Below are positions 1 to 64,000 of a stretch of DNA of 64,000 nucleotides, in pieces. How positions within the stretch are numbered: position 1 is the stretch's first letter; every line of letters begins with the position of its first letter. The position numbers and the translations under genes were made by a program. The DNA is taken from the NCBI GenBank assembly GCA_907165275.2, contig OU015668.1:7311658-7375657 (forward strand), in the 5' to 3' direction. The notes beneath the pieces were generated by a model. That model worked only from the letters and a program-made list of their open reading frames with translations. It did not search any database and was not told the DNA's origin. This DNA comes from Zygaena filipendulae (taxonomy: Eukaryota > Arthropoda > Insecta > Lepidoptera > Zygaenidae).

Positions 1-3000
1 ATCCTCAGTTGCATACGGCAGGGTTGTACCCAGATCATGCAGTACGAGCGGTTCATCGGACAGTAATAGCTTCGATTCTGTCTGAGAATCCGAGCAAACC
101 GGAGGCACTGCTTTCAAGACCACAATTTTGGACCGGAAAGGACCGAATTTATTTCGGTGGTTCTTATTCAACAGTTGCATTCTAAAATACGCAGATTCAA
201 TGACAGTACGCATGTATTGATAAGAGTTGTTCATTTTACCATGCAACGCTTTTAAACATGTATTCAATTTGTCGTCCCAAGTCCTCGCTTTCAGCAGATC
301 TGCTCCCATCGTATCAGATTTGTTTCCAACGATTAATTGGTAGATGTGTTCTAACAGAGAATCCTGCAACCTTTCTGATCCCAAATCACCGAGATGAGAC
401 GTTAAAGACGAGTGAATATCTTCAGGGGTACCGCCTACACAGTAGACAGTGCCAGTTTTACCTGAAACAAAAATATTGTGAGAAAGTTATACACACACCA
501 TATTGACGTGAATACGTCTTTAAAGACGTTTTTTTTGACTTGCCCCTTGAAGTCAAAAAAATTAATGATTACCAATTTGGAGGATACAGTTTGATGTTGC
601 AGCTTCATATCTATCATCTCCATCCTAAATTCAATTACACCATTGGATAACTAAAAGACAAAATAATTCATTACACCAAGTGAGGAGTGTGACGCATCGA
701 GTAGGGTGGAGTGGAAAGTGCCGCCTTTTTGAGGTCATTTTGCTGCGTATCGAGATTCCCATTTAGTTAACTTTAGTTAACTTTTAACTCGAAAAAGTTA
801 CGACGACGTTCGTTTCGGTTTCAATAGTGAGCTCTCGTCAAAATCTCTACGAGCGTAGCGTAGCGATAATTAAGCCCAACCCTAGCCTAGCCCTACGTAA
901 AGGCCCCGCGACTCGCGGGCACGAGTCGTTGCGAGCGGATGATCAAGAGGCTACTCATTATTCCAACACCACATGGCTGGTTATTTTTCATTAAAATTCA
1001 AAATTAATCTCGAATAATATAATATTTATCTAGGTAGGTAGATACATATTTCACGTCGGCGTTATTGTTTTGTTTCTTTTCTTCGAATCTTTCACGCTGC
1101 ATAAAACAACCACGCTGTGATTATATTTTATTTTATAGCAATTAAATGTATAGATGTAATCATAACCAATTAAATTAAACATCTATACCTAACATAAAAT
1201 AACTGGGCGACCGAACTTCGCTCGTAGCGCCATCTGTTGTTAAATAGAAAAGCAGTACCAAACACTCATTTTTCATTGCCTGAAAACACGGATAAAACTA
1301 AGTTTTCTAAAAATGAAACCTAGCTTGATGGATTAGTTGCTAGCCTCCGAAATCCCCTACATACTAAATTTCATGAGAGTAGTTGGATCCATTTCCGAGA
1401 TTCCGATTATATTTATACTATAGGTATACTAGCTGCTCCCGCGGTTTCACCCGCGGTGATTTCGGAGTTCCCGTGGGGATTACGGAATAGAAACTACGCT
1501 ATATACTCTACTCTGTATCCCTGACAACGGGTATGAAAAAATTCATGATGATCCTTTGAACCGTTGAGGCGTGAAGCGTAACAAACAAACAAACCAACAA
1601 ACAAACAAACTCACTTTCACTTTTATAATAGCAAGGATATACAATATACAAGATGCTCATTTAAAGATATGTAGTAAATTACCAAAGGAAGCTGTTTAGG
1701 TACTAACTGTTTAGCCACCAGAATCAACATTCGGTACTGACACGAAACAGGGGATACGCAAAAAATAAAATGACCCTTATTTCGTGAGTCGATGTATTGC
1801 AATTTTAAAGGACTTCTATGTTTATAGATACATGTACACTTTTTTATTTCAAATCAATTTTATTGTTAAGGAACCCCAAAAATCACTACCTATTAAAAGT
1901 TGCATTCAAATGGACTTATCTTTGTCTGTCCAACAAACCATATGTTATGCAAAAATACTTTTGGTTATGAAATAAACAATTTTGAATTTTGAATTTAATT
2001 TTAATTTTAATTTCTATAAGCTTAGCAAGTAGGAGCGAGCACGCGCGACGCGGAGTTGCAACACAGCTGTTTGTGGTCGACTTACTGTAGTTACAAGTGT
2101 CATATTGCTCAGAGTTTAGTCGCTAAAATGTTGATAGGTACTTGATTTTTTAGGGAGATTAGAGCATAGGTAGAGATTTTTTACTGATACATTTTTAAAT
2201 GAAAAATATTCAAATTGCTTATTTTTGCGCTACAAACAAAACTAACGAAATAGCGTACTATAACCAACCAGGAGCCCGTTAGGTACCTTACTTACTGATA
2301 CAGAGGTCTGTTAATCTTATGAACCTAACTTTACACCCACGATCCGATTCACTATAACCACACCTTTCTCTATGACTATAACCATTAAAAAGCAGCATAC
2401 CTAAAAAATTTACACAGCAACTCGGCTTAATAAATTTTTTTATGGCAACAGTAAATTAGAATAATATTAAAAGGTTCGTTTTGGCGGAGGACTACCGTGC
2501 CTCCAGATTTACATTAAATTACATAAGATTCTTGTGTTGCACTAGTTTTATTTTCATTCTTACCATAACCCTCCAGTATATGCGACATCTCCAAAGCCAA
2601 CAACACGCCAGATTCGTAACCCAATAAGTAGAAGTTATTTTTATCCTTCAGTTTTCTCTTCATAACCTGGGAAAAAAACGAACACTACTTAGTTCTACAT
2701 TCTTATATGAATATTATTAGGTAATTTTTTTTTTGTTTTTACACCCCTTACAAAGCTTTAATAGTTGAGGCCAAAAAGATATTTTAAGTACCTATTAAAG
2801 GAGGTTGAGGCAACAAGATTTTTTTACTAATAATTATAATATTATAATATAGCTGCTGTTTCACCCGCCGTAATTTCGAAGTTTGGGATAAAAGTACCCT
2901 ATGTCACTCAGGACTACCGTAGGTAGGACTTCCTATAATCGGTTCAGTAGATCTAGTGATTACCAACCCCTTACAACATCACAAACCCACAATTCACAGA

Positions 3001-5164
3001 CTCACAAACTTTAAATAATATTTGTATAGACATCGACATATACTTTATTTGGCATCAAAATCAAAATACCTTAAATAGAAAAAAAATACAAGTATAGATT
3101 TACGTTCACAAGCCGCTGAGCCACCTCTCTCAAGGTTTCGTCCGGCCGGTTCACTTCGGGAAACAACATGACTGCGGGCAACTTCAACCGTTCACAGAGC
3201 GCTTTGAACCTATTGCGATGCCCCTCCATGCCAGGCACTATGCACAGATAGGTCTCACACGTGTTGTATTCATCGCCACGCTGCAAATAAAGATATACAA
3301 ATCAACTGGAAGATCATCATACTCTACTAAGTACTAAGTAGAGTATTACTTGTTTTACGATACCCTTGTCTTGTTCCTGCGATTTTAAATTTTCCAAAAG
3401 AAACTACATATTTGAGATACAAAAAGGAAAAAAAAAGGAAATCCTCAAGAAAATCATAATTTTTTTGTACCAACCTATGTATATTATTTTAGATGCTGTT
3501 CCCCGTGGTTTCACCCGCGTTAATTTTGGAGTTCCTGCGGGAATTCTGGGATAAAAGTAGGTACCCGATGTACAGTGTTCTGTACACCTGAGAACGAGTA
3601 TGTAAAAATGCTTTATGTCGTGTTTAATCTTCGTTATTATTATAATCAATTAAACTACATGCACCGGTTGCATTAAACCATTAATTCCCAAAGGTAATAA
3701 TAAAAGCATATTTATTGGTTTTTTTGTTTACTAGCCGTTCCCCGCGGTTTCACCCGCGTAAGTTTCGGAGATCTCGCGGGTATTCCGAGATAAAAGTACC
3801 TACTTATTACCCTATATTTTTTTTCTGTACCTACCTATACCAGTGGCAAAGAAGCCTTTCTATTTCAAAATGCAAACAATTTAAGTGGAGAAAAAAAATT
3901 CTCAAAATAAAATGCGATGTACAATAAGTCCAGAACAGTATTTTCTCCCAGACCTAAATAATTTCTAGCGCCTTTAATATTCACAGATAACCATTTAAAC
4001 TAGGTACACAAACACCATAATTAATTTGAATCCAAATCTTACACGCTTTCCTTTGATGAACATCTTACAACCATAACGTCCAAAATACCGCACCATTTCT
4101 TCATCAATTGACAAGTCGTGTGAAAATATTTCAAATTGCATATTTTTTTGGTTTATTATACCCTCAGAAGAATAACTAAAGCTTTAGTTATTCTTGTGAG
4201 ATTATACCTATTGAAAATAGGACGCAATTGAGCGAATTCATAATTTCGATCCAGGTCAACATTATCACATAAATGAATATTTTCCTTTATAGAGTCGAAT
4301 TTGTAAACTCATACAAATTGTTACAACTGATAGATACATTTGTATCTTCACTTTTTGACAATAATTTCGCAGCAGGCAAAGAATGATATCCAGTCAGTAA
4401 TAATATACCAATAAATCTTTTGAGTTCTGCTACCGTGAGGATAAATAAATGACGGTTATGGTCACAAGTATATTTTTTTGAAAGACCAACAATCTGTCCC
4501 CAAAATTCATCACAAAAAAATAGGGAAAATACTTCAAAAGGTGTTTTTACACCTACTCATTCAATATTCTGTGTCATTGCTGTTTCGTCACTTGTAGGGA
4601 AATGTTCTTTTTTCCAGTCTCGAACACATTTGGTGACTTCTTCGGCACCTTGGTCTTGGCTTTTTGGAAGTCGAAGGACCGGGCTCACCTTGGGTGTTTT
4701 CATGCTTTGCGAGTAAATCGGTGCGGATTTCGTACGTTCCAACGATATCAGTGGGTACAGTGTTGTCGTAATCACCGAGCGCATCATCATCTAGGTCTCC
4801 CTCGTCTGTAAGATTGTCAACCGACGGGGGGATGTGCACGGCATCGATTTGATTGGCATCTTCTAAATCCTTTTCCTCTTCTTACTCAGAATTTCTTGAG
4901 AAGATATTGCTCGTTGTCAAGCCATGATGTTTCAACTTTTTCGATCGATCGATGCCATATTTTTATGTGCTATTTGCAAGAAACTTTGCCAAATATCAAT
5001 GACTCACCTGTTTAGAACGATGCAGCAGTGTCGGAATGTGTATCGTGTCAGCCGTAGCGTCCAATTCCTCTTGGTCAAACATAGAGTTCGTTAAATATCC
5101 CTGAAATCCTGAGGATTTCTTTTGTAAAATTATATCGACATTTTTATAGTGTAATTTTTTCAGC
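1..5164 (-). CDS. Gene A exons 36-39: thioesterase (TE) domain, catalytic Ser replaced
   Basis: Exon 36 (KLKKLHYKNVDIILQKKSSG...IHIPTLLHRSKQ) is the ACP-TE linker. Exon 37 matches the alpha/beta-hydrolase start (TYLCIVPGMEGHRNRFKALC). Exon 38 has LLGYESGVLLALEM, where the family elbow is GYSFGA or GYSYGA: the Ser position is Glu2115 and a Ser sits one residue later, off register. Exon 39 starts KTGTVYCVGGTPEDI; the family Asp (F-DGSP) is Gly2141. No GDHR-type His motif is visible near the end. The window edge cuts exon 39 at a codon boundary; gene B suggests about 45 more residues. Chain release by hydrolysis is not expected. Confidence 0.84.
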
Positions 5165-8100
5165 CTGAAAGAAAGTTGTGTGTAACACAGATAAGTGCAT
5201 AACTTAACGTAGGTGCAACCTATAGATGCTTTTTTTCATTTACTATGGACCAATAGATAAACATGTAAAGGTGGCATACTTAATCAAAATAATAATAATT
5301 ACAGGGCGTCCCAAGGATATGACACATGGAGGGAAAGTACCTTGAATATTGTAGATGGAACATTTTACTAAAAGAAGACATTATTTTAATTAAAAAATAA
5401 TTTAAACTGCATTCATAGATATTTAGATAATTACATGATTGAACTAAGAATCGAACCCGTTACATGAGAAAAATAATCACCCTGTAGCTTTATCATACCA
5501 ATCGAAAGGCTTTAGCATAGTGTCAAAAATAAAAGGAAGACCATGAATTATAACATTTTTAATACAAATTTTCAGTTGTATGTCCTTGCGGCAATGTCAG
5601 CTTTTCATTTTTCTGAACAAAATTTCACATCAAATGTTAAAATTCATGGTCTTCCTTTTCGTGTGAATTCCGAAACTCTGCGAGTGAAATCATGGGGCAC
5701 AGTTAATAAAATGCAACGTAATAATTAGGCGTACATAGGTACCTATATATACCTATATTAAATTTATTAAAAGAATACTCACACAGTACCTAAGTGGAAA
5801 ACCGATGTAAAAAAAACATATACATAGGTACAGCCGAAAATAGAACTTCTTCCTTTTTTGAAATCGGTTTAAAAGGAAAAGGGGCATACTCAAACTCAAT
5901 GAAAAAATATTTACTTAGCAATCGACAGCTGTGGCAAACATTGCTTGGGAAGATCCAATTTGAATTTTGTATTCAGAAGCCAATATAGTTCCTGTACACG
6001 TTCATCAGTCAGACCCAACATCTCGAGGGTAAGGCTCTCAGGAGTGCTACTGCTGATGTTTAACCCTGTATTTAACACCATTTTGTGAATTACAAATACC
6101 TGTACTTCATTTGCCTGACAATTTGTATAATTCGTCCTTTAACAATCAGCGCAGCGTCCTTAGTTTTTCACAATGTTGCTTTTATATATTTCGAAAATAC
6201 TTATAATATCATTGATTTCGAAGCATTGCCATATGCTACGTACCTCTGTTAGATTGAAACTGTGACCACGACAAATTCAAATTTATTTATTTATTTATTT
6301 ATTAATTCAGACACAAAACAAGTTACAGTCAATATTTGATACTTAGTTATACAGTCGTTTTTTAAAGCTCTAGGCTGCAACTCAAGACTCATGTCCACAG
6401 CGATTTTGAAGTGTACAAATGAGATACTAAGCTAAAATTAAGAATTATAGCAACTGTAATTGCTATAATTCCCAATTTCAGCCAATTAAAACTAGATTAA
6501 AATATGGGTTAAGACAATATAAAAAAAAAAAAGGAAGCACTTTAAACATTAATAAGAAAAGAAACTAAGAAATTTATAAATTTATACACTAGATGGAGCA
6601 CATGCCTTGAGACATTTAACGGTGAAGCGCTTAAATTTAGAAAAGTTTGAGTCATATATATCGAAGTGATCACGCATCTCAAGCCAATCATCTGCTCCGT
6701 CATCCCCGCCCGCATCCGCCTCGTTAGTAATTTTATTTAGTTTAAAAGTTAGGTCATTACACAATCGCCTCATTCTCACTACAGGATTGAAAAAGGAAGT
6801 ATTATTCTTGTATACTTGTAGAGTGAAAGTAAGGAGTAAACGTCGAGGATTGTACTTAATGTTAAAACTGACCTTGGTATTTTCAATTATTGAATTCAAA
6901 TATTATTATAATATTATGAATTCAAATATTGCTGAATTCTTGTAAACGATACTAATTGTGAACGGAAAAATTACGAAAATAGCTTGCAAGATGTTAATAT
7001 CTGATATTATAATTTTATAATTCGACCTTTGTTAGAACAACAGCAGTCAGATTGAGAATGTGCGCACGAGGTGATAGAGGTGCGTAAGTATGGAGGTCCA
7101 AAGGACAAGTGCGGGTGCATAGACACCGCCTACCCTGCTTCCCGGAGGCAGGTAACATAGGTTAGACTTGTATTACACTATTAGTAACAAGTGACGGGAT
7201 TACCTGGTATTTTTGCAATTTCTTCGATTAAATTATTTTTCACGAAGACTTTTTTGAATGAAGACACCACAGTTTTTTTGCTGTTTAGAGCTCTTTCAAG
7301 CAAATCTAGGGCACTATGTGTTTCTAGATATTGATCAGACGGTAATTCATTAACTTTTTCTGAACCTACAAACTAAAAAAAAGGAAACATTTAAATCTTA
7401 ACTCAGATTAAGTTTATGTTTTATGTGATTTTCAATAATAAAATATTTTACTGTATCTTAAACAAAATATTGCGGCATACTTTTTTTAAGTTATTCAAAC
7501 TTATCGATAAAGCAGGTAAACCAGATTTGGCACGTTGAACACATATTTCACGACCAAAGTTTGAACCATCACTGATCATCACGAAGTTCCTGTCAAGAAA
7601 TATAATATTATAATAACTGTAAATAATATATATAACATAATATTATAAAAATTAATAAGTAATGATCTTTATATTGAATTGCACTCACTTTAATGAACTA
7701 CAAATTTTTCTAGAAGTTATATCCAAAAAGTCCATTGCTGAATTGAGTTTGATTTTATATTCATCTTGAATATCGTCAGTAGCAGTTCGCACCACAAATA
7801 TTGCACGCACCGGTCCTATGTCGTTGCTTTTATTCAGAAAAACGTGAATTTTTTCTTTCTCATCCAAATTGCCATCAAGGATTTTTACTTGAACGCCATG
7901 TTGTTCCCATAATCTAGGGAAGTTAAAGAGGATAAATGAAAATTCCTTATCGTAGTATAGTAGCAGTATTCGTTGTGGTAGTCTAGCGGGAGAACTCTCA
8001 CTCTATTTAAAGGTCGGTTTTTTAAATCAGACTTGTTAAACCTACCTCCGGGTCTACAGATGCGCAATCAAGCCGGTTTAAAACCTTTGCTTAGGGTTTA

Positions 8101-11100
8101 AACCCGATAAAAGCTCGTAAACACTCACGTTTAAATCGGGTTTAACCTAAGTACTGGGTTGATATACGGGTCTTTTTGTCTGTGTACAACACAATTCGCT
8201 TAGCACGAATATTCGGTGAAGCAAGTTCGTGTTAGAATCAATTCGAAAGCGTATAAAATCCACCGCACTCGGGCAATAGACTAACGTCAACACACCCTCA
8301 GCTTTCAGGGTTGAAAATAGATTTTTTTACAGATTGTGATAGTAAAGGTGGTATTAATAGGCGACCTTATCTATACATATAAAATGCTTAATTCTGAATG
8401 ACTGATGGATCAACGCACAGCCTAAACCGCTGGTCGTAGAGACCTGAAACTTGGAGGGTGTGTTCTTTGTGTGACATAGGCATCCGTCAAGAAAGGATTT
8501 TTGAAAATTCAACCCCCAAGGGGATGAAAAGGGGTTACAAAATTTGCATGGAAGAATTCCGCGGGAACTTCAAAATTATCGCGGGTGAAACCGCGCGGGA
8601 CAGCAATTCTATATTCTTAATCTAATATATATAAATCACGTGTCACGTTGTTTGTCCGCGATGGACTCCGAAACTACTGAACGGATTTTGATAAAATTTT
8701 GTAACCATTCATAAAATGGTCCAACTTAAAAGATAGGATAGTTTTTATCCCGGAATTCCCTCGGGAACTGAAGGACATAGAGTACTTTTTTCCGGTAACC
8801 TCCACGGGATCTCCGAAATTACCGCGGATGAAATCGCGGGGGACAGCTAGTCTAATATATATAAATCACGTGTCACGTTGTTTGTCCGCGATGGACTCTG
8901 AAACTACTGAACAGATTTTGATAAAATTTTGTATCCATTTATAATATGGTCCAACTTAAAAGATAGGATAGTTTTTATCCCGGAATTCTCGCGGGAACTC
9001 CGAAATTACCGCGGATGAAATCGCGGGGGACAGCTAGTGTATTATATAAAACAGAAACTGACTGACTGATCGATCAACGCACAGCTGAAACCACTGGGTC
9101 TAGATTTAGAACCATTAAATTTTGCACAAATATTCCGTAAGTGACGTAGGTGTACACTAAGAAAGTATTTTTGAAAATACTAAGAAAGTATTTTTGAAAA
9201 TTCAACCCCTCTTGAGGGGGTGAAAAGTGGTTGCAAAGTTTGTATGGATAATGTGTTTTCTTGGAAGAAACTGATCAAGAAATTAAAAAGGCTTCCTCAT
9301 TCAATTACCACGGGAACTCTGAAATTATCGCAGGGAACAGTTAGTCATTAAAAAAAATATGGATTAGCATGCTAGATGAATCTAGGTAGATAGGAAAAGA
9401 CAATTTGGTTTGTAATACAGAATAATATAAGTAATGGAGCAGATACGAGTAGTTAATACTAAAAAGAAATGGATACTATTGTATTAAACACAAAGTATAC
9501 AACAACTATATCAAAACAGGATTTTACAATATACAATAAATTATACAATAAGTCTATACAAAGAGTAAACCGAATAAAAATGAAAAATATTTTACCTTTT
9601 CTTGAAATCTAAGTATCCTGATGTGCTGGGACACAACACATGCAGCTTCCGAACGCCGCTGGCGACAAGGTGGTCGGCAAGTTGTACACCAAATCCCTCA
9701 TCATCGCAAAGTATTGCGTAGCATTCTTCCGGTGAATAAGTCAATCTAAAGAGAATGAAAACAATAGGAGGAGCTAGATAAAAATACTTCTTCATGTTTT
9801 AATTTTTACAACGTACAGATCTCCTTGATGGTCACAAAGTTAAAATTAGAAGCAAACACCTACATGCTGCCTATCAATAATCCTCATAAATCACAAATTG
9901 GCGTAATGAAACAATAAATGAATAAATAAATAACGTCTTCAAACCTTTGCTGTGTGATTGGAGATTCATTAAGTCGAATCAATACTCGGCCGCGGTGTCT
10001 ACTTGCGGCTAGAAGTTGAAAGGCTCGTACCACGTCCTGCGGAGGGTATGTAACCCTCGACAAAGGACGCACGTAACCTTGAGATATCCCATGAGCTATC
10101 ATGAGCTGGAGATCCTATGAAAACCGATCAAAATCTGTGACTCAATAAATCGAACCTAGTCTGAGTTGCGTAAATCTTTTAGAAAATTTGAAAGTAAATG
10201 CAAAAAACACGAGAGCAAGGTTGCGTGAAAAAAAACAATATAATTATTAATGGGCATGATGACAAGGTATAAAAATAAAAATTGTATTTAGTCCTTCAGT
10301 AAGATAATAAAAAAAATAATAGACATGTATTTTTTGATTTTCGAATTAGTGCAAAATAAAACGCATTAAAGTTTAGGACTGGGAGGTCGTGACGTCATAA
10401 CTAAGTATAAAGTGTACCTAGGAGTGACACACAGAATTTCAACTCTATACTTTTGAATATTTTGTATATTATGTAAAAAAAGGAAAAATACGCAGGTATC
10501 TAATATTTTTTATTAATCAACAAGACGGACTAAAAATTTAAATATAGTCATCATGCCCATTGTACTAATAACGCCAGGTTTACCTTCAATTCGGATTCAT
10601 CCTGTAAATTAAACAAACTAGAGAAGTCGACCAGCCTGTATCCACATTCGCGATCTAAGCACTCCATTTGGAAATTGAATTCCTCTTGATTTTTTACTAT
10701 GGCTGTATCGAACACTATTCCTGCAAGACTGCCGCATTTAATTGAAGTCTGCAATCAAATTCGTAAAAAATAATAATCGAAATGTTGGTATAATTTTTTA
10801 CATTACCTACACTTATAATAGTTATAATAACGCTTACATTTCTAAGTTTTCCTCTGATACACGAGATAACGATATTGCAGCCTTTTCCTTTGGTGGAAAA
10901 CATAACCATGTCCCTAAAAGTGGCGTCACGTGAATTGCCTATGTGGTCATCTGGAAGAGAAATATTACACATTTTTGTTTAATACGAGTATTTTACCAGT
11001 TCTTATGCTGTATTTATGATAGACCAATGTTAAGGTACCGATGCAAATCTTACTTCCCCAGTTAATTTTTAATCAAAAAAGTAAATTCAAAAAAGAAATA

Positions 11101-14100
11101 CAATCACTAACAAAATATTTTTTCACTAATTGTAATAAAATTGTGAATAAGAAAAATTAAGAAGTGAAAAAACTTAAGTTATAGATACAACGTGTTAATG
11201 AATTAACCAAAAACCTGATATACCCCAAAAAATAATAATAATATGATTAAAATATAAATTATGTCAAAAAAATCAATAGTTTAAAAGTTATTCAACATTA
11301 GTTTGGAGGTGACCTATCTACGGAATTTCAAGCGCTACGTCCGCACCTACGTGTCAATGACCGATTCGATTTTTTTGCTACGGGTGGAGTATGTGCCAAA
11401 TATTGTATTATTAATTCTATCATTTAGACATGGACTAGTAAAAATGAAAAAAATATAACCTATATTAAAACTGTTTTAAGTGATAATCACTATTGATTAG
11501 ATAAAGCAGATTTATTACACCAGTGTAGAGTTTACAAGAGACATTACAGTGTATAAATTTAATTAAATTTATATATTTCTTAGTTTCTTTTCTTATTAAT
11601 ATTTTAAGTACTTCCTTTTTTATGTTGTCTTAACTTCATAATATTTTCATCTAGTTTTAATTGGTGACTAAAGAGCTGAAATTGGGAATTATAATAACTA
11701 CAGTTGCTATAATTCCTAATTTTAGTTTAGTATCTCATTTGTACACATCAAAATCGCTGTGGACACGAGTCTTGAGTTGCAACCTAGAGCTTTAAAATAC
11801 GACTGTATAATTAAGTATAAAATATCGACTGTAACTTGATTTGTGTCTGAATTAATAAATAAATAAATAAGTAAATAGAGTGTCATGGACAAGATCATAA
11901 AGGAGCAACAAATTGACTAAACTAAAGGAGGCAGTAAACTTACACCACCTACCCCTTAAGTTGTTTACATCATGTAGCCTTCACTATGTTTTACACAAAA
12001 TTTAAACTCTAAGCAAATCATTACAAATCCAAAATATCCCTCGGTTTTATATACCTGCCAGAGCGAGTTTGATACATAGTACATTTTCTACTTGAATATT
12101 ATGACTGTTATCGAGACTGCGATCGATGTGGACTATCTGATTCTCTAGTATGAAAACTTTGGGATTGTCCATATAAGAAAACTCAAACAACCCATCTCCA
12201 GAATAAGTTAGAGCTTTTGAAAATGATTTTCTCATGTGGTTTGTATTCCGCCTGAAGGGTTTAGAATTTTCATAGGTCTCAATCAAATAGGACCTAGATT
12301 CCTTGCACTTTTTTGTAACCATACCTTTTTTCCAATATCTATCATTTCCCGTTCTTATAAACTATTTCTTTGGTTAAAGACTGTTTCAGTTCTAACAATT
12401 TGTGAACATTTTTCTCTATTTTAGGATTCAGAGCGTCTAATGTGGTTGGTATATTATTAGTTGTTAAGCGTCTACTGTGCCAAATTTGTGCTGGAGAGAC
12501 TTGTATGCCTGACAACGGGCTATTATTATAATGTAACAATGACCTACGATAGTCCACATTATCTTTAAAGGATTTCTTAATTAAGTTCTTATCAGTATTG
12601 ACAGCACTTCTATGATAGTGAGGGCTACATGTAACAATCTGCATGTCCTTGAAATATTCTCTACACTCTAGAAAAGGGTTATTATTGGCAACAATCTCTA
12701 CCGGGTAGCCAAATCTAGTGAATGCTTCTTGCATTGCGATGATAACACCTCTGGAAGTTTTAGACTGTAGTGGTATCAATTCCAACCAGTGTGAAAAACA
12801 GTCAACAATGACCAGATATGATTTGCCTGCATGCTCAAATGTATCACTACCTACTTTATAGTACCTGTGTTTAGGAATCTTGTGTGGTATCAATAGTTCA
12901 TGGAAATTATGAGGTCTGAACTTCTCACATGTTCGATACTTCATAATAATTATATTGTTGTATGTCTTGGGACATTTTTGGCCAGTAAAATGATTGACGA
13001 GCGTTCTTTACAGACTTTGAAATGTCAGGATGTCCTTGGTGTATTAATTTTAACATATTAAATTTTAATTTATGTGGAACCACTATTTTGTCATCAAGAA
13101 ATACAAGACCTGATTGGACATAAATTGAATCTTTCATTTTGTAGAACTGTTTACACTCACTGTTAAAGTTTCTGTTCCCCGGTAATAGAACTTTGATATA
13201 AAGTTAATAAGTTATCCCTACTAGTCTCTAAACAGAACCAGTTTTCCTTTATTTGCTTATAGATGTAAGCAACAAGTTTTGATAATATATTATTAGTGTC
13301 TTTTTGAAACAAGTAGCAACCAATACCATTTTGTGAACTGTCACATTGTAGTATAATATCTTCTTTTTTAATTTATAACAATAATTAATAATCTTTATTA
13401 ATTAAGTAATAAAGATAAGCTACATTAATTAATCAATTAAATATCAATTTCCCTAGCCTTCTTAACAACATTTGCGAGGGACTTATCATGCTCTTTCTCT
13501 GTTGCACCCATCACTAGTATGTCATCAAACCAGCAGATTACATTGGGAATATTTCCGAAGTAAGTTTCAATTTCATCTTGAAACATCTGGTGCGTTCGAT
13601 AGACCATAGTGTAATACTAAATATTTATAGACACCATATGGAGTAGCGAAGTAGCACTGCCAAGAAGCCTATGGCGTTAAACGCATATGATGAAGCCTTC
13701 AGAAAGATATAGTAAAAGTAAACATTTCTTATCTCTTACCTTAACCGCTATTTCTTCGACAGTAAGTAATACATTTGGTTTTCTTATAATATAATTATAA
13801 AACTGTCAATTCTGTACATTGAATATATATGCAAAATTAATATTGGAGGATGAATAATGATCGATACCGATGCCAAAAATGCAATCAGTCAATTTTTTGT
13901 CTGTCTGTCTGTCTGTATGTGCACGCATAAGTCAAAAACTACTGAAGGGATTTTAACCAAACTTGGTACGATTGTAGTCCATAGACTACAATAGCAAATA
14001 CAAGTAATGGAAGTCGATTACGAGCAAACTACTTCCTAGTTTTCAAACAATTCACTAACACGTTGTATATGTACGTAGTATATAATACTAGGTTTACCTT

Positions 14101-17100
14101 TTAGGTCGGGAAACAATTTTTTCAAAAAGTGTTTCTTACGGATGTCACTGACTGTTGTGAACACTTGGCAATCGTGAGCCAATGCAATGGATATAACAGC
14201 TTGGCCTAGAGCGCCTGCACCACCATGGACCAGGATACTCATATCTTCGTAAAGTTTGCTTTTGATAGCCTAGAATATCGGAGAAAATATTTCTATTAAG
14301 GTTAAGAAGGTTAGCAAAATTTTATAACTTCGCTTACCAGGCAATAAAAGGCGATGGCATATGGAAGAGGGACAGTAGCGGCTTCCTCGAGTGTCCAATG
14401 TGCTGGAACTGGCCACAGTAAATTTTTACTGGCGAGTAATCTCTGACATGCCGCACCACCACTAACTATACCCATGACACTCTCCCCACTAAAATATAAA
14501 GTAATACAGAAATAAAACTACTAAAAAACAAATCATAAACTGAAAACAAATCAAGATTGTAGTTTACCTATCAGTGATTCCACTGAAGTCCATAGCATAT
14601 CCTGCTGAAGATGAGTTTTGATTGATAACTGCTGCTGTAGCTTTATTGGTATCGGTGACATTCAGAGCAACGTACTGAACCTAGAAAAATACTATGCGAT
14701 TCAAATCGGCTGCTGTTTAATTTATTTGCACCCAAATAAAGAATAAAATTTTATTATAATACATACGGTAACAGGAATACCAAGACCACTCGGTTCAGGC
14801 GCTTCCACCCAACGCAATGAATTGATGTCCCCAATGTTAGCACTCTGCAGTGCAAAGTTGCCCTCTGTCTTAATCCTATCTTCTTTTAACGGCAAGAAGA
14901 ACTCTCCGCCCCATACACCCTTGAAAATTGAAACCTTTTTAGTTGATCTGGTTATCAAACTCGCCAGGTGTCGCGGGTTTCATTCCCGCATCACAGTTTT
15001 ACACTGGGATTGATTGATTGATTCATTTATTTCACATTATCAAATTCAAATTACATTATAAATAATAATAATATGTCAGAGGATAATGTGATCGTCAAGA
15101 GAATAAGGTCCGTATTAATAGTCAGTTCTCAAGTACAAGCTCAATAACATGACTACTTGATACCGTCTTAAGTCGTGAGAACATAGGCTAATTAATAAAG
15201 CTATCTTGGGGCGGTCTCATTTGAGATCATCATTCACCATCTCATTTGAGACCGACTCAACAAACGTCAAAATAGATTGAATTCCTTCCGTTTTAGCTAC
15301 TGCACAAAATGCATTTTTTAACTGAAATTGCACTTTTATTGCACGATTATGTCATAAAAAAATTTTAAAACATAAAATAAAGAAATTCTTAAAGGTTTTG
15401 GATATTTTTACAAAATAAATATAAAATAAATTCAAAATTCATTTTGATTTGAAACAACGGTATTGGTAGCACAAACTCAAGATGATCTCAAGTCCGTGTT
15501 TTACTTGACTCAGTTGATCCAGACTTATCAAACGTCAAATGATGATCTTGAGTTTGGAGTTTCGTCTATTAATACGTGCGGTACTCACTTGAGACCGTCT
15601 ACTCAAGATGATGACCAACTGGTCATACTTACTACTACTACTACTTAAGTAAAGTTTATTAATTAGAACACCATCTTACCGATGTTCTCAAGTGAGTACG
15701 TCAACTTGAGTAACGTTTATTAATACGGGCCTATATTTCATACAATTAAAATAATGTCACAACCACACTAACAAGTATGACAGCAAGTATCGATTACACG
15801 AATATAATAAATAAGCATTTATAGCAATAATAAAGCATTTAAGGATTTCAAATGAACCAAACAAAAAACTGGAATAAAACAAAATAGATCAATGTCAAAT
15901 GGAACATGAGAATCAAATTAAATAGATAAGGCTACACAATGTAGTTAGGATGTCTTAAAATTAATGGGTGTTTGTTATCAACGTAAGTTTGCAAAGGTAT
16001 AAAAAGTATTTTTCATTACTCATACTCGGAAAGTAAGTCTGAATTTGCCTGAGAAGCGGATTGAAAGTAACCCTTTTCAGCCCTAGGGAGAATCGCTTTC
16101 AACTGACAACTGTCAAATTAATAAAAAAAATCTAGGTCTATTTTCACATTTCTATTGAACCATGTTTCAACTTTCTATACAGCCAGCGCGATGTAAAATT
16201 TCTTTTTCTTAAGCTAATTCCTATTTATATTTTTTTATTTTCTTTAATTAATACTTAATAATAAAAGATAATATTTTTTTTAGGTCGCCACAATGTAAAT
16301 AAAAAATACTGGCTGAATAGCTAGCCGGCCAAAGAAAAAGAAATAGGTGGGAAAGTGTCAAGCGACTATCCGATCTTCACTCATTTTTTCTTTAGCTAAT
16401 TCCTATTTTTATTTTGACTTTCCTCGCATTCGTAATGAAAAGCACAGTGTTATCCTCGGGAGAGACTTAGGGCTTAGGGCGCCAATAGATCGAGGCACTA
16501 AATAAGTCTTTCTACTTTCACCCCTAGGATAACAATGTACTATTTCATTACTCATACTCGGAAAGTAGGTCTGAAGTTGCCTGAGAAGCGGGTTGAAAGT
16601 AACACTTTCAGCCCTAGGGAGAATCGCTTTCAACTGACAGCTGGATACTGCAGAAACTCAAGTTTTTTTTTTTATGTCATAGGGGGCATACTTACTGGCC
16701 AGTAGCACACCTAATGGTTGATTTATGTAAAATAAAATTCACTCATTTTTTTCTTTAGCTAATTCCTATTTTTATTTTGACTTTCCTTGCATTCGTAATG
16801 AAAAGCACAGTGTTATCCTCGGGAGAAAGACCCCTAGGATAACAATGTACCATTAAAAGTATCTTTTAATCATTTTAATTTTTTGTTAACTTGAGAAAGC
16901 AACAGCATATTATAAGCTATCTGATACCCATAGTATTGAGTAGAGTACCTATAGCTCTGTTTAGTTTGAACCAGGTATAATTGAAACCTGTGTGATACTA
17001 TTGAATCATCGATAAAATGCCATAATTTGTATTAATAATAATCACTTTTGCGACCGAAATGAATAGTTATATTTTATAATTTTCATCAGATCTATCTAGC

Positions 17101-20100
17101 AAATTTTTTTATACAACCCTCCTTTTATACAACTCCTTAAGATAAAATAAACTTAAATAATAATACTTTATAAAATAGGTACTATTGACTGTTGTCCACC
17201 CAAGTCAATTTGAAATCCCCTTAAGAACTTTTATCACAATAATGTCCTTTTATACTTTTATTGCAATAAGTACAAAGGTACTCACTCGATCCATGACATT
17301 GGACACCAATTTGAAATCAGGTAGTCGTTCCAGATCTGCTTCTTTACAGCTGTCAAAATTTATCATTGCCCCATAAATATCTTCTTTGTTAGCTCTGAAT
17401 TCATTGACGAGATCTTTTAATCCAGGAATCGGAGGATAAGATGAAATAATAACTCGTTTGTGCTGAGGTATCGAATTTGAGCGTAACGTGCGCAAGAGTT
17501 CTAAATCTTTGGGATTTTTCACGGACACAACGTCGGTTATTGGATTAATTATTGGACGCCAAAGAGCCAGTTCTGCTTTGGATTCTTCATAGCCAGCAAC
17601 AGATACTGGGTCGTATAACGATGTGGGACTATCAACTACCTCAACGCCAAGATTTATTAAGAAAGTATTTTGAGGCAACGCTTGAAATAAGGTTTTTATC
17701 ATCTGTAAAATAAACATAATTTAAATCTTGCTATCCCCGCTTTAAATAGTTTCATAGATCATAGATTATTTAAAGTATATTAAAACAGATGATCGCCGTT
17801 GTTGTACTTACACTTTTTTCGGAAATAAGATCATTTATCAGCAATACATCTAAATTTTGTAAGATCTTATTAGTACTATTTATTTCAGCCTTTTTTATAC
17901 GTAAGACATTTACTTTCAATTCAGGTGGACTACTCAGCAAATATTGAATTTCGTCAACGACAGAAGCATTATTATTCATGACGACTTCAACAATAGTTAG
18001 CTCATTTTTGTTCAAATTTTCAGCAACAATTTGCAAGAACATGTAAATAGTAGAAGGCATCTAATAAACAAAAAAGTTCACAGGATAAATAAAGTATTAC
18101 GATGGATTGGTCTCAGTTTTTGTTCTAATCTATGCAACTAACACACAATGTCAACAATAATAATATGTACATATACATACATCTTTGTTTTCGTTCTGGA
18201 AAAATGGCCTAAATTCTAGCGATTTCAGTCCGACAAATTGGTTTGCAAATTTTGCTTTATCTTCAAATGAAATATTTTGAATCAATAAACCTTCACATCT
18301 GTAATAAAAATCCATAAGTTCATAACTTTCTACTATTATGAAATATACAAAAAGCCTCATTTTAAATTGGTTCGAAGTTTAATACGTGCCTAGTTTCATT
18401 GAGGAGTTCATACACCTGGGCGTCGATTACAGAAGAATTTTCTCTATAAAACATATCCTGTAGATGTTTCTTTACATTTATGGAGATTCTTTTGATAAAC
18501 TTCGGCTGTGACACAGCGTCGTGTCCATGTCTTAGAGCGTTTAGTTGAATAACACTGTCAATGAGCGTCACCCAGTTTTTGTTCCATACTAACTGAGCTT
18601 TCGTAAATGACTGGTTACTACCGATGATGCTTCGGAATTCACCTCTGCAAAATATACGTAATTGCGTAATTTAATGTCATTTTTTTTTATTTTTAGGTTA
18701 TAATATTGAGTTATCTATGATCTTACTTATATTCGTATCCCTTTTCGAAAAACAGCTTGTAAATATCATTTTCGGTCAGATCCAAAGAATCGACTTTGTC
18801 TATATTTGAATTGTTAGCTCGTTCTACTTGCAACACACAACCAGTTGCCACCAGAAGATTTTTGTGGGTTACCTTATTAATAAACAGTAAAACAGTCAGA
18901 GTTGTAATCCTTTGGAAAAATATTAGGTAATCATCAAATTAATAATTTTTATTAATATATTTACTTCAAATCGTCCACAACCGATTTGAATTGTGACTTC
19001 AAGGCGAAGAGGACGTTGATAGAATAAACGCGGTTGCTCATAAAAATGTACATCTTGAAAGTCTACGGAAACCTCTCGTGGTTTTTTCCCCACATTCATT
19101 GCAATCGTGTCCCATACCATCACTAGAGCACCAGCGAAAGGGAACACCACAGAACCTGAAAATATGAAATAGACATCGTTGTAAGAAACAGAGGTTAAAC
19201 CAAAAGTAAACACTGAAAACACTACTTATACACATTCCTATTCTTAAAATTTGACTTCTAAATTATCTTTGTACCTACCTTCTATAATATGACCACTTAA
19301 ATACTCATGTTCAGCGTCGTACATTGAAATTATCGGCTTGTAAATTGTAGCATGCTTCCTGCAGGCGCTGGTGAAGTTTTGTACGATCCTGTAAAAGAAA
19401 ATATCGGTATGGAATTTTGAAAAAGGGGAAACAGAATCAAATTAGCACGAGGAAAATATTATGTGAATAAACTAGCCGTTTCTTGCTGTTTCACCCACAA
19501 TAATTTCAGAGTAAAAAATATTTTGAAAAATCGCCGATTTCTCGCTGACCGTTTCTTTATTTTCTAAATCTGTAAATGCCGATAGCAATTACTCAAAACA
19601 TATGGGATGGTCTCCTAAGCCCATATTTGCTTAGCTTCAACCCTTAAGGTAACTGCCCTTACTGAGCCGTTTCAAATTTCCACCCTGTATAGGAACAAAG
19701 CCTGAAGTTGAAGTTGTTATAATATAAAAGGCAAAAGCGTTCCACACGAGTGAAACCTTGGCGCACAGCTGGTAAGGAATAAAAAAAATTGTAATCAAAG
19801 TAATACTTAGAATGATTAACAAATTACAGAGAGCTGGAGTGGACCCAATCCACTAGATGGGACAGTGGTCGTGTCTCGGTCGATACAGGAAACTCTACTT
19901 TTGGATACAAAGCGCTTGCATCAATTTCATAACCTTCCATGTATATCCTGAAAAATAATGAAGAACACCATTATCTATACTATAATAAAAGAGTAGAGTC
20001 CGCGATTCTGTACATTGAATATTTTCACCTGAAATTGAGAGGGGTGATAAAAGAAGAGTAACCAAGCCCAAAAAAAAAAGTTTTTAAAATTCTTTTCTCT

Positions 20101-23100
20101 CTGTCTGTCTATCTGTTCGCGATAATCTCTGCATCTACTGAACGGGTTGTCATGCAGTTTTAAGTAGTAGATTAAGAAAACCTTTTTAGAGATAAACATT
20201 TTTTCTTTTGAATTGATTTTTCGCGAAGTGACAGTTTTAAAGCTTGGAGAGACAGATGATGTGATTTTTTTTTTGAGACTAAAGAGTATATAACCACTAC
20301 GTTTTAAAAGTGTGAGAAAATCTAACATCATTACTGTCATTGCAAGGGTCGAAAATTACGCAGGTGAAACCGCGGGCACCAGCTAGTTCTTAATAAGTAA
20401 AATATCCTGCGGTGGTCACGCAAAACTAGAGTTTTAGATTGGCTGACCATGTGACTTAACGATTTGTTACTTATGTGTATACGATTGTAGAATGTCAACT
20501 TGGTTAACCCCGCTGATTCGAGATTCCAAAAAATACTGAGTTTTAAAAATCTGGAAGTAGTTAGGTACCTAGATGTACAAGGGTAGGTACGATAGCGTGA
20601 CTGTCACATTTTCAAGTTCCCTTTAGGTTTTTTATATTATATATATGTAGTACCTCTATTTCTGTGAAACAAATTCCATATTATACTTACCTACCCACTA
20701 AGTCTATGATTTGGTTAAACTATAAATGAGCCACTGGTTTCCCCAAGTTTGGTTGGAAGAGTGCCATCTGTCTGTATATTTCTCTAATTTTTTTAATACT
20801 AAAAGTCCCCGATTGTACCTACTTTAATCACGTCAGTCCCGAAACACGTTGTATACATAGAATAATGTAGGCTAGAACTTACTTGCCGAGGGCTTTTAGC
20901 AAGAAAAGGGTGTTATCATCGTGGTCACGCTTCGTTAGGGGCACGTACTGGCACGAGTTAGGCAGTGAACGTTTGAGGATCGCCTGCAGCAGGCCGTGTG
21001 GCGCTACCTCTACAAGCACCGCATTAGCTGGCACCAAGGTGGATGTCTCTTCGAATAGTACGGGACTCTGGGAAAAATAATAAAAATGTAGTAGGTCTCA
21101 AACTTAACAGGACCAATCGCGAAGAAAATAAATTAACTAGAGAGGACATGTAGGTGGGGCAGGAGTGCCACGGTTGCAAAGAAAGTTAGCAAATGCTCTA
21201 ACTTGCCCAAAAATTCTTTTGCTACTATGCCAAATAATATATGTATTTTTCACAATATTCCCAAAACTGTGAATTTTGAAAACAGTGACTAAGATAAACG
21301 TAACCACAAAGCGTTTAATACATTTCTTTACGTTAATGAATGTTTTAATTCGTGATGAATAGTTTTGTGTGCGAATCACCCGGCGACACTGGTTTTCACC
21401 TGTTTTCATAATAAACCAAGTTGATGCCCCTTCTATTTGTTATTTTCTGTTCTGTCGGACCAATACTGCCAATACACAAGTTTTTAAACAAGAAGGTCTT
21501 TGAACCCATTAGAAAAAAAGATGATCCTCCCATCACATAATGTTTTTTATGCGAGATTATTTTAGAATATAATATGACTGATTTTTATTGATTCTTTACT
21601 GGGATATTCTTGCATAACTATATAGAGTGTTAGGTTAAGCAAGGAAACCCACTTTCACTTAAATCGGATCATAATTGACAGAGAATTTTTTTTATGAGAA
21701 TTGATAACCTAGACGACTCATATCGGTAGTAGAATCTGCACTTGCCAATAAATTGTTCGTATGATATTCAGCCGAAGAATACTTGGCACTGGCCTCATCC
21801 CATCTATCCTGAGGCACTGAAGTCGACACCCATTTCTCACTGCGCAGTTTCGGCTCCTTGATAACTTCTTTCAAATACTTGAGTAGTCCAGGGCCTGTTA
21901 CAATTGATTGCGAATTAAGGCTGACCCATTGTCGAATTACTATGTTGTCTTTTACAACGACACCGTTAACTAACGCGTTAGTTTGACAATAAATATTTTT
22001 TCTTGATTTGTTTACATACCAGCTTCAGCAATGTATCGCGAATGGTATGCTATGTTGGAACAAGGCACTTCCTTAGCAAATGTTCCCTCTTTAGTCAATT
22101 TAGCGACAAATGTGCGCATCACTTCCGCTGGACCAGAGATAGTGCTAGAATCGGGACCATTATGACACGCTACTTGAATTTCTGGCGGACACATCTTCGA
22201 AATCTGTAAAAACACGAGCCCTCATTATTTTGATTTTCTTTTATTATGGACTAGCTGTGCCCCGTGGTTTCACCCGCGGTAATTTCGGAATTCCCACGAA
22301 AATCCCGAAATAAAAAGTACCCTATGTCCTTCTCTGTACCTCTGACAAGGTGCATGCCAAATTTCATCCAAATCCGTTCAGCCATGTTTGCGTGATTGAG
22401 TAATGAACATCCAAACATCCACACTCTCACATTTATAACATTAGTAGGATAACAACAGCAATAAGTACATTTAAAGGCTATAGGCTTACGATTTGTGCCA
22501 ATAACAGAAACCCCAATATCCCATCAAAAACATAAATGTAAAAGAGGAGAGCCAAGTTCAATACAAAAATTATGCTTGGCTGTGGGCTTCGCCGCAAAAA
22601 GAATGGAGATCTAAATGACTGCCAAGGTCTATGCAAAATCGAAATATGTATTTATAGGAACAAAACATTATGAACAAGTATTAAACATTTCTTTGCTTTA
22701 TTGGATACTTATAATAATTGCTATTATTTAAAAATGTAATATCTTAAAGTAAGTTAGATTTGACTTGGCCAGTTTTCATTACATCAGTCATTTTATAAAG
22801 TTATTAAACATATATACATATATATTTTTTAATTCTGATAAAAACTGGAAAAGTCAAATCTAACCTACTTTTAGATCTCATATTTTTAAATAACAGCAAT
22901 TGTCATAGGTATCCAATAAAGCAAAGAAATAGAGTTTTTATAGAGTTGGTTATAGTATGACAATCATTTAATTCCTCGTTAAAAAAGAAGCAGGATCAAC
23001 ATAAATGTTATTACATACACAACAATAAATAACTAAATCGGTATTCGTAAGCGTTGCTTATGTTTATGTGTTGCTCGGGAGTACTTTTATGTAGATTTAC

Positions 23101-26100
23101 TTCTGTTCTGTGTATAATTATGTGATGCCGCGCGCTGCCGACGATACACCATTGGCCGGTTGTTTACCACGTAGTACAAGTTTTTTGTAAGGGGACACCA
23201 CTTATTTTTTGACTTTTTTTATTTTTAGATTTTTTCCTACGCTTACACACAATTACCGAGCTGGATTCCAAATTTCATCCTTCTAGGTCATCTGGAAGTA
23301 GGTTAGATTTAGGTACTATATGTCAGTCAGTCAGTCAGTGCTAAAATTTACGACTTTTTGACCTTCATATCTTTATAACCGTTTGAGTAGCTTCATGAAA
23401 TTTGGGCTTCTACATGTCCTTATGGATATAATTAAACACACGTAGTTTTATGTGTTTACGTTAAAGAGATTTTGAGTTATAGAAGTGTCAAAAGTGGCAC
23501 CAAGTGGTTCGTGTAATATTACACTCGGCGCTGGCTAGCCAGTTCCTCTGCTTGAACTTGGCTTGACACGCTGCCACGTGTCTAGAAAGATTGAAAATCA
23601 AAACAAACTTCAAAGAAAATGTAAACAGCACAACTTACTTTTTTATAACCAATGCCAACAGCAGCCATAGAACCACGAATGAATGGAGTCTGAAGAGAAA
23701 CAAGACCTCTACTATAAGCTGCGAGTATCATTTCTTCAGCTGTGAAACAACCGTCTGCGTACGCGCATCCTAGTTCACCGACGCTATGTCCTGTTGTAAT
23801 AGGTAATATAATTATGAATAATAATTAATCAAACTATAGATAGTAATGACCAGGAGTTATGTTACAATTTATCATGTCCGGCTTTAATCGAAGTTTTTCG
23901 AATATAATATGAAATTTTGGTTGAATGACATTGATCGATTAATATGAAATATGCATTTGTACTGGTCAACGTTTGGTTCTTAGGGAAGCATCAATTAGTT
24001 AGTTCCTGAACGAAAGTATCCACTTTAGTGAATTAGGGAATCTATTATTAGAGAAGCAGTACTAACCAATAATTTTATCAGGGACCAAACCAACTGAGTT
24101 AAGGATGTCAGTCAAACCGATTTGTATAGCAGCTATGCCAACGAAACAGTTCAAAATGTTATCGTATACTGTTTTGTCAGATGATGTCAGAATGTGTATT
24201 AAATCTACCCCTCTAGGCTCCAGTACCCTGCGACATCTGAAACAAACACATTTTAAACAAACATATTTGACACCCATGTCTTTAGAAAATCTGCGGGCAC
24301 GGTAGTGCCCCTGCCAAAACGAGCCAAGCGAAGCGCAAGGGCACTACCCTACCTTTTCTCGAAGTGTTTCGTCGTTTTTTTGAACACTTGTAACTTGGGT
24401 TTAGATTATACAAGATAAACAAAATTCTCGGGATATGTTGTCGATACCAGACTTATCAAACATTAAGTTTTCATTGCATAGCTCTTGTACTTTAGATTTT
24501 GTTATTATCTAAAAAACACTGGGTCCTTATTCACTATGACCATAACACGGTGGGTTAAGATATGGCGCCACAAAAATTGACTTTCCCTCATAACAAAGAA
24601 GTTTAACGTCAAAAAATTACATTTGTAACGTTTCTTGTAGCATACAGAATAATAATTTCTAATATTTTGGCATCTACAACGTTTGAGAATGCGTTTTTGG
24701 AACGCGCATTAAAGGCAAGTAATATTGTTGGTCATAGTGAATAAGGGCCCTGATTTCGTCACTGACTCACTGATGATCATCAAAATTGATAGGGTGTTTC
24801 CTTAGGTCCTAGAAAGCTGAAATTTGGTATGTAAGCTAATATTAGTACACAAACAAAAAAATTATAAAACTTGTAACTTTTATCCCCCAACCCCTTAAAC
24901 TAGGGGATGGAAGTTTGTATGAGACTTCCAAAATTTCGTTTTACAGAAAGGAAAGAAATCCCACCGAAAAACATTACCATGTAAAATGTTGCCAAGAGGA
25001 GACCATAATATTTAACTCATATTATCAAATAGTTATCAGATCTCATGTAGAGCCAAGTTTCGAACTCTACATGCTCTAACTTTACAAGGCTTAACTCCAC
25101 AAACTTCTCGACAGACTCTCCCCCTACTTTTGGGTCCGATATATGGAACCACATTTGATATGGTAGGTTAGGTTAGGCTAGAACATGTAAGCGAGGAGCG
25201 AAACAACGAACGTCACTTTGCTTGGACAGAGTACTCTCCCTCTACTTTCTTATCATTTTACGAGTTTCCTCCCCCCCTCCCAGTAAATACCGAAGTAACA
25301 TGACGTAACCTCAAAATTCTACCGTTTATATCTCCGAAAGTACCCATCTCTGCAGGGGGGAGTGGTGCCAGAGGGTTGTGTACAATTTACCTTTCTATAG
25401 CTGCAGAAAAAATAGGTATTCGCAAGAGTTGTGCACCCATACAATTCCATTGTGATCCCATACCACTGTAGACGAACCAAAGTGGTCTCCTTGCTACATC
25501 TGCCAACTTTACATCTTCGCTTAAGATGGCTTGTTCGGTGGAAGCTGCAAAATTTAACAACAGATTTAATACTTTAGGGTGTTAATAAAGTTTCATTATT
25601 AATGAGAAAAAAAGTATAATGTTAGTATGGGAAAGCTCAAGATAGCTCAAGCTTTCATGGAAAGCAGAGAGACGAATGCGACCTTTTTAGTAAAGTTTTG
25701 TAGGAAGAAATGGAGGCTTATATCAAATGAAATGTCGAGATAAGTAGATAGAAATTTTAAGCACTTGTGCGATAGTCCTCTTCAGTAATATTATCTGTGT
25801 CTTCAGTAATGGTATGCCAGTAAGAAATCTTCACATATATTTCAACTGAATTAAGATTAATTAATAACTAAGCGTTTTGGAGGCTATGAAGCATCTTTTT
25901 GTCCCAAATACCGCAGTATTTCAAGACCAAAGTTTTCGACTATCGTATGTTGCTAGTGATGACCTATGGTACCGAGACGTGGACGCATAAGAAGGCTCAA
26001 GGTCACACAAAGGGATAGCCCTCAGAATCTCACTGTAGAATCAAATAAAATGAGTAAATGCGCAGGCGAACCAAAGTTACTGACATAGCCCGAAGAATAG

Positions 26101-26501
26101 CAAACTTCAAATGGAAGTGGGTGGGGGCACATCGCTAGAAGAACTGATGAACGATGGAGCAAGAAAGACGTGACGCAGATAGGCCCTCTACAATAATGCA
26201 AGCGCAGGCCCGGTCATTGTGGCGATCCATGGAGGAGGCTTATGCCTGATAGGTCCTTTGGCTGATATGATAATGATGAATGTATATTGTCCTATTAATG
26301 TTAAATACCTGTTAATATTGAAATAAAGAAATTAAAAAAAAATATCAGGAGAAAGTTACACCCAAACAAAAGAATAAGATGAGTGATGATGGTTGATGCG
26401 TTCGGATCAAACGTAGAAAGGCGTAGGTTGGAACCCAAAAATTAAGCTGTCGATAAAAGAAAACATCCTAAGGCAACAATAGCATGATGGTATGGTAGGG
26501 C

Positions 26502-26540
<39 letters not shown>

Positions 26541-29500
26541 CATTTATTTGCTGAACATGGTGTACAGGATGTTACATAGAAATTCGAGGCGCATATTCGC
26601 TGTATTGGCATGCAAATTTTTTCCACTATAAAGTAATATTATAATATAGACGTTACTCATTTAAAAATTTTTAGTGCCTGTACTACTTTCTAGTTGAGAA
26701 TCAGTCGACTAGCACCTAACGGTGAATTCCGACAGCCTCACTTGAAAGCCATTTCCCATTCTAAGGTGTGTTTACATTGTTCGACTACACCATTACATAA
26801 CATCAAGTGACCTGCCAGCATAAATGGCATATAATTTTTACAAGAATATGAAGACCAACTTACAGTATATACCATAACCCCGCGCTATATGGTTAGCAAC
26901 AGGCAATTTGTGGAAACTATGAAGAATAGCAATCTCCTCTGGATCTATACGACGAGACTTTAAGTCATTAATTATCTTTTTCACTGAATCTTCCCTTCGA
27001 CCCGAAGCTGTCACTAAATATGGTAAGTCGCAGGCGTAGCGTTCAATATTCTTAAAAAGTCATACAAAAACATTAATTAAACAATTATTTCTTGGAAATT
27101 AATAAGCCATAATATTCCACTTTTTCTTTCTGTCTAATATGTCATGCTCAATGCTCATGTTATTAAGAGGTCACCTGAGCCTGGTTCTGTAAATAGGTAT
27201 ATATACTCACTTTTAATGAGCGGCTACATTTTTAGCACAATTTTGTTACCTTTGGTTTGAATTGTCCCTGAAGAAGCACATGCCCATTGACTCCAGTAAA
27301 TGAGAACTGATTCAAAGCTGCGTAAGAACGCTGGAATGGCTGATGGTCGGTGACAATGCGCATCCTACCCTCACGAAGACCAGTGACGTCATCACGAGGA
27401 GTACTACAGTTTAAGTTAGCTGCTATTTGTCCTCTATGGTATGCTAAAAGAACCTACACAAAGAAAACAAGTCAATACCAACTGTCCTCTGTGTAACTGT
27501 AACTTCTGGGTTCCCACGAGAATTTATGATGTTTATCATGAAATTCTCTAAATTACGAAATTAGTTTTATACGCATAAATCTTCCTCTTTTAATCATTCT
27601 ATATTTGGTGAAAACCGCATGAAAGTCTGTTCTGTAGTCTTTGAGTTTATCGCAACAGACAGACGAACAGACGCGGCGGAGAATTTTGTTTTATCTCTGT
27701 CCCTTTCTTAAAGAGTACAAAAGCAGCAAAAGTTGCTAAGCAATATAGGTGTCCACATAGTACTACATAATTATCAAAGTATTCATAATCATCTATACAA
27801 TGACACATTTCTGATTTTATGAGCAGGTACTCAATGCTCCATGTTTCAATTACAACTGCTCACACACAATGTCAAATATTTCGCAGCCGGCAGCAAACAG
27901 ATTTTTTTTGGGTTTGTAGTATCTGAATACATAGCGTGCTCATATATACTTATCTGCTTTTGACTGTACCAAACTCTTTAAGTTAGTAAATATAGATAAC
28001 ACAAGTCCAACTTACCTTGATAAGGGCGGACAATCCACAAGCGCCTTCAGTGTATCCGATGTTTGACATAACACTACCAACTAGAAGAGCTTTCGTTCGC
28101 TTATCGCAAAATATTTCATCTATTGCTTCCAGTTCCGATTTATCGCTCCCAGGAATTGCTAAAACACATCTTGTATTAAAATGCATAATAGGAATAGGTG
28201 CTTAAACGCTAAAAGAAACATTTTAGGTAATAGAGTCGTTATTTTATTCATTGGTGGGGAAAGATGGTAGGTCATTTAATCAATTTTTGATCTACAATCG
28301 ACAAGATCGTACCCGGGCAAAGTTCTTGTAAAAATGGATTCTAAGAAATCAAACTAAGCATAATTAATGTTTATGATGTTTATTTAAAAGTTTTTACTAA
28401 TAAGGTGTCCCAGGGGGGGGGGGGGGGGCTCATTGTCCATAAAATAGCCTGGCATCTTTGAGGCATGCTTTCTATAATTTTTTCCGTGTAGTCGCAGGAC
28501 AATGACCTCCATATTTCTTTTTTATGAGACCTCAGCTCGGCGGCGGTGTGGGTATTTTCCCCTCGCAAATTTAGCTTCATCAGTGCCCAAACATGTTCTG
28601 TGGGGTTTGGGTATGGTAACCAATCCAATACATTGATGTGATTTTGAGCTTTCCATGCGGTGGATAGACGAATATGAAGTTTACACCATAACTCATAGAA
28701 TTGATGTGAAACCTCCCTGACGGAATATTACTATGATACAATCAACAACTGCACAGAGAAAAAAAATTCCTATCGTTTTTCGGAAAAGTAAAAAAAATCC
28801 ATAAATTACTGTACTTTTCAGTGATTCATTTGGAGAGCGATTTTCAATAAAACGTAGATAATAATTTTAACCCAACCTTTTCTATTATAAAATTCAACTC
28901 TTCGAGCACCTCTAAGTAAAAAATGCTTGTGATGAATATTACCTGCACCAAATCCTTCCACATATTCTACAAGAGAAGGAGAAAGTTTCGCTTCGTTATA
29001 GAATTCATTTAAAAAATTGACCGTGCAAGTGACGTCACGACCAGGACCAAATTTCTGCCAAAAATTTTCTCCAGCTCCAAAACCCGTCTTCACGTGACGT
29101 AATGACGCATAGATTCTGTTGGTTAAGATATGATAAGATAAACTTTATTCAGAAGGAACAATTACTAAACTAACTAAAACAAAACAAAACTTTATTCGGA
29201 AAAAGAGTTTTCCTCTTTAATGTTTTCTCTAAAATTACCCTTACCTTTTGGCATCTTTGCGTTTTTGAAGGTAAATAACATTGACAGCTTCAGATTCTGA
29301 CTGTCCATCTGCGTTCATGTCATAACACTTTGTTTTCCCATCACGATTGACTGGTATTATTCTTGAAAAAATTAAACCAAAACATTTTAGAATGGGCATG
29401 ATGATGTGACGTCCTTTGAGGCTCAAAGTTTTAATTTTTATTACAAATAAAATTATAAATGATGTTTATTTGGCGTATTATCCTACTAATATTATAAATG

Positions 29501-32500
29501 TGAAAGTGTGGATCTTTGGATGTTTGGATGTTTAAATGTTTGGATGTTTGGATTTTTGGATGTTTGTTACTCAATCACGCAAAAACGATTGAACGGATTT
29601 TGATGAAATTTGGCATGCACGTTTTCAGGGGTACAGAAAAGGACAAAGGGTACTTTTTATCCCAAAATTCCCGCGGGAACTCTGAAATTACCATGGGTGA
29701 AACCGCGGGGCACAGCTAGTAAAATAATACGCTTATAAAATTAGGTTAAAAATATATTAAGAAGCATTGCTGGTAAATATACCCACAATCTATTTTTTGT
29801 GTGTTTGTTGGTGTATACTGTATAACTCATAAACTAAAATAAATAACATGGAAGTTTACATGAACTAAAATGTTAATATTAAGGAGTACTAAGCTTGTGC
29901 TTAGTTTCGATATACCTATCGAAAATTTCGACCAAATCCTCCAACCCGTGCATCTCCTACAGCATTAAAGTCACCAGAAATGACTTACCTCTGGAAAGTA
30001 ATGTATGTTTGTGGATGCAGCAAAACCTTTGAACCGCCTACAATGGCAGAATCGCAATCACCATGAAACATTGCCTGGTAAGCTTTCTCTAGTGCCACGA
30101 TGGAGCTGCAGCAAGCACTGTCGACCACTATGGAGGGACCAATCACATTCAACCAGTAGGATATACGATTGGCGCACATAGCTCGACTGCATCTGTTGGT
30201 TGATTAATGAAAGAACAATGAGATTTCTGTCGTCAAAACACATTAGTACTACTGGGTTACAGTCGGCAGTATCTAAAACATTAGTGGTTGATTAGAGCGG
30301 GGTTTTGATTTTATTGTGTAAAGTAAATAAAGTACTGCAGGGAAAAGCTAAGCGGATAGCAATTCACGAATAAGTCTATTAAATTAAGTGAGGTGTGACA
30401 GACAGCACAGCGGCTCGAGTACCCCGGTAATGTACTCAATTTGATTTAATAATTTGGTTGAGCAGATTCACAGTTCTAAATTAATATTACGTATTGAGAC
30501 TAACGGCCGCACTCAGAGTCGACTTTAATAATTACTTAGTTAAGTATAGATTTTTAAAACAAAATTTCCGTAATCAGAGACGTTCAGTAAATTAATGTTA
30601 ATTGGAATTTAATGAGATGTAACTTAATTAGTTAAATTCCAACTAACACTAATTTATTAAACTTGTCTGATTGCGGCAGTTTTGTTTTAAATATCTATAC
30701 TTAACTAAGTAATCATTAAAGTCGACTCTGAGTGCGGCGGTAGGACGTCAGCTGTCGGAATTAAATTTAAATTAACCCGGAAACTAGCCTATATATTTTA
30801 TTTCACTTTTTTATAATTATAAAATTTATACAACTCTAAAATATTTTTTAAGTACATACATGAGACAGTCTTTACCTCTTTATATCTATATATATAACGT
30901 GTTAATGAATTAACTGTAAATCTGCTACAATCTATTTAAAAAATAAACAAAAATATGATTCAAATATATTTTATGTCAAAAAATTAATACTTTGAAAGTT
31001 ATTCAACATTTGTTTGGAGGTGACCTATCTACGAAATTCCAAGCGCTACGCCCGCACCTATCGGTTCTAATTTTTGTGCTGCGGGCGGCGTACGCGCCAA
31101 ATATTGTATTATAAATAATTTAGATATGGGCTAATAAAAGTGAAAACAATATAACCTATATTAAAACATTTATGTATTTATTTTATAGTTAATTAAAACG
31201 GTAAAAGCAACATAGTGCGATCGATTCGCTAGTTGATTCTGAGCAAACTACTTTCTAGTTTTTTCATTAACACGATGTATATAATATTATATATTGTATT
31301 TATTTTACATTAATTCTACTATAGATTTTATTCAAATACATACATATTAACTAAATATATTTTTATAGCGGGTGGCTGATGGAAATATTTTTGGTATTGT
31401 AAAATCTTCGTTAACTTACCCCAGCATTCCTAGTTTGTCAAAATTGCCGCCGGAGTTGTACGCAGCAGATATTATCATTTTTTCCGTTTCAGAGTGGCTC
31501 GGGGCGATGAAAACACCCACTCGTTTGTTTGAAAGTTCAGTCGGGTTCATTCCTAAATAAATAATAATAATAAACTGAAGATCACACACTTGATTCGTTA
31601 CGTGTCTAGTAAGGGATGAATCCAGTATCTTTTTTTATTATTCTTTCGTTATTTTCGGTAGTAAAAATAGACGGAAGCTACCTCGACACGCCTTCAAGCG
31701 ATCCAACCGCAGTTTCATCGCGGTTGGCTGCCATTGCGGTCAGCCGCTATGCCGCCGCTGCCGCTTCGTAAAGGGGCTAACAAACTGACAACAATACTTT
31801 AATTTAATAATTTATTGCTCTAAAAATCCCTAAAAATTGTCCTTGTCCCTAAAAATCAATAATTTTAATAATTACTCACATTTCTTTCTTTCTTTTCTTA
31901 CGTTTTATATTTAAATTTTGAAATGTATTTTAAACATAAAAATAACTAAAAGGAGATTTCAACAAAGGTAAATACATCCCTACTATCCCTACTAATATTA
32001 TAAATGCGAAAGTAACTCTGTTTGTCTGTCTGTCTGTCTTTCTGTTGCGCTTTCACGCCTTAACGGCTCAACCGTCCATCACGAAATTGCATATACGTTG
32101 TCAGGGGTACAGCAAAGGACATAGGGTACTTTCATCCTGGACTTCCTGCAGGAACTCCGAAATTAACGCGGGTGAAACCGCGGGGAACAGCTAGTAAAAA
32201 ATATAACAAAACACTAAAAATGTTTTGAAAATTGACACTGGTGTACCGATGGATAAATGCCCCTTAAGGACATTTGTACCTCAAAAAATCAGGGCAACTA
32301 TCCTTTTTGATAGAGATATAGATGCCCAAGTATTTTTTTAAGTAAATTAAAAAAGAGCAATTATTTACATCTAGATAAAAATTATAACGGAATTTATTAC
32401 TACTTATAAAGTTATACATCGGCAAATGCTAGATAACCTTTAAATTTTTGACGTGTTCGTCAAGTTTGCTGCGGAGATAATTAGTCACACGAGCGCAACA

Positions 32501-34390
32501 CACCCTCAACAAAAACCCGTTGGCAACTGAGGTGAGGTGAGGCGTGACTGCGGCGCCTACCTACCTAAAGACGCGAGTTTGAGAAGTAAGGTTTTTGAAT
32601 TAAGGCATCTATCCCACTGTCGCATCTATCCCCGTTTCACCTAGTCGTATAATTGATAAGATTACTACATATAGCGTGCATGTACGTTTTTTCATGAACA
32701 GGGAATATTTTCTTCATAATATTCTTTAAATTTTCGTGGCGATCCATTGCCACCTTGCTCCTAGAGCATTCCTTTCTCGCATTCCTAGAGCTACTCAGTA
32801 GAACGAACGTTAAAAGTTTATTTTTACAAACTAACCTGCATCGAATAAAGCTTGGTAAGACTGCTCAAGCAGCAGCCGAGTCATAGGATCGAAAACGTTG
32901 GCCAGTCTGCTATGGATCGCAAAAGGCTCTGCGTCAAAGAGGTCTATATCGGGGATGTTCCCTGCGTACTCCGACAGCTCTGGGTGTTCGTAATTCCATC
33001 GAGAATTCTCTTTGGTCACCATGTTTACCTGGTCATAGAAAAGGAGAAGTTGAAATTTTTAAGCAGACGTCAATTAAAATTAGTTGACGACTCCTTTAAA
33101 GTTTGACAAAGCTTTCGACAAGTCTAACTTAAAATTATTTTGCGACACTTTAAGTTTCATTGTGAAAAAACCGGCCAAGTGCGAGTCGGACTCGTGCACG
33201 AAGGTTTCCGTACCATTATCTATAAAAACGGCAAAAAGTCACGGTTATTGTATGGGAGCCCTTTTAAATATTTATTTTATTCTATTTTTCACTATTTGTT
33301 GTTATAACTATCATGGTTGATGAGATACAGCTTTGTGACAGTCGGACAAACAGACAGACGGACAGACGGACCGCGGAGTCTTAGTAGGTAATAGGGTCCT
33401 GTTTTGCCCTCTGGGTACGGAACCCCAACAAAAAAATCTCGTATAAAGATTAGTATCTTAGAGTCTTGTCTGCCAGTCAGTTTTCACACTACTTAAATAC
33501 ATATACATCTATACATATAAAATGCTTTGTCCTGAATGACTGATGGATCAACGCACAGCCTAAACCGCTGATCGTAGAGACCTGAAATTTGGAGGGTGTG
33601 TTCTTTGTATGATGGAGGTATCCGGTAAAAAAGGATTTTTGAAAATTCAACCCCTAAGATGATGAGAAGGGGTTGCAAAGTTTATATGGAACAATTCCAT
33701 GGGAACTTCGAAATCATCGCGGGTGCAACCGCGCAAAACAGCTAGTATATATATATATATATATAGTATATAACGTGGTAATGAATTAACTGAAAACCTG
33801 ATTTAAAAAAATACTCAATAATATGATTAAAATATATTTTATGTCGAAAAAATTTATACTTTAAAAGTTATTCAACATTAGTTTGGAGGTGACCTATCTA
33901 CGAAATTCCAACGCTACGCCTGCGCCTACCGGTTCGATTTTTTTTTGCTTTATTAATATTGTATTATAAATAATTTAGACATGGGCTAATAAAAATGAAA
34001 AAATATAACCTATATTAAAACATAGTGCGATCGATTCGCTAGCTGATTCTGAGAAAACTACTTTCTAGTTTTCAGTTAATTCATTAACACGTTGTATAAT
34101 CACTTAGTATTTTCGTTGCTGTTATAACTTCTAAATTTGAAAAGTCCAACAGTGAGGTCATAATGAGGAGAGTTAAGGACTGTTAGGAAAATCCATACCA
34201 AGTTAAACAAGTTGTAACGAAGCAACATAACTTGTTAAGTTACCTTGTTATAAAGCTTTTCGTCGAACTCCATCACGTTGTGGCAATCGGGCAAAAGCCC
34301 GGACATGCCGCTGATGACGATGTCGTTGTCATCATACGCGGCGCTGTCCGCATCCACGTGCGAGCCGCAGTCTTCAGGGAGTGGTGCCAT
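1..34390 (-). CDS. Fatty acid synthase-like gene A (39 coding exons, 3' end off the left edge)
   Basis: Multidomain type I FAS homologue. Exons 5' to 3': 34390-34244, 33028-32836, 31552-31420, 30192-29989, 29361-29245, 29115-28943, 28158-28016, 27453-27250, 27050-26864, 25544-25391, 24236-24067, 23790-23639, 22203-22020, 21894-21746, 21067-20883, 19947-19828, 19388-19279, 19155-18965, 18872-18727, 18644-18390, 18298-18181, 18060-17812, 17702-17286, 14934-14767, 14680-14568, 14488-14338, 14269-14098, 10950-10838, 10748-10584, 10114-9945, 9745-9596, 7913-7689, 7589-7481, 7372-7204, 6065-5915, 5164-5008, 3280-3104, 2666-2564, 461-1. Every junction keeps frame and the sum is 6,855 nt (2,285 codons); insect FAS proteins are about 2,400 residues. 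The ATG at 34390 precedes MAPLPEDCG and the KS start DDNDIVISG. An AG at 34410-34411 (CGAACAG before GCTCATT) suggests a 5'UTR intron. No frameshift or stop was seen. Several active sites are lost (see domain entries), so normal FAS activity is not expected. Confidence 0.88.
462..2563 (-). other. Gene A intron 38
   Basis: A 2.1-kb intron homologous to 48471-51072 in gene B. It contains a minus-strand Helitron-like element (1429-1637) and otherwise unique AT-rich sequence; a short CG-rich stretch at about 840-940 (CGACTCGCGGGCACGAGTCG inverted repeat) is kept in B near 48900. Confidence 0.7.
1429..1637 (-). mobile_element. Non-autonomous Helitron-like element (intron 38, A)
   Basis: Read on the minus strand it begins A|TCCTTGCTATTATAAAAGTG and ends with the CGCGG...CCGCG hairpin (loop GTGAAA) followed by GAGCAGCTAG|T. 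These are the Helitron hallmarks: 5' TC, 3' hairpin about 10 nt before CTAG, and insertion between A and T without target duplication. A (CAAA)n run lies at 1581-1610. The corresponding part of gene B (49.3-49.5 kb) lacks it. Confidence 0.7.
2852..3000 (-). mobile_element. Degenerate Helitron-like fragment
   Basis: Contains the minus-strand 3' end in mutated form (plus: tagctgctgtttcaccc...gtaatttcgaag) followed by the family's 'gggataaaagtaccctatgtc' body. No clean 5' end. Lies in intron 37 of gene A. Confidence 0.5.
3484..3610 (-). mobile_element. Old Helitron-like fragment shared by A and B
   Basis: Plus strand reads gctgttccccgtggtttcac and continues with the family body to about 3605. 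The same fragment is at 51729-51845 in gene B with the same right boundary (aaaaatgctttatgtcgtgt), so it predates the duplication. Confidence 0.6.
3732..3830 (-). mobile_element. Truncated Helitron-like 3' end
   Basis: Begins on the plus strand with A|ctagccgttccccgcggttt, the reverse of the family 3' terminus, with the hairpin intact. Only about 100 bases are recognisable. Not found at the homologous place in gene B. Confidence 0.55.
3980..4890 (-). mobile_element. piggyBac-like transposase relic in intron 36 of gene A
   Basis: Conceptual minus-strand translation in several frames recovers piggyBac transposase pieces in order: acidic N-terminal part DAVHIPPSVDNLTDEGDLDD (about 4860-4770), HNRHLFILTVAELKRFIGIL and LTGYHSLPAAKLLSKSED (about 4480-4340), and IFSHDLSIDEEMVRYFGRYG with MFIKGKRVRFGF (about 4150-4030). 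The IDEEM-F-GR motif is a piggyBac hallmark. Frameshifts and a stop break it and the C-terminal half is absent. The same intron in gene B (51516-51970) is only about 455 bases and has no trace of it. TTAA-flanked ends could not be placed with certainty. Confidence 0.75.
5531..5659. repeat. Foldback (hairpin) repeat in intron 35 of gene A
   Basis: Left arm aaaaggaagaccatgaatta at 5531 is matched in inverse by aattcatggtcttcctttt ending at 5659, giving arms of about 25 bases around a loop of about 70. It lies in a roughly 520-base block (5270-5840) present in A but absent from B intron 35 (208 bases). Transposon identity is not known. Confidence 0.6.
5915..6065 (-). CDS. Gene A exon 35: acyl carrier protein (ACP) domain without its serine
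   Basis: The exon aligns with the FAS ACP helix II region: LTLEMLGLTDERVQELYWLL against the family's L-LGMDSLM-VE--Q-LE, followed by FKLDLPKQCLPQLSIAK. The DSL motif, whose Ser carries 4'-phosphopantetheine, is LTDER here (Asp1955 in the Ser column). No nearby serine can take its place. The donor is AA|GTAAAT at 5914 and the acceptor is CAG at 6066-6068. The gene B exon at 52336-52486 encodes the same residues. Without the prosthetic group an ACP cannot carry intermediates, so the whole FAS cycle should fail. Confidence 0.83.
6283..6935 (-). mobile_element. 5'-truncated LINE insertion in intron 34 of gene A
   Basis: Gene B reads acgacaaattcaaatgttgc straight through at 52694-52713, while A has about 640 extra bases bounded by acaaattcaaa and gaattcaaatattgc, consistent with a target duplication of about 9 bases (aattcaaat). 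The insert ends on the minus strand with an (AATAAAT)n tail at 6283-6303. Its 3'UTR (cagacacaaaacaagttaca...) recurs inverted at 11560-11880 and 56840-57145. The open frame 6899-6582 (ending KACAPSSV) is probably the tail of the element's coding region; I do not recognise it with certainty. Confidence 0.7.
7204..9745 (-). CDS. Gene A exons 31-34: degenerate ketoreductase (KR) domain and linker
   Basis: Exon 31 aligns with the KR start, but the Rossmann signature TGGLGGFG is replaced by LCDDEGFG (residues 1729-1736), then VQLADHLVASGVRKLHVL follows the family. Exon 32 (LWEQHGVQVKILDGN...NDIGPVRAIFVV) matches the WEEQGVKV...LGPVGGIF part. Exon 33 reads FVMISDGSNFGREICVQR where the family has FSSVSCGRGNAGQ-NYG-AN-ICEQR, so about 15 residues including the catalytic Ser/Tyr segment are missing or changed; the only candidate for the Tyr position is Phe. 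Exon 34 (FVGSEKVNELPSDQYLET...) is the linker to ACP. From family knowledge neither NADPH binding nor proton donation should work. The same residues occur in gene B. Confidence 0.85.
8370..8606 (+). mobile_element. Helitron-like element shared by A and B (intron 31)
   Basis: Starts A|TCTATACATATAAAATGC and ends tcgcgggtgaaaccgcgcgg followed by gacagcaa, so the terminal CTAG is mutated. The orthologous copy is 54139-54379 in gene B. Confidence 0.65.
8621..8850 (+). mobile_element. Helitron-like element, first of a tandem pair
   Basis: Begins A|TCTAATATATATAAATCACG and ends with a ccgcggatgaaatcgcgggg hairpin plus gacagCTAG|T. Directly followed by a second copy of the same family. Both are missing from gene B, where the flanks join (gacagcaagtctatatatgt attatataaaa). 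Confidence 0.75.
8851..9037 (+). mobile_element. Helitron-like element, second of a tandem pair
   Basis: Starts TCTAATATATATAAATCACG exactly where the first copy's CTAG ends and finishes with the same hairpin and CTAG|T at 9037. About 43 bases shorter than the first copy through an internal deletion (the 'gaaggacatagagtac' stretch is missing). Confidence 0.75.
9038..9344 (+). mobile_element. Diverged Helitron-like repeat (intron 31)
   Basis: Ends gaaattatcgcagggaacagttag|t, a decayed version of the family end, and shares the body 'acgcacagctgaaaccactgg' with other copies. Also present in gene B at about 54390-54675. In A only, a 23-base piece (ctaagaaagtatttttgaaa...) is duplicated in tandem at about 9155-9200. 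Confidence 0.5.
9945..14680 (-). CDS. Gene A exons 25-30: enoyl reductase (ER) domain
   Basis: A medium-chain dehydrogenase-like ER. Exon 25 VQYVALNVTDTNKAT matches the family start (VYYASLNFRD type). Exon 26 has SGESVMGIVSGG and VPAHWTLEEAATVPLPYAIAFYCL. Exon 27 carries the NADPH loop VHGGAGALGQAVI (residues 1525-1537), which looks intact. Exon 28 has NSRDATF...GKGCNIVISCI, exon 29 aligns with the ER substrate region, and exon 30 (ISQGYVRPLSRVTYPPQDVVRAFQLLAASRHRGRVLIRL) is the C-terminal end. Intron 27 (10951-14097) contains a Gypsy element nested in a MITE. ER activity cannot be excluded from the motifs visible here. Confidence 0.85.
11180..11471. mobile_element. Left part of a MITE interrupted by Gypsy (gene A)
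   Basis: Starts acaacgtgttaatgaattaa, the terminal inverted repeat of the family seen uninterrupted at 30893-31281 and 33769-34097, and runs to aacctatatt-aaaac where the Gypsy LTR begins. The other MITE end (cactaacacgttgtat) is at 14051-14070. Confidence 0.75.
11472..11944 (-). repeat. 3' LTR of the gene A Gypsy remnant, with an inserted LINE tail
   Basis: Plus-strand ends are tgttttaagtgataatcac and gcagtaaacttaca, that is TG...CA on either strand. A roughly 320-base insertion (about 11557-11877) with an (aataaat)n tail splits the LTR; it is the 3'UTR of the same LINE family as 6283-6580. Gene B carries the same split LTR at 56757-57214. The 5-base sequence aaaac at 11467-11471 is the left target duplication. 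Confidence 0.75.
11472..13999 (-). mobile_element. Ty3/Gypsy retrotransposon remnant in intron 27 of gene A
   Basis: Minus-strand pieces: RT/RNase H debris (about 13770-13210), integrase zinc-finger region (13137-12925: LIHQGHPDISKSVKNARQSF), integrase core and C-terminus (12944-12342: VIVDCFSHWLELIPLQSKTS), then a 3' segment (12322-12047). The catalytic-core acidic residues are mutated (VANNNPFL where the family has SDNG-F). A solo 3' LTR follows (11472-11944). Relative to gene B, two internal blocks and the 5' LTR are missing, including gag, protease, the RT start and most of RNase H. Inactive relic. Confidence 0.8.
14767..18298 (-). CDS. Gene A exons 21-24: pseudo-methyltransferase / structural region
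   Basis: Exons at 18298-18181 (CEGLLIQNISF), 18060-17812 (MPSTIYMFLQIVAENLNKN...), 17702-17286 (139 codons, the longest internal exon, INLGVEVVDSPTSLY) and 14934-14767 (VSIFKGVWGGEFFLPL...) correspond by position to the non-catalytic region between DH and ER of animal FAS, where a methyltransferase remnant and the ER entry strand sit. Exons 22-24 are phase 0 at both ends. Exon 24 begins after an AAAAAG acceptor at 14935, a site kept in gene B. The intron between exons 23 and 24 (14935-17285) is filled by a MITE and a locally duplicated repeat absent from gene B. Confidence 0.8.
14955..14995 (+). repeat. tRNA-like SINE head fragment
   Basis: Contains caaactcgccaggtgtcgcg followed by ggtttcattcccgca, which resembles a Pol III B box in a T-arm context. 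The gene B counterpart (63381-63432) also keeps an A-box-like gacctaatgattagc. It sits just upstream of exon 24 in both genes. Short and diverged, so only a tentative call. Confidence 0.35.
15106..15732. mobile_element. MITE with GGTCCGTATTAATA termini (intron 23, A)
   Basis: The left end aggtccgtattaatagtcag and the right end ttattaatacgggcct are inverted repeats, and 'actcaag/cttgag' and 'gatgatctcaag' motifs recur inside. Total about 630 bases. Absent from the corresponding gene B intron (63349-63883). The ends resemble those of the smaller element at 24521-24750. Confidence 0.6.
16011..16852. repeat. Local duplicated block in intron 23 of gene A
   Basis: Two units recur. Unit 1 (cattactcatactcggaaag ... 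gaatcgctttcaactgacag) is at 16014-16110 and 16552-16642. Unit 2 (ctttagctaattcctatttt ... cccctaggataacaatgtac) is at 16389-16539 and 16753-16850, the second copy with an internal deletion. Together they look like an element duplicated around itself. Not present in gene B. Confidence 0.6.
18384..18390 (-). other. Possible GC splice donor of gene A intron 20
   Basis: Exon 21 begins with one base completing a codon followed by TGT GAA GGT. A donor AG|GCACGT at 18390/18389 gives QVYELLNETRCEGLL, which keeps the family spacing (V-Y-...-V-R-C-G-G). The competing GT donor at 18413 (CAGGT|GTATGA) is in frame but deletes eight residues. The intron would be only 91 bases (18299-18389). Confidence 0.5.
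18390..19947 (-). CDS. Gene A exons 16-20: dehydratase (DH) domain
   Basis: Exon 16 carries the pre-DH strand (ALYPKVEFPVS...LSHLVDWVHSS). Exon 17/18 holds the hotdog-fold catalytic motif HxxxGxxxxP as HIIEGSVVFP (His905), followed by MVWDTIA. Exon 20 holds the second catalytic motif DxxxQ as DSVIQ (Asp1050, Gln1054). Both DH catalytic residues are thus present. Exon 19 (VTHKNLLVATGCVLQVER) links the two halves. Exon 20 most likely ends at 18390 with an AG|GCACGT donor; a GT donor at 18413-18412 (exon end 18414) also keeps frame but drops the conserved V-Y...R-C-x-G spacing. In a normal FAS this domain dehydrates the 3-hydroxyacyl-ACP. Confidence 0.84.
19974..20386 (+). mobile_element. Helitron-like element (intron 15 of gene A)
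   Basis: A|TCTATACTATAATAAAAGAG at the 5' end; cgcaggtgaaaccgcgggca then ccagCTAG|T at the 3' end. Length 413, longer than most copies here, with ctgtctgtctatctgttcgc internally, as in 46745-47012. Confidence 0.7.
20883..27050 (-). CDS. Gene A exons 9-15: linker and malonyl/acetyl transferase (MAT)
   Basis: Exon 9 (NIERYACDLPYLVTASGR...) is the KS-MAT linker. Exon 10 starts the MAT fold with RPLWFVYSGMGSQW. Exon 12 has the nucleophile elbow GHSVGE with Ser611, then AAYSRG (the Arg that normally binds the malonyl carboxylate) and IRGSMAAVG. Exon 13 has IAYHSRYI, the catalytic His position. So the MAT triad residues look intact, unlike the KS. Exon 14 (GPGLLKYLKE...WVSTSVPQDRW...SAEYHTNNLL) and exon 15 (SPVLFEETSTLVPANAVLVE) complete the domain; the family junction NNLLSPVLFEE shows that exon 14 ends at 21746 with a GC donor. 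Malonyl or acetyl loading could therefore still occur, but no functional carrier serine exists to accept the group. Confidence 0.88.
21740..21746 (-). other. Probable GC splice donor of gene A intron 14
   Basis: Exon 14 must end in phase 0 after NNLL so that exon 15 (starting AGT CCC GTA CTA, SPVLFEE) continues the family sequence NNLLSPVLFEE. The junction reads TTATTG|GCAAGTGC on the minus strand: a GC donor with an otherwise ideal GCAAGT. No GT donor nearby keeps the frame; using GCAA|GTGCAG would shift exon 15. GC-AG introns are a known minor class. Confidence 0.75.
22251..22449 (-). mobile_element. Helitron-like element (intron 12 of gene A)
   Basis: Minus strand runs A|TCCTACTAATGTTATAAATG to the hairpin (cgcgggtgaaaccacggggc) and acagCTAG|T. 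Compact 199-base copy, close to the 29481 and 31986 elements. Confidence 0.72.
22688..22929. mobile_element. Long-inverted-repeat MITE (intron 12 of gene A)
   Basis: The left arm starts tttctttgctttattggata and extends about 90 bases to gacttggccagtttt; the right arm (aaaactggaaaagtcaaatc ... tatccaataaagcaaagaaa) is its imperfect reverse complement. The spacer between arms is about 60 bases, AT-rich. A transcript would form a long hairpin. No flanking duplication could be fixed. Confidence 0.7.
24237..25390 (-). other. Gene A intron 10, mostly repeat
   Basis: About 24290-25150 is an interspersed repeat (ggcacggtagtgcccctgcc ... gtttccttaggtcctagaaagc). An inverted, shorter relative is at 49900-50240 in intron 38 of gene B. 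A MITE (24521-24750) is nested in it. A CT-rich run with ccccccctccc is at about 25268. Confidence 0.6.
24521..24750. mobile_element. 230-base MITE with 22-base terminal inverted repeats
   Basis: Left end gggtccttattcactatgac is the inverse of the right end ggtcatagtgaataagggcc. The related repeat near 50000 lacks it: there 'atctaaaaaacc' joins directly to 'ctgatttcgtcactgac' (read on the minus strand), giving an approximate empty site. Termini resemble those of 15106-15732. Confidence 0.65.
25890..26265 (+). mobile_element. RTE-type LINE 3'-end relic (intron 9 of gene A)
   Basis: Plus-strand translation, with stops, recovers FKTKVFDYRMLLVMTYGTET, RRRTKVTDIARRIANFKWKW and GAHR..., matching the RT C-terminal part of the LINE at 42722-43717 (KTKVYNQCVLPVMTYGAETW; RRRTRVTDIALQNSKLKWQW). 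Heavily mutated. Confidence 0.65.
26504..26536. repeat. Homopolymer T33
   Basis: A run of 33 T, followed by aattcatttatttgctgaac. On the minus strand this is a poly(A) tail after that sequence, suggesting a retroposed copy of unknown family in intron 9. Length is prone to sequencing error. Confidence 0.6.
27250..34390 (-). CDS. Gene A exons 1-8: ketoacyl synthase (KS) domain, histidines lost
   Basis: Residues 1-438. The KS condenses acyl and malonyl groups through a Cys-His-His triad. Landmarks: ISGMSGLLP near the start, VFDPMTRLLLE (exon 2), GCSRAMCANRISYWLNVIGP then VVDSACCSS (exon 4, Cys185 in the DTACSS position), FTGVNGHVLLQ (exon 8). The usual EAHGTGT reads EGFGAA (Phe320 for His) and the usual KSNMGH reads MSNIGY (Met353 for Lys, Tyr358 for His). 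Exon 6 ends at 28943 with donor GCAG|GTAATA and exon 7 starts after TTTTAG at 28159, so these residues lie in firmly framed exons. From family knowledge, loss of both histidines should abolish decarboxylation and condensation. Introns 1-7 hold Helitrons, MITEs and a Tc1 relic. Confidence 0.88.
28380..28700 (-). mobile_element. Tc1-like transposase C-terminal relic (intron 6 of gene A)
   Basis: Minus-strand open frame 28628-28380 reads MDWLPYPNPTEHVWALMKLN then ELRSHKKEIWRSLSCDYTEK and IIESMPQRCQAIL, the C-terminal end of a Tc1/mariner transposase around the third catalytic acid (P-PNPTEH, family PDLNPIEH). The N-terminal two thirds are missing. A run of 16 G interrupts the tail. Confidence 0.75.
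28413..28428. repeat. Homopolymer G16
   Basis: Sixteen consecutive G within the Tc1 relic. Unusual in this AT-rich region; could be a replication-slippage product or an assembly artefact. Confidence 0.6.
29481..29719 (+). mobile_element. Helitron-like element (intron 4 of gene A)
   Basis: A|TCCTACTAATATTATAAATG at the start, gggtgaaaccgcggggcaca gCTAG|T at the end. The body has a (GGATGTTT)n variable stretch at about 29515-29570. Confidence 0.75.
30506..30740. mobile_element. Long-inverted-repeat MITE (intron 3 of gene A)
   Basis: Left end ggccgcactcagagtcgact and right end agtcgactctgagtgcggcg form the tips of arms of about 100 bases (also attacttagttaagtatag / ctatacttaactaagtaat and cattagaatttaatta-like inner parts). 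Total about 235 bases, so almost the whole unit is palindromic. Confidence 0.72.
30893..31281. mobile_element. MITE with ACAACGTGTTAATGAATTAA-type termini, copy 1
   Basis: Left ataacgtgttaatgaattaa; right end cattaacacgatgtatat. The core (gtttggaggtgacctatcta ... ccaagcgctacgcccgcac) is shared with 33769-34097, 11180-11471 and 56467-56756. Intron 3 of gene A. Confidence 0.7.
31986..32194 (+). mobile_element. Helitron-like element (intron 2 of gene A)
   Basis: A|TCCCTACTAATATTATAAAT at the 5' end, a (TGTC)n stretch at 32023-32042, and cgcgggtgaaaccgcgggga acagCTAG|T at the 3' end. Confidence 0.75.
33165..33432 (+). repeat. Interspersed repeat, unidentified family
   Basis: aaaaccggccaagtgcgagt ... 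cggactcgtgcacgaaggtttccgtacc at the left and ctctgggtacggaaccccaa at the right, with (GACA)n at 33345-33368. The inverted 'ggttccgtacc/ggtacggaacc' pair near the ends suggests a foldback element. A fragment (ggtacggaaccctaaa) recurs at 49109. Intron 1 of gene A. Confidence 0.55.
33508..33745 (+). mobile_element. Helitron-like element (intron 1 of gene A)
   Basis: A|TCTATACATATAAAATGCTT start and gcgggtgcaaccgcgcaaaa cagCTAG|T end; same subfamily as 8370-8606 and 54139-54379. Followed by an (AT)n run at 33746-33766. Confidence 0.72.
33769..34097. mobile_element. MITE with ACAACGTGTTAATGAATTAA-type termini, copy 2
   Basis: Left ataacgtggtaatgaattaa ctgaaaac and right gttttcagttaattcattaacacgttgtat are inverted repeats of about 28 bases. 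This copy shows the uninterrupted sequence aacctatattaaaacatagt gcgatcg that is the empty site for the Gypsy insertions in genes A and B. Confidence 0.75.
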
Positions 34391-34560
34391 TTGTCTGCCG
34401 ACAATGAGCCTGTTCGACCAATAAGTATTAGTAAAAAAAATTCAATTCCTCATTATTAAAATAACCAAAAAGGAGTTCTCAACATCCTCCCCACCATGGC
34501 GCATGAGGATACATACAGTTTACACAGTTTAACAATGCGCCATATACAAACAAAATTAAA

Positions 34561-34880
34561 TTAACGCAAATTAAAAATGAAATCTGTCCGGTACTTTAAT
34601 GAGCCGACCAGAACGTGTTTTAGTAGAGATCGCGTTGTAGAGACAACAGGCCGCGGGAGGCGGGCACCACTCCTCAACACAGTATGCTCATCGGCTGATA
34701 ACTCTAAGGAATAGATCGCCTGGATTGCTCTTAAACGTTCTCCTGCTGCTGTCTTTACTTTGACAACTCTTCTATGCCCATCTGCACCCTCAAGGATATC
34801 CATCACTAGCCCTAACGGCCACTCTACACGCTTCTTGTTACTGTCCTCTAAGAGTACGACGTCCCCAGGCCTAACACTAA
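34561..34880 (-). mobile_element. BEL/Pao-type polyprotein C-terminal relic upstream of gene A
   Basis: Minus-strand translation: GDVVLLEDSNKKRVEWPLGL then VMDILEGADGHRRVVKVKTA and GERLRAIQAIYSLEL. This matches the C-terminal domain after the integrase of BEL/Pao elements (GD-V-i-d-n---WplGrV---GkDG--RvVkvkT--G---RpI-kLypLE). Only about 100 codons remain. It lies 150 bases upstream of the first visible gene A exon. Confidence 0.65.
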
Positions 34881-34944
34881 CAACATTTTAGCAAACAAAA
34901 TGACCGTATTTATGATCACAGCTCTAAGGAAGCTTCTTATTTAG

Positions 34945-35440
34945 TTGATAGAGTGCAACGTGGCCCTCGTTACGTGGGCATTATCCGACCTCAGTGATGA
35001 TTTGGTGGTTTGTGAAAAAGGTATCAAAACATCGGCACAAAGGTATCAAGATACCATTCTTGAGAAGGTAGTGAAGCCCCTTAACAACACTAACACTATG
35101 TTCAATAACCAAGAATGGTCCTTCCAGTAAGACTCTGCGCCGGGTTATAAAACTCGGTCTACGCAGTCTTGGTTGGAAACGAACGTTTCGGACTTCATCA
35201 AAGCTGAAGACAGGCCGTCGTCTAGTCCCGATCTTAATCCGCTGGATTATTATTTATGGTCAGTTTTAGAAAGTACGGCTTGCTCTAATCGCCATGATAA
35301 TTTGTACTCCCTAAAACAATCCATACGATTGGGAGTGAAGAATTTTCCCATGGAAAGAGTGCGTACATTGATAACTGGCCTCAACGTTTAAAGGAATGTA
35401 TTGCAGTCAATGGAGACCACTTCGAATAAGCTTTTTATAT
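34945..35440 (+). mobile_element. mariner-type transposase relic
   Basis: Plus-strand: EKGIKTSAQRYQDTILEKVV then KPLNNTNTMFNNQEWSFQ*DSAPGYKTRSTQSWLETNV and DRPSSSPDLNPLDYYLWSVLES, ending before VNGDHFE. The SSSPDLNPLDY motif holds the third catalytic acid of a mariner-like element. At least one stop (35128) and one frame break near 35391 inactivate it. Confidence 0.75.
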
Positions 35441-35906
35441 TTTAAATTGTTTTATATTTATGTATTAAACTAACACACTGTAAAAGTAATAAATGTTATT
35501 TGCCACAGAATTTTTTTTTTCTTTATTACAGTATTTATGGCAAGACATAGGTAGGGGTAGGGTTTACAAAAAATATTTTGTGATTTTTCATAAGGTTTAA
35601 TTTTTGAAGGCCATTTTATTTTAAAAAAAAGAAAGAGTTTAAGTACTTACCTACCTAATCATTTTTGTTTGGGTTTTTATTTTGGTTTTCTGTCAAAATT
35701 CAAAATTCAAAATTCAAAAGCTCTTTATTACTTAGGATTGGTTACAATCACTTGTAATCGTCAGCAGGTTCTTAAAACTATAAATTACCGTCAGTTCGGA
35801 ATACGTCGTCTGCTGAGAAGAACTGACAAGAAACTCAGCAGGGCTGTCTTTAAATGATCTTACTTATAAACTAGGAGAACAAAAAATAGTAATTGGATAG
35901 AGCAAT

Positions 35907-37403
35907 TCATTCCCAAACGTCTGTATCATTTAAATAGTCTACTACACTATAATATGCTTTATCGCATAATCTGTGTTTAATAAGCGTCTTGAATTTATTA
36001 ATTGACAAATTAATTACATCGTTTGGGAGTTTGTTGTAAAAGCGTATACATTGTCCTTTAAATGACTTAGAAATTTTATGGAGCCTAGTCTTAGGCACAG
36101 CGAGTTTATCTTTATTTCTTAAGTTAAGATTATGTAAATCACTGTTTTTCTTAAAGTTGACTAAATTTTTGTGAACATATAATAAATTCTCGTATATATA
36201 CTGAGAATGTACAGTCATTATTTTAAACTCGCTGAATTTAGTTCTCAGTGAATCCCGAGGGCCCAACTTATAGATTGCGCGAATGGCTCGTTTCTGCAAC
36301 ACGAATACAGAATCGATATCCGCGGCACTACCCCACAGCAGTATGCCGTATGACATAATGCTGTGGAAATAACTAAAATAAACTAAACGCGCGGTATTAA
36401 TATCAGTAAGTTGACGGATTTTCTTAACAGCATAAGCCGCCGAGCTTAATCTACCTGATAACTTTTTTATATGTGGGCCCCATTGTAATTTTGCATCTAA
36501 TGTTATACCTAGAAAGACAGTTTCATCGACCATTTCCAAATCCTCATTATTAATCAGTAATCTGGTTTTTACTTGTTTAACATTTTTTGTCACAAATCTT
36601 ATACATTTGGTTTTATCACGGTTTAGTAATAAGTTATTAGCATTAAACCAGTGTACTATTTTAGAGAGAGCATTGTTCACATCGTCTACAGCCGATTGCT
36701 GTCTATTAACCTTAAACACTAAAGATGTATCATCTGCAAACAATACTATCTCATGGTTGTCCCTCACTAGATAAGGTAAGTCATTTATATAAACAAGGAA
36801 CAGGAATGGTCCTAATATAGATCCTTGGGGTACTCCCATTACCACTGCAGAACCATGTGATCGTTTTCCGTTGACATCAACCCTTTGGATCCTATCACTC
36901 AAGTACGAAGTAAGAAGATCCAAAGCTACACCTCGTATTCCGTAATAGTGTAGTTTCCTGACCAAAGTTGTATGCTCAACACAATCAAAGGCCTTGGATA
37001 AATCACAAAACACTCCATAAGCATCACGTGACTCCTCCCAGGCCTCAAAAATATTTTCAATTAATTTAATTCCTGCATCAGTTGTAGAGCGACCACGAGT
37101 AAAACCGAACTGTTTATGATGCAGCAAGTCGTTTTTATTAAAGTATGCGAGTAGTTGGCTAAGTATAAGCTTTTCAAATATTTTACTAAATGTGGGTAGT
37201 ACTGAAATTGGTCTAAAGTTAGTAGGGTCTGTTGTACTACCTGTTTTAAACAAAGGTGTTATTTTACTATATTTCATTTGGTCAGGAAACACACCACAGT
37301 CTATACATTTATTAAATATATCAACTAAATCTAGTGCAATAATATCAATTAACACATAGCTTAAAGTTAGTGTCACTAGATTTAGCTTTACCAGTTTCTT
37401 CAT
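35907..37403 (-). pseudogene. LINE reverse transcriptase part of ORF2
   Basis: 498-codon open frame. RT motifs in order: PLFKTGSTTDPTNFRPIS, AFDCVEHTTLVRKLHYYGI, MGVPQGSILGP, FADDTS, then FLGITLDAKLQWGPHI and the thumb region (VYFSYFHSIMSYGILLWG). The FADD catalytic pair is intact. It has no separate translation start of its own in a full element; the open frame begins just after the frame break. Confidence 0.8.
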
Positions 37404-38574
37404 TGATTACTTTCCATGTGGCTTTAATTTTATCATTACTATTTTTGATCTTTGAACTAATAAAATGGGACTTACATAACATGCAAACTGTTTTGAAAAT
37501 TTTTGAATATGATTTTACATACTCTTTAAACTCTTCACTATGATTGAACTGCCTTTCATAGTATAACCCATATAACACTTGCCTACTTTTGTGTATTCCT
37601 ACTGTTGCCCATTCGCTAAAGGCTGGACTGTTGGTAACTGTGATCACCTTGGAACTAAATATTGAGTTATAATGATGGTGAAACGTTTGAAAGAAAGAAT
37701 TATATAAGGAATTAGGATCTGAGTTTGACTGTGTAAAAGATAAGTTATTAATCAATTCTACCCGCATTCTCTCCAAGCGATCAGTAGTTACCGGCACATA
37801 ATTAATTTTCCTTTTAGTTTCATGGTTTTTTATTATTTCAAAATTTATTAACTGACCAGAGTGGTCAGAGTCTAATTTGTTAATAATATTCTTGTGTTTG
37901 GGAACTACATCACTATAAATATTATCCAAACTGGTTGACGTAGTAGTGCATATCCTAGTAGGCTCCATAAATAAATTTAAAAGATTGTGAGATTTGAATA
38001 AATTTAGAATATTACAAGACAAGAATGTTTTTTCTAGAATGTTAATATTAAAATCTCCACATACAAACAACTTCTTACCAGTATTACTTAACTTGCATAA
38101 AACAACATCCATAATTTCTGAAAAATAAGTGTAATCGCCAGAAGGAGGTCTATATACACAAACAACAATGAATTGCTCTAATTGTACACAGGCAAGCTCA
38201 ATTACACATTCTACAGAGAGAGATACAATATCCTTCCTTTCTTTAAATTTAAGGTTTTTATTTATAAAAATTAACGACCCCCCATGTATTGCATTCACTC
38301 TGCAGAATGAGCTACCAACCCGGTGATTACTGAAATTAAACATGAGCTGATGCCCCCTTAACCAGTGTTCTGTAATACACATAATACTAATACTCTCCGA
38401 ATTCATGAATAATTCCAGCTCCAGCTGCTTGCCAGCTGTCAAACAATATATATTTTGATGCACCAGGTTAATACAATGAACATTTGAAGTATGCTTTTTC
38501 TTTGGACTCCCTTTCAAACAATAATAATCATTTGTCATGTCAGATAACTTAATTAGATTAGTGCCAGAGGTCAT
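37345..38574 (-). pseudogene. LINE endonuclease part of ORF2
   Basis: 410-codon open frame with an apurinic/apyrimidinic-endonuclease-like fold: QNIYCL near the start, TEHWLR, YRPPSG, GDFNIN and SDHSG are the conserved motifs with metal-binding and catalytic Asp/His. Ends in a different frame 59 bases past the start of the RT frame, so protein continuity is broken. Confidence 0.8.
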
Positions 38575-38879
38575 CTCTATTGTCTTATCCTTGTCTTGTC
38601 CATGTATAATATTATTAAGTTAAGCTAAATTTTGTTTAACTCACCGTTTACAGCTTGTATAGAACCCCTAACCGTATCTTGCGAAACACCTAAAAGGTCT
38701 TGTAAGCAGACAACACGACGAATCGACTGAAAGGACTGTATGCATAACAGATGAAGTAACACGTTTTATTATAGCTAAAGAGCATGACCCAAAAACCTTA
38801 ATACACACAAATTCATGCATAATAATTACCTACGTATGTGTCTACATACGTAGGTAATAAATAAAAAAATAAGTTAGTA

Positions 38880-39207
38880 CCAGCTGTTCCCCGCGGTTTC
38901 ACGCGCGAAAATTTCGGAGATCCCGCAGGAACTCTGGGATAAAAAGTGCCCTATGTCCTTTTCTGTATCCCTGACAGTGTATATACAAAATTTCATTACA
39001 AAATTTCACTGGCGTTAATTTCACAGTTCCCGTGGGAATTCCATGACAAAAAGTACCCTATGTCCTTCTCTGTAGGCACCTCTGACAACGTGTGTGCAAA
39101 ATTTCATGTCGATTGATTGAGCCGTGAAGGCGTGAAAGCGTAACAGACAGACAGACAGACAGGTAGACAGACAGACTTTACTTTCGCATTTACAATATTA
39201 ATAGGGA
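38880..39207 (-). mobile_element. Helitron-like element with internal duplication
   Basis: Minus strand starts A|TCCCTATTAATATTGTAAAT and ends cgcgtgaaaccgcggggaac agctgg, with CTAG mutated. Two copies of the 'gtaccctatgtccttctctg' module (about 38950 and 39050) suggest one Helitron inside another. A (CAGA)n run is at 39143-39165. Confidence 0.65.
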
Positions 39208-39287
39208 TCTAGTATAGGAAGCTACGGTAGTCTCGAGTGACACAGAACTTCGAAATTACCGCGGGTGAAACAGCGGGGGAGAGCTAG
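39208..39287 (+). mobile_element. Truncated Helitron-like 3' end
   Basis: gaaattaccgcgggtgaaac agcgggggagagCTAG|T; only the last 60-80 bases of the family are present. It abuts the previous element head to head. Confidence 0.5.
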
Positions 39288-39329
39288 TTTCATAAACAGC
39301 TTTTCACTTAATGCATATGAAAATATAGC

Positions 39330-39594
39330 TATAATAGGGTACTTGCATTAAAATTTTTTGTTTTTAATTTTTCTCTGTCTGTCAGTTTGTTCCGTTTAAT
39401 GTCTGAAACGGCTGGACCGATTTTAATTTTAGAATAGAAAAGAATAGAAAAAAGTCTATTTGATACCATAAAGATAAAATAAGTACAAGCGCGAGTCTTA
39501 AACTAGAATAGTTGGTACCAAAATTTTAATATTTTTTTGGAAATGCTTCAGGAATTTCGAGACTCACGTGGGTGAAACCGCGGGGCACAGCTAG
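39330..39594 (+). mobile_element. Helitron-like element
   Basis: 3' end cgtgggtgaaaccgcggggc acagCTAG|T at 39594; contains ctctgtctgtcagtttgttc near 39375. The 5' boundary is uncertain. Confidence 0.55.
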
Positions 39595-39619
39595 TTAAAA
39601 AATAACTGTATAATTGACA

Positions 39620-39835
39620 GCTGGTTTCCCACACTTTCACCTGCGTTTCGGAGTTCCCGCGGGCATCCGGGATAAAAAGTAGACACCAATTAACGCTTTT
39701 CACCAATTTACGCAATTAACTACGCAATTTAATGTAAGTATACTCCTAAAACGTGAATGCTAAATTTCGTGATGATTGGTTAATAGTTAAGACGTGATAG
39801 CGTAACAAGCAAACAAACAAATCACTACATATTAT
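39620..39835 (-). mobile_element. Degenerate Helitron-like element
   Basis: Plus strand agctggtttcccacactttc acctgcgtttcggagttcccgcggg is a decayed reverse 3' end, followed by the family body and gtaacaagcaaacaaacaaa. Confidence 0.5.
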
Positions 39836-40049
39836 GAAACAAAGTCTTCCAACACGTGTATTCTCTATAAGCTACTTTCCTTTCAATTTTCAGATTCATA
39901 GCTCGAGTAGTTTTCAAAGTTATTTGATGTTAGTTTTTTTTTCAGTGAGTGTCTATGTATAAAAATACCATTCAGCATAATATCCACTTTTACTCGTGAG
40001 TTCTCAAAAAATTTCTTTCATACAAACTTTGGCCTAACAACAAAAAAAA

Positions 40050-40200
40050 AAATCAAATCAAATATTCTTTATTGTTACCATGATAATAAAAATACATAGA
40101 AAAATAACTAATGTGGGCAACAAAGGGCGGCCTTATTGCTAAAAAGCAATTTCTTCCAGGCAACCGTAACCGCCTTAAACCGCCTTCATTATAAACAAAA
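40050..40200 (-). mobile_element. LINE 3' tail fragment
   Basis: Minus strand reads gttgcctggaagaaattgct, ttttagcaataaggccgcccttt ... aataaagaatatttgatttgattt, the abundant lepidopteran LINE 3'UTR with a short tandem-repeat tail. A related tail is at 45640-45760 in plus orientation. No coding part remains. Confidence 0.6.
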
Positions 40201-41121
40201 AGGCACTAGGTCCACTAATCATGAAAACCACAGCCGAAAGGTGCCAGGGAAATAAATTCATTTAATTAAGTCTAATTTCAAACTTAATACTATGACTAAG
40301 TAAAATGACTTAAACGTTCGATACTTGTATGATTGACGATTGCGATGCTCACGTTAAACGCTATAGTAACACTAAAAAGTAAAAAAAAAGTGTGGTGTCG
40401 TGGGACACCGGGCAAGAACGAAGTTCCTTATTATAAAAATATTAATTTTAAGTTTTTAATTTTAAGTATATTAAATAATTTCTCATTAATTACTGCATCA
40501 ACTATACACTTCACAAATCACGCGCCCATTGCCAAAACAACAGGATCCCAGAGCCACATTGACCCGCCACTATACTGATGAGCTGCCAGAGATTAGTCCC
40601 GAAGAGATAGAATTGGCACTTGGACAACTAAAATCCGGAAAAGCCCCGGGCGAGGATGGAGTTACATCGGAGCTCCTAAAAGCTGGTGGCAAACCTGTGC
40701 TAAAGGAGCTTCATCGGATCTTTAATACCGTTCTACGTGATGGAATAACTCCGAGGGCATGGAACAAGAGCGTGTTGTTTTTCAAGAAGGGTGACAATGC
40801 TCTTCTGAAAAACTACAGACCCATTTCTCTCCTGAGCCATGTCTACAAGCTGTTCTCAAGGGTCATCACTAATCGTCTTGCAAGAAGACTTGACGAGTTC
40901 CAGCCTCCGGAGCAGGCCGGGTTTCGGGGAGAATTTGGCACCATAGACCACATATACACAGTGAGGCAGATCATACAGAAAACGGGGGAATACAACCTTC
41001 CTCTGTGTCTTGCCTTTGTGGATTATGAGAAAGCCTTCGACTCCGTCGAGACCTGGGCTGTCATGGAGTCATTGCAGCGCTGTCAGGTCGATTGGCGATA
41101 CGTTGAAGTGTTGAAGTGTCT

Positions 41122-41129
41122 GTACAGCG
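41122..41129 (+). repeat. Left 8-bp target-site duplication of the hAT element
   Basis: gtacagcg, repeated exactly at 42706-42713. Removing the element and one copy restores the LINE reading frame across ...LKCLYSA | TMTVQIQ. Confidence 0.85.
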
Positions 41130-42705
41130 TAGAGCATGGACTATCGGATCATTTTTGTAATACCGGTATTGTTACGATATTCATTTTTAAAATATCGGAA
41201 AACCGGTATTTCGATATTTTTTCGATATTTTGATGTAAAAGAAAAAAACTGGTAAAAAAAGCCGACATGGACTTAAAACACTTAAAATAATCGAAAAAAC
41301 TGAAAAACAAAATATTGAGTACAAAATAAAACTGATCCAGCTACACAAATTTGCTCTCCGTACTAACTGCTTCCTCAGTTGTTCATGTTTGTTTGTAAAC
41401 CAAATATACTCTGCTCTGTTGAGCGTACTCTGGCAGGTCCTTAAAAAAATTAGAAAAGTAACTTTATTATCAAAGATTAGTACAAATAATTTTTTTTTAT
41501 AAAAATTAAAACCAAATAAACTTTTTTTTTGCTATGTACTAAACAATCGTCTCAGTAAAACATAATGTTGGTTTGGCCTATGGTAATCTCTTAAGACTTC
41601 GATGTGGACGGCAACTGCAACTGATGAGATTGAGCGGTCAATTGTTGGCAAATCGATCGTAACTAGTATTATCTTTTAAAGACGACCTTATGTTATTGCA
41701 AGTGTTGGCAGCGGCAGAAAAAGCTCTTTCCGACTCTACACTGGTGGGTGCAGTCTGGTATCGTCAGTAAATATCTGTAGAGTGTAGACCTTGTCTAAAT
41801 GAATGCCTTGATCATCCCCGTTTTCATAAACTGCCATTTCAATCCTAATTAGTTTAAGCTTATCGTTCTCATCATGACCACCGCCACTACCAGCTTCATT
41901 TTCTTTCACATTCCTAGGGCTATGTTTCGAAATTTTTTCTATCAAAGACTTCTTTATTAAATTTATTACTGTTCTTTCTCAAAACTACCTGATGATCTTC
42001 ATCTTGATCATCATGATCTTCATCATCACTGACATTAATGCTAGTGTTAGTGCTATCTAAATCAACATTCTGAGCAGAAGAGACTTCAAAACGTCAATAG
42101 AGCGAACAAATAGCCTCCACCATTTCAAAGTTGGTTAATTTGTAAAAGTATTCCATAGCTACTTCAAAGAAGTAGTTTTCTTCTTCTTCTTCTTCAATTA
42201 TGGCAATCTATCGCGATTTCTCGCATTTAATTCTGCCAATGTACGCATTTTTAGCAATTAAAGTAATTATGGCGTAACGCCAATGACAGTATTAGTTTGT
42301 TCCCCAAGATAAAACACGATTCCCTCTCGAAAACCAGCGTCACTCTTGGAAAACAAAATGGCTGCTGAACGGTGGAGAAAATATCGAATAAATAACGCGA
42401 CAGGCATCCACTCGCTACGACCTCCACCGGTCAACAACCGAAGTAGGTAGTTTTCTGGATTGTGTAAATATTGCAAAAGTGTGGTGACAGAAGTCTTTGG
42501 GAAATACAACTAACAGATACCTACAATGAAACGTTGTTTGAATGAAATTTAATGGAATTTATTGTCTTAACTGACGTTTTGACTTTTGACACTACAATAT
42601 CGTAAAACCGGTATTACTGGAATTCGGTATCGGTATTTCAATATCGGATTTTTGCTCCGATATTCCGGTTTTCCGATATTATCGAAAACCGGTATCCATG
42701 CTCTA
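41130..42705 (-). mobile_element. hAT-type DNA transposon (defective, 1,576 bases) inside the LINE
   Basis: Bounded by perfect 11-base inverted ends tagagcatgga / tccatgctcta and by an exact 8-base target duplication gtacagcg at 41122-41129 and 42706-42713, the size typical of hAT. Minus-strand translation near 41740-41640 gives PTSVESERAFSAAANTCNN, the C-terminal hAT dimerisation motif. Most of the transposase is missing. Both sub-terminal regions carry many cgatatt / ccggtat repeats, plausible transposase-binding sites. Confidence 0.85.
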
Positions 42706-42713
42706 GTACAGCG
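42706..42713 (+). repeat. Right 8-bp target-site duplication of the hAT element
   Basis: gtacagcg; see the left copy. Confidence 0.85.
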
Positions 42714-43008
42714 CCACTACGATGACCGTCCAAATCCAGAAAAGCCTTACGAAGCCTATCCAACTGCACAGGGGAGTGAGACAGGGGGATGTGATATCCC
42801 CGAAACTGTTCACAGCTGCGTTGGAAGATGCTTTTAAGACACTTGACTGGAAAGGACGGGGCATAAACGTAAATAGCGAATACATTTCACACCTTAGGTT
42901 TGCTGATAATATCGTTGTCATGGCAACAACGCCCCAGGAACTACAGCAAATGCTGACCGGGCTAAATGGGTCCTCTCAGCAAATTGGTCTACGGATGAAC
43001 TTGAACAA

Positions 43009-43045
43009 TTTTTTTTTTTTTTTCAATTCAATTCAATTCAATTCA
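43009..43045. repeat. T-run and (ATTCA)n microsatellite in the RTE LINE
   Basis: About 15 T followed by five ttcaa/attca units, inserted between the RT codons for RMNLN and KTKVMF. Confidence 0.75.
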
Positions 43046-43717
43046 ACAAGACCAAAGTCATGTTCAATCTTCACGTCAAACCGGAACCAATTGCTGTCGA
43101 CGGCGTCCCTCTCGAGGAAGTTAATCACTATGTTTACCTTGGGCAGACTCTTCAGCTAGGCAGAGACAACTTCGAGAAGGAGGTCGATAGGAGGATTCAG
43201 TTGGGATGGGCGGCATTTAGGAAGCTGCGTCAGGTCTTCTTAGCACCTATACCTCAAAATCTAAAGACAAAAGTCTATAACCAGTGCGTCCTACCCGTGA
43301 TGACCTACGGAGCCGAAACGTGGACACTGACGGTGCGACTAGTCCATCTATTCAAGGTCGATAAACGAGCTATGGAAAGGGCAATGCTCGGTGTATCTCT
43401 GGTTGATAGAATTCGTGATGAGGAAATTCGTCGGAGAACCAGAGTCACTGACATAGCCCTTCAAAACAGCAAACTGAAGTGGCAATGGGCTGCAATGGTC
43501 ACATCGGTCGCAGAACGGACAACTGCTGGAGCAAGCGAGTCCTCGAATGGAGACCACGCGTAGGCAAGCGTAGTGTGGGGCGCCCCCCTGCCAGATGGAG
43601 CGACGATCTGCGGTGGGTGGCTGGTAGTAACTGGATGCGGGTGACTGAAGATCGGGATAGGTGGCGAACCCTTGGAGAGGCCTATGTCCAGCAGTGGACT
43701 GCTTCAGGCTTAAAATG

Positions 43718-44100
43718 ATGACTGCATCTGCATTATTTACTGCCACATGCCTCTGTACATTATCAAAAGGTTGTGGTTTTATCAAAAAGATGAATTCGAT
43801 GGATTTTTACCGAGGGTTCTACATTTCTACAACCCTTGGTGGAAATCCGAAAAGAAATTCTCACCATGCAGACGCACGTTAAGAAAAAAATCACAGATAT
43901 TATATTAGCAACCAACCAGTAATGATATTTTGTTTTTTTTTATTTATTTATTCACAGAAAAGGTACATACATACAACCAGGAGAACCGCAAAGTAATAGA
44001 AAAAGAAGTCTGTGTCCTACTTTTACGAAAGTCGTTATTATTTTGTGTTGAATATAAAGATGATTTTGTATAAAATGCGCTTTATAAAGAATTTTTTTAA
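43718..44100. other. Stretch without recognised genes
   Basis: AT-rich; a short run tttttttttatttatttatt at 43930-43950 and ggtacatacatacaac suggest a LINE tail. Nothing else supported. Confidence 0.5.
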
Positions 44101-44179
44101 TTATTAAAAAAAAAAATCGAAATGACGCGAATAGTTACAATATAGTATAACTGTCAATTTTATCGCAGTCATCAAATAA

Positions 44180-44500
44180 CCCGCCCCTGACAGTTCCCGA
44201 TGCAAAGGTGCCCATGAGGCTGACCGCATTCCCGCGCTGAATCGCCATGGCCAACCTCTGCACCAGGAACGAGCCGGAACGGGAGTCACCGCAAATTAGT
44301 CTCTAATACGGTTTCCTAACTCAGACACCAATTTCTTTGCATCCGCGCCCCAGCTGCCGAGTGTGTCTACCGTGATCGGAACGAATTTATATTGCGGCTC
44401 CCACACCGCGTATTTAAGCCGCTTTCTGCATGCAGCATCTTCTGCAGCAGCTGCTGGAAAGAGGGTAGAGTTACCCAAGTGGCTGGCGGCTAATGTGCTG
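44180..44500 (-). mobile_element. Non-LTR retrotransposon C-terminal relic
   Basis: Minus strand: RLKYAVWEPQYKFVPITVDT, LGSWGADAKKLVSELGNRI then a frame break and CGDSRSGSFLVQRLAMAIQR GNAVSLMGTF. This pattern (FVP--VDTLGSWG--A--L---G-R------GD-R-GS-L-QR---AIQRGNA-S--GT) is the conserved end of RT polyproteins of several animal non-LTR elements. Short relic. Confidence 0.6.
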
Positions 44501-44541
44501 ACGCAGGTAGCGTCCCAGAAAATAAAAATTAATTTAGTATA

Positions 44542-44772
44542 CTAGCTGTCCCCCGCGATTTCATCCGCGGTAATTTCGGAGTTCCCGCGGAGGTTGCGGA
44601 AAAAAGTACTCTATGTCCTTCAGTTCCCGAGGAAATTCCGGGATAAAAACTATCCTATCTTTTAAGTTGGACCATATTATAAATGGTTGCAAAATTTTAT
44701 CAAAATCCGTTCAGTAGTTTCGGAGTCCATCGCGGACAAACAACGTGACACGTGATTTATATATATTATAGA
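44542..44772 (-). mobile_element. Helitron-like element
   Basis: Minus strand starts A|TCTATAATATATATAAATCA and ends ccgcggatgaaatcgcgggg gacagCTAG|T. Same subfamily as the tandem pair at 8621-9037. A|T target on both sides. Confidence 0.78.
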
Positions 44773-45179
44773 TAGGCATGAAAATATATAAAACATTTTG
44801 AGGTGTTTTATATATATAAAACATCTCAAAAAATTTTCGTCAAATCTACGAATGATTAGGGTTTATAGGAGACGGGCGAACGTTACGTGTCTAAGGTTAA
44901 ACTAGAGTTCTGACCTCACAAAGTGTCCTCTATCAATTATATTTAAGTACCTAGTTACTTAAAATACGTAATCATTGTCATTGACAAAAAATAAATAAAA
45001 CTTATTTAAAAAAATTTAAAAGTAAAATTCATGCTTATGTATGATTACGACATTCATGCTTACAACATACCGCTGTAATTTTGTATTTAATTGTAAAATT
45101 GTCTTTAATATGCTAGTTGACTAATTATTGATTTAGTCAGTCTTGTAGATGCATGAAATATATTGGACACCAAAAACAT

Positions 45180-45770
45180 TCTTTAATTGGACACGTATAT
45201 TTTCTTTTTTCACGTAGTTAATAAAAAAATAATGGCGATATATTGAGTTGAAATTTCGCGTGACGTCACTATCCGGTGCAGTTTGTAGAGAGGTGCAAAT
45301 TGCCGCCGTTTAGGTGCAAATGGTCCAATTCGCAAATGGTCCAGAGGGTTTAGAGTAGGTATGTGTATGTTTTCCAAATCGTTCCAATCGAAACCCGTGA
45401 AATACGTATTATTGTTGAGAAGTTCCGATGACCATCTGTGGTCTTCATTATCAGTTCTACTTCTTCAAATTTTACTTTCCCAAAGCAAATGAACGATTTA
45501 CTGTAATACCCAAATCGAATATAAATGATTTTATATGTTTAAGTATTGTGTAGTTTATGTATGTATATAGCATACTCATATGAACGCTTTGCCCAACCAC
45601 CCATTTCTGTGTATTTTTGTTTTTCCTTTCGTATAATAGGCTGTTTGGAAGAGATCGCAACAATGCGATAAGACCGCCATTTGCATTCTTCTTTATTTAG
45701 GTACTGTAATACTGTTATTTTATGTGCAATAAAGGATTAAATAAATAAATAAATAATAAATACAGCCGAA
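45180..45770 (+). mobile_element. LINE 3' region with tandem A-rich tail
   Basis: The segment ggctgtttggaagagatcgc, gataagaccgccatttgcat ... gtgcaataaagga followed by (ttaaataaataaat)n at about 45735-45758 is a common lepidopteran LINE 3'UTR. Upstream 45240-45460 has no recognised coding sequence. Confidence 0.5.
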
Positions 45771-46009
45771 TGCAGAACCTCCTTCTTTTTGGAAGTCGGT
45801 TAAAAATATTAGATCCAACTTATTTAAGAATATTATATCGAACTTATTTAAGAATAATAGCCATATAATAGCAGACAATTTAGAAAGAACTTGAATAAAC
45901 TTGAATATCGCGAAAAATGGGAACCTACAAAAGTTTTATAGCCTTTTTAAAAATACAAATGTTACGTCTTAGGCGGTGGTATATTTTTATTTTATTTATT
46001 TTATTTTCG

Positions 46010-46742
46010 TTTATTCAGGACAACAACAGCTACAAAAACATATAATAGATTTAGATTCGAAAATTACACTATGAGCCAGTAATAGGCTGCTTTTCCAGCA
46101 ACTGGAGGCTGCGTACCGGAAGCTTCCGCGGAAAGCTGCCGAGCCGCCGCGCTGCAAACTCAGCTGCTGCGAGTACTGTCTACGCTCGTGCATCTGTTTG
46201 CCCCGATCCAGGTTAATTTCTCATATAAATACGCGGGAGATTTGGATTCCAGAAGATTGAACAGTAAGCAAGTCAGATGCAATTTGCGTCTTGATTTGAT
46301 CTTCATGATCTTGTGTGCATTCAGAAAAGGAGTTACATGACTGCGTGAGGGTATGTCAAAACAATATCGCGCACAGGCGTTTTGCACTCTTTGTAGTACG
46401 TTGTTAGTCTTTTTATACAATCGTGGGCCATACACCGTATCTGCATAATTCAGCTTCGAAAGAACTAACGTTTCCACTAATTGAATACGCAGCTTTTTAT
46501 TAATAAAAGGACGGAGTTTACACAAAATTTTTAGTTTGTAGAAACAGTTGGGCACGACCTTTGTGATGTATTTTTCAAACCTTAAATCCTCGTCTACGAC
46601 CAAACCCAGGTTACGCACTTCAGATACCCTTTTAATTGGCTGCCCTGACAATAGTAAGTCAAGTTGCGGCACGCTAGCTAACCTTTTCCTAGTACCAAAC
46701 AAGATGTATTTGGTTTTGGCAGGATTAAGATTAAGACTGTTC

Positions 46743-46745
<3 letters not shown>
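46010..46745 (-). mobile_element. 5'-truncated Jockey/CR1-type LINE, RT C-terminal part
   Basis: Minus strand from about 46745: LNPAKTKYILFGTRKRLASV, PQLDLLLSGQPIKRVSEVRN, LGLVVDEDLRF, LKILCKLRPFINKKLRIQLV, TLVLSKLNYADTVYGPRLYK and LQRVQNACARYCF are the RT thumb and downstream region. Frame ends near 46160. The 5' boundary abuts a Helitron-like repeat starting ctgtctgtctgtctg. Confidence 0.75.
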
Positions 46746-46775
<30 letters not shown>

Positions 46776-47012
46776 TCGCGATAATCTCTGAATCTACTGA
46801 ACGGATTGTCATGCGGTTTTCACAGGTAGATTAAGCTTAGCCTGAATAATACTATTATTCAGGCTGTAATAATACTGAATAATAATAGTAATAATTTAAG
46901 TTAATTTAAGTTGTTGATTTGAGATAGGCTTTGTTTCTTTATAATCGGATGTCGGGGAAAAAAGTTTTTGTATAAAAACCTTTACGCGGGTGAAACCGCG
47001 GGGCACAGCTAG
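46745..47012 (+). mobile_element. Helitron-like element
   Basis: (TGTC)n at 46743-46775, then ttcgcgataatctctgaatc as in 19974-20386, ending acgcgggtgaaaccgcgggg cacagCTAG|T at 47012. Confidence 0.7.
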
Positions 47013-47039
47013 TATATAATATAACAATATTATAAAAAG

Positions 47040-47457
47040 CAAAGATTTGATTTGTTGTTTGTTTGTTACGATTTAACTCATAAACTACAAGACCAATTTC
47101 TAAAGTTCTTTCACCAACATTATCCCTGAGTAACATATGCTATATTGATATCCGGAATTCCCGCGGAAACTCCGGAGTTTGTAAGTTCGTGAGTTTGTGA
47201 GATTGTAGGGGATAATCTCTGGATTATTTTAAAATTTTCTTTCACTTATAAAAAGCTACAGTGAACCTGAGTGACATATGGTAGTTTTTATCCCGGAGTT
47301 TATGAGATTATAATCTCTGGATCTACTGAAGCGATTTTAAAAATTCTTTCACTTATAAGAAGCTAAAGTGACCCTGAGTGACAAAGACTACTTTTTATCC
47401 CAGAATTCAAGTGGTAACTCCGAAATAACTACGGATGAAACCGCGTGGGTCAGCTAG
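47040..47457 (+). mobile_element. Helitron-like element with internal repetition
   Basis: Ends actacggatgaaaccgcgtg ggtcagCTAG|T at 47457. The module 'ctgagtgacatatg-tagtttttatccc' occurs two or three times (about 47110, 47265, 47370). Confidence 0.62.
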
Positions 47458-47874
47458 TTTGACATAAAATGAAACAAAATTTTCTCGATTTCCAATTGAT
47501 TGTGGTAACATAATATAATTATTTTTATTTACATATATCTATACATATTTTCCCATTACATCAAAATATTATCTACTTAAATATTTAAATTAAGATTATA
47601 ATATAATTAACCAAAATATACGATGCAATAAAATAAAATTTATAGGATGGCAAAATGGCAATAATAAAATAGAAATCATACATTAAATATATCAATAAAA
47701 TTAGATATTTATATTATGTCAATAGTAAACATAAAATTAAAATCAAAGTAACATAAAATTTTATAAAAAATTAAAATGAAAAAATTATGTATTAAAATTA
47801 TGTTGGAGCCCATCACCGTGACCGATAAAAATTACATCTGTAACATAATAATTAAGGAGGTAACTATTTTTCAA
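47458..47874. other. Gene B 3' flank
   Basis: Very AT-rich. It should contain the gene B 3'UTR and polyadenylation site; the only AATAAA on the minus strand that I noticed is near 47525. No other feature is supported. Confidence 0.45.
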
Positions 47875-50800
47875 TTACAGATTATCTGCATTAGCAGCAG
47901 CGTTGTAAATTGTATTATCCAGAAGATAAGTCTCGCATTGGTTACAAGAGTTGAATTCATTCAGATAATCTTGACCGAGATACTTGTTGATGATAGCCGA
48001 GCACCGCATATCCTCGGTTGCATACGGCAGGGCTGCGCTCAGCTCATGCAGTACGAGCGGTTCATAGGACAGTAATAGCTTTGAGTCCGTCTGAGAATCC
48101 GAGGAAACCGGAGGCACTGCTTTCAAGACTACAATTTTGGACCGGAAATGACCAAATTTCTTTAGGTGATTTTTATTCAACAATTGGATTCTAAAATATG
48201 CAGATTCGATTACAGTACGCGTGTACTGACCAGTGTTGTTCATTTTGCCACGCAAGGCTTTTAAACATGTAGTCAATTTGTCGTCCCAAGTGCTTGCTTT
48301 CAGCAGATCTGCTTCCATCGTATCAGATTTGTTTCCAACGATTAATTGGTAGATGTGTTCTAACAGAGAATCCTGTAACTTTTCTGATCCCAAATCACCG
48401 AGATGAGACGTTAAAGACGAGTGAATATCTTCAGGGGTACCGCCTACACAGTAGACAGTGCCAGTTTTACCTGAAACAAAAATATTGTGAGAAAATTATA
48501 CACACACCATATTGACGTGAATAGGTACGTCTTTAAAACTGCTTCCATAGTGGGGGGCAAGTCAAGAAAATGATAACAAACTCGGCGGATACAATTTGGT
48601 GTTGCAGCTTCGTAGCTATCACCTCCATCCTAAATTCAATTACACCATTGGATAACTAAAGGACCAAAATATAATAATTCATTACACCAAGTGAGGACTG
48701 TGACGCATCGCGTGGGGTGGAGTGGAAAGTGCCGCCTTTTTGAGGTAATTTTGCTTCATATCGAGATTTCCATTTAGTTAACTTTTAACTCGAAAAATTT
48801 ACGACGTTTGTTTCGGTTTTAATCGTGAGCTCTCGTCAAAATCTATCGATTGCTACGAGCGTAGCGTAGCGGTAAGCAACGCCCCTAGCCCTATGTAAAG
48901 GGCGCGCGACTCGCGGGCACGAGTCGTTGCGAGCGGATGATGTTTTTGAATTTTTTTGCGCGCGTAATAATTTCTAATTGCATAAATTTTTTTCGAGTAC
49001 CTACCTAATCTCTGTTCACAGAAAAATCTGTAACATCTAGCTCAAGAGACCCCTCATTATTCTGCGTCTGCTACTGCACGCAGAGACGGCTCTTATATTC
49101 TACATTTGGTACGGAACCCTAAATGTGCGAAATCCGACACACAGTCCGACAGTTTTCTTTTTTTCATCAAATAAATTAATTTCGCATAATGTTGGTAATA
49201 TGTATTTACATAATATCTGGGTCACCGAGCTTTGCTCGCTGTGTATAGTGCCATCTGTTCTTACGTAGAAAAACAAACACTCATTTTTCATTGCCTGAAA
49301 ACACGGATAAAACTACGTTTTCTAAAAATGAAACCTAGCCAGATCGATTAATCGCCTCCAAAATTCTAAATTTCATGAATATCGTTTCGTTTAAAGTTAT
49401 CAGATAGATTTCAAATCAGCGTTATTGTTTTGTTTCTTTTCTCCAAATCTTTTACGCTGCAACGACCACGCTGTGATTATATTTTATTTTATAATTTATA
49501 GCAATAAAATATACAAAAGGAAGCTGTGTAGTGTGTACTAAACAGGTATTTCAAATTCTCATGCTGTATAAATATAGAATAATCTAATAATCTAAGTCCA
49601 GGTCTCATGTAATCCTTTAATATCACTCTAATCTCTATCTATCGATCTTTAGTGATGTGGTGTGAGACAACGGCTGTAGAATTTCATGACTATAATACGA
49701 TTCCAATTTCCAGCCTCCTTTCTTGAATTTCAAACTCTCTTTAATCTGTAATTGATATCATCTTGAAGCCGTCTGTGGACTTTTTGCTGTTTCTGTACTG
49801 TCTTTCTTCCTGTTCTTCACATCCTGGGTGACGCGACTGTAGTTTCGGACTCTACGGTATACCATGGATCGCGAAGGTCAGTGATATTTTGTATAATTAT
49901 ATCCCACCAAAAACATTTTAGCTAGCTTACATGCCTTTCAGCTTTCTAGGACATTAGGAAATACCCTAAAAATTTTGATGATCATCAGTGAGTCAGTGAC
50001 GAAATCAGGGTTTTTTAGATATCAATAAAAATCTAAAGTATAAGAACTATGCAATTAAAATTTTATATGTTTGATAAGTCCGCTATTGATAACATATCCC
50101 GAGAATTTAGTTTATCTGGTATAATCAAAATCCAAGTTATGAGGGTTCAAATAAACGACGAAGCGCTTAGAGAAGAGTAAGGTAGTGCTTCCGCTTTGCT
50201 TGACTCGTCTTGGCAGGGGCACTACCGTGCCCCAGATTTAAACTTACTAAGTTGTTGTATCATTTGAATAATCAATAGACGAAAAAAAAAAACTTGGCTT
50301 TTTAAGTGCTTTTCCATAGATGGATGGTAAAAGAGAGGGCCAATATCGTTTGTTTTTTTTTAGGCCTTTAGTTTTATAATTTAAAAAAAAATATTTATTA
50401 CACTGGTAGTGACGTTCTCTAGAGACATTGTAAAACGATATCTTGTTGTGATGTATTGTGTTCGTTAATTTGAACTAAAAACTTGAAATCGTAAAAATGC
50501 AACAGAAGCGTTATATACATAGTTGGACAGCTGTCGAATTTCAAGTTTTGACAGTGATATGTTTGATGACATTAAACATTTTTACTTGGAGATAATGCAA
50601 GCAAAAGAAAATCTCATATTCCGGCCAAGCTGTGACGTTACAGGCGATCATTTTTATTAATTTTCCTGGATTATTCACAGGTCAATCTAGAACCGGTATT
50701 TTTTATATTCGCAATCTATTTTTTTGTGGTATTGTCCATTCTATTCACGTCACGTTCTATTCGTAGGCCCAATAGTAGGTACTAGTGGTAGTTACTGGTA

Positions 50801-52127
50801 CGGAGGTCTGGTACTCTTTATAAATTGAATCTAGTTATACCGACGATGCGTTTCACTATATCCACACCACCTGCATGGCTATAACCATTAAGAATCAGTT
50901 TTAACTTTAAAATAAACAAAGCAACTCAGCTTAATTAATTTTTTATAGCAACAATAAATTAGAATAATATCATTAAAAGATTCGTCTTGGCGTGGGACTA
51001 CCGTGCCTCCAGATTTACATGAAATATGGTAACAATATTTTTGTGTTGCACTAGTTTTATTTTTATTCTTACCATAACCCTCCAGTATATTCGACATCTC
51101 CAAAGCCAACAACACGCCAGATTCATAACCCAACAAGTAGAAATTATTCTTATCCTTCAGTCTTTTCATCATAACCTGCGAAATAAACAAACACTATTTA
51201 GTTCTGTCTTTCATAGTCGAATATCATGATTTTTTTTACACTCTTTACAAAGTTTTGGTAGTAGAGGCAATAAGGTTACAGGTTATTAACGTTATTTAAT
51301 ATCCAATTAATTATTAATTATTATAATGTTATATTTACGTTCACGAGCCGCTGAGCCACCTCTCTCAAGGTTTCGTCTGGCCGGTTCACTTCGGGAAACA
51401 ACATGATCGCGGGCAACTTCAATCGTTCACAGAGCGCTTTGAACCTATTACGATGCCCCTCCATGCCAGGCACTATGCACAGATAGGTCTCACACGTGTT
51501 GTATTCATCGCCACGCTGCAAATGAAGATATACAAATCATTTTCAGAGTCAAAGACAGCTGCAGCTGGAAGAGGCCTTCTCTACTAAGTACTAAATAAAG
51601 TACGACTTGTTTTGCGATATTCTGCAATTTTACTTATATTTTACGAGAGGTTTTTCTGAACAACAGACTTGTTTTAAAAAAAAAGACTGACTGAAAAACA
51701 TCATCTGCAAAATCATAATTTTTATTTTATAAGCTGATCCCCGAGATTTCACCCGCGTTAATTTCGGAGTTCTTGCGGGATTCTGGTTTAAAAGTACGCA
51801 ATTTACAGTGTTCTGTAGGTACCTCTGACAACGTCTATGCAAAAATGCTTTATGTCGTGTTTAATCTTTGTTATTATCACAATCAATTTCTCAGCTCCTA
51901 TAACACCTGTTGCATTGAAAACAATGCCTGTGGATTAAGGCCACCTTTCGCTCAATTTTCAATGACCCACCTTTTTAGAACGTTGCAGCAGTGTCGGAAG
52001 CTCTATCAAGTCAGCCGTAGCGTCCACTTCCTCTTGGTCAAACATAGAGTTCGTTAAATATCCCTGAAATCCTGAGGATTTCTTTTGTAAAATTATATCG
52101 ACATTTTCATAGTGTAATTTTTTCAGC
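47875..52127 (-). CDS. Gene B exons 36-39: TE domain and C-terminus
   Basis: Exon 38 keeps LLGYESGVLLALEM with no nucleophilic Ser in the elbow. The final exon adds the C-terminus missing from A: after LPYATED it continues MRCSAIINKYLGQ to the stop after NAAANADNL. No GDHR-like His motif is seen. The part of this exon right of about 48300 is almost identical to A, while 48010-48290 differs at roughly one base in nine by eye, with many amino-acid changes (for example NTGQYTR against NSYQYMR). Confidence 0.85.
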
Positions 52128-55100
52128 CTGTAAGAAAGTGCATGGATTTGATTTGGCGTTATGTGTAAGTGCGTAACTCAACGTAGGTAAAACATCGAAT
52201 ATATAAATGCTTTTTTCATTTACTATGAATAGAACTTCATCCTTTTTTGAAGTCGGTTAAGAATCTACTCTACAACGTTCAGTAATAAAGAAAAAGGGGC
52301 GTACTTATGCTATCTCTCAATAAAAGAATATTTACTTAGCAATCGACAGCTGTGGCAAACATTGCTTGGGAAGATCCAATTTGAATTTTGTATTCAGAAG
52401 CCAATATAGTTCCTGGACACGTTCATCAGTCAGACCCAACATCTCGAGGGTAAGGCTCTCAGGAGTGCTACTGCTGATGTTTAACCCTGTATTTAACACC
52501 ATTTTAAACCACCAATTACAAATACCTATACTTCATTTGCCTTTCAATTTGTATAATTCATCCTTTAACAATCAGCGCAGCGTCCTTAGTTTTTCACAAT
52601 GATGCTTTTCTATATTTCGAAAATACTTATAATATCATTGATTACGAAGCATTGCCATATGCTACGTACCTCTGTTAGATTGAAACTGTGACCACGACAA
52701 ATTCAAATGTTGCTGAATTCTTGTAAACGATACTAATTGTGAACGGAAAAATTACGAAAATAGCTTGCGAGTTGTTAACATCTGATATTATAATTTTATA
52801 ATTCAACCTTTGTTAGAACAACAGCAGTCTGATTGAGAATGTGCGCACGAGGTGATAGAGGTGTGTAAGTATGGAGGTCCAAAGGACAAGTGCGGGTGCC
52901 TAGACACCGCCTACCCTGCTTCCCGGAGGCAGGTAACATAGGTAAGACTTGTATTACACTATTAGTAACAAGTGACGGGATTACCTGGTATTTTTGCAAT
53001 TTCTTCGATTAAATTATTTTTCACGGAGACTTTTTTGAATGAAGACACCACAGTTTTTTGGCTGTTTAGAGCTCTTTCAAGCAAATCGAGAGCACTATGT
53101 GTTTCCAGATATTGATCAGACGGTAATTCATTAATATTTTCTGACCCTACAAACTAAAAAAAAGGAAACATTTAAATCTTAACTCGGATTAAGTTTATGT
53201 TTTATATGATTTTCAATAATAAAATATTGTACTGTATCTTATACAAAACATTGCGGCATACTTTTTTTAAGTTATTCAAACTTATCGATAGTGCAGGTAA
53301 ACCAGATTTGGCACGTTGAACACATATTTCACGACCAAAGTTTGAACCATCGCTGATCATCACGAAGTTTCTGTCAAGAAATATAATATTATAATAACTG
53401 TAATTAATATATATAACATAATATTATAAAAATTTATAAGTAATGATCTATATATTGAATTGCACTCACTTTAATGAACTACAAATTTTTCTAGAAGTTA
53501 TATCCAAAAAGTCCATTGCTGAATTAAGTTTGATTTTATATTCATCTTGAATATCGTCAGTAGCAGTTCGCACCACAAATATTGCACGCACCGGTCCTAT
53601 GTCGTTGCTTTTATTCAGAAAAACGTGAATTTTTTCTTTCTCATCCAAATTGCCATCAAGGATTTTTACTTGAACGCCATGTTGTTCCCATAATCTAGGG
53701 AAGTCAAAGAGGATAAATGAAAATTCTTTATCGTATAGTATAGTAGCAGTGTTCGTTGTGGTAGTCTAGCGGGAGAATTCTCACTCTATTTAAAGGTCGG
53801 ATTTTTAAATCAGACTTGTTAAGCCTACCTCCGGGTCTACAGATGGGCAATCAAGCTGGTTTAAAACCTTTATTTAGGGTTTAAACCCGATAAAAGCACG
53901 TAAACGCTCACATTTAAGTCGGGTTTAACCCAAGTACTGGGTTGATATACGGATCTTTTTGTCTGTGTACAACACAATTCGCTTAGCACGAATATTCGGT
54001 GAAGCAAGTTCATCTTAGAAGCAATTCGAAAGTTTGTGAAATCCACCGCACTCGGGTAATAGACTAACGTCAACACACCCTCAGCTTTCAGGGTTAAAAA
54101 TAGATTTTGCTACAGGTCGTGATAGTAAATAGGCGACCTTATCTATACATATAAAATGCTTTGTTCTGAATGACTGAAGGATCAACGCACAGCCTAAGCC
54201 GCTGATCGTAGAGACCTGATACTTGGAGGGTGTGTTTTTTGTGTGACGTAGGCATCCGACAAGAAAGGATTTTTGAAAATTCAACCCCCAAGGGGATGAA
54301 AAGGGGTTACAACGTTTGCATGGAATAATTCCGCGGGAACTTCAAAATTATCGCGGGTGAAACCGCGCGGGACAGCAAGTCTATATATGTATTATATAAA
54401 ATAGAAACTGACTGACTGATCGATCAACGCACAGCTGAAACGACTGGGTCTAGATTTAGAACCATTAAATTTTGCACAAATATTCCTTAAGTGACGTAGG
54501 TGTGCACTAAGAAAGTATTTTTCAAAATTCAACCCCTCTTAAGGGGGTGAAAAGTGGTTGCAAAGTTTGTATGGACATTTGGACAATGTGTTTTCTTGGA
54601 AGAAACTGATCAAGAAATTAAAAAGGCTTGCTCATTCAATTACCACGGGAACTCTGAAATTATCGCAGGGAACAGTTAGTCATTAAAAAAATATGGATTA
54701 GCATGCTAGATGAATCTAGGTAGATAGGAAAAGTTAATTTGGTTTGTAATACAGAATAATATAATGGAGCAGATACGAGTAATACTAAAAAGAAATGGAT
54801 ACTATTGTATTAAACACAAAGTATATAACAACTATATCAAAACAGGTTTATACTAAGTACAATAAATCTATACAAAGGGTAAACAGAATCAAAATGAAAA
54901 ATATTTTACCTTTTCTTGAAATCTAAGTATCCTGATGTGCTGGGACACAACACATGCAGCTTCCGAACGCCGCTGGCGACAAGGTGGTCGGCAAGTTGTA
55001 CACCAAATCCCTCATCATCGCAAAGTATTGCGTAGCATTCTTCCGGTGAATAAGTCAATCTAAAGAGAATGAAAACAATAGGAGGAGCTAGATAAAAATA

Positions 55101-58100
55101 CTTCTTCATGTTTTAATTTTTACAAAATACAGATCTCCTTGATGGTCACAAAGTTAAGATTAGAAGTAAACACCATCACAAATTGGCGTAATGAAACAAT
55201 AAATAAATAAATAACGTTATCAGACCTTTGCTGTGTGATTGGAGATTCATTAAGTCGAATCAATACTCGGCCGCGGTGTCTACTTGCAGCTAGAAGTTGA
55301 AAGGCTCGTGCTACGTCTTGCGGAGGGTATGTAACCCTCGACAAAGGACGCACGTAACCTTGAGATATCCCATGAGCTATCATGAGTTGGAGATCCTATG
55401 AAAAGCGATCAAAATCTGTGACTCAATAAATCGAACCTAGTCTGAGTTGCGTAAGTCTTTTAGAAAAGTAAATGCAAAAAACACGAGAGCAAGGTTGCGT
55501 GAAAAAAAAAAACAATATAATTATTAATGGGCATGATGACAAGGTATAAAAATAAAAATAGTATTTAGTCCTTCAGTAAGATAATAAAAAAAATAACAGA
55601 CACGTATTTTTTGATTTTTCGAATTATTGCAAAATAAATTAATAAAACGCATTAAAGTTTAGGACTGGGAGGTCGTGACGTCATAACTAAGTATAAAGTG
55701 TACCTAGGAGTGACACACAGAAATTCAACTCTATACTTTTGAATATTTTGAATATTATGTAAAAAAAGAAAAAATACGCAGGTATCTAATATTTTTTATT
55801 AATCTACAAGACGGACTAAAAATTTAAATTTAGTCATCATGACCATTGTACTAATAATGCCAGGTTTACCTTCAATTCGGATTCATCCTGTAAATTAAAC
55901 AAACTAGAGAAGTCAACCAGCCTGTATCCACATTCGCGATCTAAGCACTCCATTTGGAAATTGAATTCCTCTTGATTTTTTACTATGGCTGTATCGAACA
56001 CTATTCCTGCAAGACTGCCGCATTTAATTGAAGTCTGCAATCAAATTCGTAAAAAATAACTATCGAAATGTTGGTATAATTTTTTACATACTTATAATAG
56101 TTATAATAACGCTTACATTTCTAAGTTTTCCTCTGATACACGAGATAACGATATTGCAGCCTTTTCCTTTGGTGGAAAACATAACCATGTCCCTAAAAGT
56201 GGCGTCACGTGAATTGCCTATGTGGTCATCTGGAAGAGAAATATTACACATTTTTGTTTAATACGAGTATTTTAGCAGTTCTTATGCTGTATTTATGATA
56301 GACCATTGTTAAGGTACAGATGCAAATCTTACTTCCCCAGCTAATTTTTAATCAAAAAAGTAAATTCAAACATGAAATACAATCACTAACAAAATATTTT
56401 TTCACTAATTGTAATAAAATTGTGAATAAGAAAAATTAAGAAGTGAAAAAACATAAGTTATAGATACAACGTGTTAATGAATTAACCAAAAACCTGATAC
56501 ACCCCATTTAAAAAATAATAATAATAATATGATTAAAATATAAATTATGTCAAAAAATCAATAGTTTAAAAGTTATTCAATATTAGTTTGGAGGTGACCT
56601 ATCTACAGAATTTCAAGCGCTACGTCCGCACCTACGTGTCAATGACCGATTCGATTTTTTTGTTACGGGCGGAGTATGCGCCAAATATTGCATTATTAAT
56701 TCTATCATTTAGAAATGGACTAGTAAAAATGAAAAAAATATAACCTATATTAAAACTGTTTTAAGTGATAATCACTATTTTATAAAGCAGATTTATTACA
56801 CCAGAGTAGAGTTTACAAGAAACAATATAGTGTATAAATTTATACATTTCTTAGTTTCTTTTCTTATTAATGTTTTAAGTACTTCCTTTTTTATGTTGTC
56901 TTAACTTCATAATATTTCATCTAGTTTTAATTGGTGACTAAAGAGCTGAAATTGGGAATTATAATAACTACAGTTGCTATAATTCCTAATTTTAGTTTAG
57001 TATCTCATTTGTACACATCAAAATCGCTGTGGAAACGAGTCTTGAGTTGCAGCCTAGAGCTTTAAAAAACGACTGTATAATTAAGTATAAAATATCGACT
57101 GTAACTTGTTTTGTGTCTGAATTAATAAATAAATAAATAAGTAAATAGAGTGTCATAGACAAGCTCATAAAGGAGCAACAAATTGACTAAACTAAAGGAG
57201 GCAGTAAACTTACAACACCTTCCCCTTAAGTTGTTTACATCATGTAGCCTTCACTATGTTTTACATAAAATTTAAACTCTAAGCAAATCATTACAAATCC
57301 AAAATATCCCTCGGTTTTACATACCTGCCAGAGCGAGTTTGATACATAGTAGTACGTACTTAAATTAGATTGAGGGACTTGAGATTCATTTTCTACTTGA
57401 ATATTATGACTGTTATCGGGACTGCTATCGATGTGGACTATCTGATTCTCTAGTATGAAAACTTTGGGATTGTCAATATAAGAAAACTCAAACAACCCAT
57501 CTCCAGAATAAGTTTGAGCTTTTGAAAATGATTTTCTCATGTGGTTTGTATTCCGCCTGAAGGGTCTAGAATTTTCATAGGTCTCAATCAAATAGGACCT
57601 AGATTCCTTGCACTTTTTTGTAACGATACCTTTTTTCCAATATCTATCATTTCCCGTTCTTATAAACTATTTATTTGGTTAAAGATTGTTTCAGTTCTAA
57701 CAATTTGTGAACATTTTTCTCTATTTTAGGATTCAGAGCGTCTAATGTGGTTGGTATATTAGTTGTTAAGCGTCTACTGTGCCAAATTTGTGCTGGAGAG
57801 ACTTGTATGCCTGACAACGGGCTATTATTATAGTGTAACAATGACCTACGATAGTCTACATTATCTTTAAAGGATTTCTTAATTAAGTTCTTGCCAATAT
57901 TGACAGCACTTCCATGATAGTGAGGGCTACATGTAATAATCTGCATGGCCTTGAAATATTCTCTACACTCTAGAAAAGGGTTATTATTGGCAACAATCTC
58001 TACCGGGTAGCCAAATCTAGTGAATGCTTCTTGCATTGCATTGATAACACCTCTGGAAGTTTTAGACTGTAGTGGTATCAATTCCAACCAATGTGAAAAA

Positions 58101-61100
58101 CAGTCAACAATTACCAGATATGATTTGCCTGCATGCTCAAATGTATCACTACCTACTTTATAGTACCTGTGTTTAGGAATCTTGTGTGGTATCAATAGTT
58201 CATGGAAATTATGAGGTCTGAACTTCTCACATGTTCGATACATCATAATAATTATATTGTTGTATGTCTTGGGACATTTTTGGCCAGTAAAATGATTGAC
58301 GAGCTTTCTTTACAGACTTTGAAATGTCAGGATGTCCTTGGTGTATTAATTTTAACATATTAGATTTTAATTTACGTGGAACCACTATTTTGTCATCAAG
58401 AAATACAAGACCTGATTGGACATAAATTGAATCTTTCATTTTGTAGAACTGTTTACACTCACTGTTAAAGTTTCTGTTCTCTGGTAATACTCATAGAACT
58501 TTGATATAAAGTTAATAAGTTATCCCTACTAGTCTCTAAACAGAATTCAGTTTTCCTCTCTTTGCTCATTGACAAATAAGTTGACACAGTATGTACCATT
58601 TCCAACATTTCATAATCCATGCTCAGACGAAATAAAATCTCAAGACGGAGCGCTGTCAACAAAAAAGTGAGGCCGGTTTCGTAAACATGTGGGCATTTAG
58701 TGAGTGTTGCCGTGCAGTGAAAACTTATTACCCCAAAATTGTCTAAGGTCTAGAAAGATGAATGGATAAGTAAATAGATAAGTTAGTATTTTTTTAAGTT
58801 GTATACCTCGGTTGTATATTTGAGAACCTTAAAAATATAGGTTTCGAAGTTATGATAAAACATGGAAATTAAAAATTAACGCCACTTGTTGTAATGTAAA
58901 TGTACGTTAATTTTATGAATATTAAAAGTTCGTAATCGAAATAGGTAAATTAAAAAACGGGGACTATTGTGACGCGCACTAGTAGCAACACTTATGGAAG
59001 TTGTGAAGGTTTTGTGTTCCAAGTTGTCATAAAATAAATAAAATTGGTTTGCCGCCTTTTGCTCTGTATTTACTTTTTATCTGTTTTAGTTTTTATTTTC
59101 TCTTCTGGGGCAATAAAGCATATTTTATTTGATTCGATTGATATTTTATTAAAAATTTGATTTTATCCTGATTTTTTTTTGAAGATTGATTTTACACCCT
59201 CTCACTACACAATTCGGCATTTTTCCTTTAAAAATTAGGAATTATTACAGCGTGACACTCCGCGCGCCGGAATAGCTCGACTGACAAGGTAAAGCGTAGT
59301 TTCGTTATATTATGTGTGTGCGTGTATCTGTGCATGTACACGCCGAGGCGTAGTTTTATCGGCTTCACTTATTTGTTCACAGCGCTCCGTCTTGAGTTTT
59401 TATTTCGTCTGAGAATCCATGTTAGTCTCACTGCAACTATTACGTGATAGCATATCATCAAAATGGATCAACTTTCCTGGAATGTATACGAGATTGAGAT
59501 GGTAATTTAATAGTTTAATTTTCAATCTTCTAAGTCTAGGAGCACCCACTTTACTAATAAGTTTTTTTAAATTGATACAAGTGATTTGTGATCAGTTTGT
59601 ACTGTCACACGGTTAGAACCATATACATACTTGTGTAATTTTTGTGTACCATAATAAATTGCAAGTAATTCCTTCTTTGTTTGACTGCAATTGATTTCTG
59701 CACTATTCATTGATCTAGATATATAAGCAACAAGTTTTGATAATATATTATTAGTGTCTTTTTGAAACAAGCAGCAACCAATATCATTTTGTGAACTGTC
59801 ACATTGTAGTATAATATCTTCTTTTTAAATTAATAACAATAATTAATAAAATAAGCTACATTAATTAATTAATTAAATATTAATTTCCCTAGCCTTCTTA
59901 ACAACCTTTGCGAGGGCCTCATCATGCTCTTTCTCTGTTGCACCCATCTAGTGATGGTATGTCATCAAACCAGCAGATTACATTGGGAATATTTCCGAAG
60001 TAAGTTTCAATTTCATCTTGAAACATCTGGTGCGTTCGATAGACCATAGTCTAGTACTAAATATTTATAGATACCATATGGAGTAGCGAAGTAGCACTGT
60101 CAAGAAGCCTTTGGCGTTAAACGCATATGATGAAAGCCTTCAGAAAGATGTAGTACAGTGAACATTTCTTATCTCTTAGCTTAACCGCTATCTCTTCGAC
60201 AGTAAGTAATACATTTTGTTTTCTTATAATATAATTATAAAACTGTAGAGAGGTCAATTCTGTACATTGAATATATATGCAAAATTAATATTGGAGGATG
60301 AATGGTGATCGATACTGATGCCAAAAATGCAATCAGTAAATTTTTCTGTCTGTCTGTCTGTCTGTATGTATGTGCACGCATGGGTCAAAAACTACTGAAG
60401 GGATTTTAACCGGACTTGGTACGATTGTAGTCCATACTCCTAGGCAGGTTATAAGCTATATAACATAACGCTAAGACACATAGGAGCTGAGCAGTGACGA
60501 TAAATTTGAAGCGAGTCGGATGAAAATGCGCTTTCGAGCTCTTATCCTCGCATACGTTTACTCAATCACACAAAAACGGCTGAACGGATTTGGATGAAAT
60601 TTGGCATGCACGTTGTCAGGGGTACAGAGAAGGACATAGGGTACTTTTTGTCCCGGAATTCCCGCGGGCAAAGCTAGTCTTATAATATAATTATTAAGAT
60701 CAGTGGGGTCTAAACAAAGCCTTATTTTATTATTCTGTTTCTCTACGATGACAATTTTGTTTATACAAGCTTCTGAATCAATTCCATTTACCTTTTCTAG
60801 AGCATCCCTCTGAAACAATCTATCTAACTCTGTTTTCAATGGCTTCATTAAACTTACAGGTACCCTAGATGCAGGGTGACAAATAGGTTGATGTGCTATT
60901 GTTGGTATATTACATGGTTTAGGAAACTTACCAAGTCCTTTGAAGATATCTGCATTTATAGTCACAAATTTTTGCTTCTCATCATTTCGCTTAATATTTA
61001 TATTAACCTTATACATTCGCTTAACTAAATTTAATTTTAAACATTCTGGAAGACCCCATAGCATACAATTATTATCGATAATCATAAAATTTTCATAACA

Positions 61101-64000
61101 TTCTATTTTTCCAAATTTACAATTCAAAGTTCTAGCTCTAAACTTACTTTACTTAGTTTTAATTGAGTGTGCAAACATTCAAAAACTTTTTATGAAATTA
61201 CAATTACGTCAGCTCCAGTGTCGAGTCTACAGTAAATTTTTTTATCTTCAATCTATATTTCCTCTGTCCAGTCTGACTTGTTAGCATTTTAGACTCTGTT
61301 GCAGTACACTATGGAGTCAGGTCTAGAGCTATCTAGAGCTATGTTCTTTCAATTTTTCTTCTATTTCAACATTCTGGATCCTTCTACGCACTTTGCAAGC
61401 TATAGCGAAGTGGTTTAGAAGCCCACATCACTTACATTTCTCACCATATGCAGGGCATTGACGTGGTCCATGGGTTTTGTTGCACCGACGGCACAAAAAT
61501 TCATCATTCCTATCTGTAGTTCCTTTATTTTTAGCTTTATTGTAATAACTTGGCCTGCTAGTATATTTTTTCTTTTCATTCTTGACAACATGATCTATCT
61601 CAACCTCAGGATTCATCTCTCTAGCCTGTAGTTTACTCTGCTCACTTGTACGAACATAATCTGCCGCCTTTTGCGAAGTCAAATTTTCAATTCTCAACAG
61701 ACTCTCTCGAGCTTTCTTGTCGATAATCCCATGAACAATTTTGTCTCTTAGTAGCTGATCTTCTATTGACTCGGTTTTATTTTTGAAGAAATTTTCAAAA
61801 CTAGCTTGCTTTCTGTTTGCGCTTATTGAACTTGTATCTCTCAAAAACCTCGTTCATCCTAGGGTTCACGTATTGTTGGATGGCCTTGACCACCTTGTCG
61901 TAATCCTTGGCATCTTTCCCAGACAATGGGAATGTCATCAACACTCGTGATGAGTCCGTGCCCATCATGTTGTGCAGAAGTGATAACTTCAGTCTATCAC
62001 TGGCCTCATCTTTACCTATGCCGACTAGGTAATCAATAAAACATTCGTGCCATATTTCCTACAGCTGCGTTGCGGCGTTGGACGATATTATATTGAAGTT
62101 GGGTGGTAATTTAACCAACCCGTCGGCCATTTTGGTTCACTTCACAATGTACGAGCACAAACACTTGAATGTGATAAACTTTAAAATTAGTTATTAAGTT
62201 AATTATTGTACTTCCGACTGCGCCATGTTTTAAATGATAATCACTACTTGATTAGATAAAGCCGATTTATTTCACCAGAGTAGATTTTACAAGAGACATT
62301 ACATTTTCGGCGTCTACAGATAATAGATTATCATAGATAAGATCATAAAGGAGCAACACATTGACTAAACTAAAGGAGGCAGTACACTTAAAACAAAAAC
62401 ATGATGCGATCGATTTGGAGATTGATTATGAGCAAACTACTTCCTAGTTTTCAGTCAATTCATTAACACGTTCTATATTTACGTAGTATATAATACTAGG
62501 TTTACCTTTTAGGTCGGGAAACAATTTTTTCAAAAAGTGTTTCTTACGGATGTCACTGACTGTTGTGAACACTTGGCAATCGTGAGCCAATGCAATGGAT
62601 ATAACAGCTTGGCCTAAAGCGCCTGCACCACCATGGACCAGGATACTCATATCTTCGTAAAGTTTGCTTTTGATAGCCTAGAATATTATCGGAGAAAATA
62701 TTTCTATTAAGGTTAAGATTGTTTTTAGCAAAATTTTAAAACTTTACTTACCAGGCAATAAAAGGCGATGGCATATGGAAGAGGGACAGTAGCGGCTTCC
62801 TCGAGTGTCCAATGTGCTGGAACTGGCCACAGTAAATTTTTACTGGCGAGTAATCTCTGACATGCCGCACCACCACTAACTATACCCATGACACTCTCCC
62901 CACTAAAATACAAAGTAATACAGAAATAAAACAACTAAAAAACAAATCATAAACTGAAAACAAATGAAGATTGTAGTTTACCTATCAGTGATTCCACTGA
63001 AGTCCATAGCATATCCTGCTGAAGATGAGTTTTGATTGATAACTGCTGCTGTAGCTTTATTGGTATCGGTGACATTCAGAGCAACGTACTGAACCTAGAA
63101 AAATATTATGCGATTCAAATCGGCTGCTGTTTAATTTATTGGCATTAAAATAAAGAATAAAACTTTGTTATAATACATACGGTAACAGGAATACCAGGAC
63201 CACTCGGTTCAGGCGCTTCCACCCAACGCAATGAATTAATGTCCCCAATGTGAGCACTCTGCAGTGCAAAGTTACCCTCTGTCTTAATCTTATCTTCTTT
63301 TAACGGCAAGAAGAACTCTCCGCCCCATACACCCTTGAAAATTGAAACCTTTTTTAGTTGGCACAGCACAGCACAGCACCGTTGACCTAATGATTAGCAA
63401 ACTCGCCAGGTGTCGCGGGTTTCATTCCCACGTGTGTTTGGTATCAAAGTAAGTTTGCATCGGTATAAAAAATATTTTAGAAGTATCTTTTAATCATTTT
63501 CCTTTTTTGTTACCTTGGGAAAGCAACAGCATATTATAAGCTATCTGGTACCCATAGTTTTGAGTACCTACATACAAGCTCTGCTTAGTTTGAACTAGCG
63601 GGGTTAGTCAAGTTGACGTTCTACAATCGTTGACGCATAGAAAACTTAAATGCCATAATTTATATTAATAATCACTTTTGCGACCGAAAATGAATGGTTA
63701 TATTCTAAAATTTTTCATGCAACCATGCTTGAGATAAAATACTTTTAATTAATAATATTAATAATACTTTTTAAAATACTAATGACCTTTCTCCACCCAA
63801 GTCAATTGGAAATCCCCTGAAGAACTTTTATCACAATTATCAAAATAATGTCCTTTTATACTTTTATTGCAATAAGTACTTACTCGATTCATGACATTAA
63901 ACACCAATTTGAAATTAGGTAGTCGTTCCAGATCTGCTTTTTTACAGCTGTCAAAATTTATCATTGCCATATAAATATCTTCTTTGTTAGCTCTGAATTC
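47875..64000 (-). CDS. Fatty acid synthase-like gene B, 3' part (17 exons; 5' part off the right edge)
   Basis: Tandem paralogue of gene A in the same orientation. Exons 5' to 3': 64000-63884 (partial), 63348-63181, 63094-62982, 62902-62752, 62677-62506, 56229-56117, 56034-55870, 55395-55226, 55059-54910, 53694-53470, 53370-53262, 53153-52985, 52486-52336, 52127-51971, 51515-51339, 51175-51073, 48470-47875 (TAA at 47877-47875). All complete internal exons have exactly the same length as their gene A counterparts (23-38) and no frame break was seen. Introns are also clearly homologous, so the duplication is fairly recent. An AATAAA-like site lies near 47525, about 350 bases past the stop, but is weak evidence. 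Catalytic losses in KR, ACP and TE are shared with A. Confidence 0.87.
49900..50240 (-). repeat. Interspersed repeat, inverted relative of 24290-24860
   Basis: Plus strand gctttctaggacattaggaa atacc ... gatgatcatcagtgagtcag tgacgaaatcagg ... ggcaggggcactaccgtgcc is the reverse of the intron 10 repeat of gene A. It lacks the 230-base MITE found there. Located in intron 38 of gene B. Confidence 0.6.
52336..52486 (-). CDS. Gene B exon 35: ACP domain without its serine
   Basis: Encodes LTLEMLGLTDERVQELYWLL, the same as gene A, so the serine that normally bears phosphopantetheine is absent in both paralogues. The acceptor CAG and donor AA|GTAAAT are also conserved. Confidence 0.83.
52985..55059 (-). 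CDS. Gene B exons 31-34: degenerate KR domain
   Basis: Encodes the same altered motifs as gene A: LCDDEGFG in place of the Gly-rich NADPH loop, and FVMISDGSNFGREICVQR across the missing catalytic segment. Exon 31 and exon 32 proteins are identical between A and B except at splice-junction codons; exon 34 differs at a few residues (KVSVKNNL for KVFVKNNL, NINELPSDQ for KVNELPSDQ). That the same losses are in both genes means they predate the duplication or were spread by conversion. Confidence 0.85.
54139..54379 (+). mobile_element. Helitron-like element in gene B (orthologue of 8370-8606)
   Basis: A|TCTATACATATAAAATGCTT start and tcgcgggtgaaaccgcgcgg gacagcaag end. Directly followed by the sequence that in gene A comes after the tandem Helitron pair, which fixes the empty site. 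Confidence 0.7.
55226..64000 (-). CDS. Gene B exons 23 (partial) to 30: structural region and ER domain
   Basis: The partial exon 64000-63884 ends KLVFNVMNR where gene A has KLVSNVMDR. Exon 24 at 63348-63181 differs from A at few residues (SAHIGD for SANIGD, PSGPGIP for PSGLGIP). ER landmarks are identical to A: VPAHWTLEEAATVPLPYAIAFYCL, VHGGAGALGQAVI, NSRDATF...GKGCNIVISCI and the VRPLSRVTYPPQDV end. Intron 27 (56230-62505) is about twice the size of its A counterpart because it keeps a longer version of the shared Gypsy insertion. Confidence 0.85.
56467..56756. mobile_element. Left part of the MITE interrupted by Gypsy (gene B)
   Basis: acaacgtgttaatgaattaa at the left tip; ends at the target duplication aaaac (56752-56756). 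The right part is 62401-62476, ending attcattaacacgttctat. Confidence 0.78.
56757..57214 (-). repeat. 3' LTR of the gene B Gypsy element, split by a LINE tail
   Basis: Plus-strand ends tgttttaagtgataatcac and gcagtaaacttaca. About 56840-57145 is an inserted LINE 3'UTR with (aataaat)n at 57122-57142, as in gene A. A purine-rich minus-strand tract AAGGGGAAGGTGT (57215-57229 region) directly precedes the LTR and fits a polypurine tract. Confidence 0.75.
58622..59413. mobile_element. 792-base DNA element with long TIRs inside the Gypsy integrase/RNase H junction
   Basis: Left ctcagacgaaataaaatctc aagacggagcgctgt, right the inverse (acagcgctccgtcttgagtt tttatttcgtctgag); similarity continues to about 50 bases. 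Flanked by an exact 8-base duplication aatccatg at 58614-58621 and 59414-59421. No transposase seen; a non-autonomous hAT-like or similar 8-bp-TSD element. Confidence 0.8.
60545..60677 (+). mobile_element. Helitron-like fragment inside the Gypsy RT region
   Basis: Body aatttggcatgcacgttgtc aggggtacag ... ttcccgcgggcaaagCTAG|T. The hairpin part of the usual 3' end is missing. Splits the Gypsy RT frame after LDPTDLNNYI. Confidence 0.6.
62211..62225 (-). other. Gypsy primer binding site, tRNA-Ser type
   Basis: TGGCGCAGTCGGAAG immediately after the 5' LTR on the minus strand. The start TGGCGCAGTCGG is complementary to an insect tRNA-Ser 3' end with CCA and is the same type as used by 17.6/297-like elements. 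Confidence 0.7.
62226..62395 (-). repeat. 5' LTR of the gene B Gypsy element (170 bases)
   Basis: On the minus strand it begins TGTTTTAAGTGTACTGCC and ends GATTATCATTTAAAACA. It matches the outer parts of 56757-57214. It has no LINE insertion, unlike the 3' LTR. Confidence 0.8.
63362..63432 (+). repeat. (CAGCA)n run and tRNA-like SINE head in gene B intron 23
   Basis: cacagcacagcacagcac at 63362-63379, then gttgacctaatgattagcaa (A-box-like) and gcgggtttcattcccacg (B-box-like). The pattern is that of a tRNA-derived SINE promoter, with only a short homologous piece in gene A at 14955-14995. Confidence 0.4.

Follow-up and report, generated by a model that had tools for sequence, protein, structure and literature searches.

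The window analysed here is a stretch of 64,000 nucleotides from Zygaena filipendulae (contig OU015668.1, C19:7311658-7375657) that contains a FAS-like gene, here called copy A, together with the 3' half of a second, very similar gene, copy B. Copy A was modelled by spliced alignment with a profile built from 53 homologues, in which frameshifts were permitted at a penalty, and occupies 39 exons on the minus strand (window 34390-17). Its frame runs from an ATG at 34388-34390 to position 17 with 0 frameshifts and 0 stops, so this independent alignment reproduced both the uninterrupted joining of 39 exons and the start coordinate proposed in the initial annotation. The last coding exon is cut by the window start and, because a run of 5000 N bases ends exactly there, about 45 C-terminal residues of A, a number estimated from B, are unseen; the open frame continues up to the N run. 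Two extra "exons" of A placed beyond the window were taken as spurious, as the N run ends there. Two introns of A have GC donors. Separately, Ty3-like retroelement frames, named by eye, were observed at about 12.0-13.6 kb in one intron of the ER region. The best PDB match of a hand-joined draft of A had E = 1.8e-249, and alignment to solved and insect FASs gave the order KS-MAT-DH-psiME/psiKR-ER-KR-ACP-TE, which is that of animal type I FAS.

Copy B lies on the minus strand with its psiME/psiKR to TE part in the window at 64.0-47.9 kb (47884..64000) and the remainder outside it, up to C19 position 7413470. When completed with the next 38 kb of the contig, B showed 0 stops and 0 frameshifts and terminated at a normal stop codon after ...NAAANADNL. 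Its model has 40 exons, including one 2-base piece taken as an aligner artefact.

Catalytic columns were set by motif and A was compared with Bombyx mori p270 (O01678, P0146), which, like its lepidopteran orthologues, has the domain order of A and an intact MAT. All positions below are on the minus strand, domain spans include introns and have boundaries set by motif, and residue names such as H293, R606 and S2308 follow human numbering. In the KS region of A (27277..34330) the Cys is kept (aa 185; 30111-30113), and the C-H-H of p270 reads C-F-Y, with Phe at the His293 position (28950-28952) and Tyr at the His331 position (28052-28054); the Lys326 position is M. In the KR region (7241..9744) the glycine motif GGLGG is lost (9706-9708), the Tyr segment is deleted and the catalytic Lys and Ser positions are replaced. 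The phosphopantetheine Ser position of the ACP region (5161..7240) is Asp (6004-6006), and in the TE region (17..5160) GYSxG has become GYESG, the Ser being replaced by Glu (2613-2615), the Asp by Gly (433-435) and the His by Leu. Copy B has lost residues as in A (ACP 52425-52427; TE Glu 51122-51124). Whereas p270 retains its KS, KR, ACP and TE residues, A thus combines the domain order of a functional FASN with the loss of the KS Cys-His-His set, the ACP Ser and the KR and TE residues. The initial annotation had described essential residues as missing from these four domains, which holds for all four with the qualification that the KS nucleophile is still present and two histidines are gone.

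The remaining domains of A keep active-site residues. The MAT region (20945..25485) has its Ser (23783-23785), Arg (23708-23710), His (22042-22044) and Gln, that is, the Ser-His dyad, the oxyanion Gln and the carboxylate-binding Arg. The DH region (18298..20944) keeps His (19289-19291), Asp (18557-18559) and Gln, and the ER region (9745..14829) keeps GxGxxG near 14219, with two other conserved positions altered (K to R and D to S). Pfam Acyl_transf_1 scored 251 bits in A versus 266 in Bombyx p270, and the KS profile 183 versus 248; the KR and PP-binding profiles, at 141 and 37 bits in p270, gave no match in A at E 0.001, and TE and ER fell below their cut-offs. Over almost its full length the MAT of A aligned with 2jfd, a structure of FAS MAT (362 bits; Ser, Arg and His conserved). 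The TE of B matched PDB weakly, with E 0.67.

Own-genome searches covered 366 Mb in 56 contigs; they counted exons rather than whole genes and give minimum numbers. A KS-exon search gave at least 13 matches with no internal stop in any. Ten of these KS exons cluster on C19 between 7.34 and 7.77 Mb (0.43 Mb), all open, and the others lie at C19:2.22 Mb, C15:10.12 Mb and C9:12.84 Mb; a second search with an intact KS exon returned the same thirteen and one weak match on C4. Phe likewise replaces the first KS histidine in a third copy of the array (L004). In the stretch read, the gene at C19:2.22 Mb has intact KS and MAT residues and a KR glycine motif, and it is the p270 orthologue of this genome (C19 2.19-2.23 Mb). 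KS and MAT are likewise intact in the C9 gene, a second FAS. These two were the only KS-competent FASs found here, both retaining MAT; their ACP and TE are unread because both models stop in KR. The KS-exon searches, in which only the best candidates were scored, yielded no MAT-less FAS in this genome. The C15 gene is an older inactive paralogue, its model containing one stop in a poorly modelled 5' part that was trimmed before aligning and ending before TE. Exons of equal length in the same order as in A numbered 16 in the p270 orthologue, 18 in the C15 gene and 1 in the C9 gene. Because 16 exon lengths are identical in order, A and p270 very likely descend from a common ancestor whose introns were laid out in this way.

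The best 120 of 921 protein matches to the draft of A were all lepidopteran by name, and many of them are named "fatty acid synthase" or "fatty acid synthase-like". After three proteins of more than 2600 aa had been set aside, 117 of them were aligned with A, B and the C15 gene to give a family set of 120, for which 120 comparators were assembled from 118 of the best 120 of 7621 matches to the p270 orthologue, plus the C9 gene and the p270 orthologue itself (C19p). In all, five proteins of more than 2600 aa (P0001, P0051, P0092, P0184, P0200) were left out of the alignment; in a motif check P0001, P0051 and P0092 kept GHSVGE, P0184 had GHSLGE and P0200 had no GHS[VL]GE-type motif, and the MAT His motif of P0001 occurred only in its second half. 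P0197 and P0234 were also omitted from the first tree for gaps. A search with the Plutella member P0114 returned only Lepidoptera by name among the best 120 of 1780 matches, and eleven further members from the Plutella-query search (P0241-P0251), kept outside the alignment, carried GHS[VL]GE and the [AP][YF]HSxY site in 11 of 11 cases by motif check.

The 120 family members were monophyletic with support 1.0, with or without the MAT and linker columns. The family was sister to the p270 clade, which contains caddisfly sequences, with support for the join of 0.934 and 0.978 on the two trees, a placement that long branches could affect and for which members had been chosen by similarity to A. A is therefore not orthologous to p270 and belongs to its sister clade. 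On one tree the C15 gene fell outside the other 119 members; on the other it fell, with two Plutella proteins, outside the other 117.

No aligned family member had a complete KS set (a gap being scored as not complete): the first His was kept in 2 of 120 and the second in 1, and the Cys in 104. The KR set was complete in none and the TE set in two, both from Plutella. The ACP Ser was aligned in 16 members, 115 having a residue at that position, and an Asp-Ser pair occurred in 7 of these 16. All 120 members had a complete MAT set, 82 a complete DH set and 109 the ER GxGxxG motif. Among the comparators, complete sets numbered 113 for KS, 114 for KR, 108 for TE, 115 for ACP, 112 for DH, 115 for ER and 71 for MAT, each of 120. 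The earlier observation that MAT and DH residues are kept is thus correct for A and extends, for MAT, to the whole aligned family, DH being less secure. Given the ER and DH counts, a reductase or dehydratase role for the family is possible.

To quantify constraint, columns were called invariant at ≥97% in 38 p270-type FASs and 31 additional FASs, the majority of them from other orders of insects, and retained when the same residue occurred in ≥90% of 88 full-length family members. MAT retained 73 of 75 such columns, compared with 89 of 197 in KS, 10 of 20 in the linker, 27 of 79 in DH, 4 of 37 in psiME/psiKR, 35 of 99 in ER, 0 of 87 in KR, 1 of 34 in ACP and 13 of 27 in TE. Mean pairwise identity within the family, from at most 1500 random pairs, was 0.785 in MAT versus 0.30-0.64 elsewhere. 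Of all domains, MAT is the best conserved in the family.

Between A and B, a single gene pair, dN/dS was 0.32 (bootstrap 0.26-0.40). Values by domain were 0.16 for MAT, 0.44 for KS, 0.60 for the linker (with an interval extending past 1), 0.31 for DH, 0.43 for psiME and 0.38 for TE, and MAT was lower than the pooled KS, linker, DH, psiME and TE (0.39; permutation p = 0.001). ER, KR and ACP were excluded from this pool because their dS was low (0.02-0.07) with few changes; their ratios were 0.09 and 0.09, both below MAT, and 0.29, respectively. In this tract five of seven DNA stretches were 95-97% identical and two 90%, while nearly all other A-B stretches were 81-92% identical, two exon-sized ones reaching 96-97%. 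As the low-dS tract is more identical than the remainder, a recent exchange between copies appears to have affected part of the gene. Since dN/dS is also below 1 in other dead domains (KS 0.44, TE 0.38), MAT need not be the sole cause of selection.

These data bear on whether the locus is a decaying pseudogene array or an assembly artefact. In favour of such an origin, the copies form a cluster that includes the recent pair A and B, with transposon fragments inside and between copies, and one array member (L042) has two KS exons but lacks the next exon over the 8 kb that follow; the full reading of array copies extended to A and B only. However, A, with its 39 exons, and B are free of stops and frameshifts, ten of ten KS exons are open, dN/dS has an upper bound of 0.40 and relatives from many lepidopteran genera show the same residue losses, which makes this explanation highly improbable for the array. 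For A and B themselves it is largely refuted by the intact frame, the dN/dS and the clade-wide conservation, and sequence error is rejected on the strength of identical losses in independent species. The initial annotation had interpreted the gene as a selected FAS-fold protein without FAS activity, and not as a pseudogene in decay; the intact frame, the dN/dS and an inactivated architecture shared across a 120-member clade bear this out. On the one gene pair dN/dS was not near 1, and the idea that corrected sequence might restore the motifs was checked indirectly, through relatives that carry the same losses.

A lipid-binding, storage or structural FAS-fold protein, proposed earlier, would fit the observation that the TE positions are Glu-Gly-Leu in 97 of 120 members, seemingly more uniform than drift and conceivably a binding pocket, and yet it leaves the MAT constraint unaccounted for; we regard it as very improbable and the binding or storage role as unsupported. 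Some form of acyl transfer, previously listed as a second option, is now favoured over it, because MAT is complete in 120 of 120 members and is the most conserved domain. The partner-subunit role, also put forward earlier, is a possibility. The best reading of these sequences is that the family comprises lepidopteran FAS-derived pseudo-synthases that keep one chemistry complete, that of MAT, and it is likely that they are MAT-only acyl/malonyl transferases under selection. With somewhat less assurance, copy A is probably a MAT-only pseudo-synthase that serves as an acyl/malonyl-CoA transferase in trans, possibly on a partner FAS.

Under the MAT-only model, an acyl or malonyl group from CoA would be loaded onto the MAT Ser, as suggested by the intact and constrained MAT residues. 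Neither condensation nor reduction of the usual kind would follow, because KS, KR and ACP residues have been lost, and the acyl group would be handed over in trans, because the ACPs of A, B and most other members are without the serine. The acceptor may, as a conjecture, be the ACP carried by a p270-type FAS with a competent KS, contacted within a heterodimer or a complex via the retained KS/DH/ER scaffold. This final step is weakened by the finding that both KS-competent FASs found in this genome keep their own MAT, and a partner FAS as the MAT acceptor is a tentative suggestion, plausible and somewhat short of probable.

The KS, DH and ER regions form the dimer in animal FAS. Their retention in the family, together with a KS dN/dS of 0.44 between A and B, would also suit a non-catalytic regulator that dimerises with an ordinary FAS and, as a dominant-negative subunit, reduces or diverts its output. 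Such a regulator leaves unexplained why four MAT active-site residues persist in 120 of 120 members along with 73 of 75 old invariant MAT columns, and it appears improbable.

Alternatively, the protein might be a stand-alone acyl-CoA transferase or hydrolase, with a protein cysteine, CoA, a carnitine-like small molecule or water as acceptor and the rest of the chain as a carrier fold. This agrees with a MAT that is complete in all 120 members while the ACP Ser is aligned in 16 only, with the absence of a MAT-less FAS partner from this genome's KS-exon searches, and with the KS Cys (104 of 120), which could still accept an acyl group. By the title of a 1997 paper cited in PMC3230841, Bombyx p260/270 can transfer palmitate to peptides. 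However, p270 belongs to the sister clade and has its catalytic residues intact, so that report concerns other proteins and was set aside as a direct precedent; p260 was not located. Moreover, a 2300-residue scaffold for a 300-residue activity demands some other reason. We consider a stand-alone enzyme a minority possibility. The available text of PMC3230841 also describes p260 and p270 homologues as strongly up in virus-infected Heliothis haemocytes.

The comparator set contained the reciprocal pattern. MAT Ser, Arg or His was substituted in 43 of the 120 comparator FASs, the Ser in 21, these MAT-less sequences being automated protein models. In none of the 43 is a residue of KS Cys/His/His, KR Lys/Ser/Tyr, ACP Ser or TE Ser/Asp/His substituted, gaps being allowed. 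Clades made up entirely of such MAT-loss sequences numbered 11 on the full tree and 12 once MAT columns were removed; two of the MAT-loss clades lie outside Lepidoptera and Trichoptera, and 3 of the 43 sequences come from other insect orders. Among the matches listed, the 21 Ser losses span ten species (Vanessa atalanta, Vanessa cardui, Galleria, Achroia, Aphomia, Spodoptera frugiperda, Parnassius mnemosyne, Pectinophora, Eumeta and the caddisfly Arctopsyche), and eight of the ten also have listed family members, Eumeta and Arctopsyche having none listed. Most MAT-less moth, butterfly and caddisfly sequences retain a MAT region in which the active-site residues are replaced, and some miss parts of it. 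Conservation across the 21 Ser-substituted FASs was 0.55 in MAT, less than in KS (0.69), DH (0.60), ER (0.65), KR (0.73) and ACP (0.68); TE (0.44) and psiME/psiKR (0.545) were lower than MAT.

Recurrent MAT loss of this kind would be explained by a complementary MAT source. The caddisfly with a MAT-less FAS also has two MAT-intact FASs, so an ordinary FAS could be that source. A more far-reaching possibility, which we hold to be doubtful, is that Lepidoptera have split FAS into MAT-only and all-but-MAT subunits that would together form a hetero-dimeric, trans-MAT FAS. For animal FAS, mixed dimers of the mouse-type enzyme with truncated chains, and the mapping of functional topology via mutant complementation, are ascribed to Rangan, Joshi and Smith (2001) as cited in PMC6173736.

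Parts of this pattern have been described at the domain level. According to the available text of Finck et al. 2016 (PMC5039406), cluster III "aberrant" insect FASs are without a PP (ACP) domain and have modified DH, ER, KR and TE with unmodified KS and MAT, and the expansions of aberrant FASs include Lepidoptera among others; RNAi of Tribolium TC000238 reportedly caused 100% mortality after larval injection. Copy A fits the cluster III description by its domains, with a KS that is dead at the residue level: that work, in the part available, scored domains, whereas the residues examined here show that the KS catalytic histidines are lost and that MAT remains. The same source describes the loss of MAT from otherwise regular FASs in cluster II (Orthoptera, Coleoptera and Diptera), regards it as uncertain whether transcripts lacking MAT encode functional proteins, and gives RNAi mortalities of 60% and 40% for the MAT-less type Tribolium TC15337. 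Cluster II is the reciprocal class to the family of A and differs from most MAT-less sequences found here, which keep the region with a replaced active site. The available text of PMC5039406 contains no word beginning "heterodimer" or "dimer", and a two-subunit reading was not seen in it. Hence "aberrant" insect FASs with domain-level losses are already known from the accessible part of that work, whereas a MAT-only pattern at the level of residues, the loss of KS and the reciprocal loss of MAT were not found in print by our literature search, which covered few subscription journals. That search also found no report of MAT-only lepidopteran FASs or of complementation between MAT-less and MAT-only FASs. 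The finding would be categorically new only if the two-subunit reading holds.

A further parallel is bacterial. In trans-AT systems the acyltransferase is a separate small protein, whereas in A it sits inside a full FAS scaffold. The accessible text of PMC6855096 describes trans-AT polyketide synthases in which the acyltransferase is supplied in trans, and in which KS0, a non-elongating KS without the histidine, lies beside an ACP without the GxDS motif. As described there, the KS0 and the defective ACP resemble the KS and ACP losses of the family of A.

For lepidopteran genomics a possible consequence concerns gene counts. In their available text, PMC9783692 counts 11 genes as FAS in S. frugiperda, and PMC6697066 and PMC5774507 describe expansions of FAS-like genes in Busseola and Antheraea. 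Of the 117 listed matches that were aligned, none has a complete KS set and two have a complete TE set, and genome papers that count such proteins as FAS, or tie them to pheromone supply, may be counting non-synthesising proteins. If the MAT of these proteins acts in trans, animal FAS would gain a subunit logic that, to our knowledge, is known only from bacterial trans-AT systems, and the recurrent MAT loss in sister FASs would be explained. Should Lepidoptera indeed have a split FAS, a swap of the MAT-only subunit, for which the cluster with ten KS exons would provide the variants, might conceivably, though this too seems rather unlikely, change the building blocks used, for example giving methyl-branched or odd lipids for cuticle or pheromone.

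The 39-exon FAS-like gene on the minus strand of the window (copy A) was compared with its near-twin (copy B, 3′ half at 64.0-47.9 kb, also on the minus strand). In the tract running from the ER domain to the ACP domain (5.9-14.9 kb of the window in copy A, 52.3-63.4 kb in copy B), five of the seven aligned stretches were 95-97% identical, introns included, and the remaining two were 90% identical. Because identity was 81-92% in nearly all stretches outside this tract, the sequence comparison suggests recent exchange or conversion between the copies in their ER-to-ACP part. Open frames of a Ty3-like gag/pol element, a label taken from the reading frames rather than from a database search, were found in copy A (12.0-13.6 kb) and in copy B (57.2-62.1 kb), each time within the corresponding intron, so that the insertion likely predates the A-B duplication. 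Between the copies lie two LINE-like reverse transcriptase regions, named by eye, at 35907-38619 (minus strand) and 40490-43718 (plus strand). A run of exactly 5000 Ns (OU015668.1:7306658-7311657) directly precedes the first base of the window, and the end of copy A is therefore unreadable.

Among the related sequences, the top match to the draft of copy A (P0001 from Spodoptera exigua, 3889 aa) is a protein model containing two GHSVGE and two LGYEFG sites, and most likely represents two adjacent family members merged under one protein annotation. One array copy on the same contig (L042, 7633001-7643000) has two KS exons and lacks the next exon within 8 kb, which may reflect a long intron or a truncated copy.

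Three FASs of the caddisfly Arctopsyche grandis (P0192, P0193 and P0196) have had their MAT serine replaced by glycine but retain the KS, ACP and TE residues; two others from this species are intact. Within the lepidopteran pseudo-synthase family, Glu-Gly-Leu replaces the TE catalytic triad in 97 of the 120 aligned members, and such uniform replacement suggests that a new role has been kept, rather than drift.
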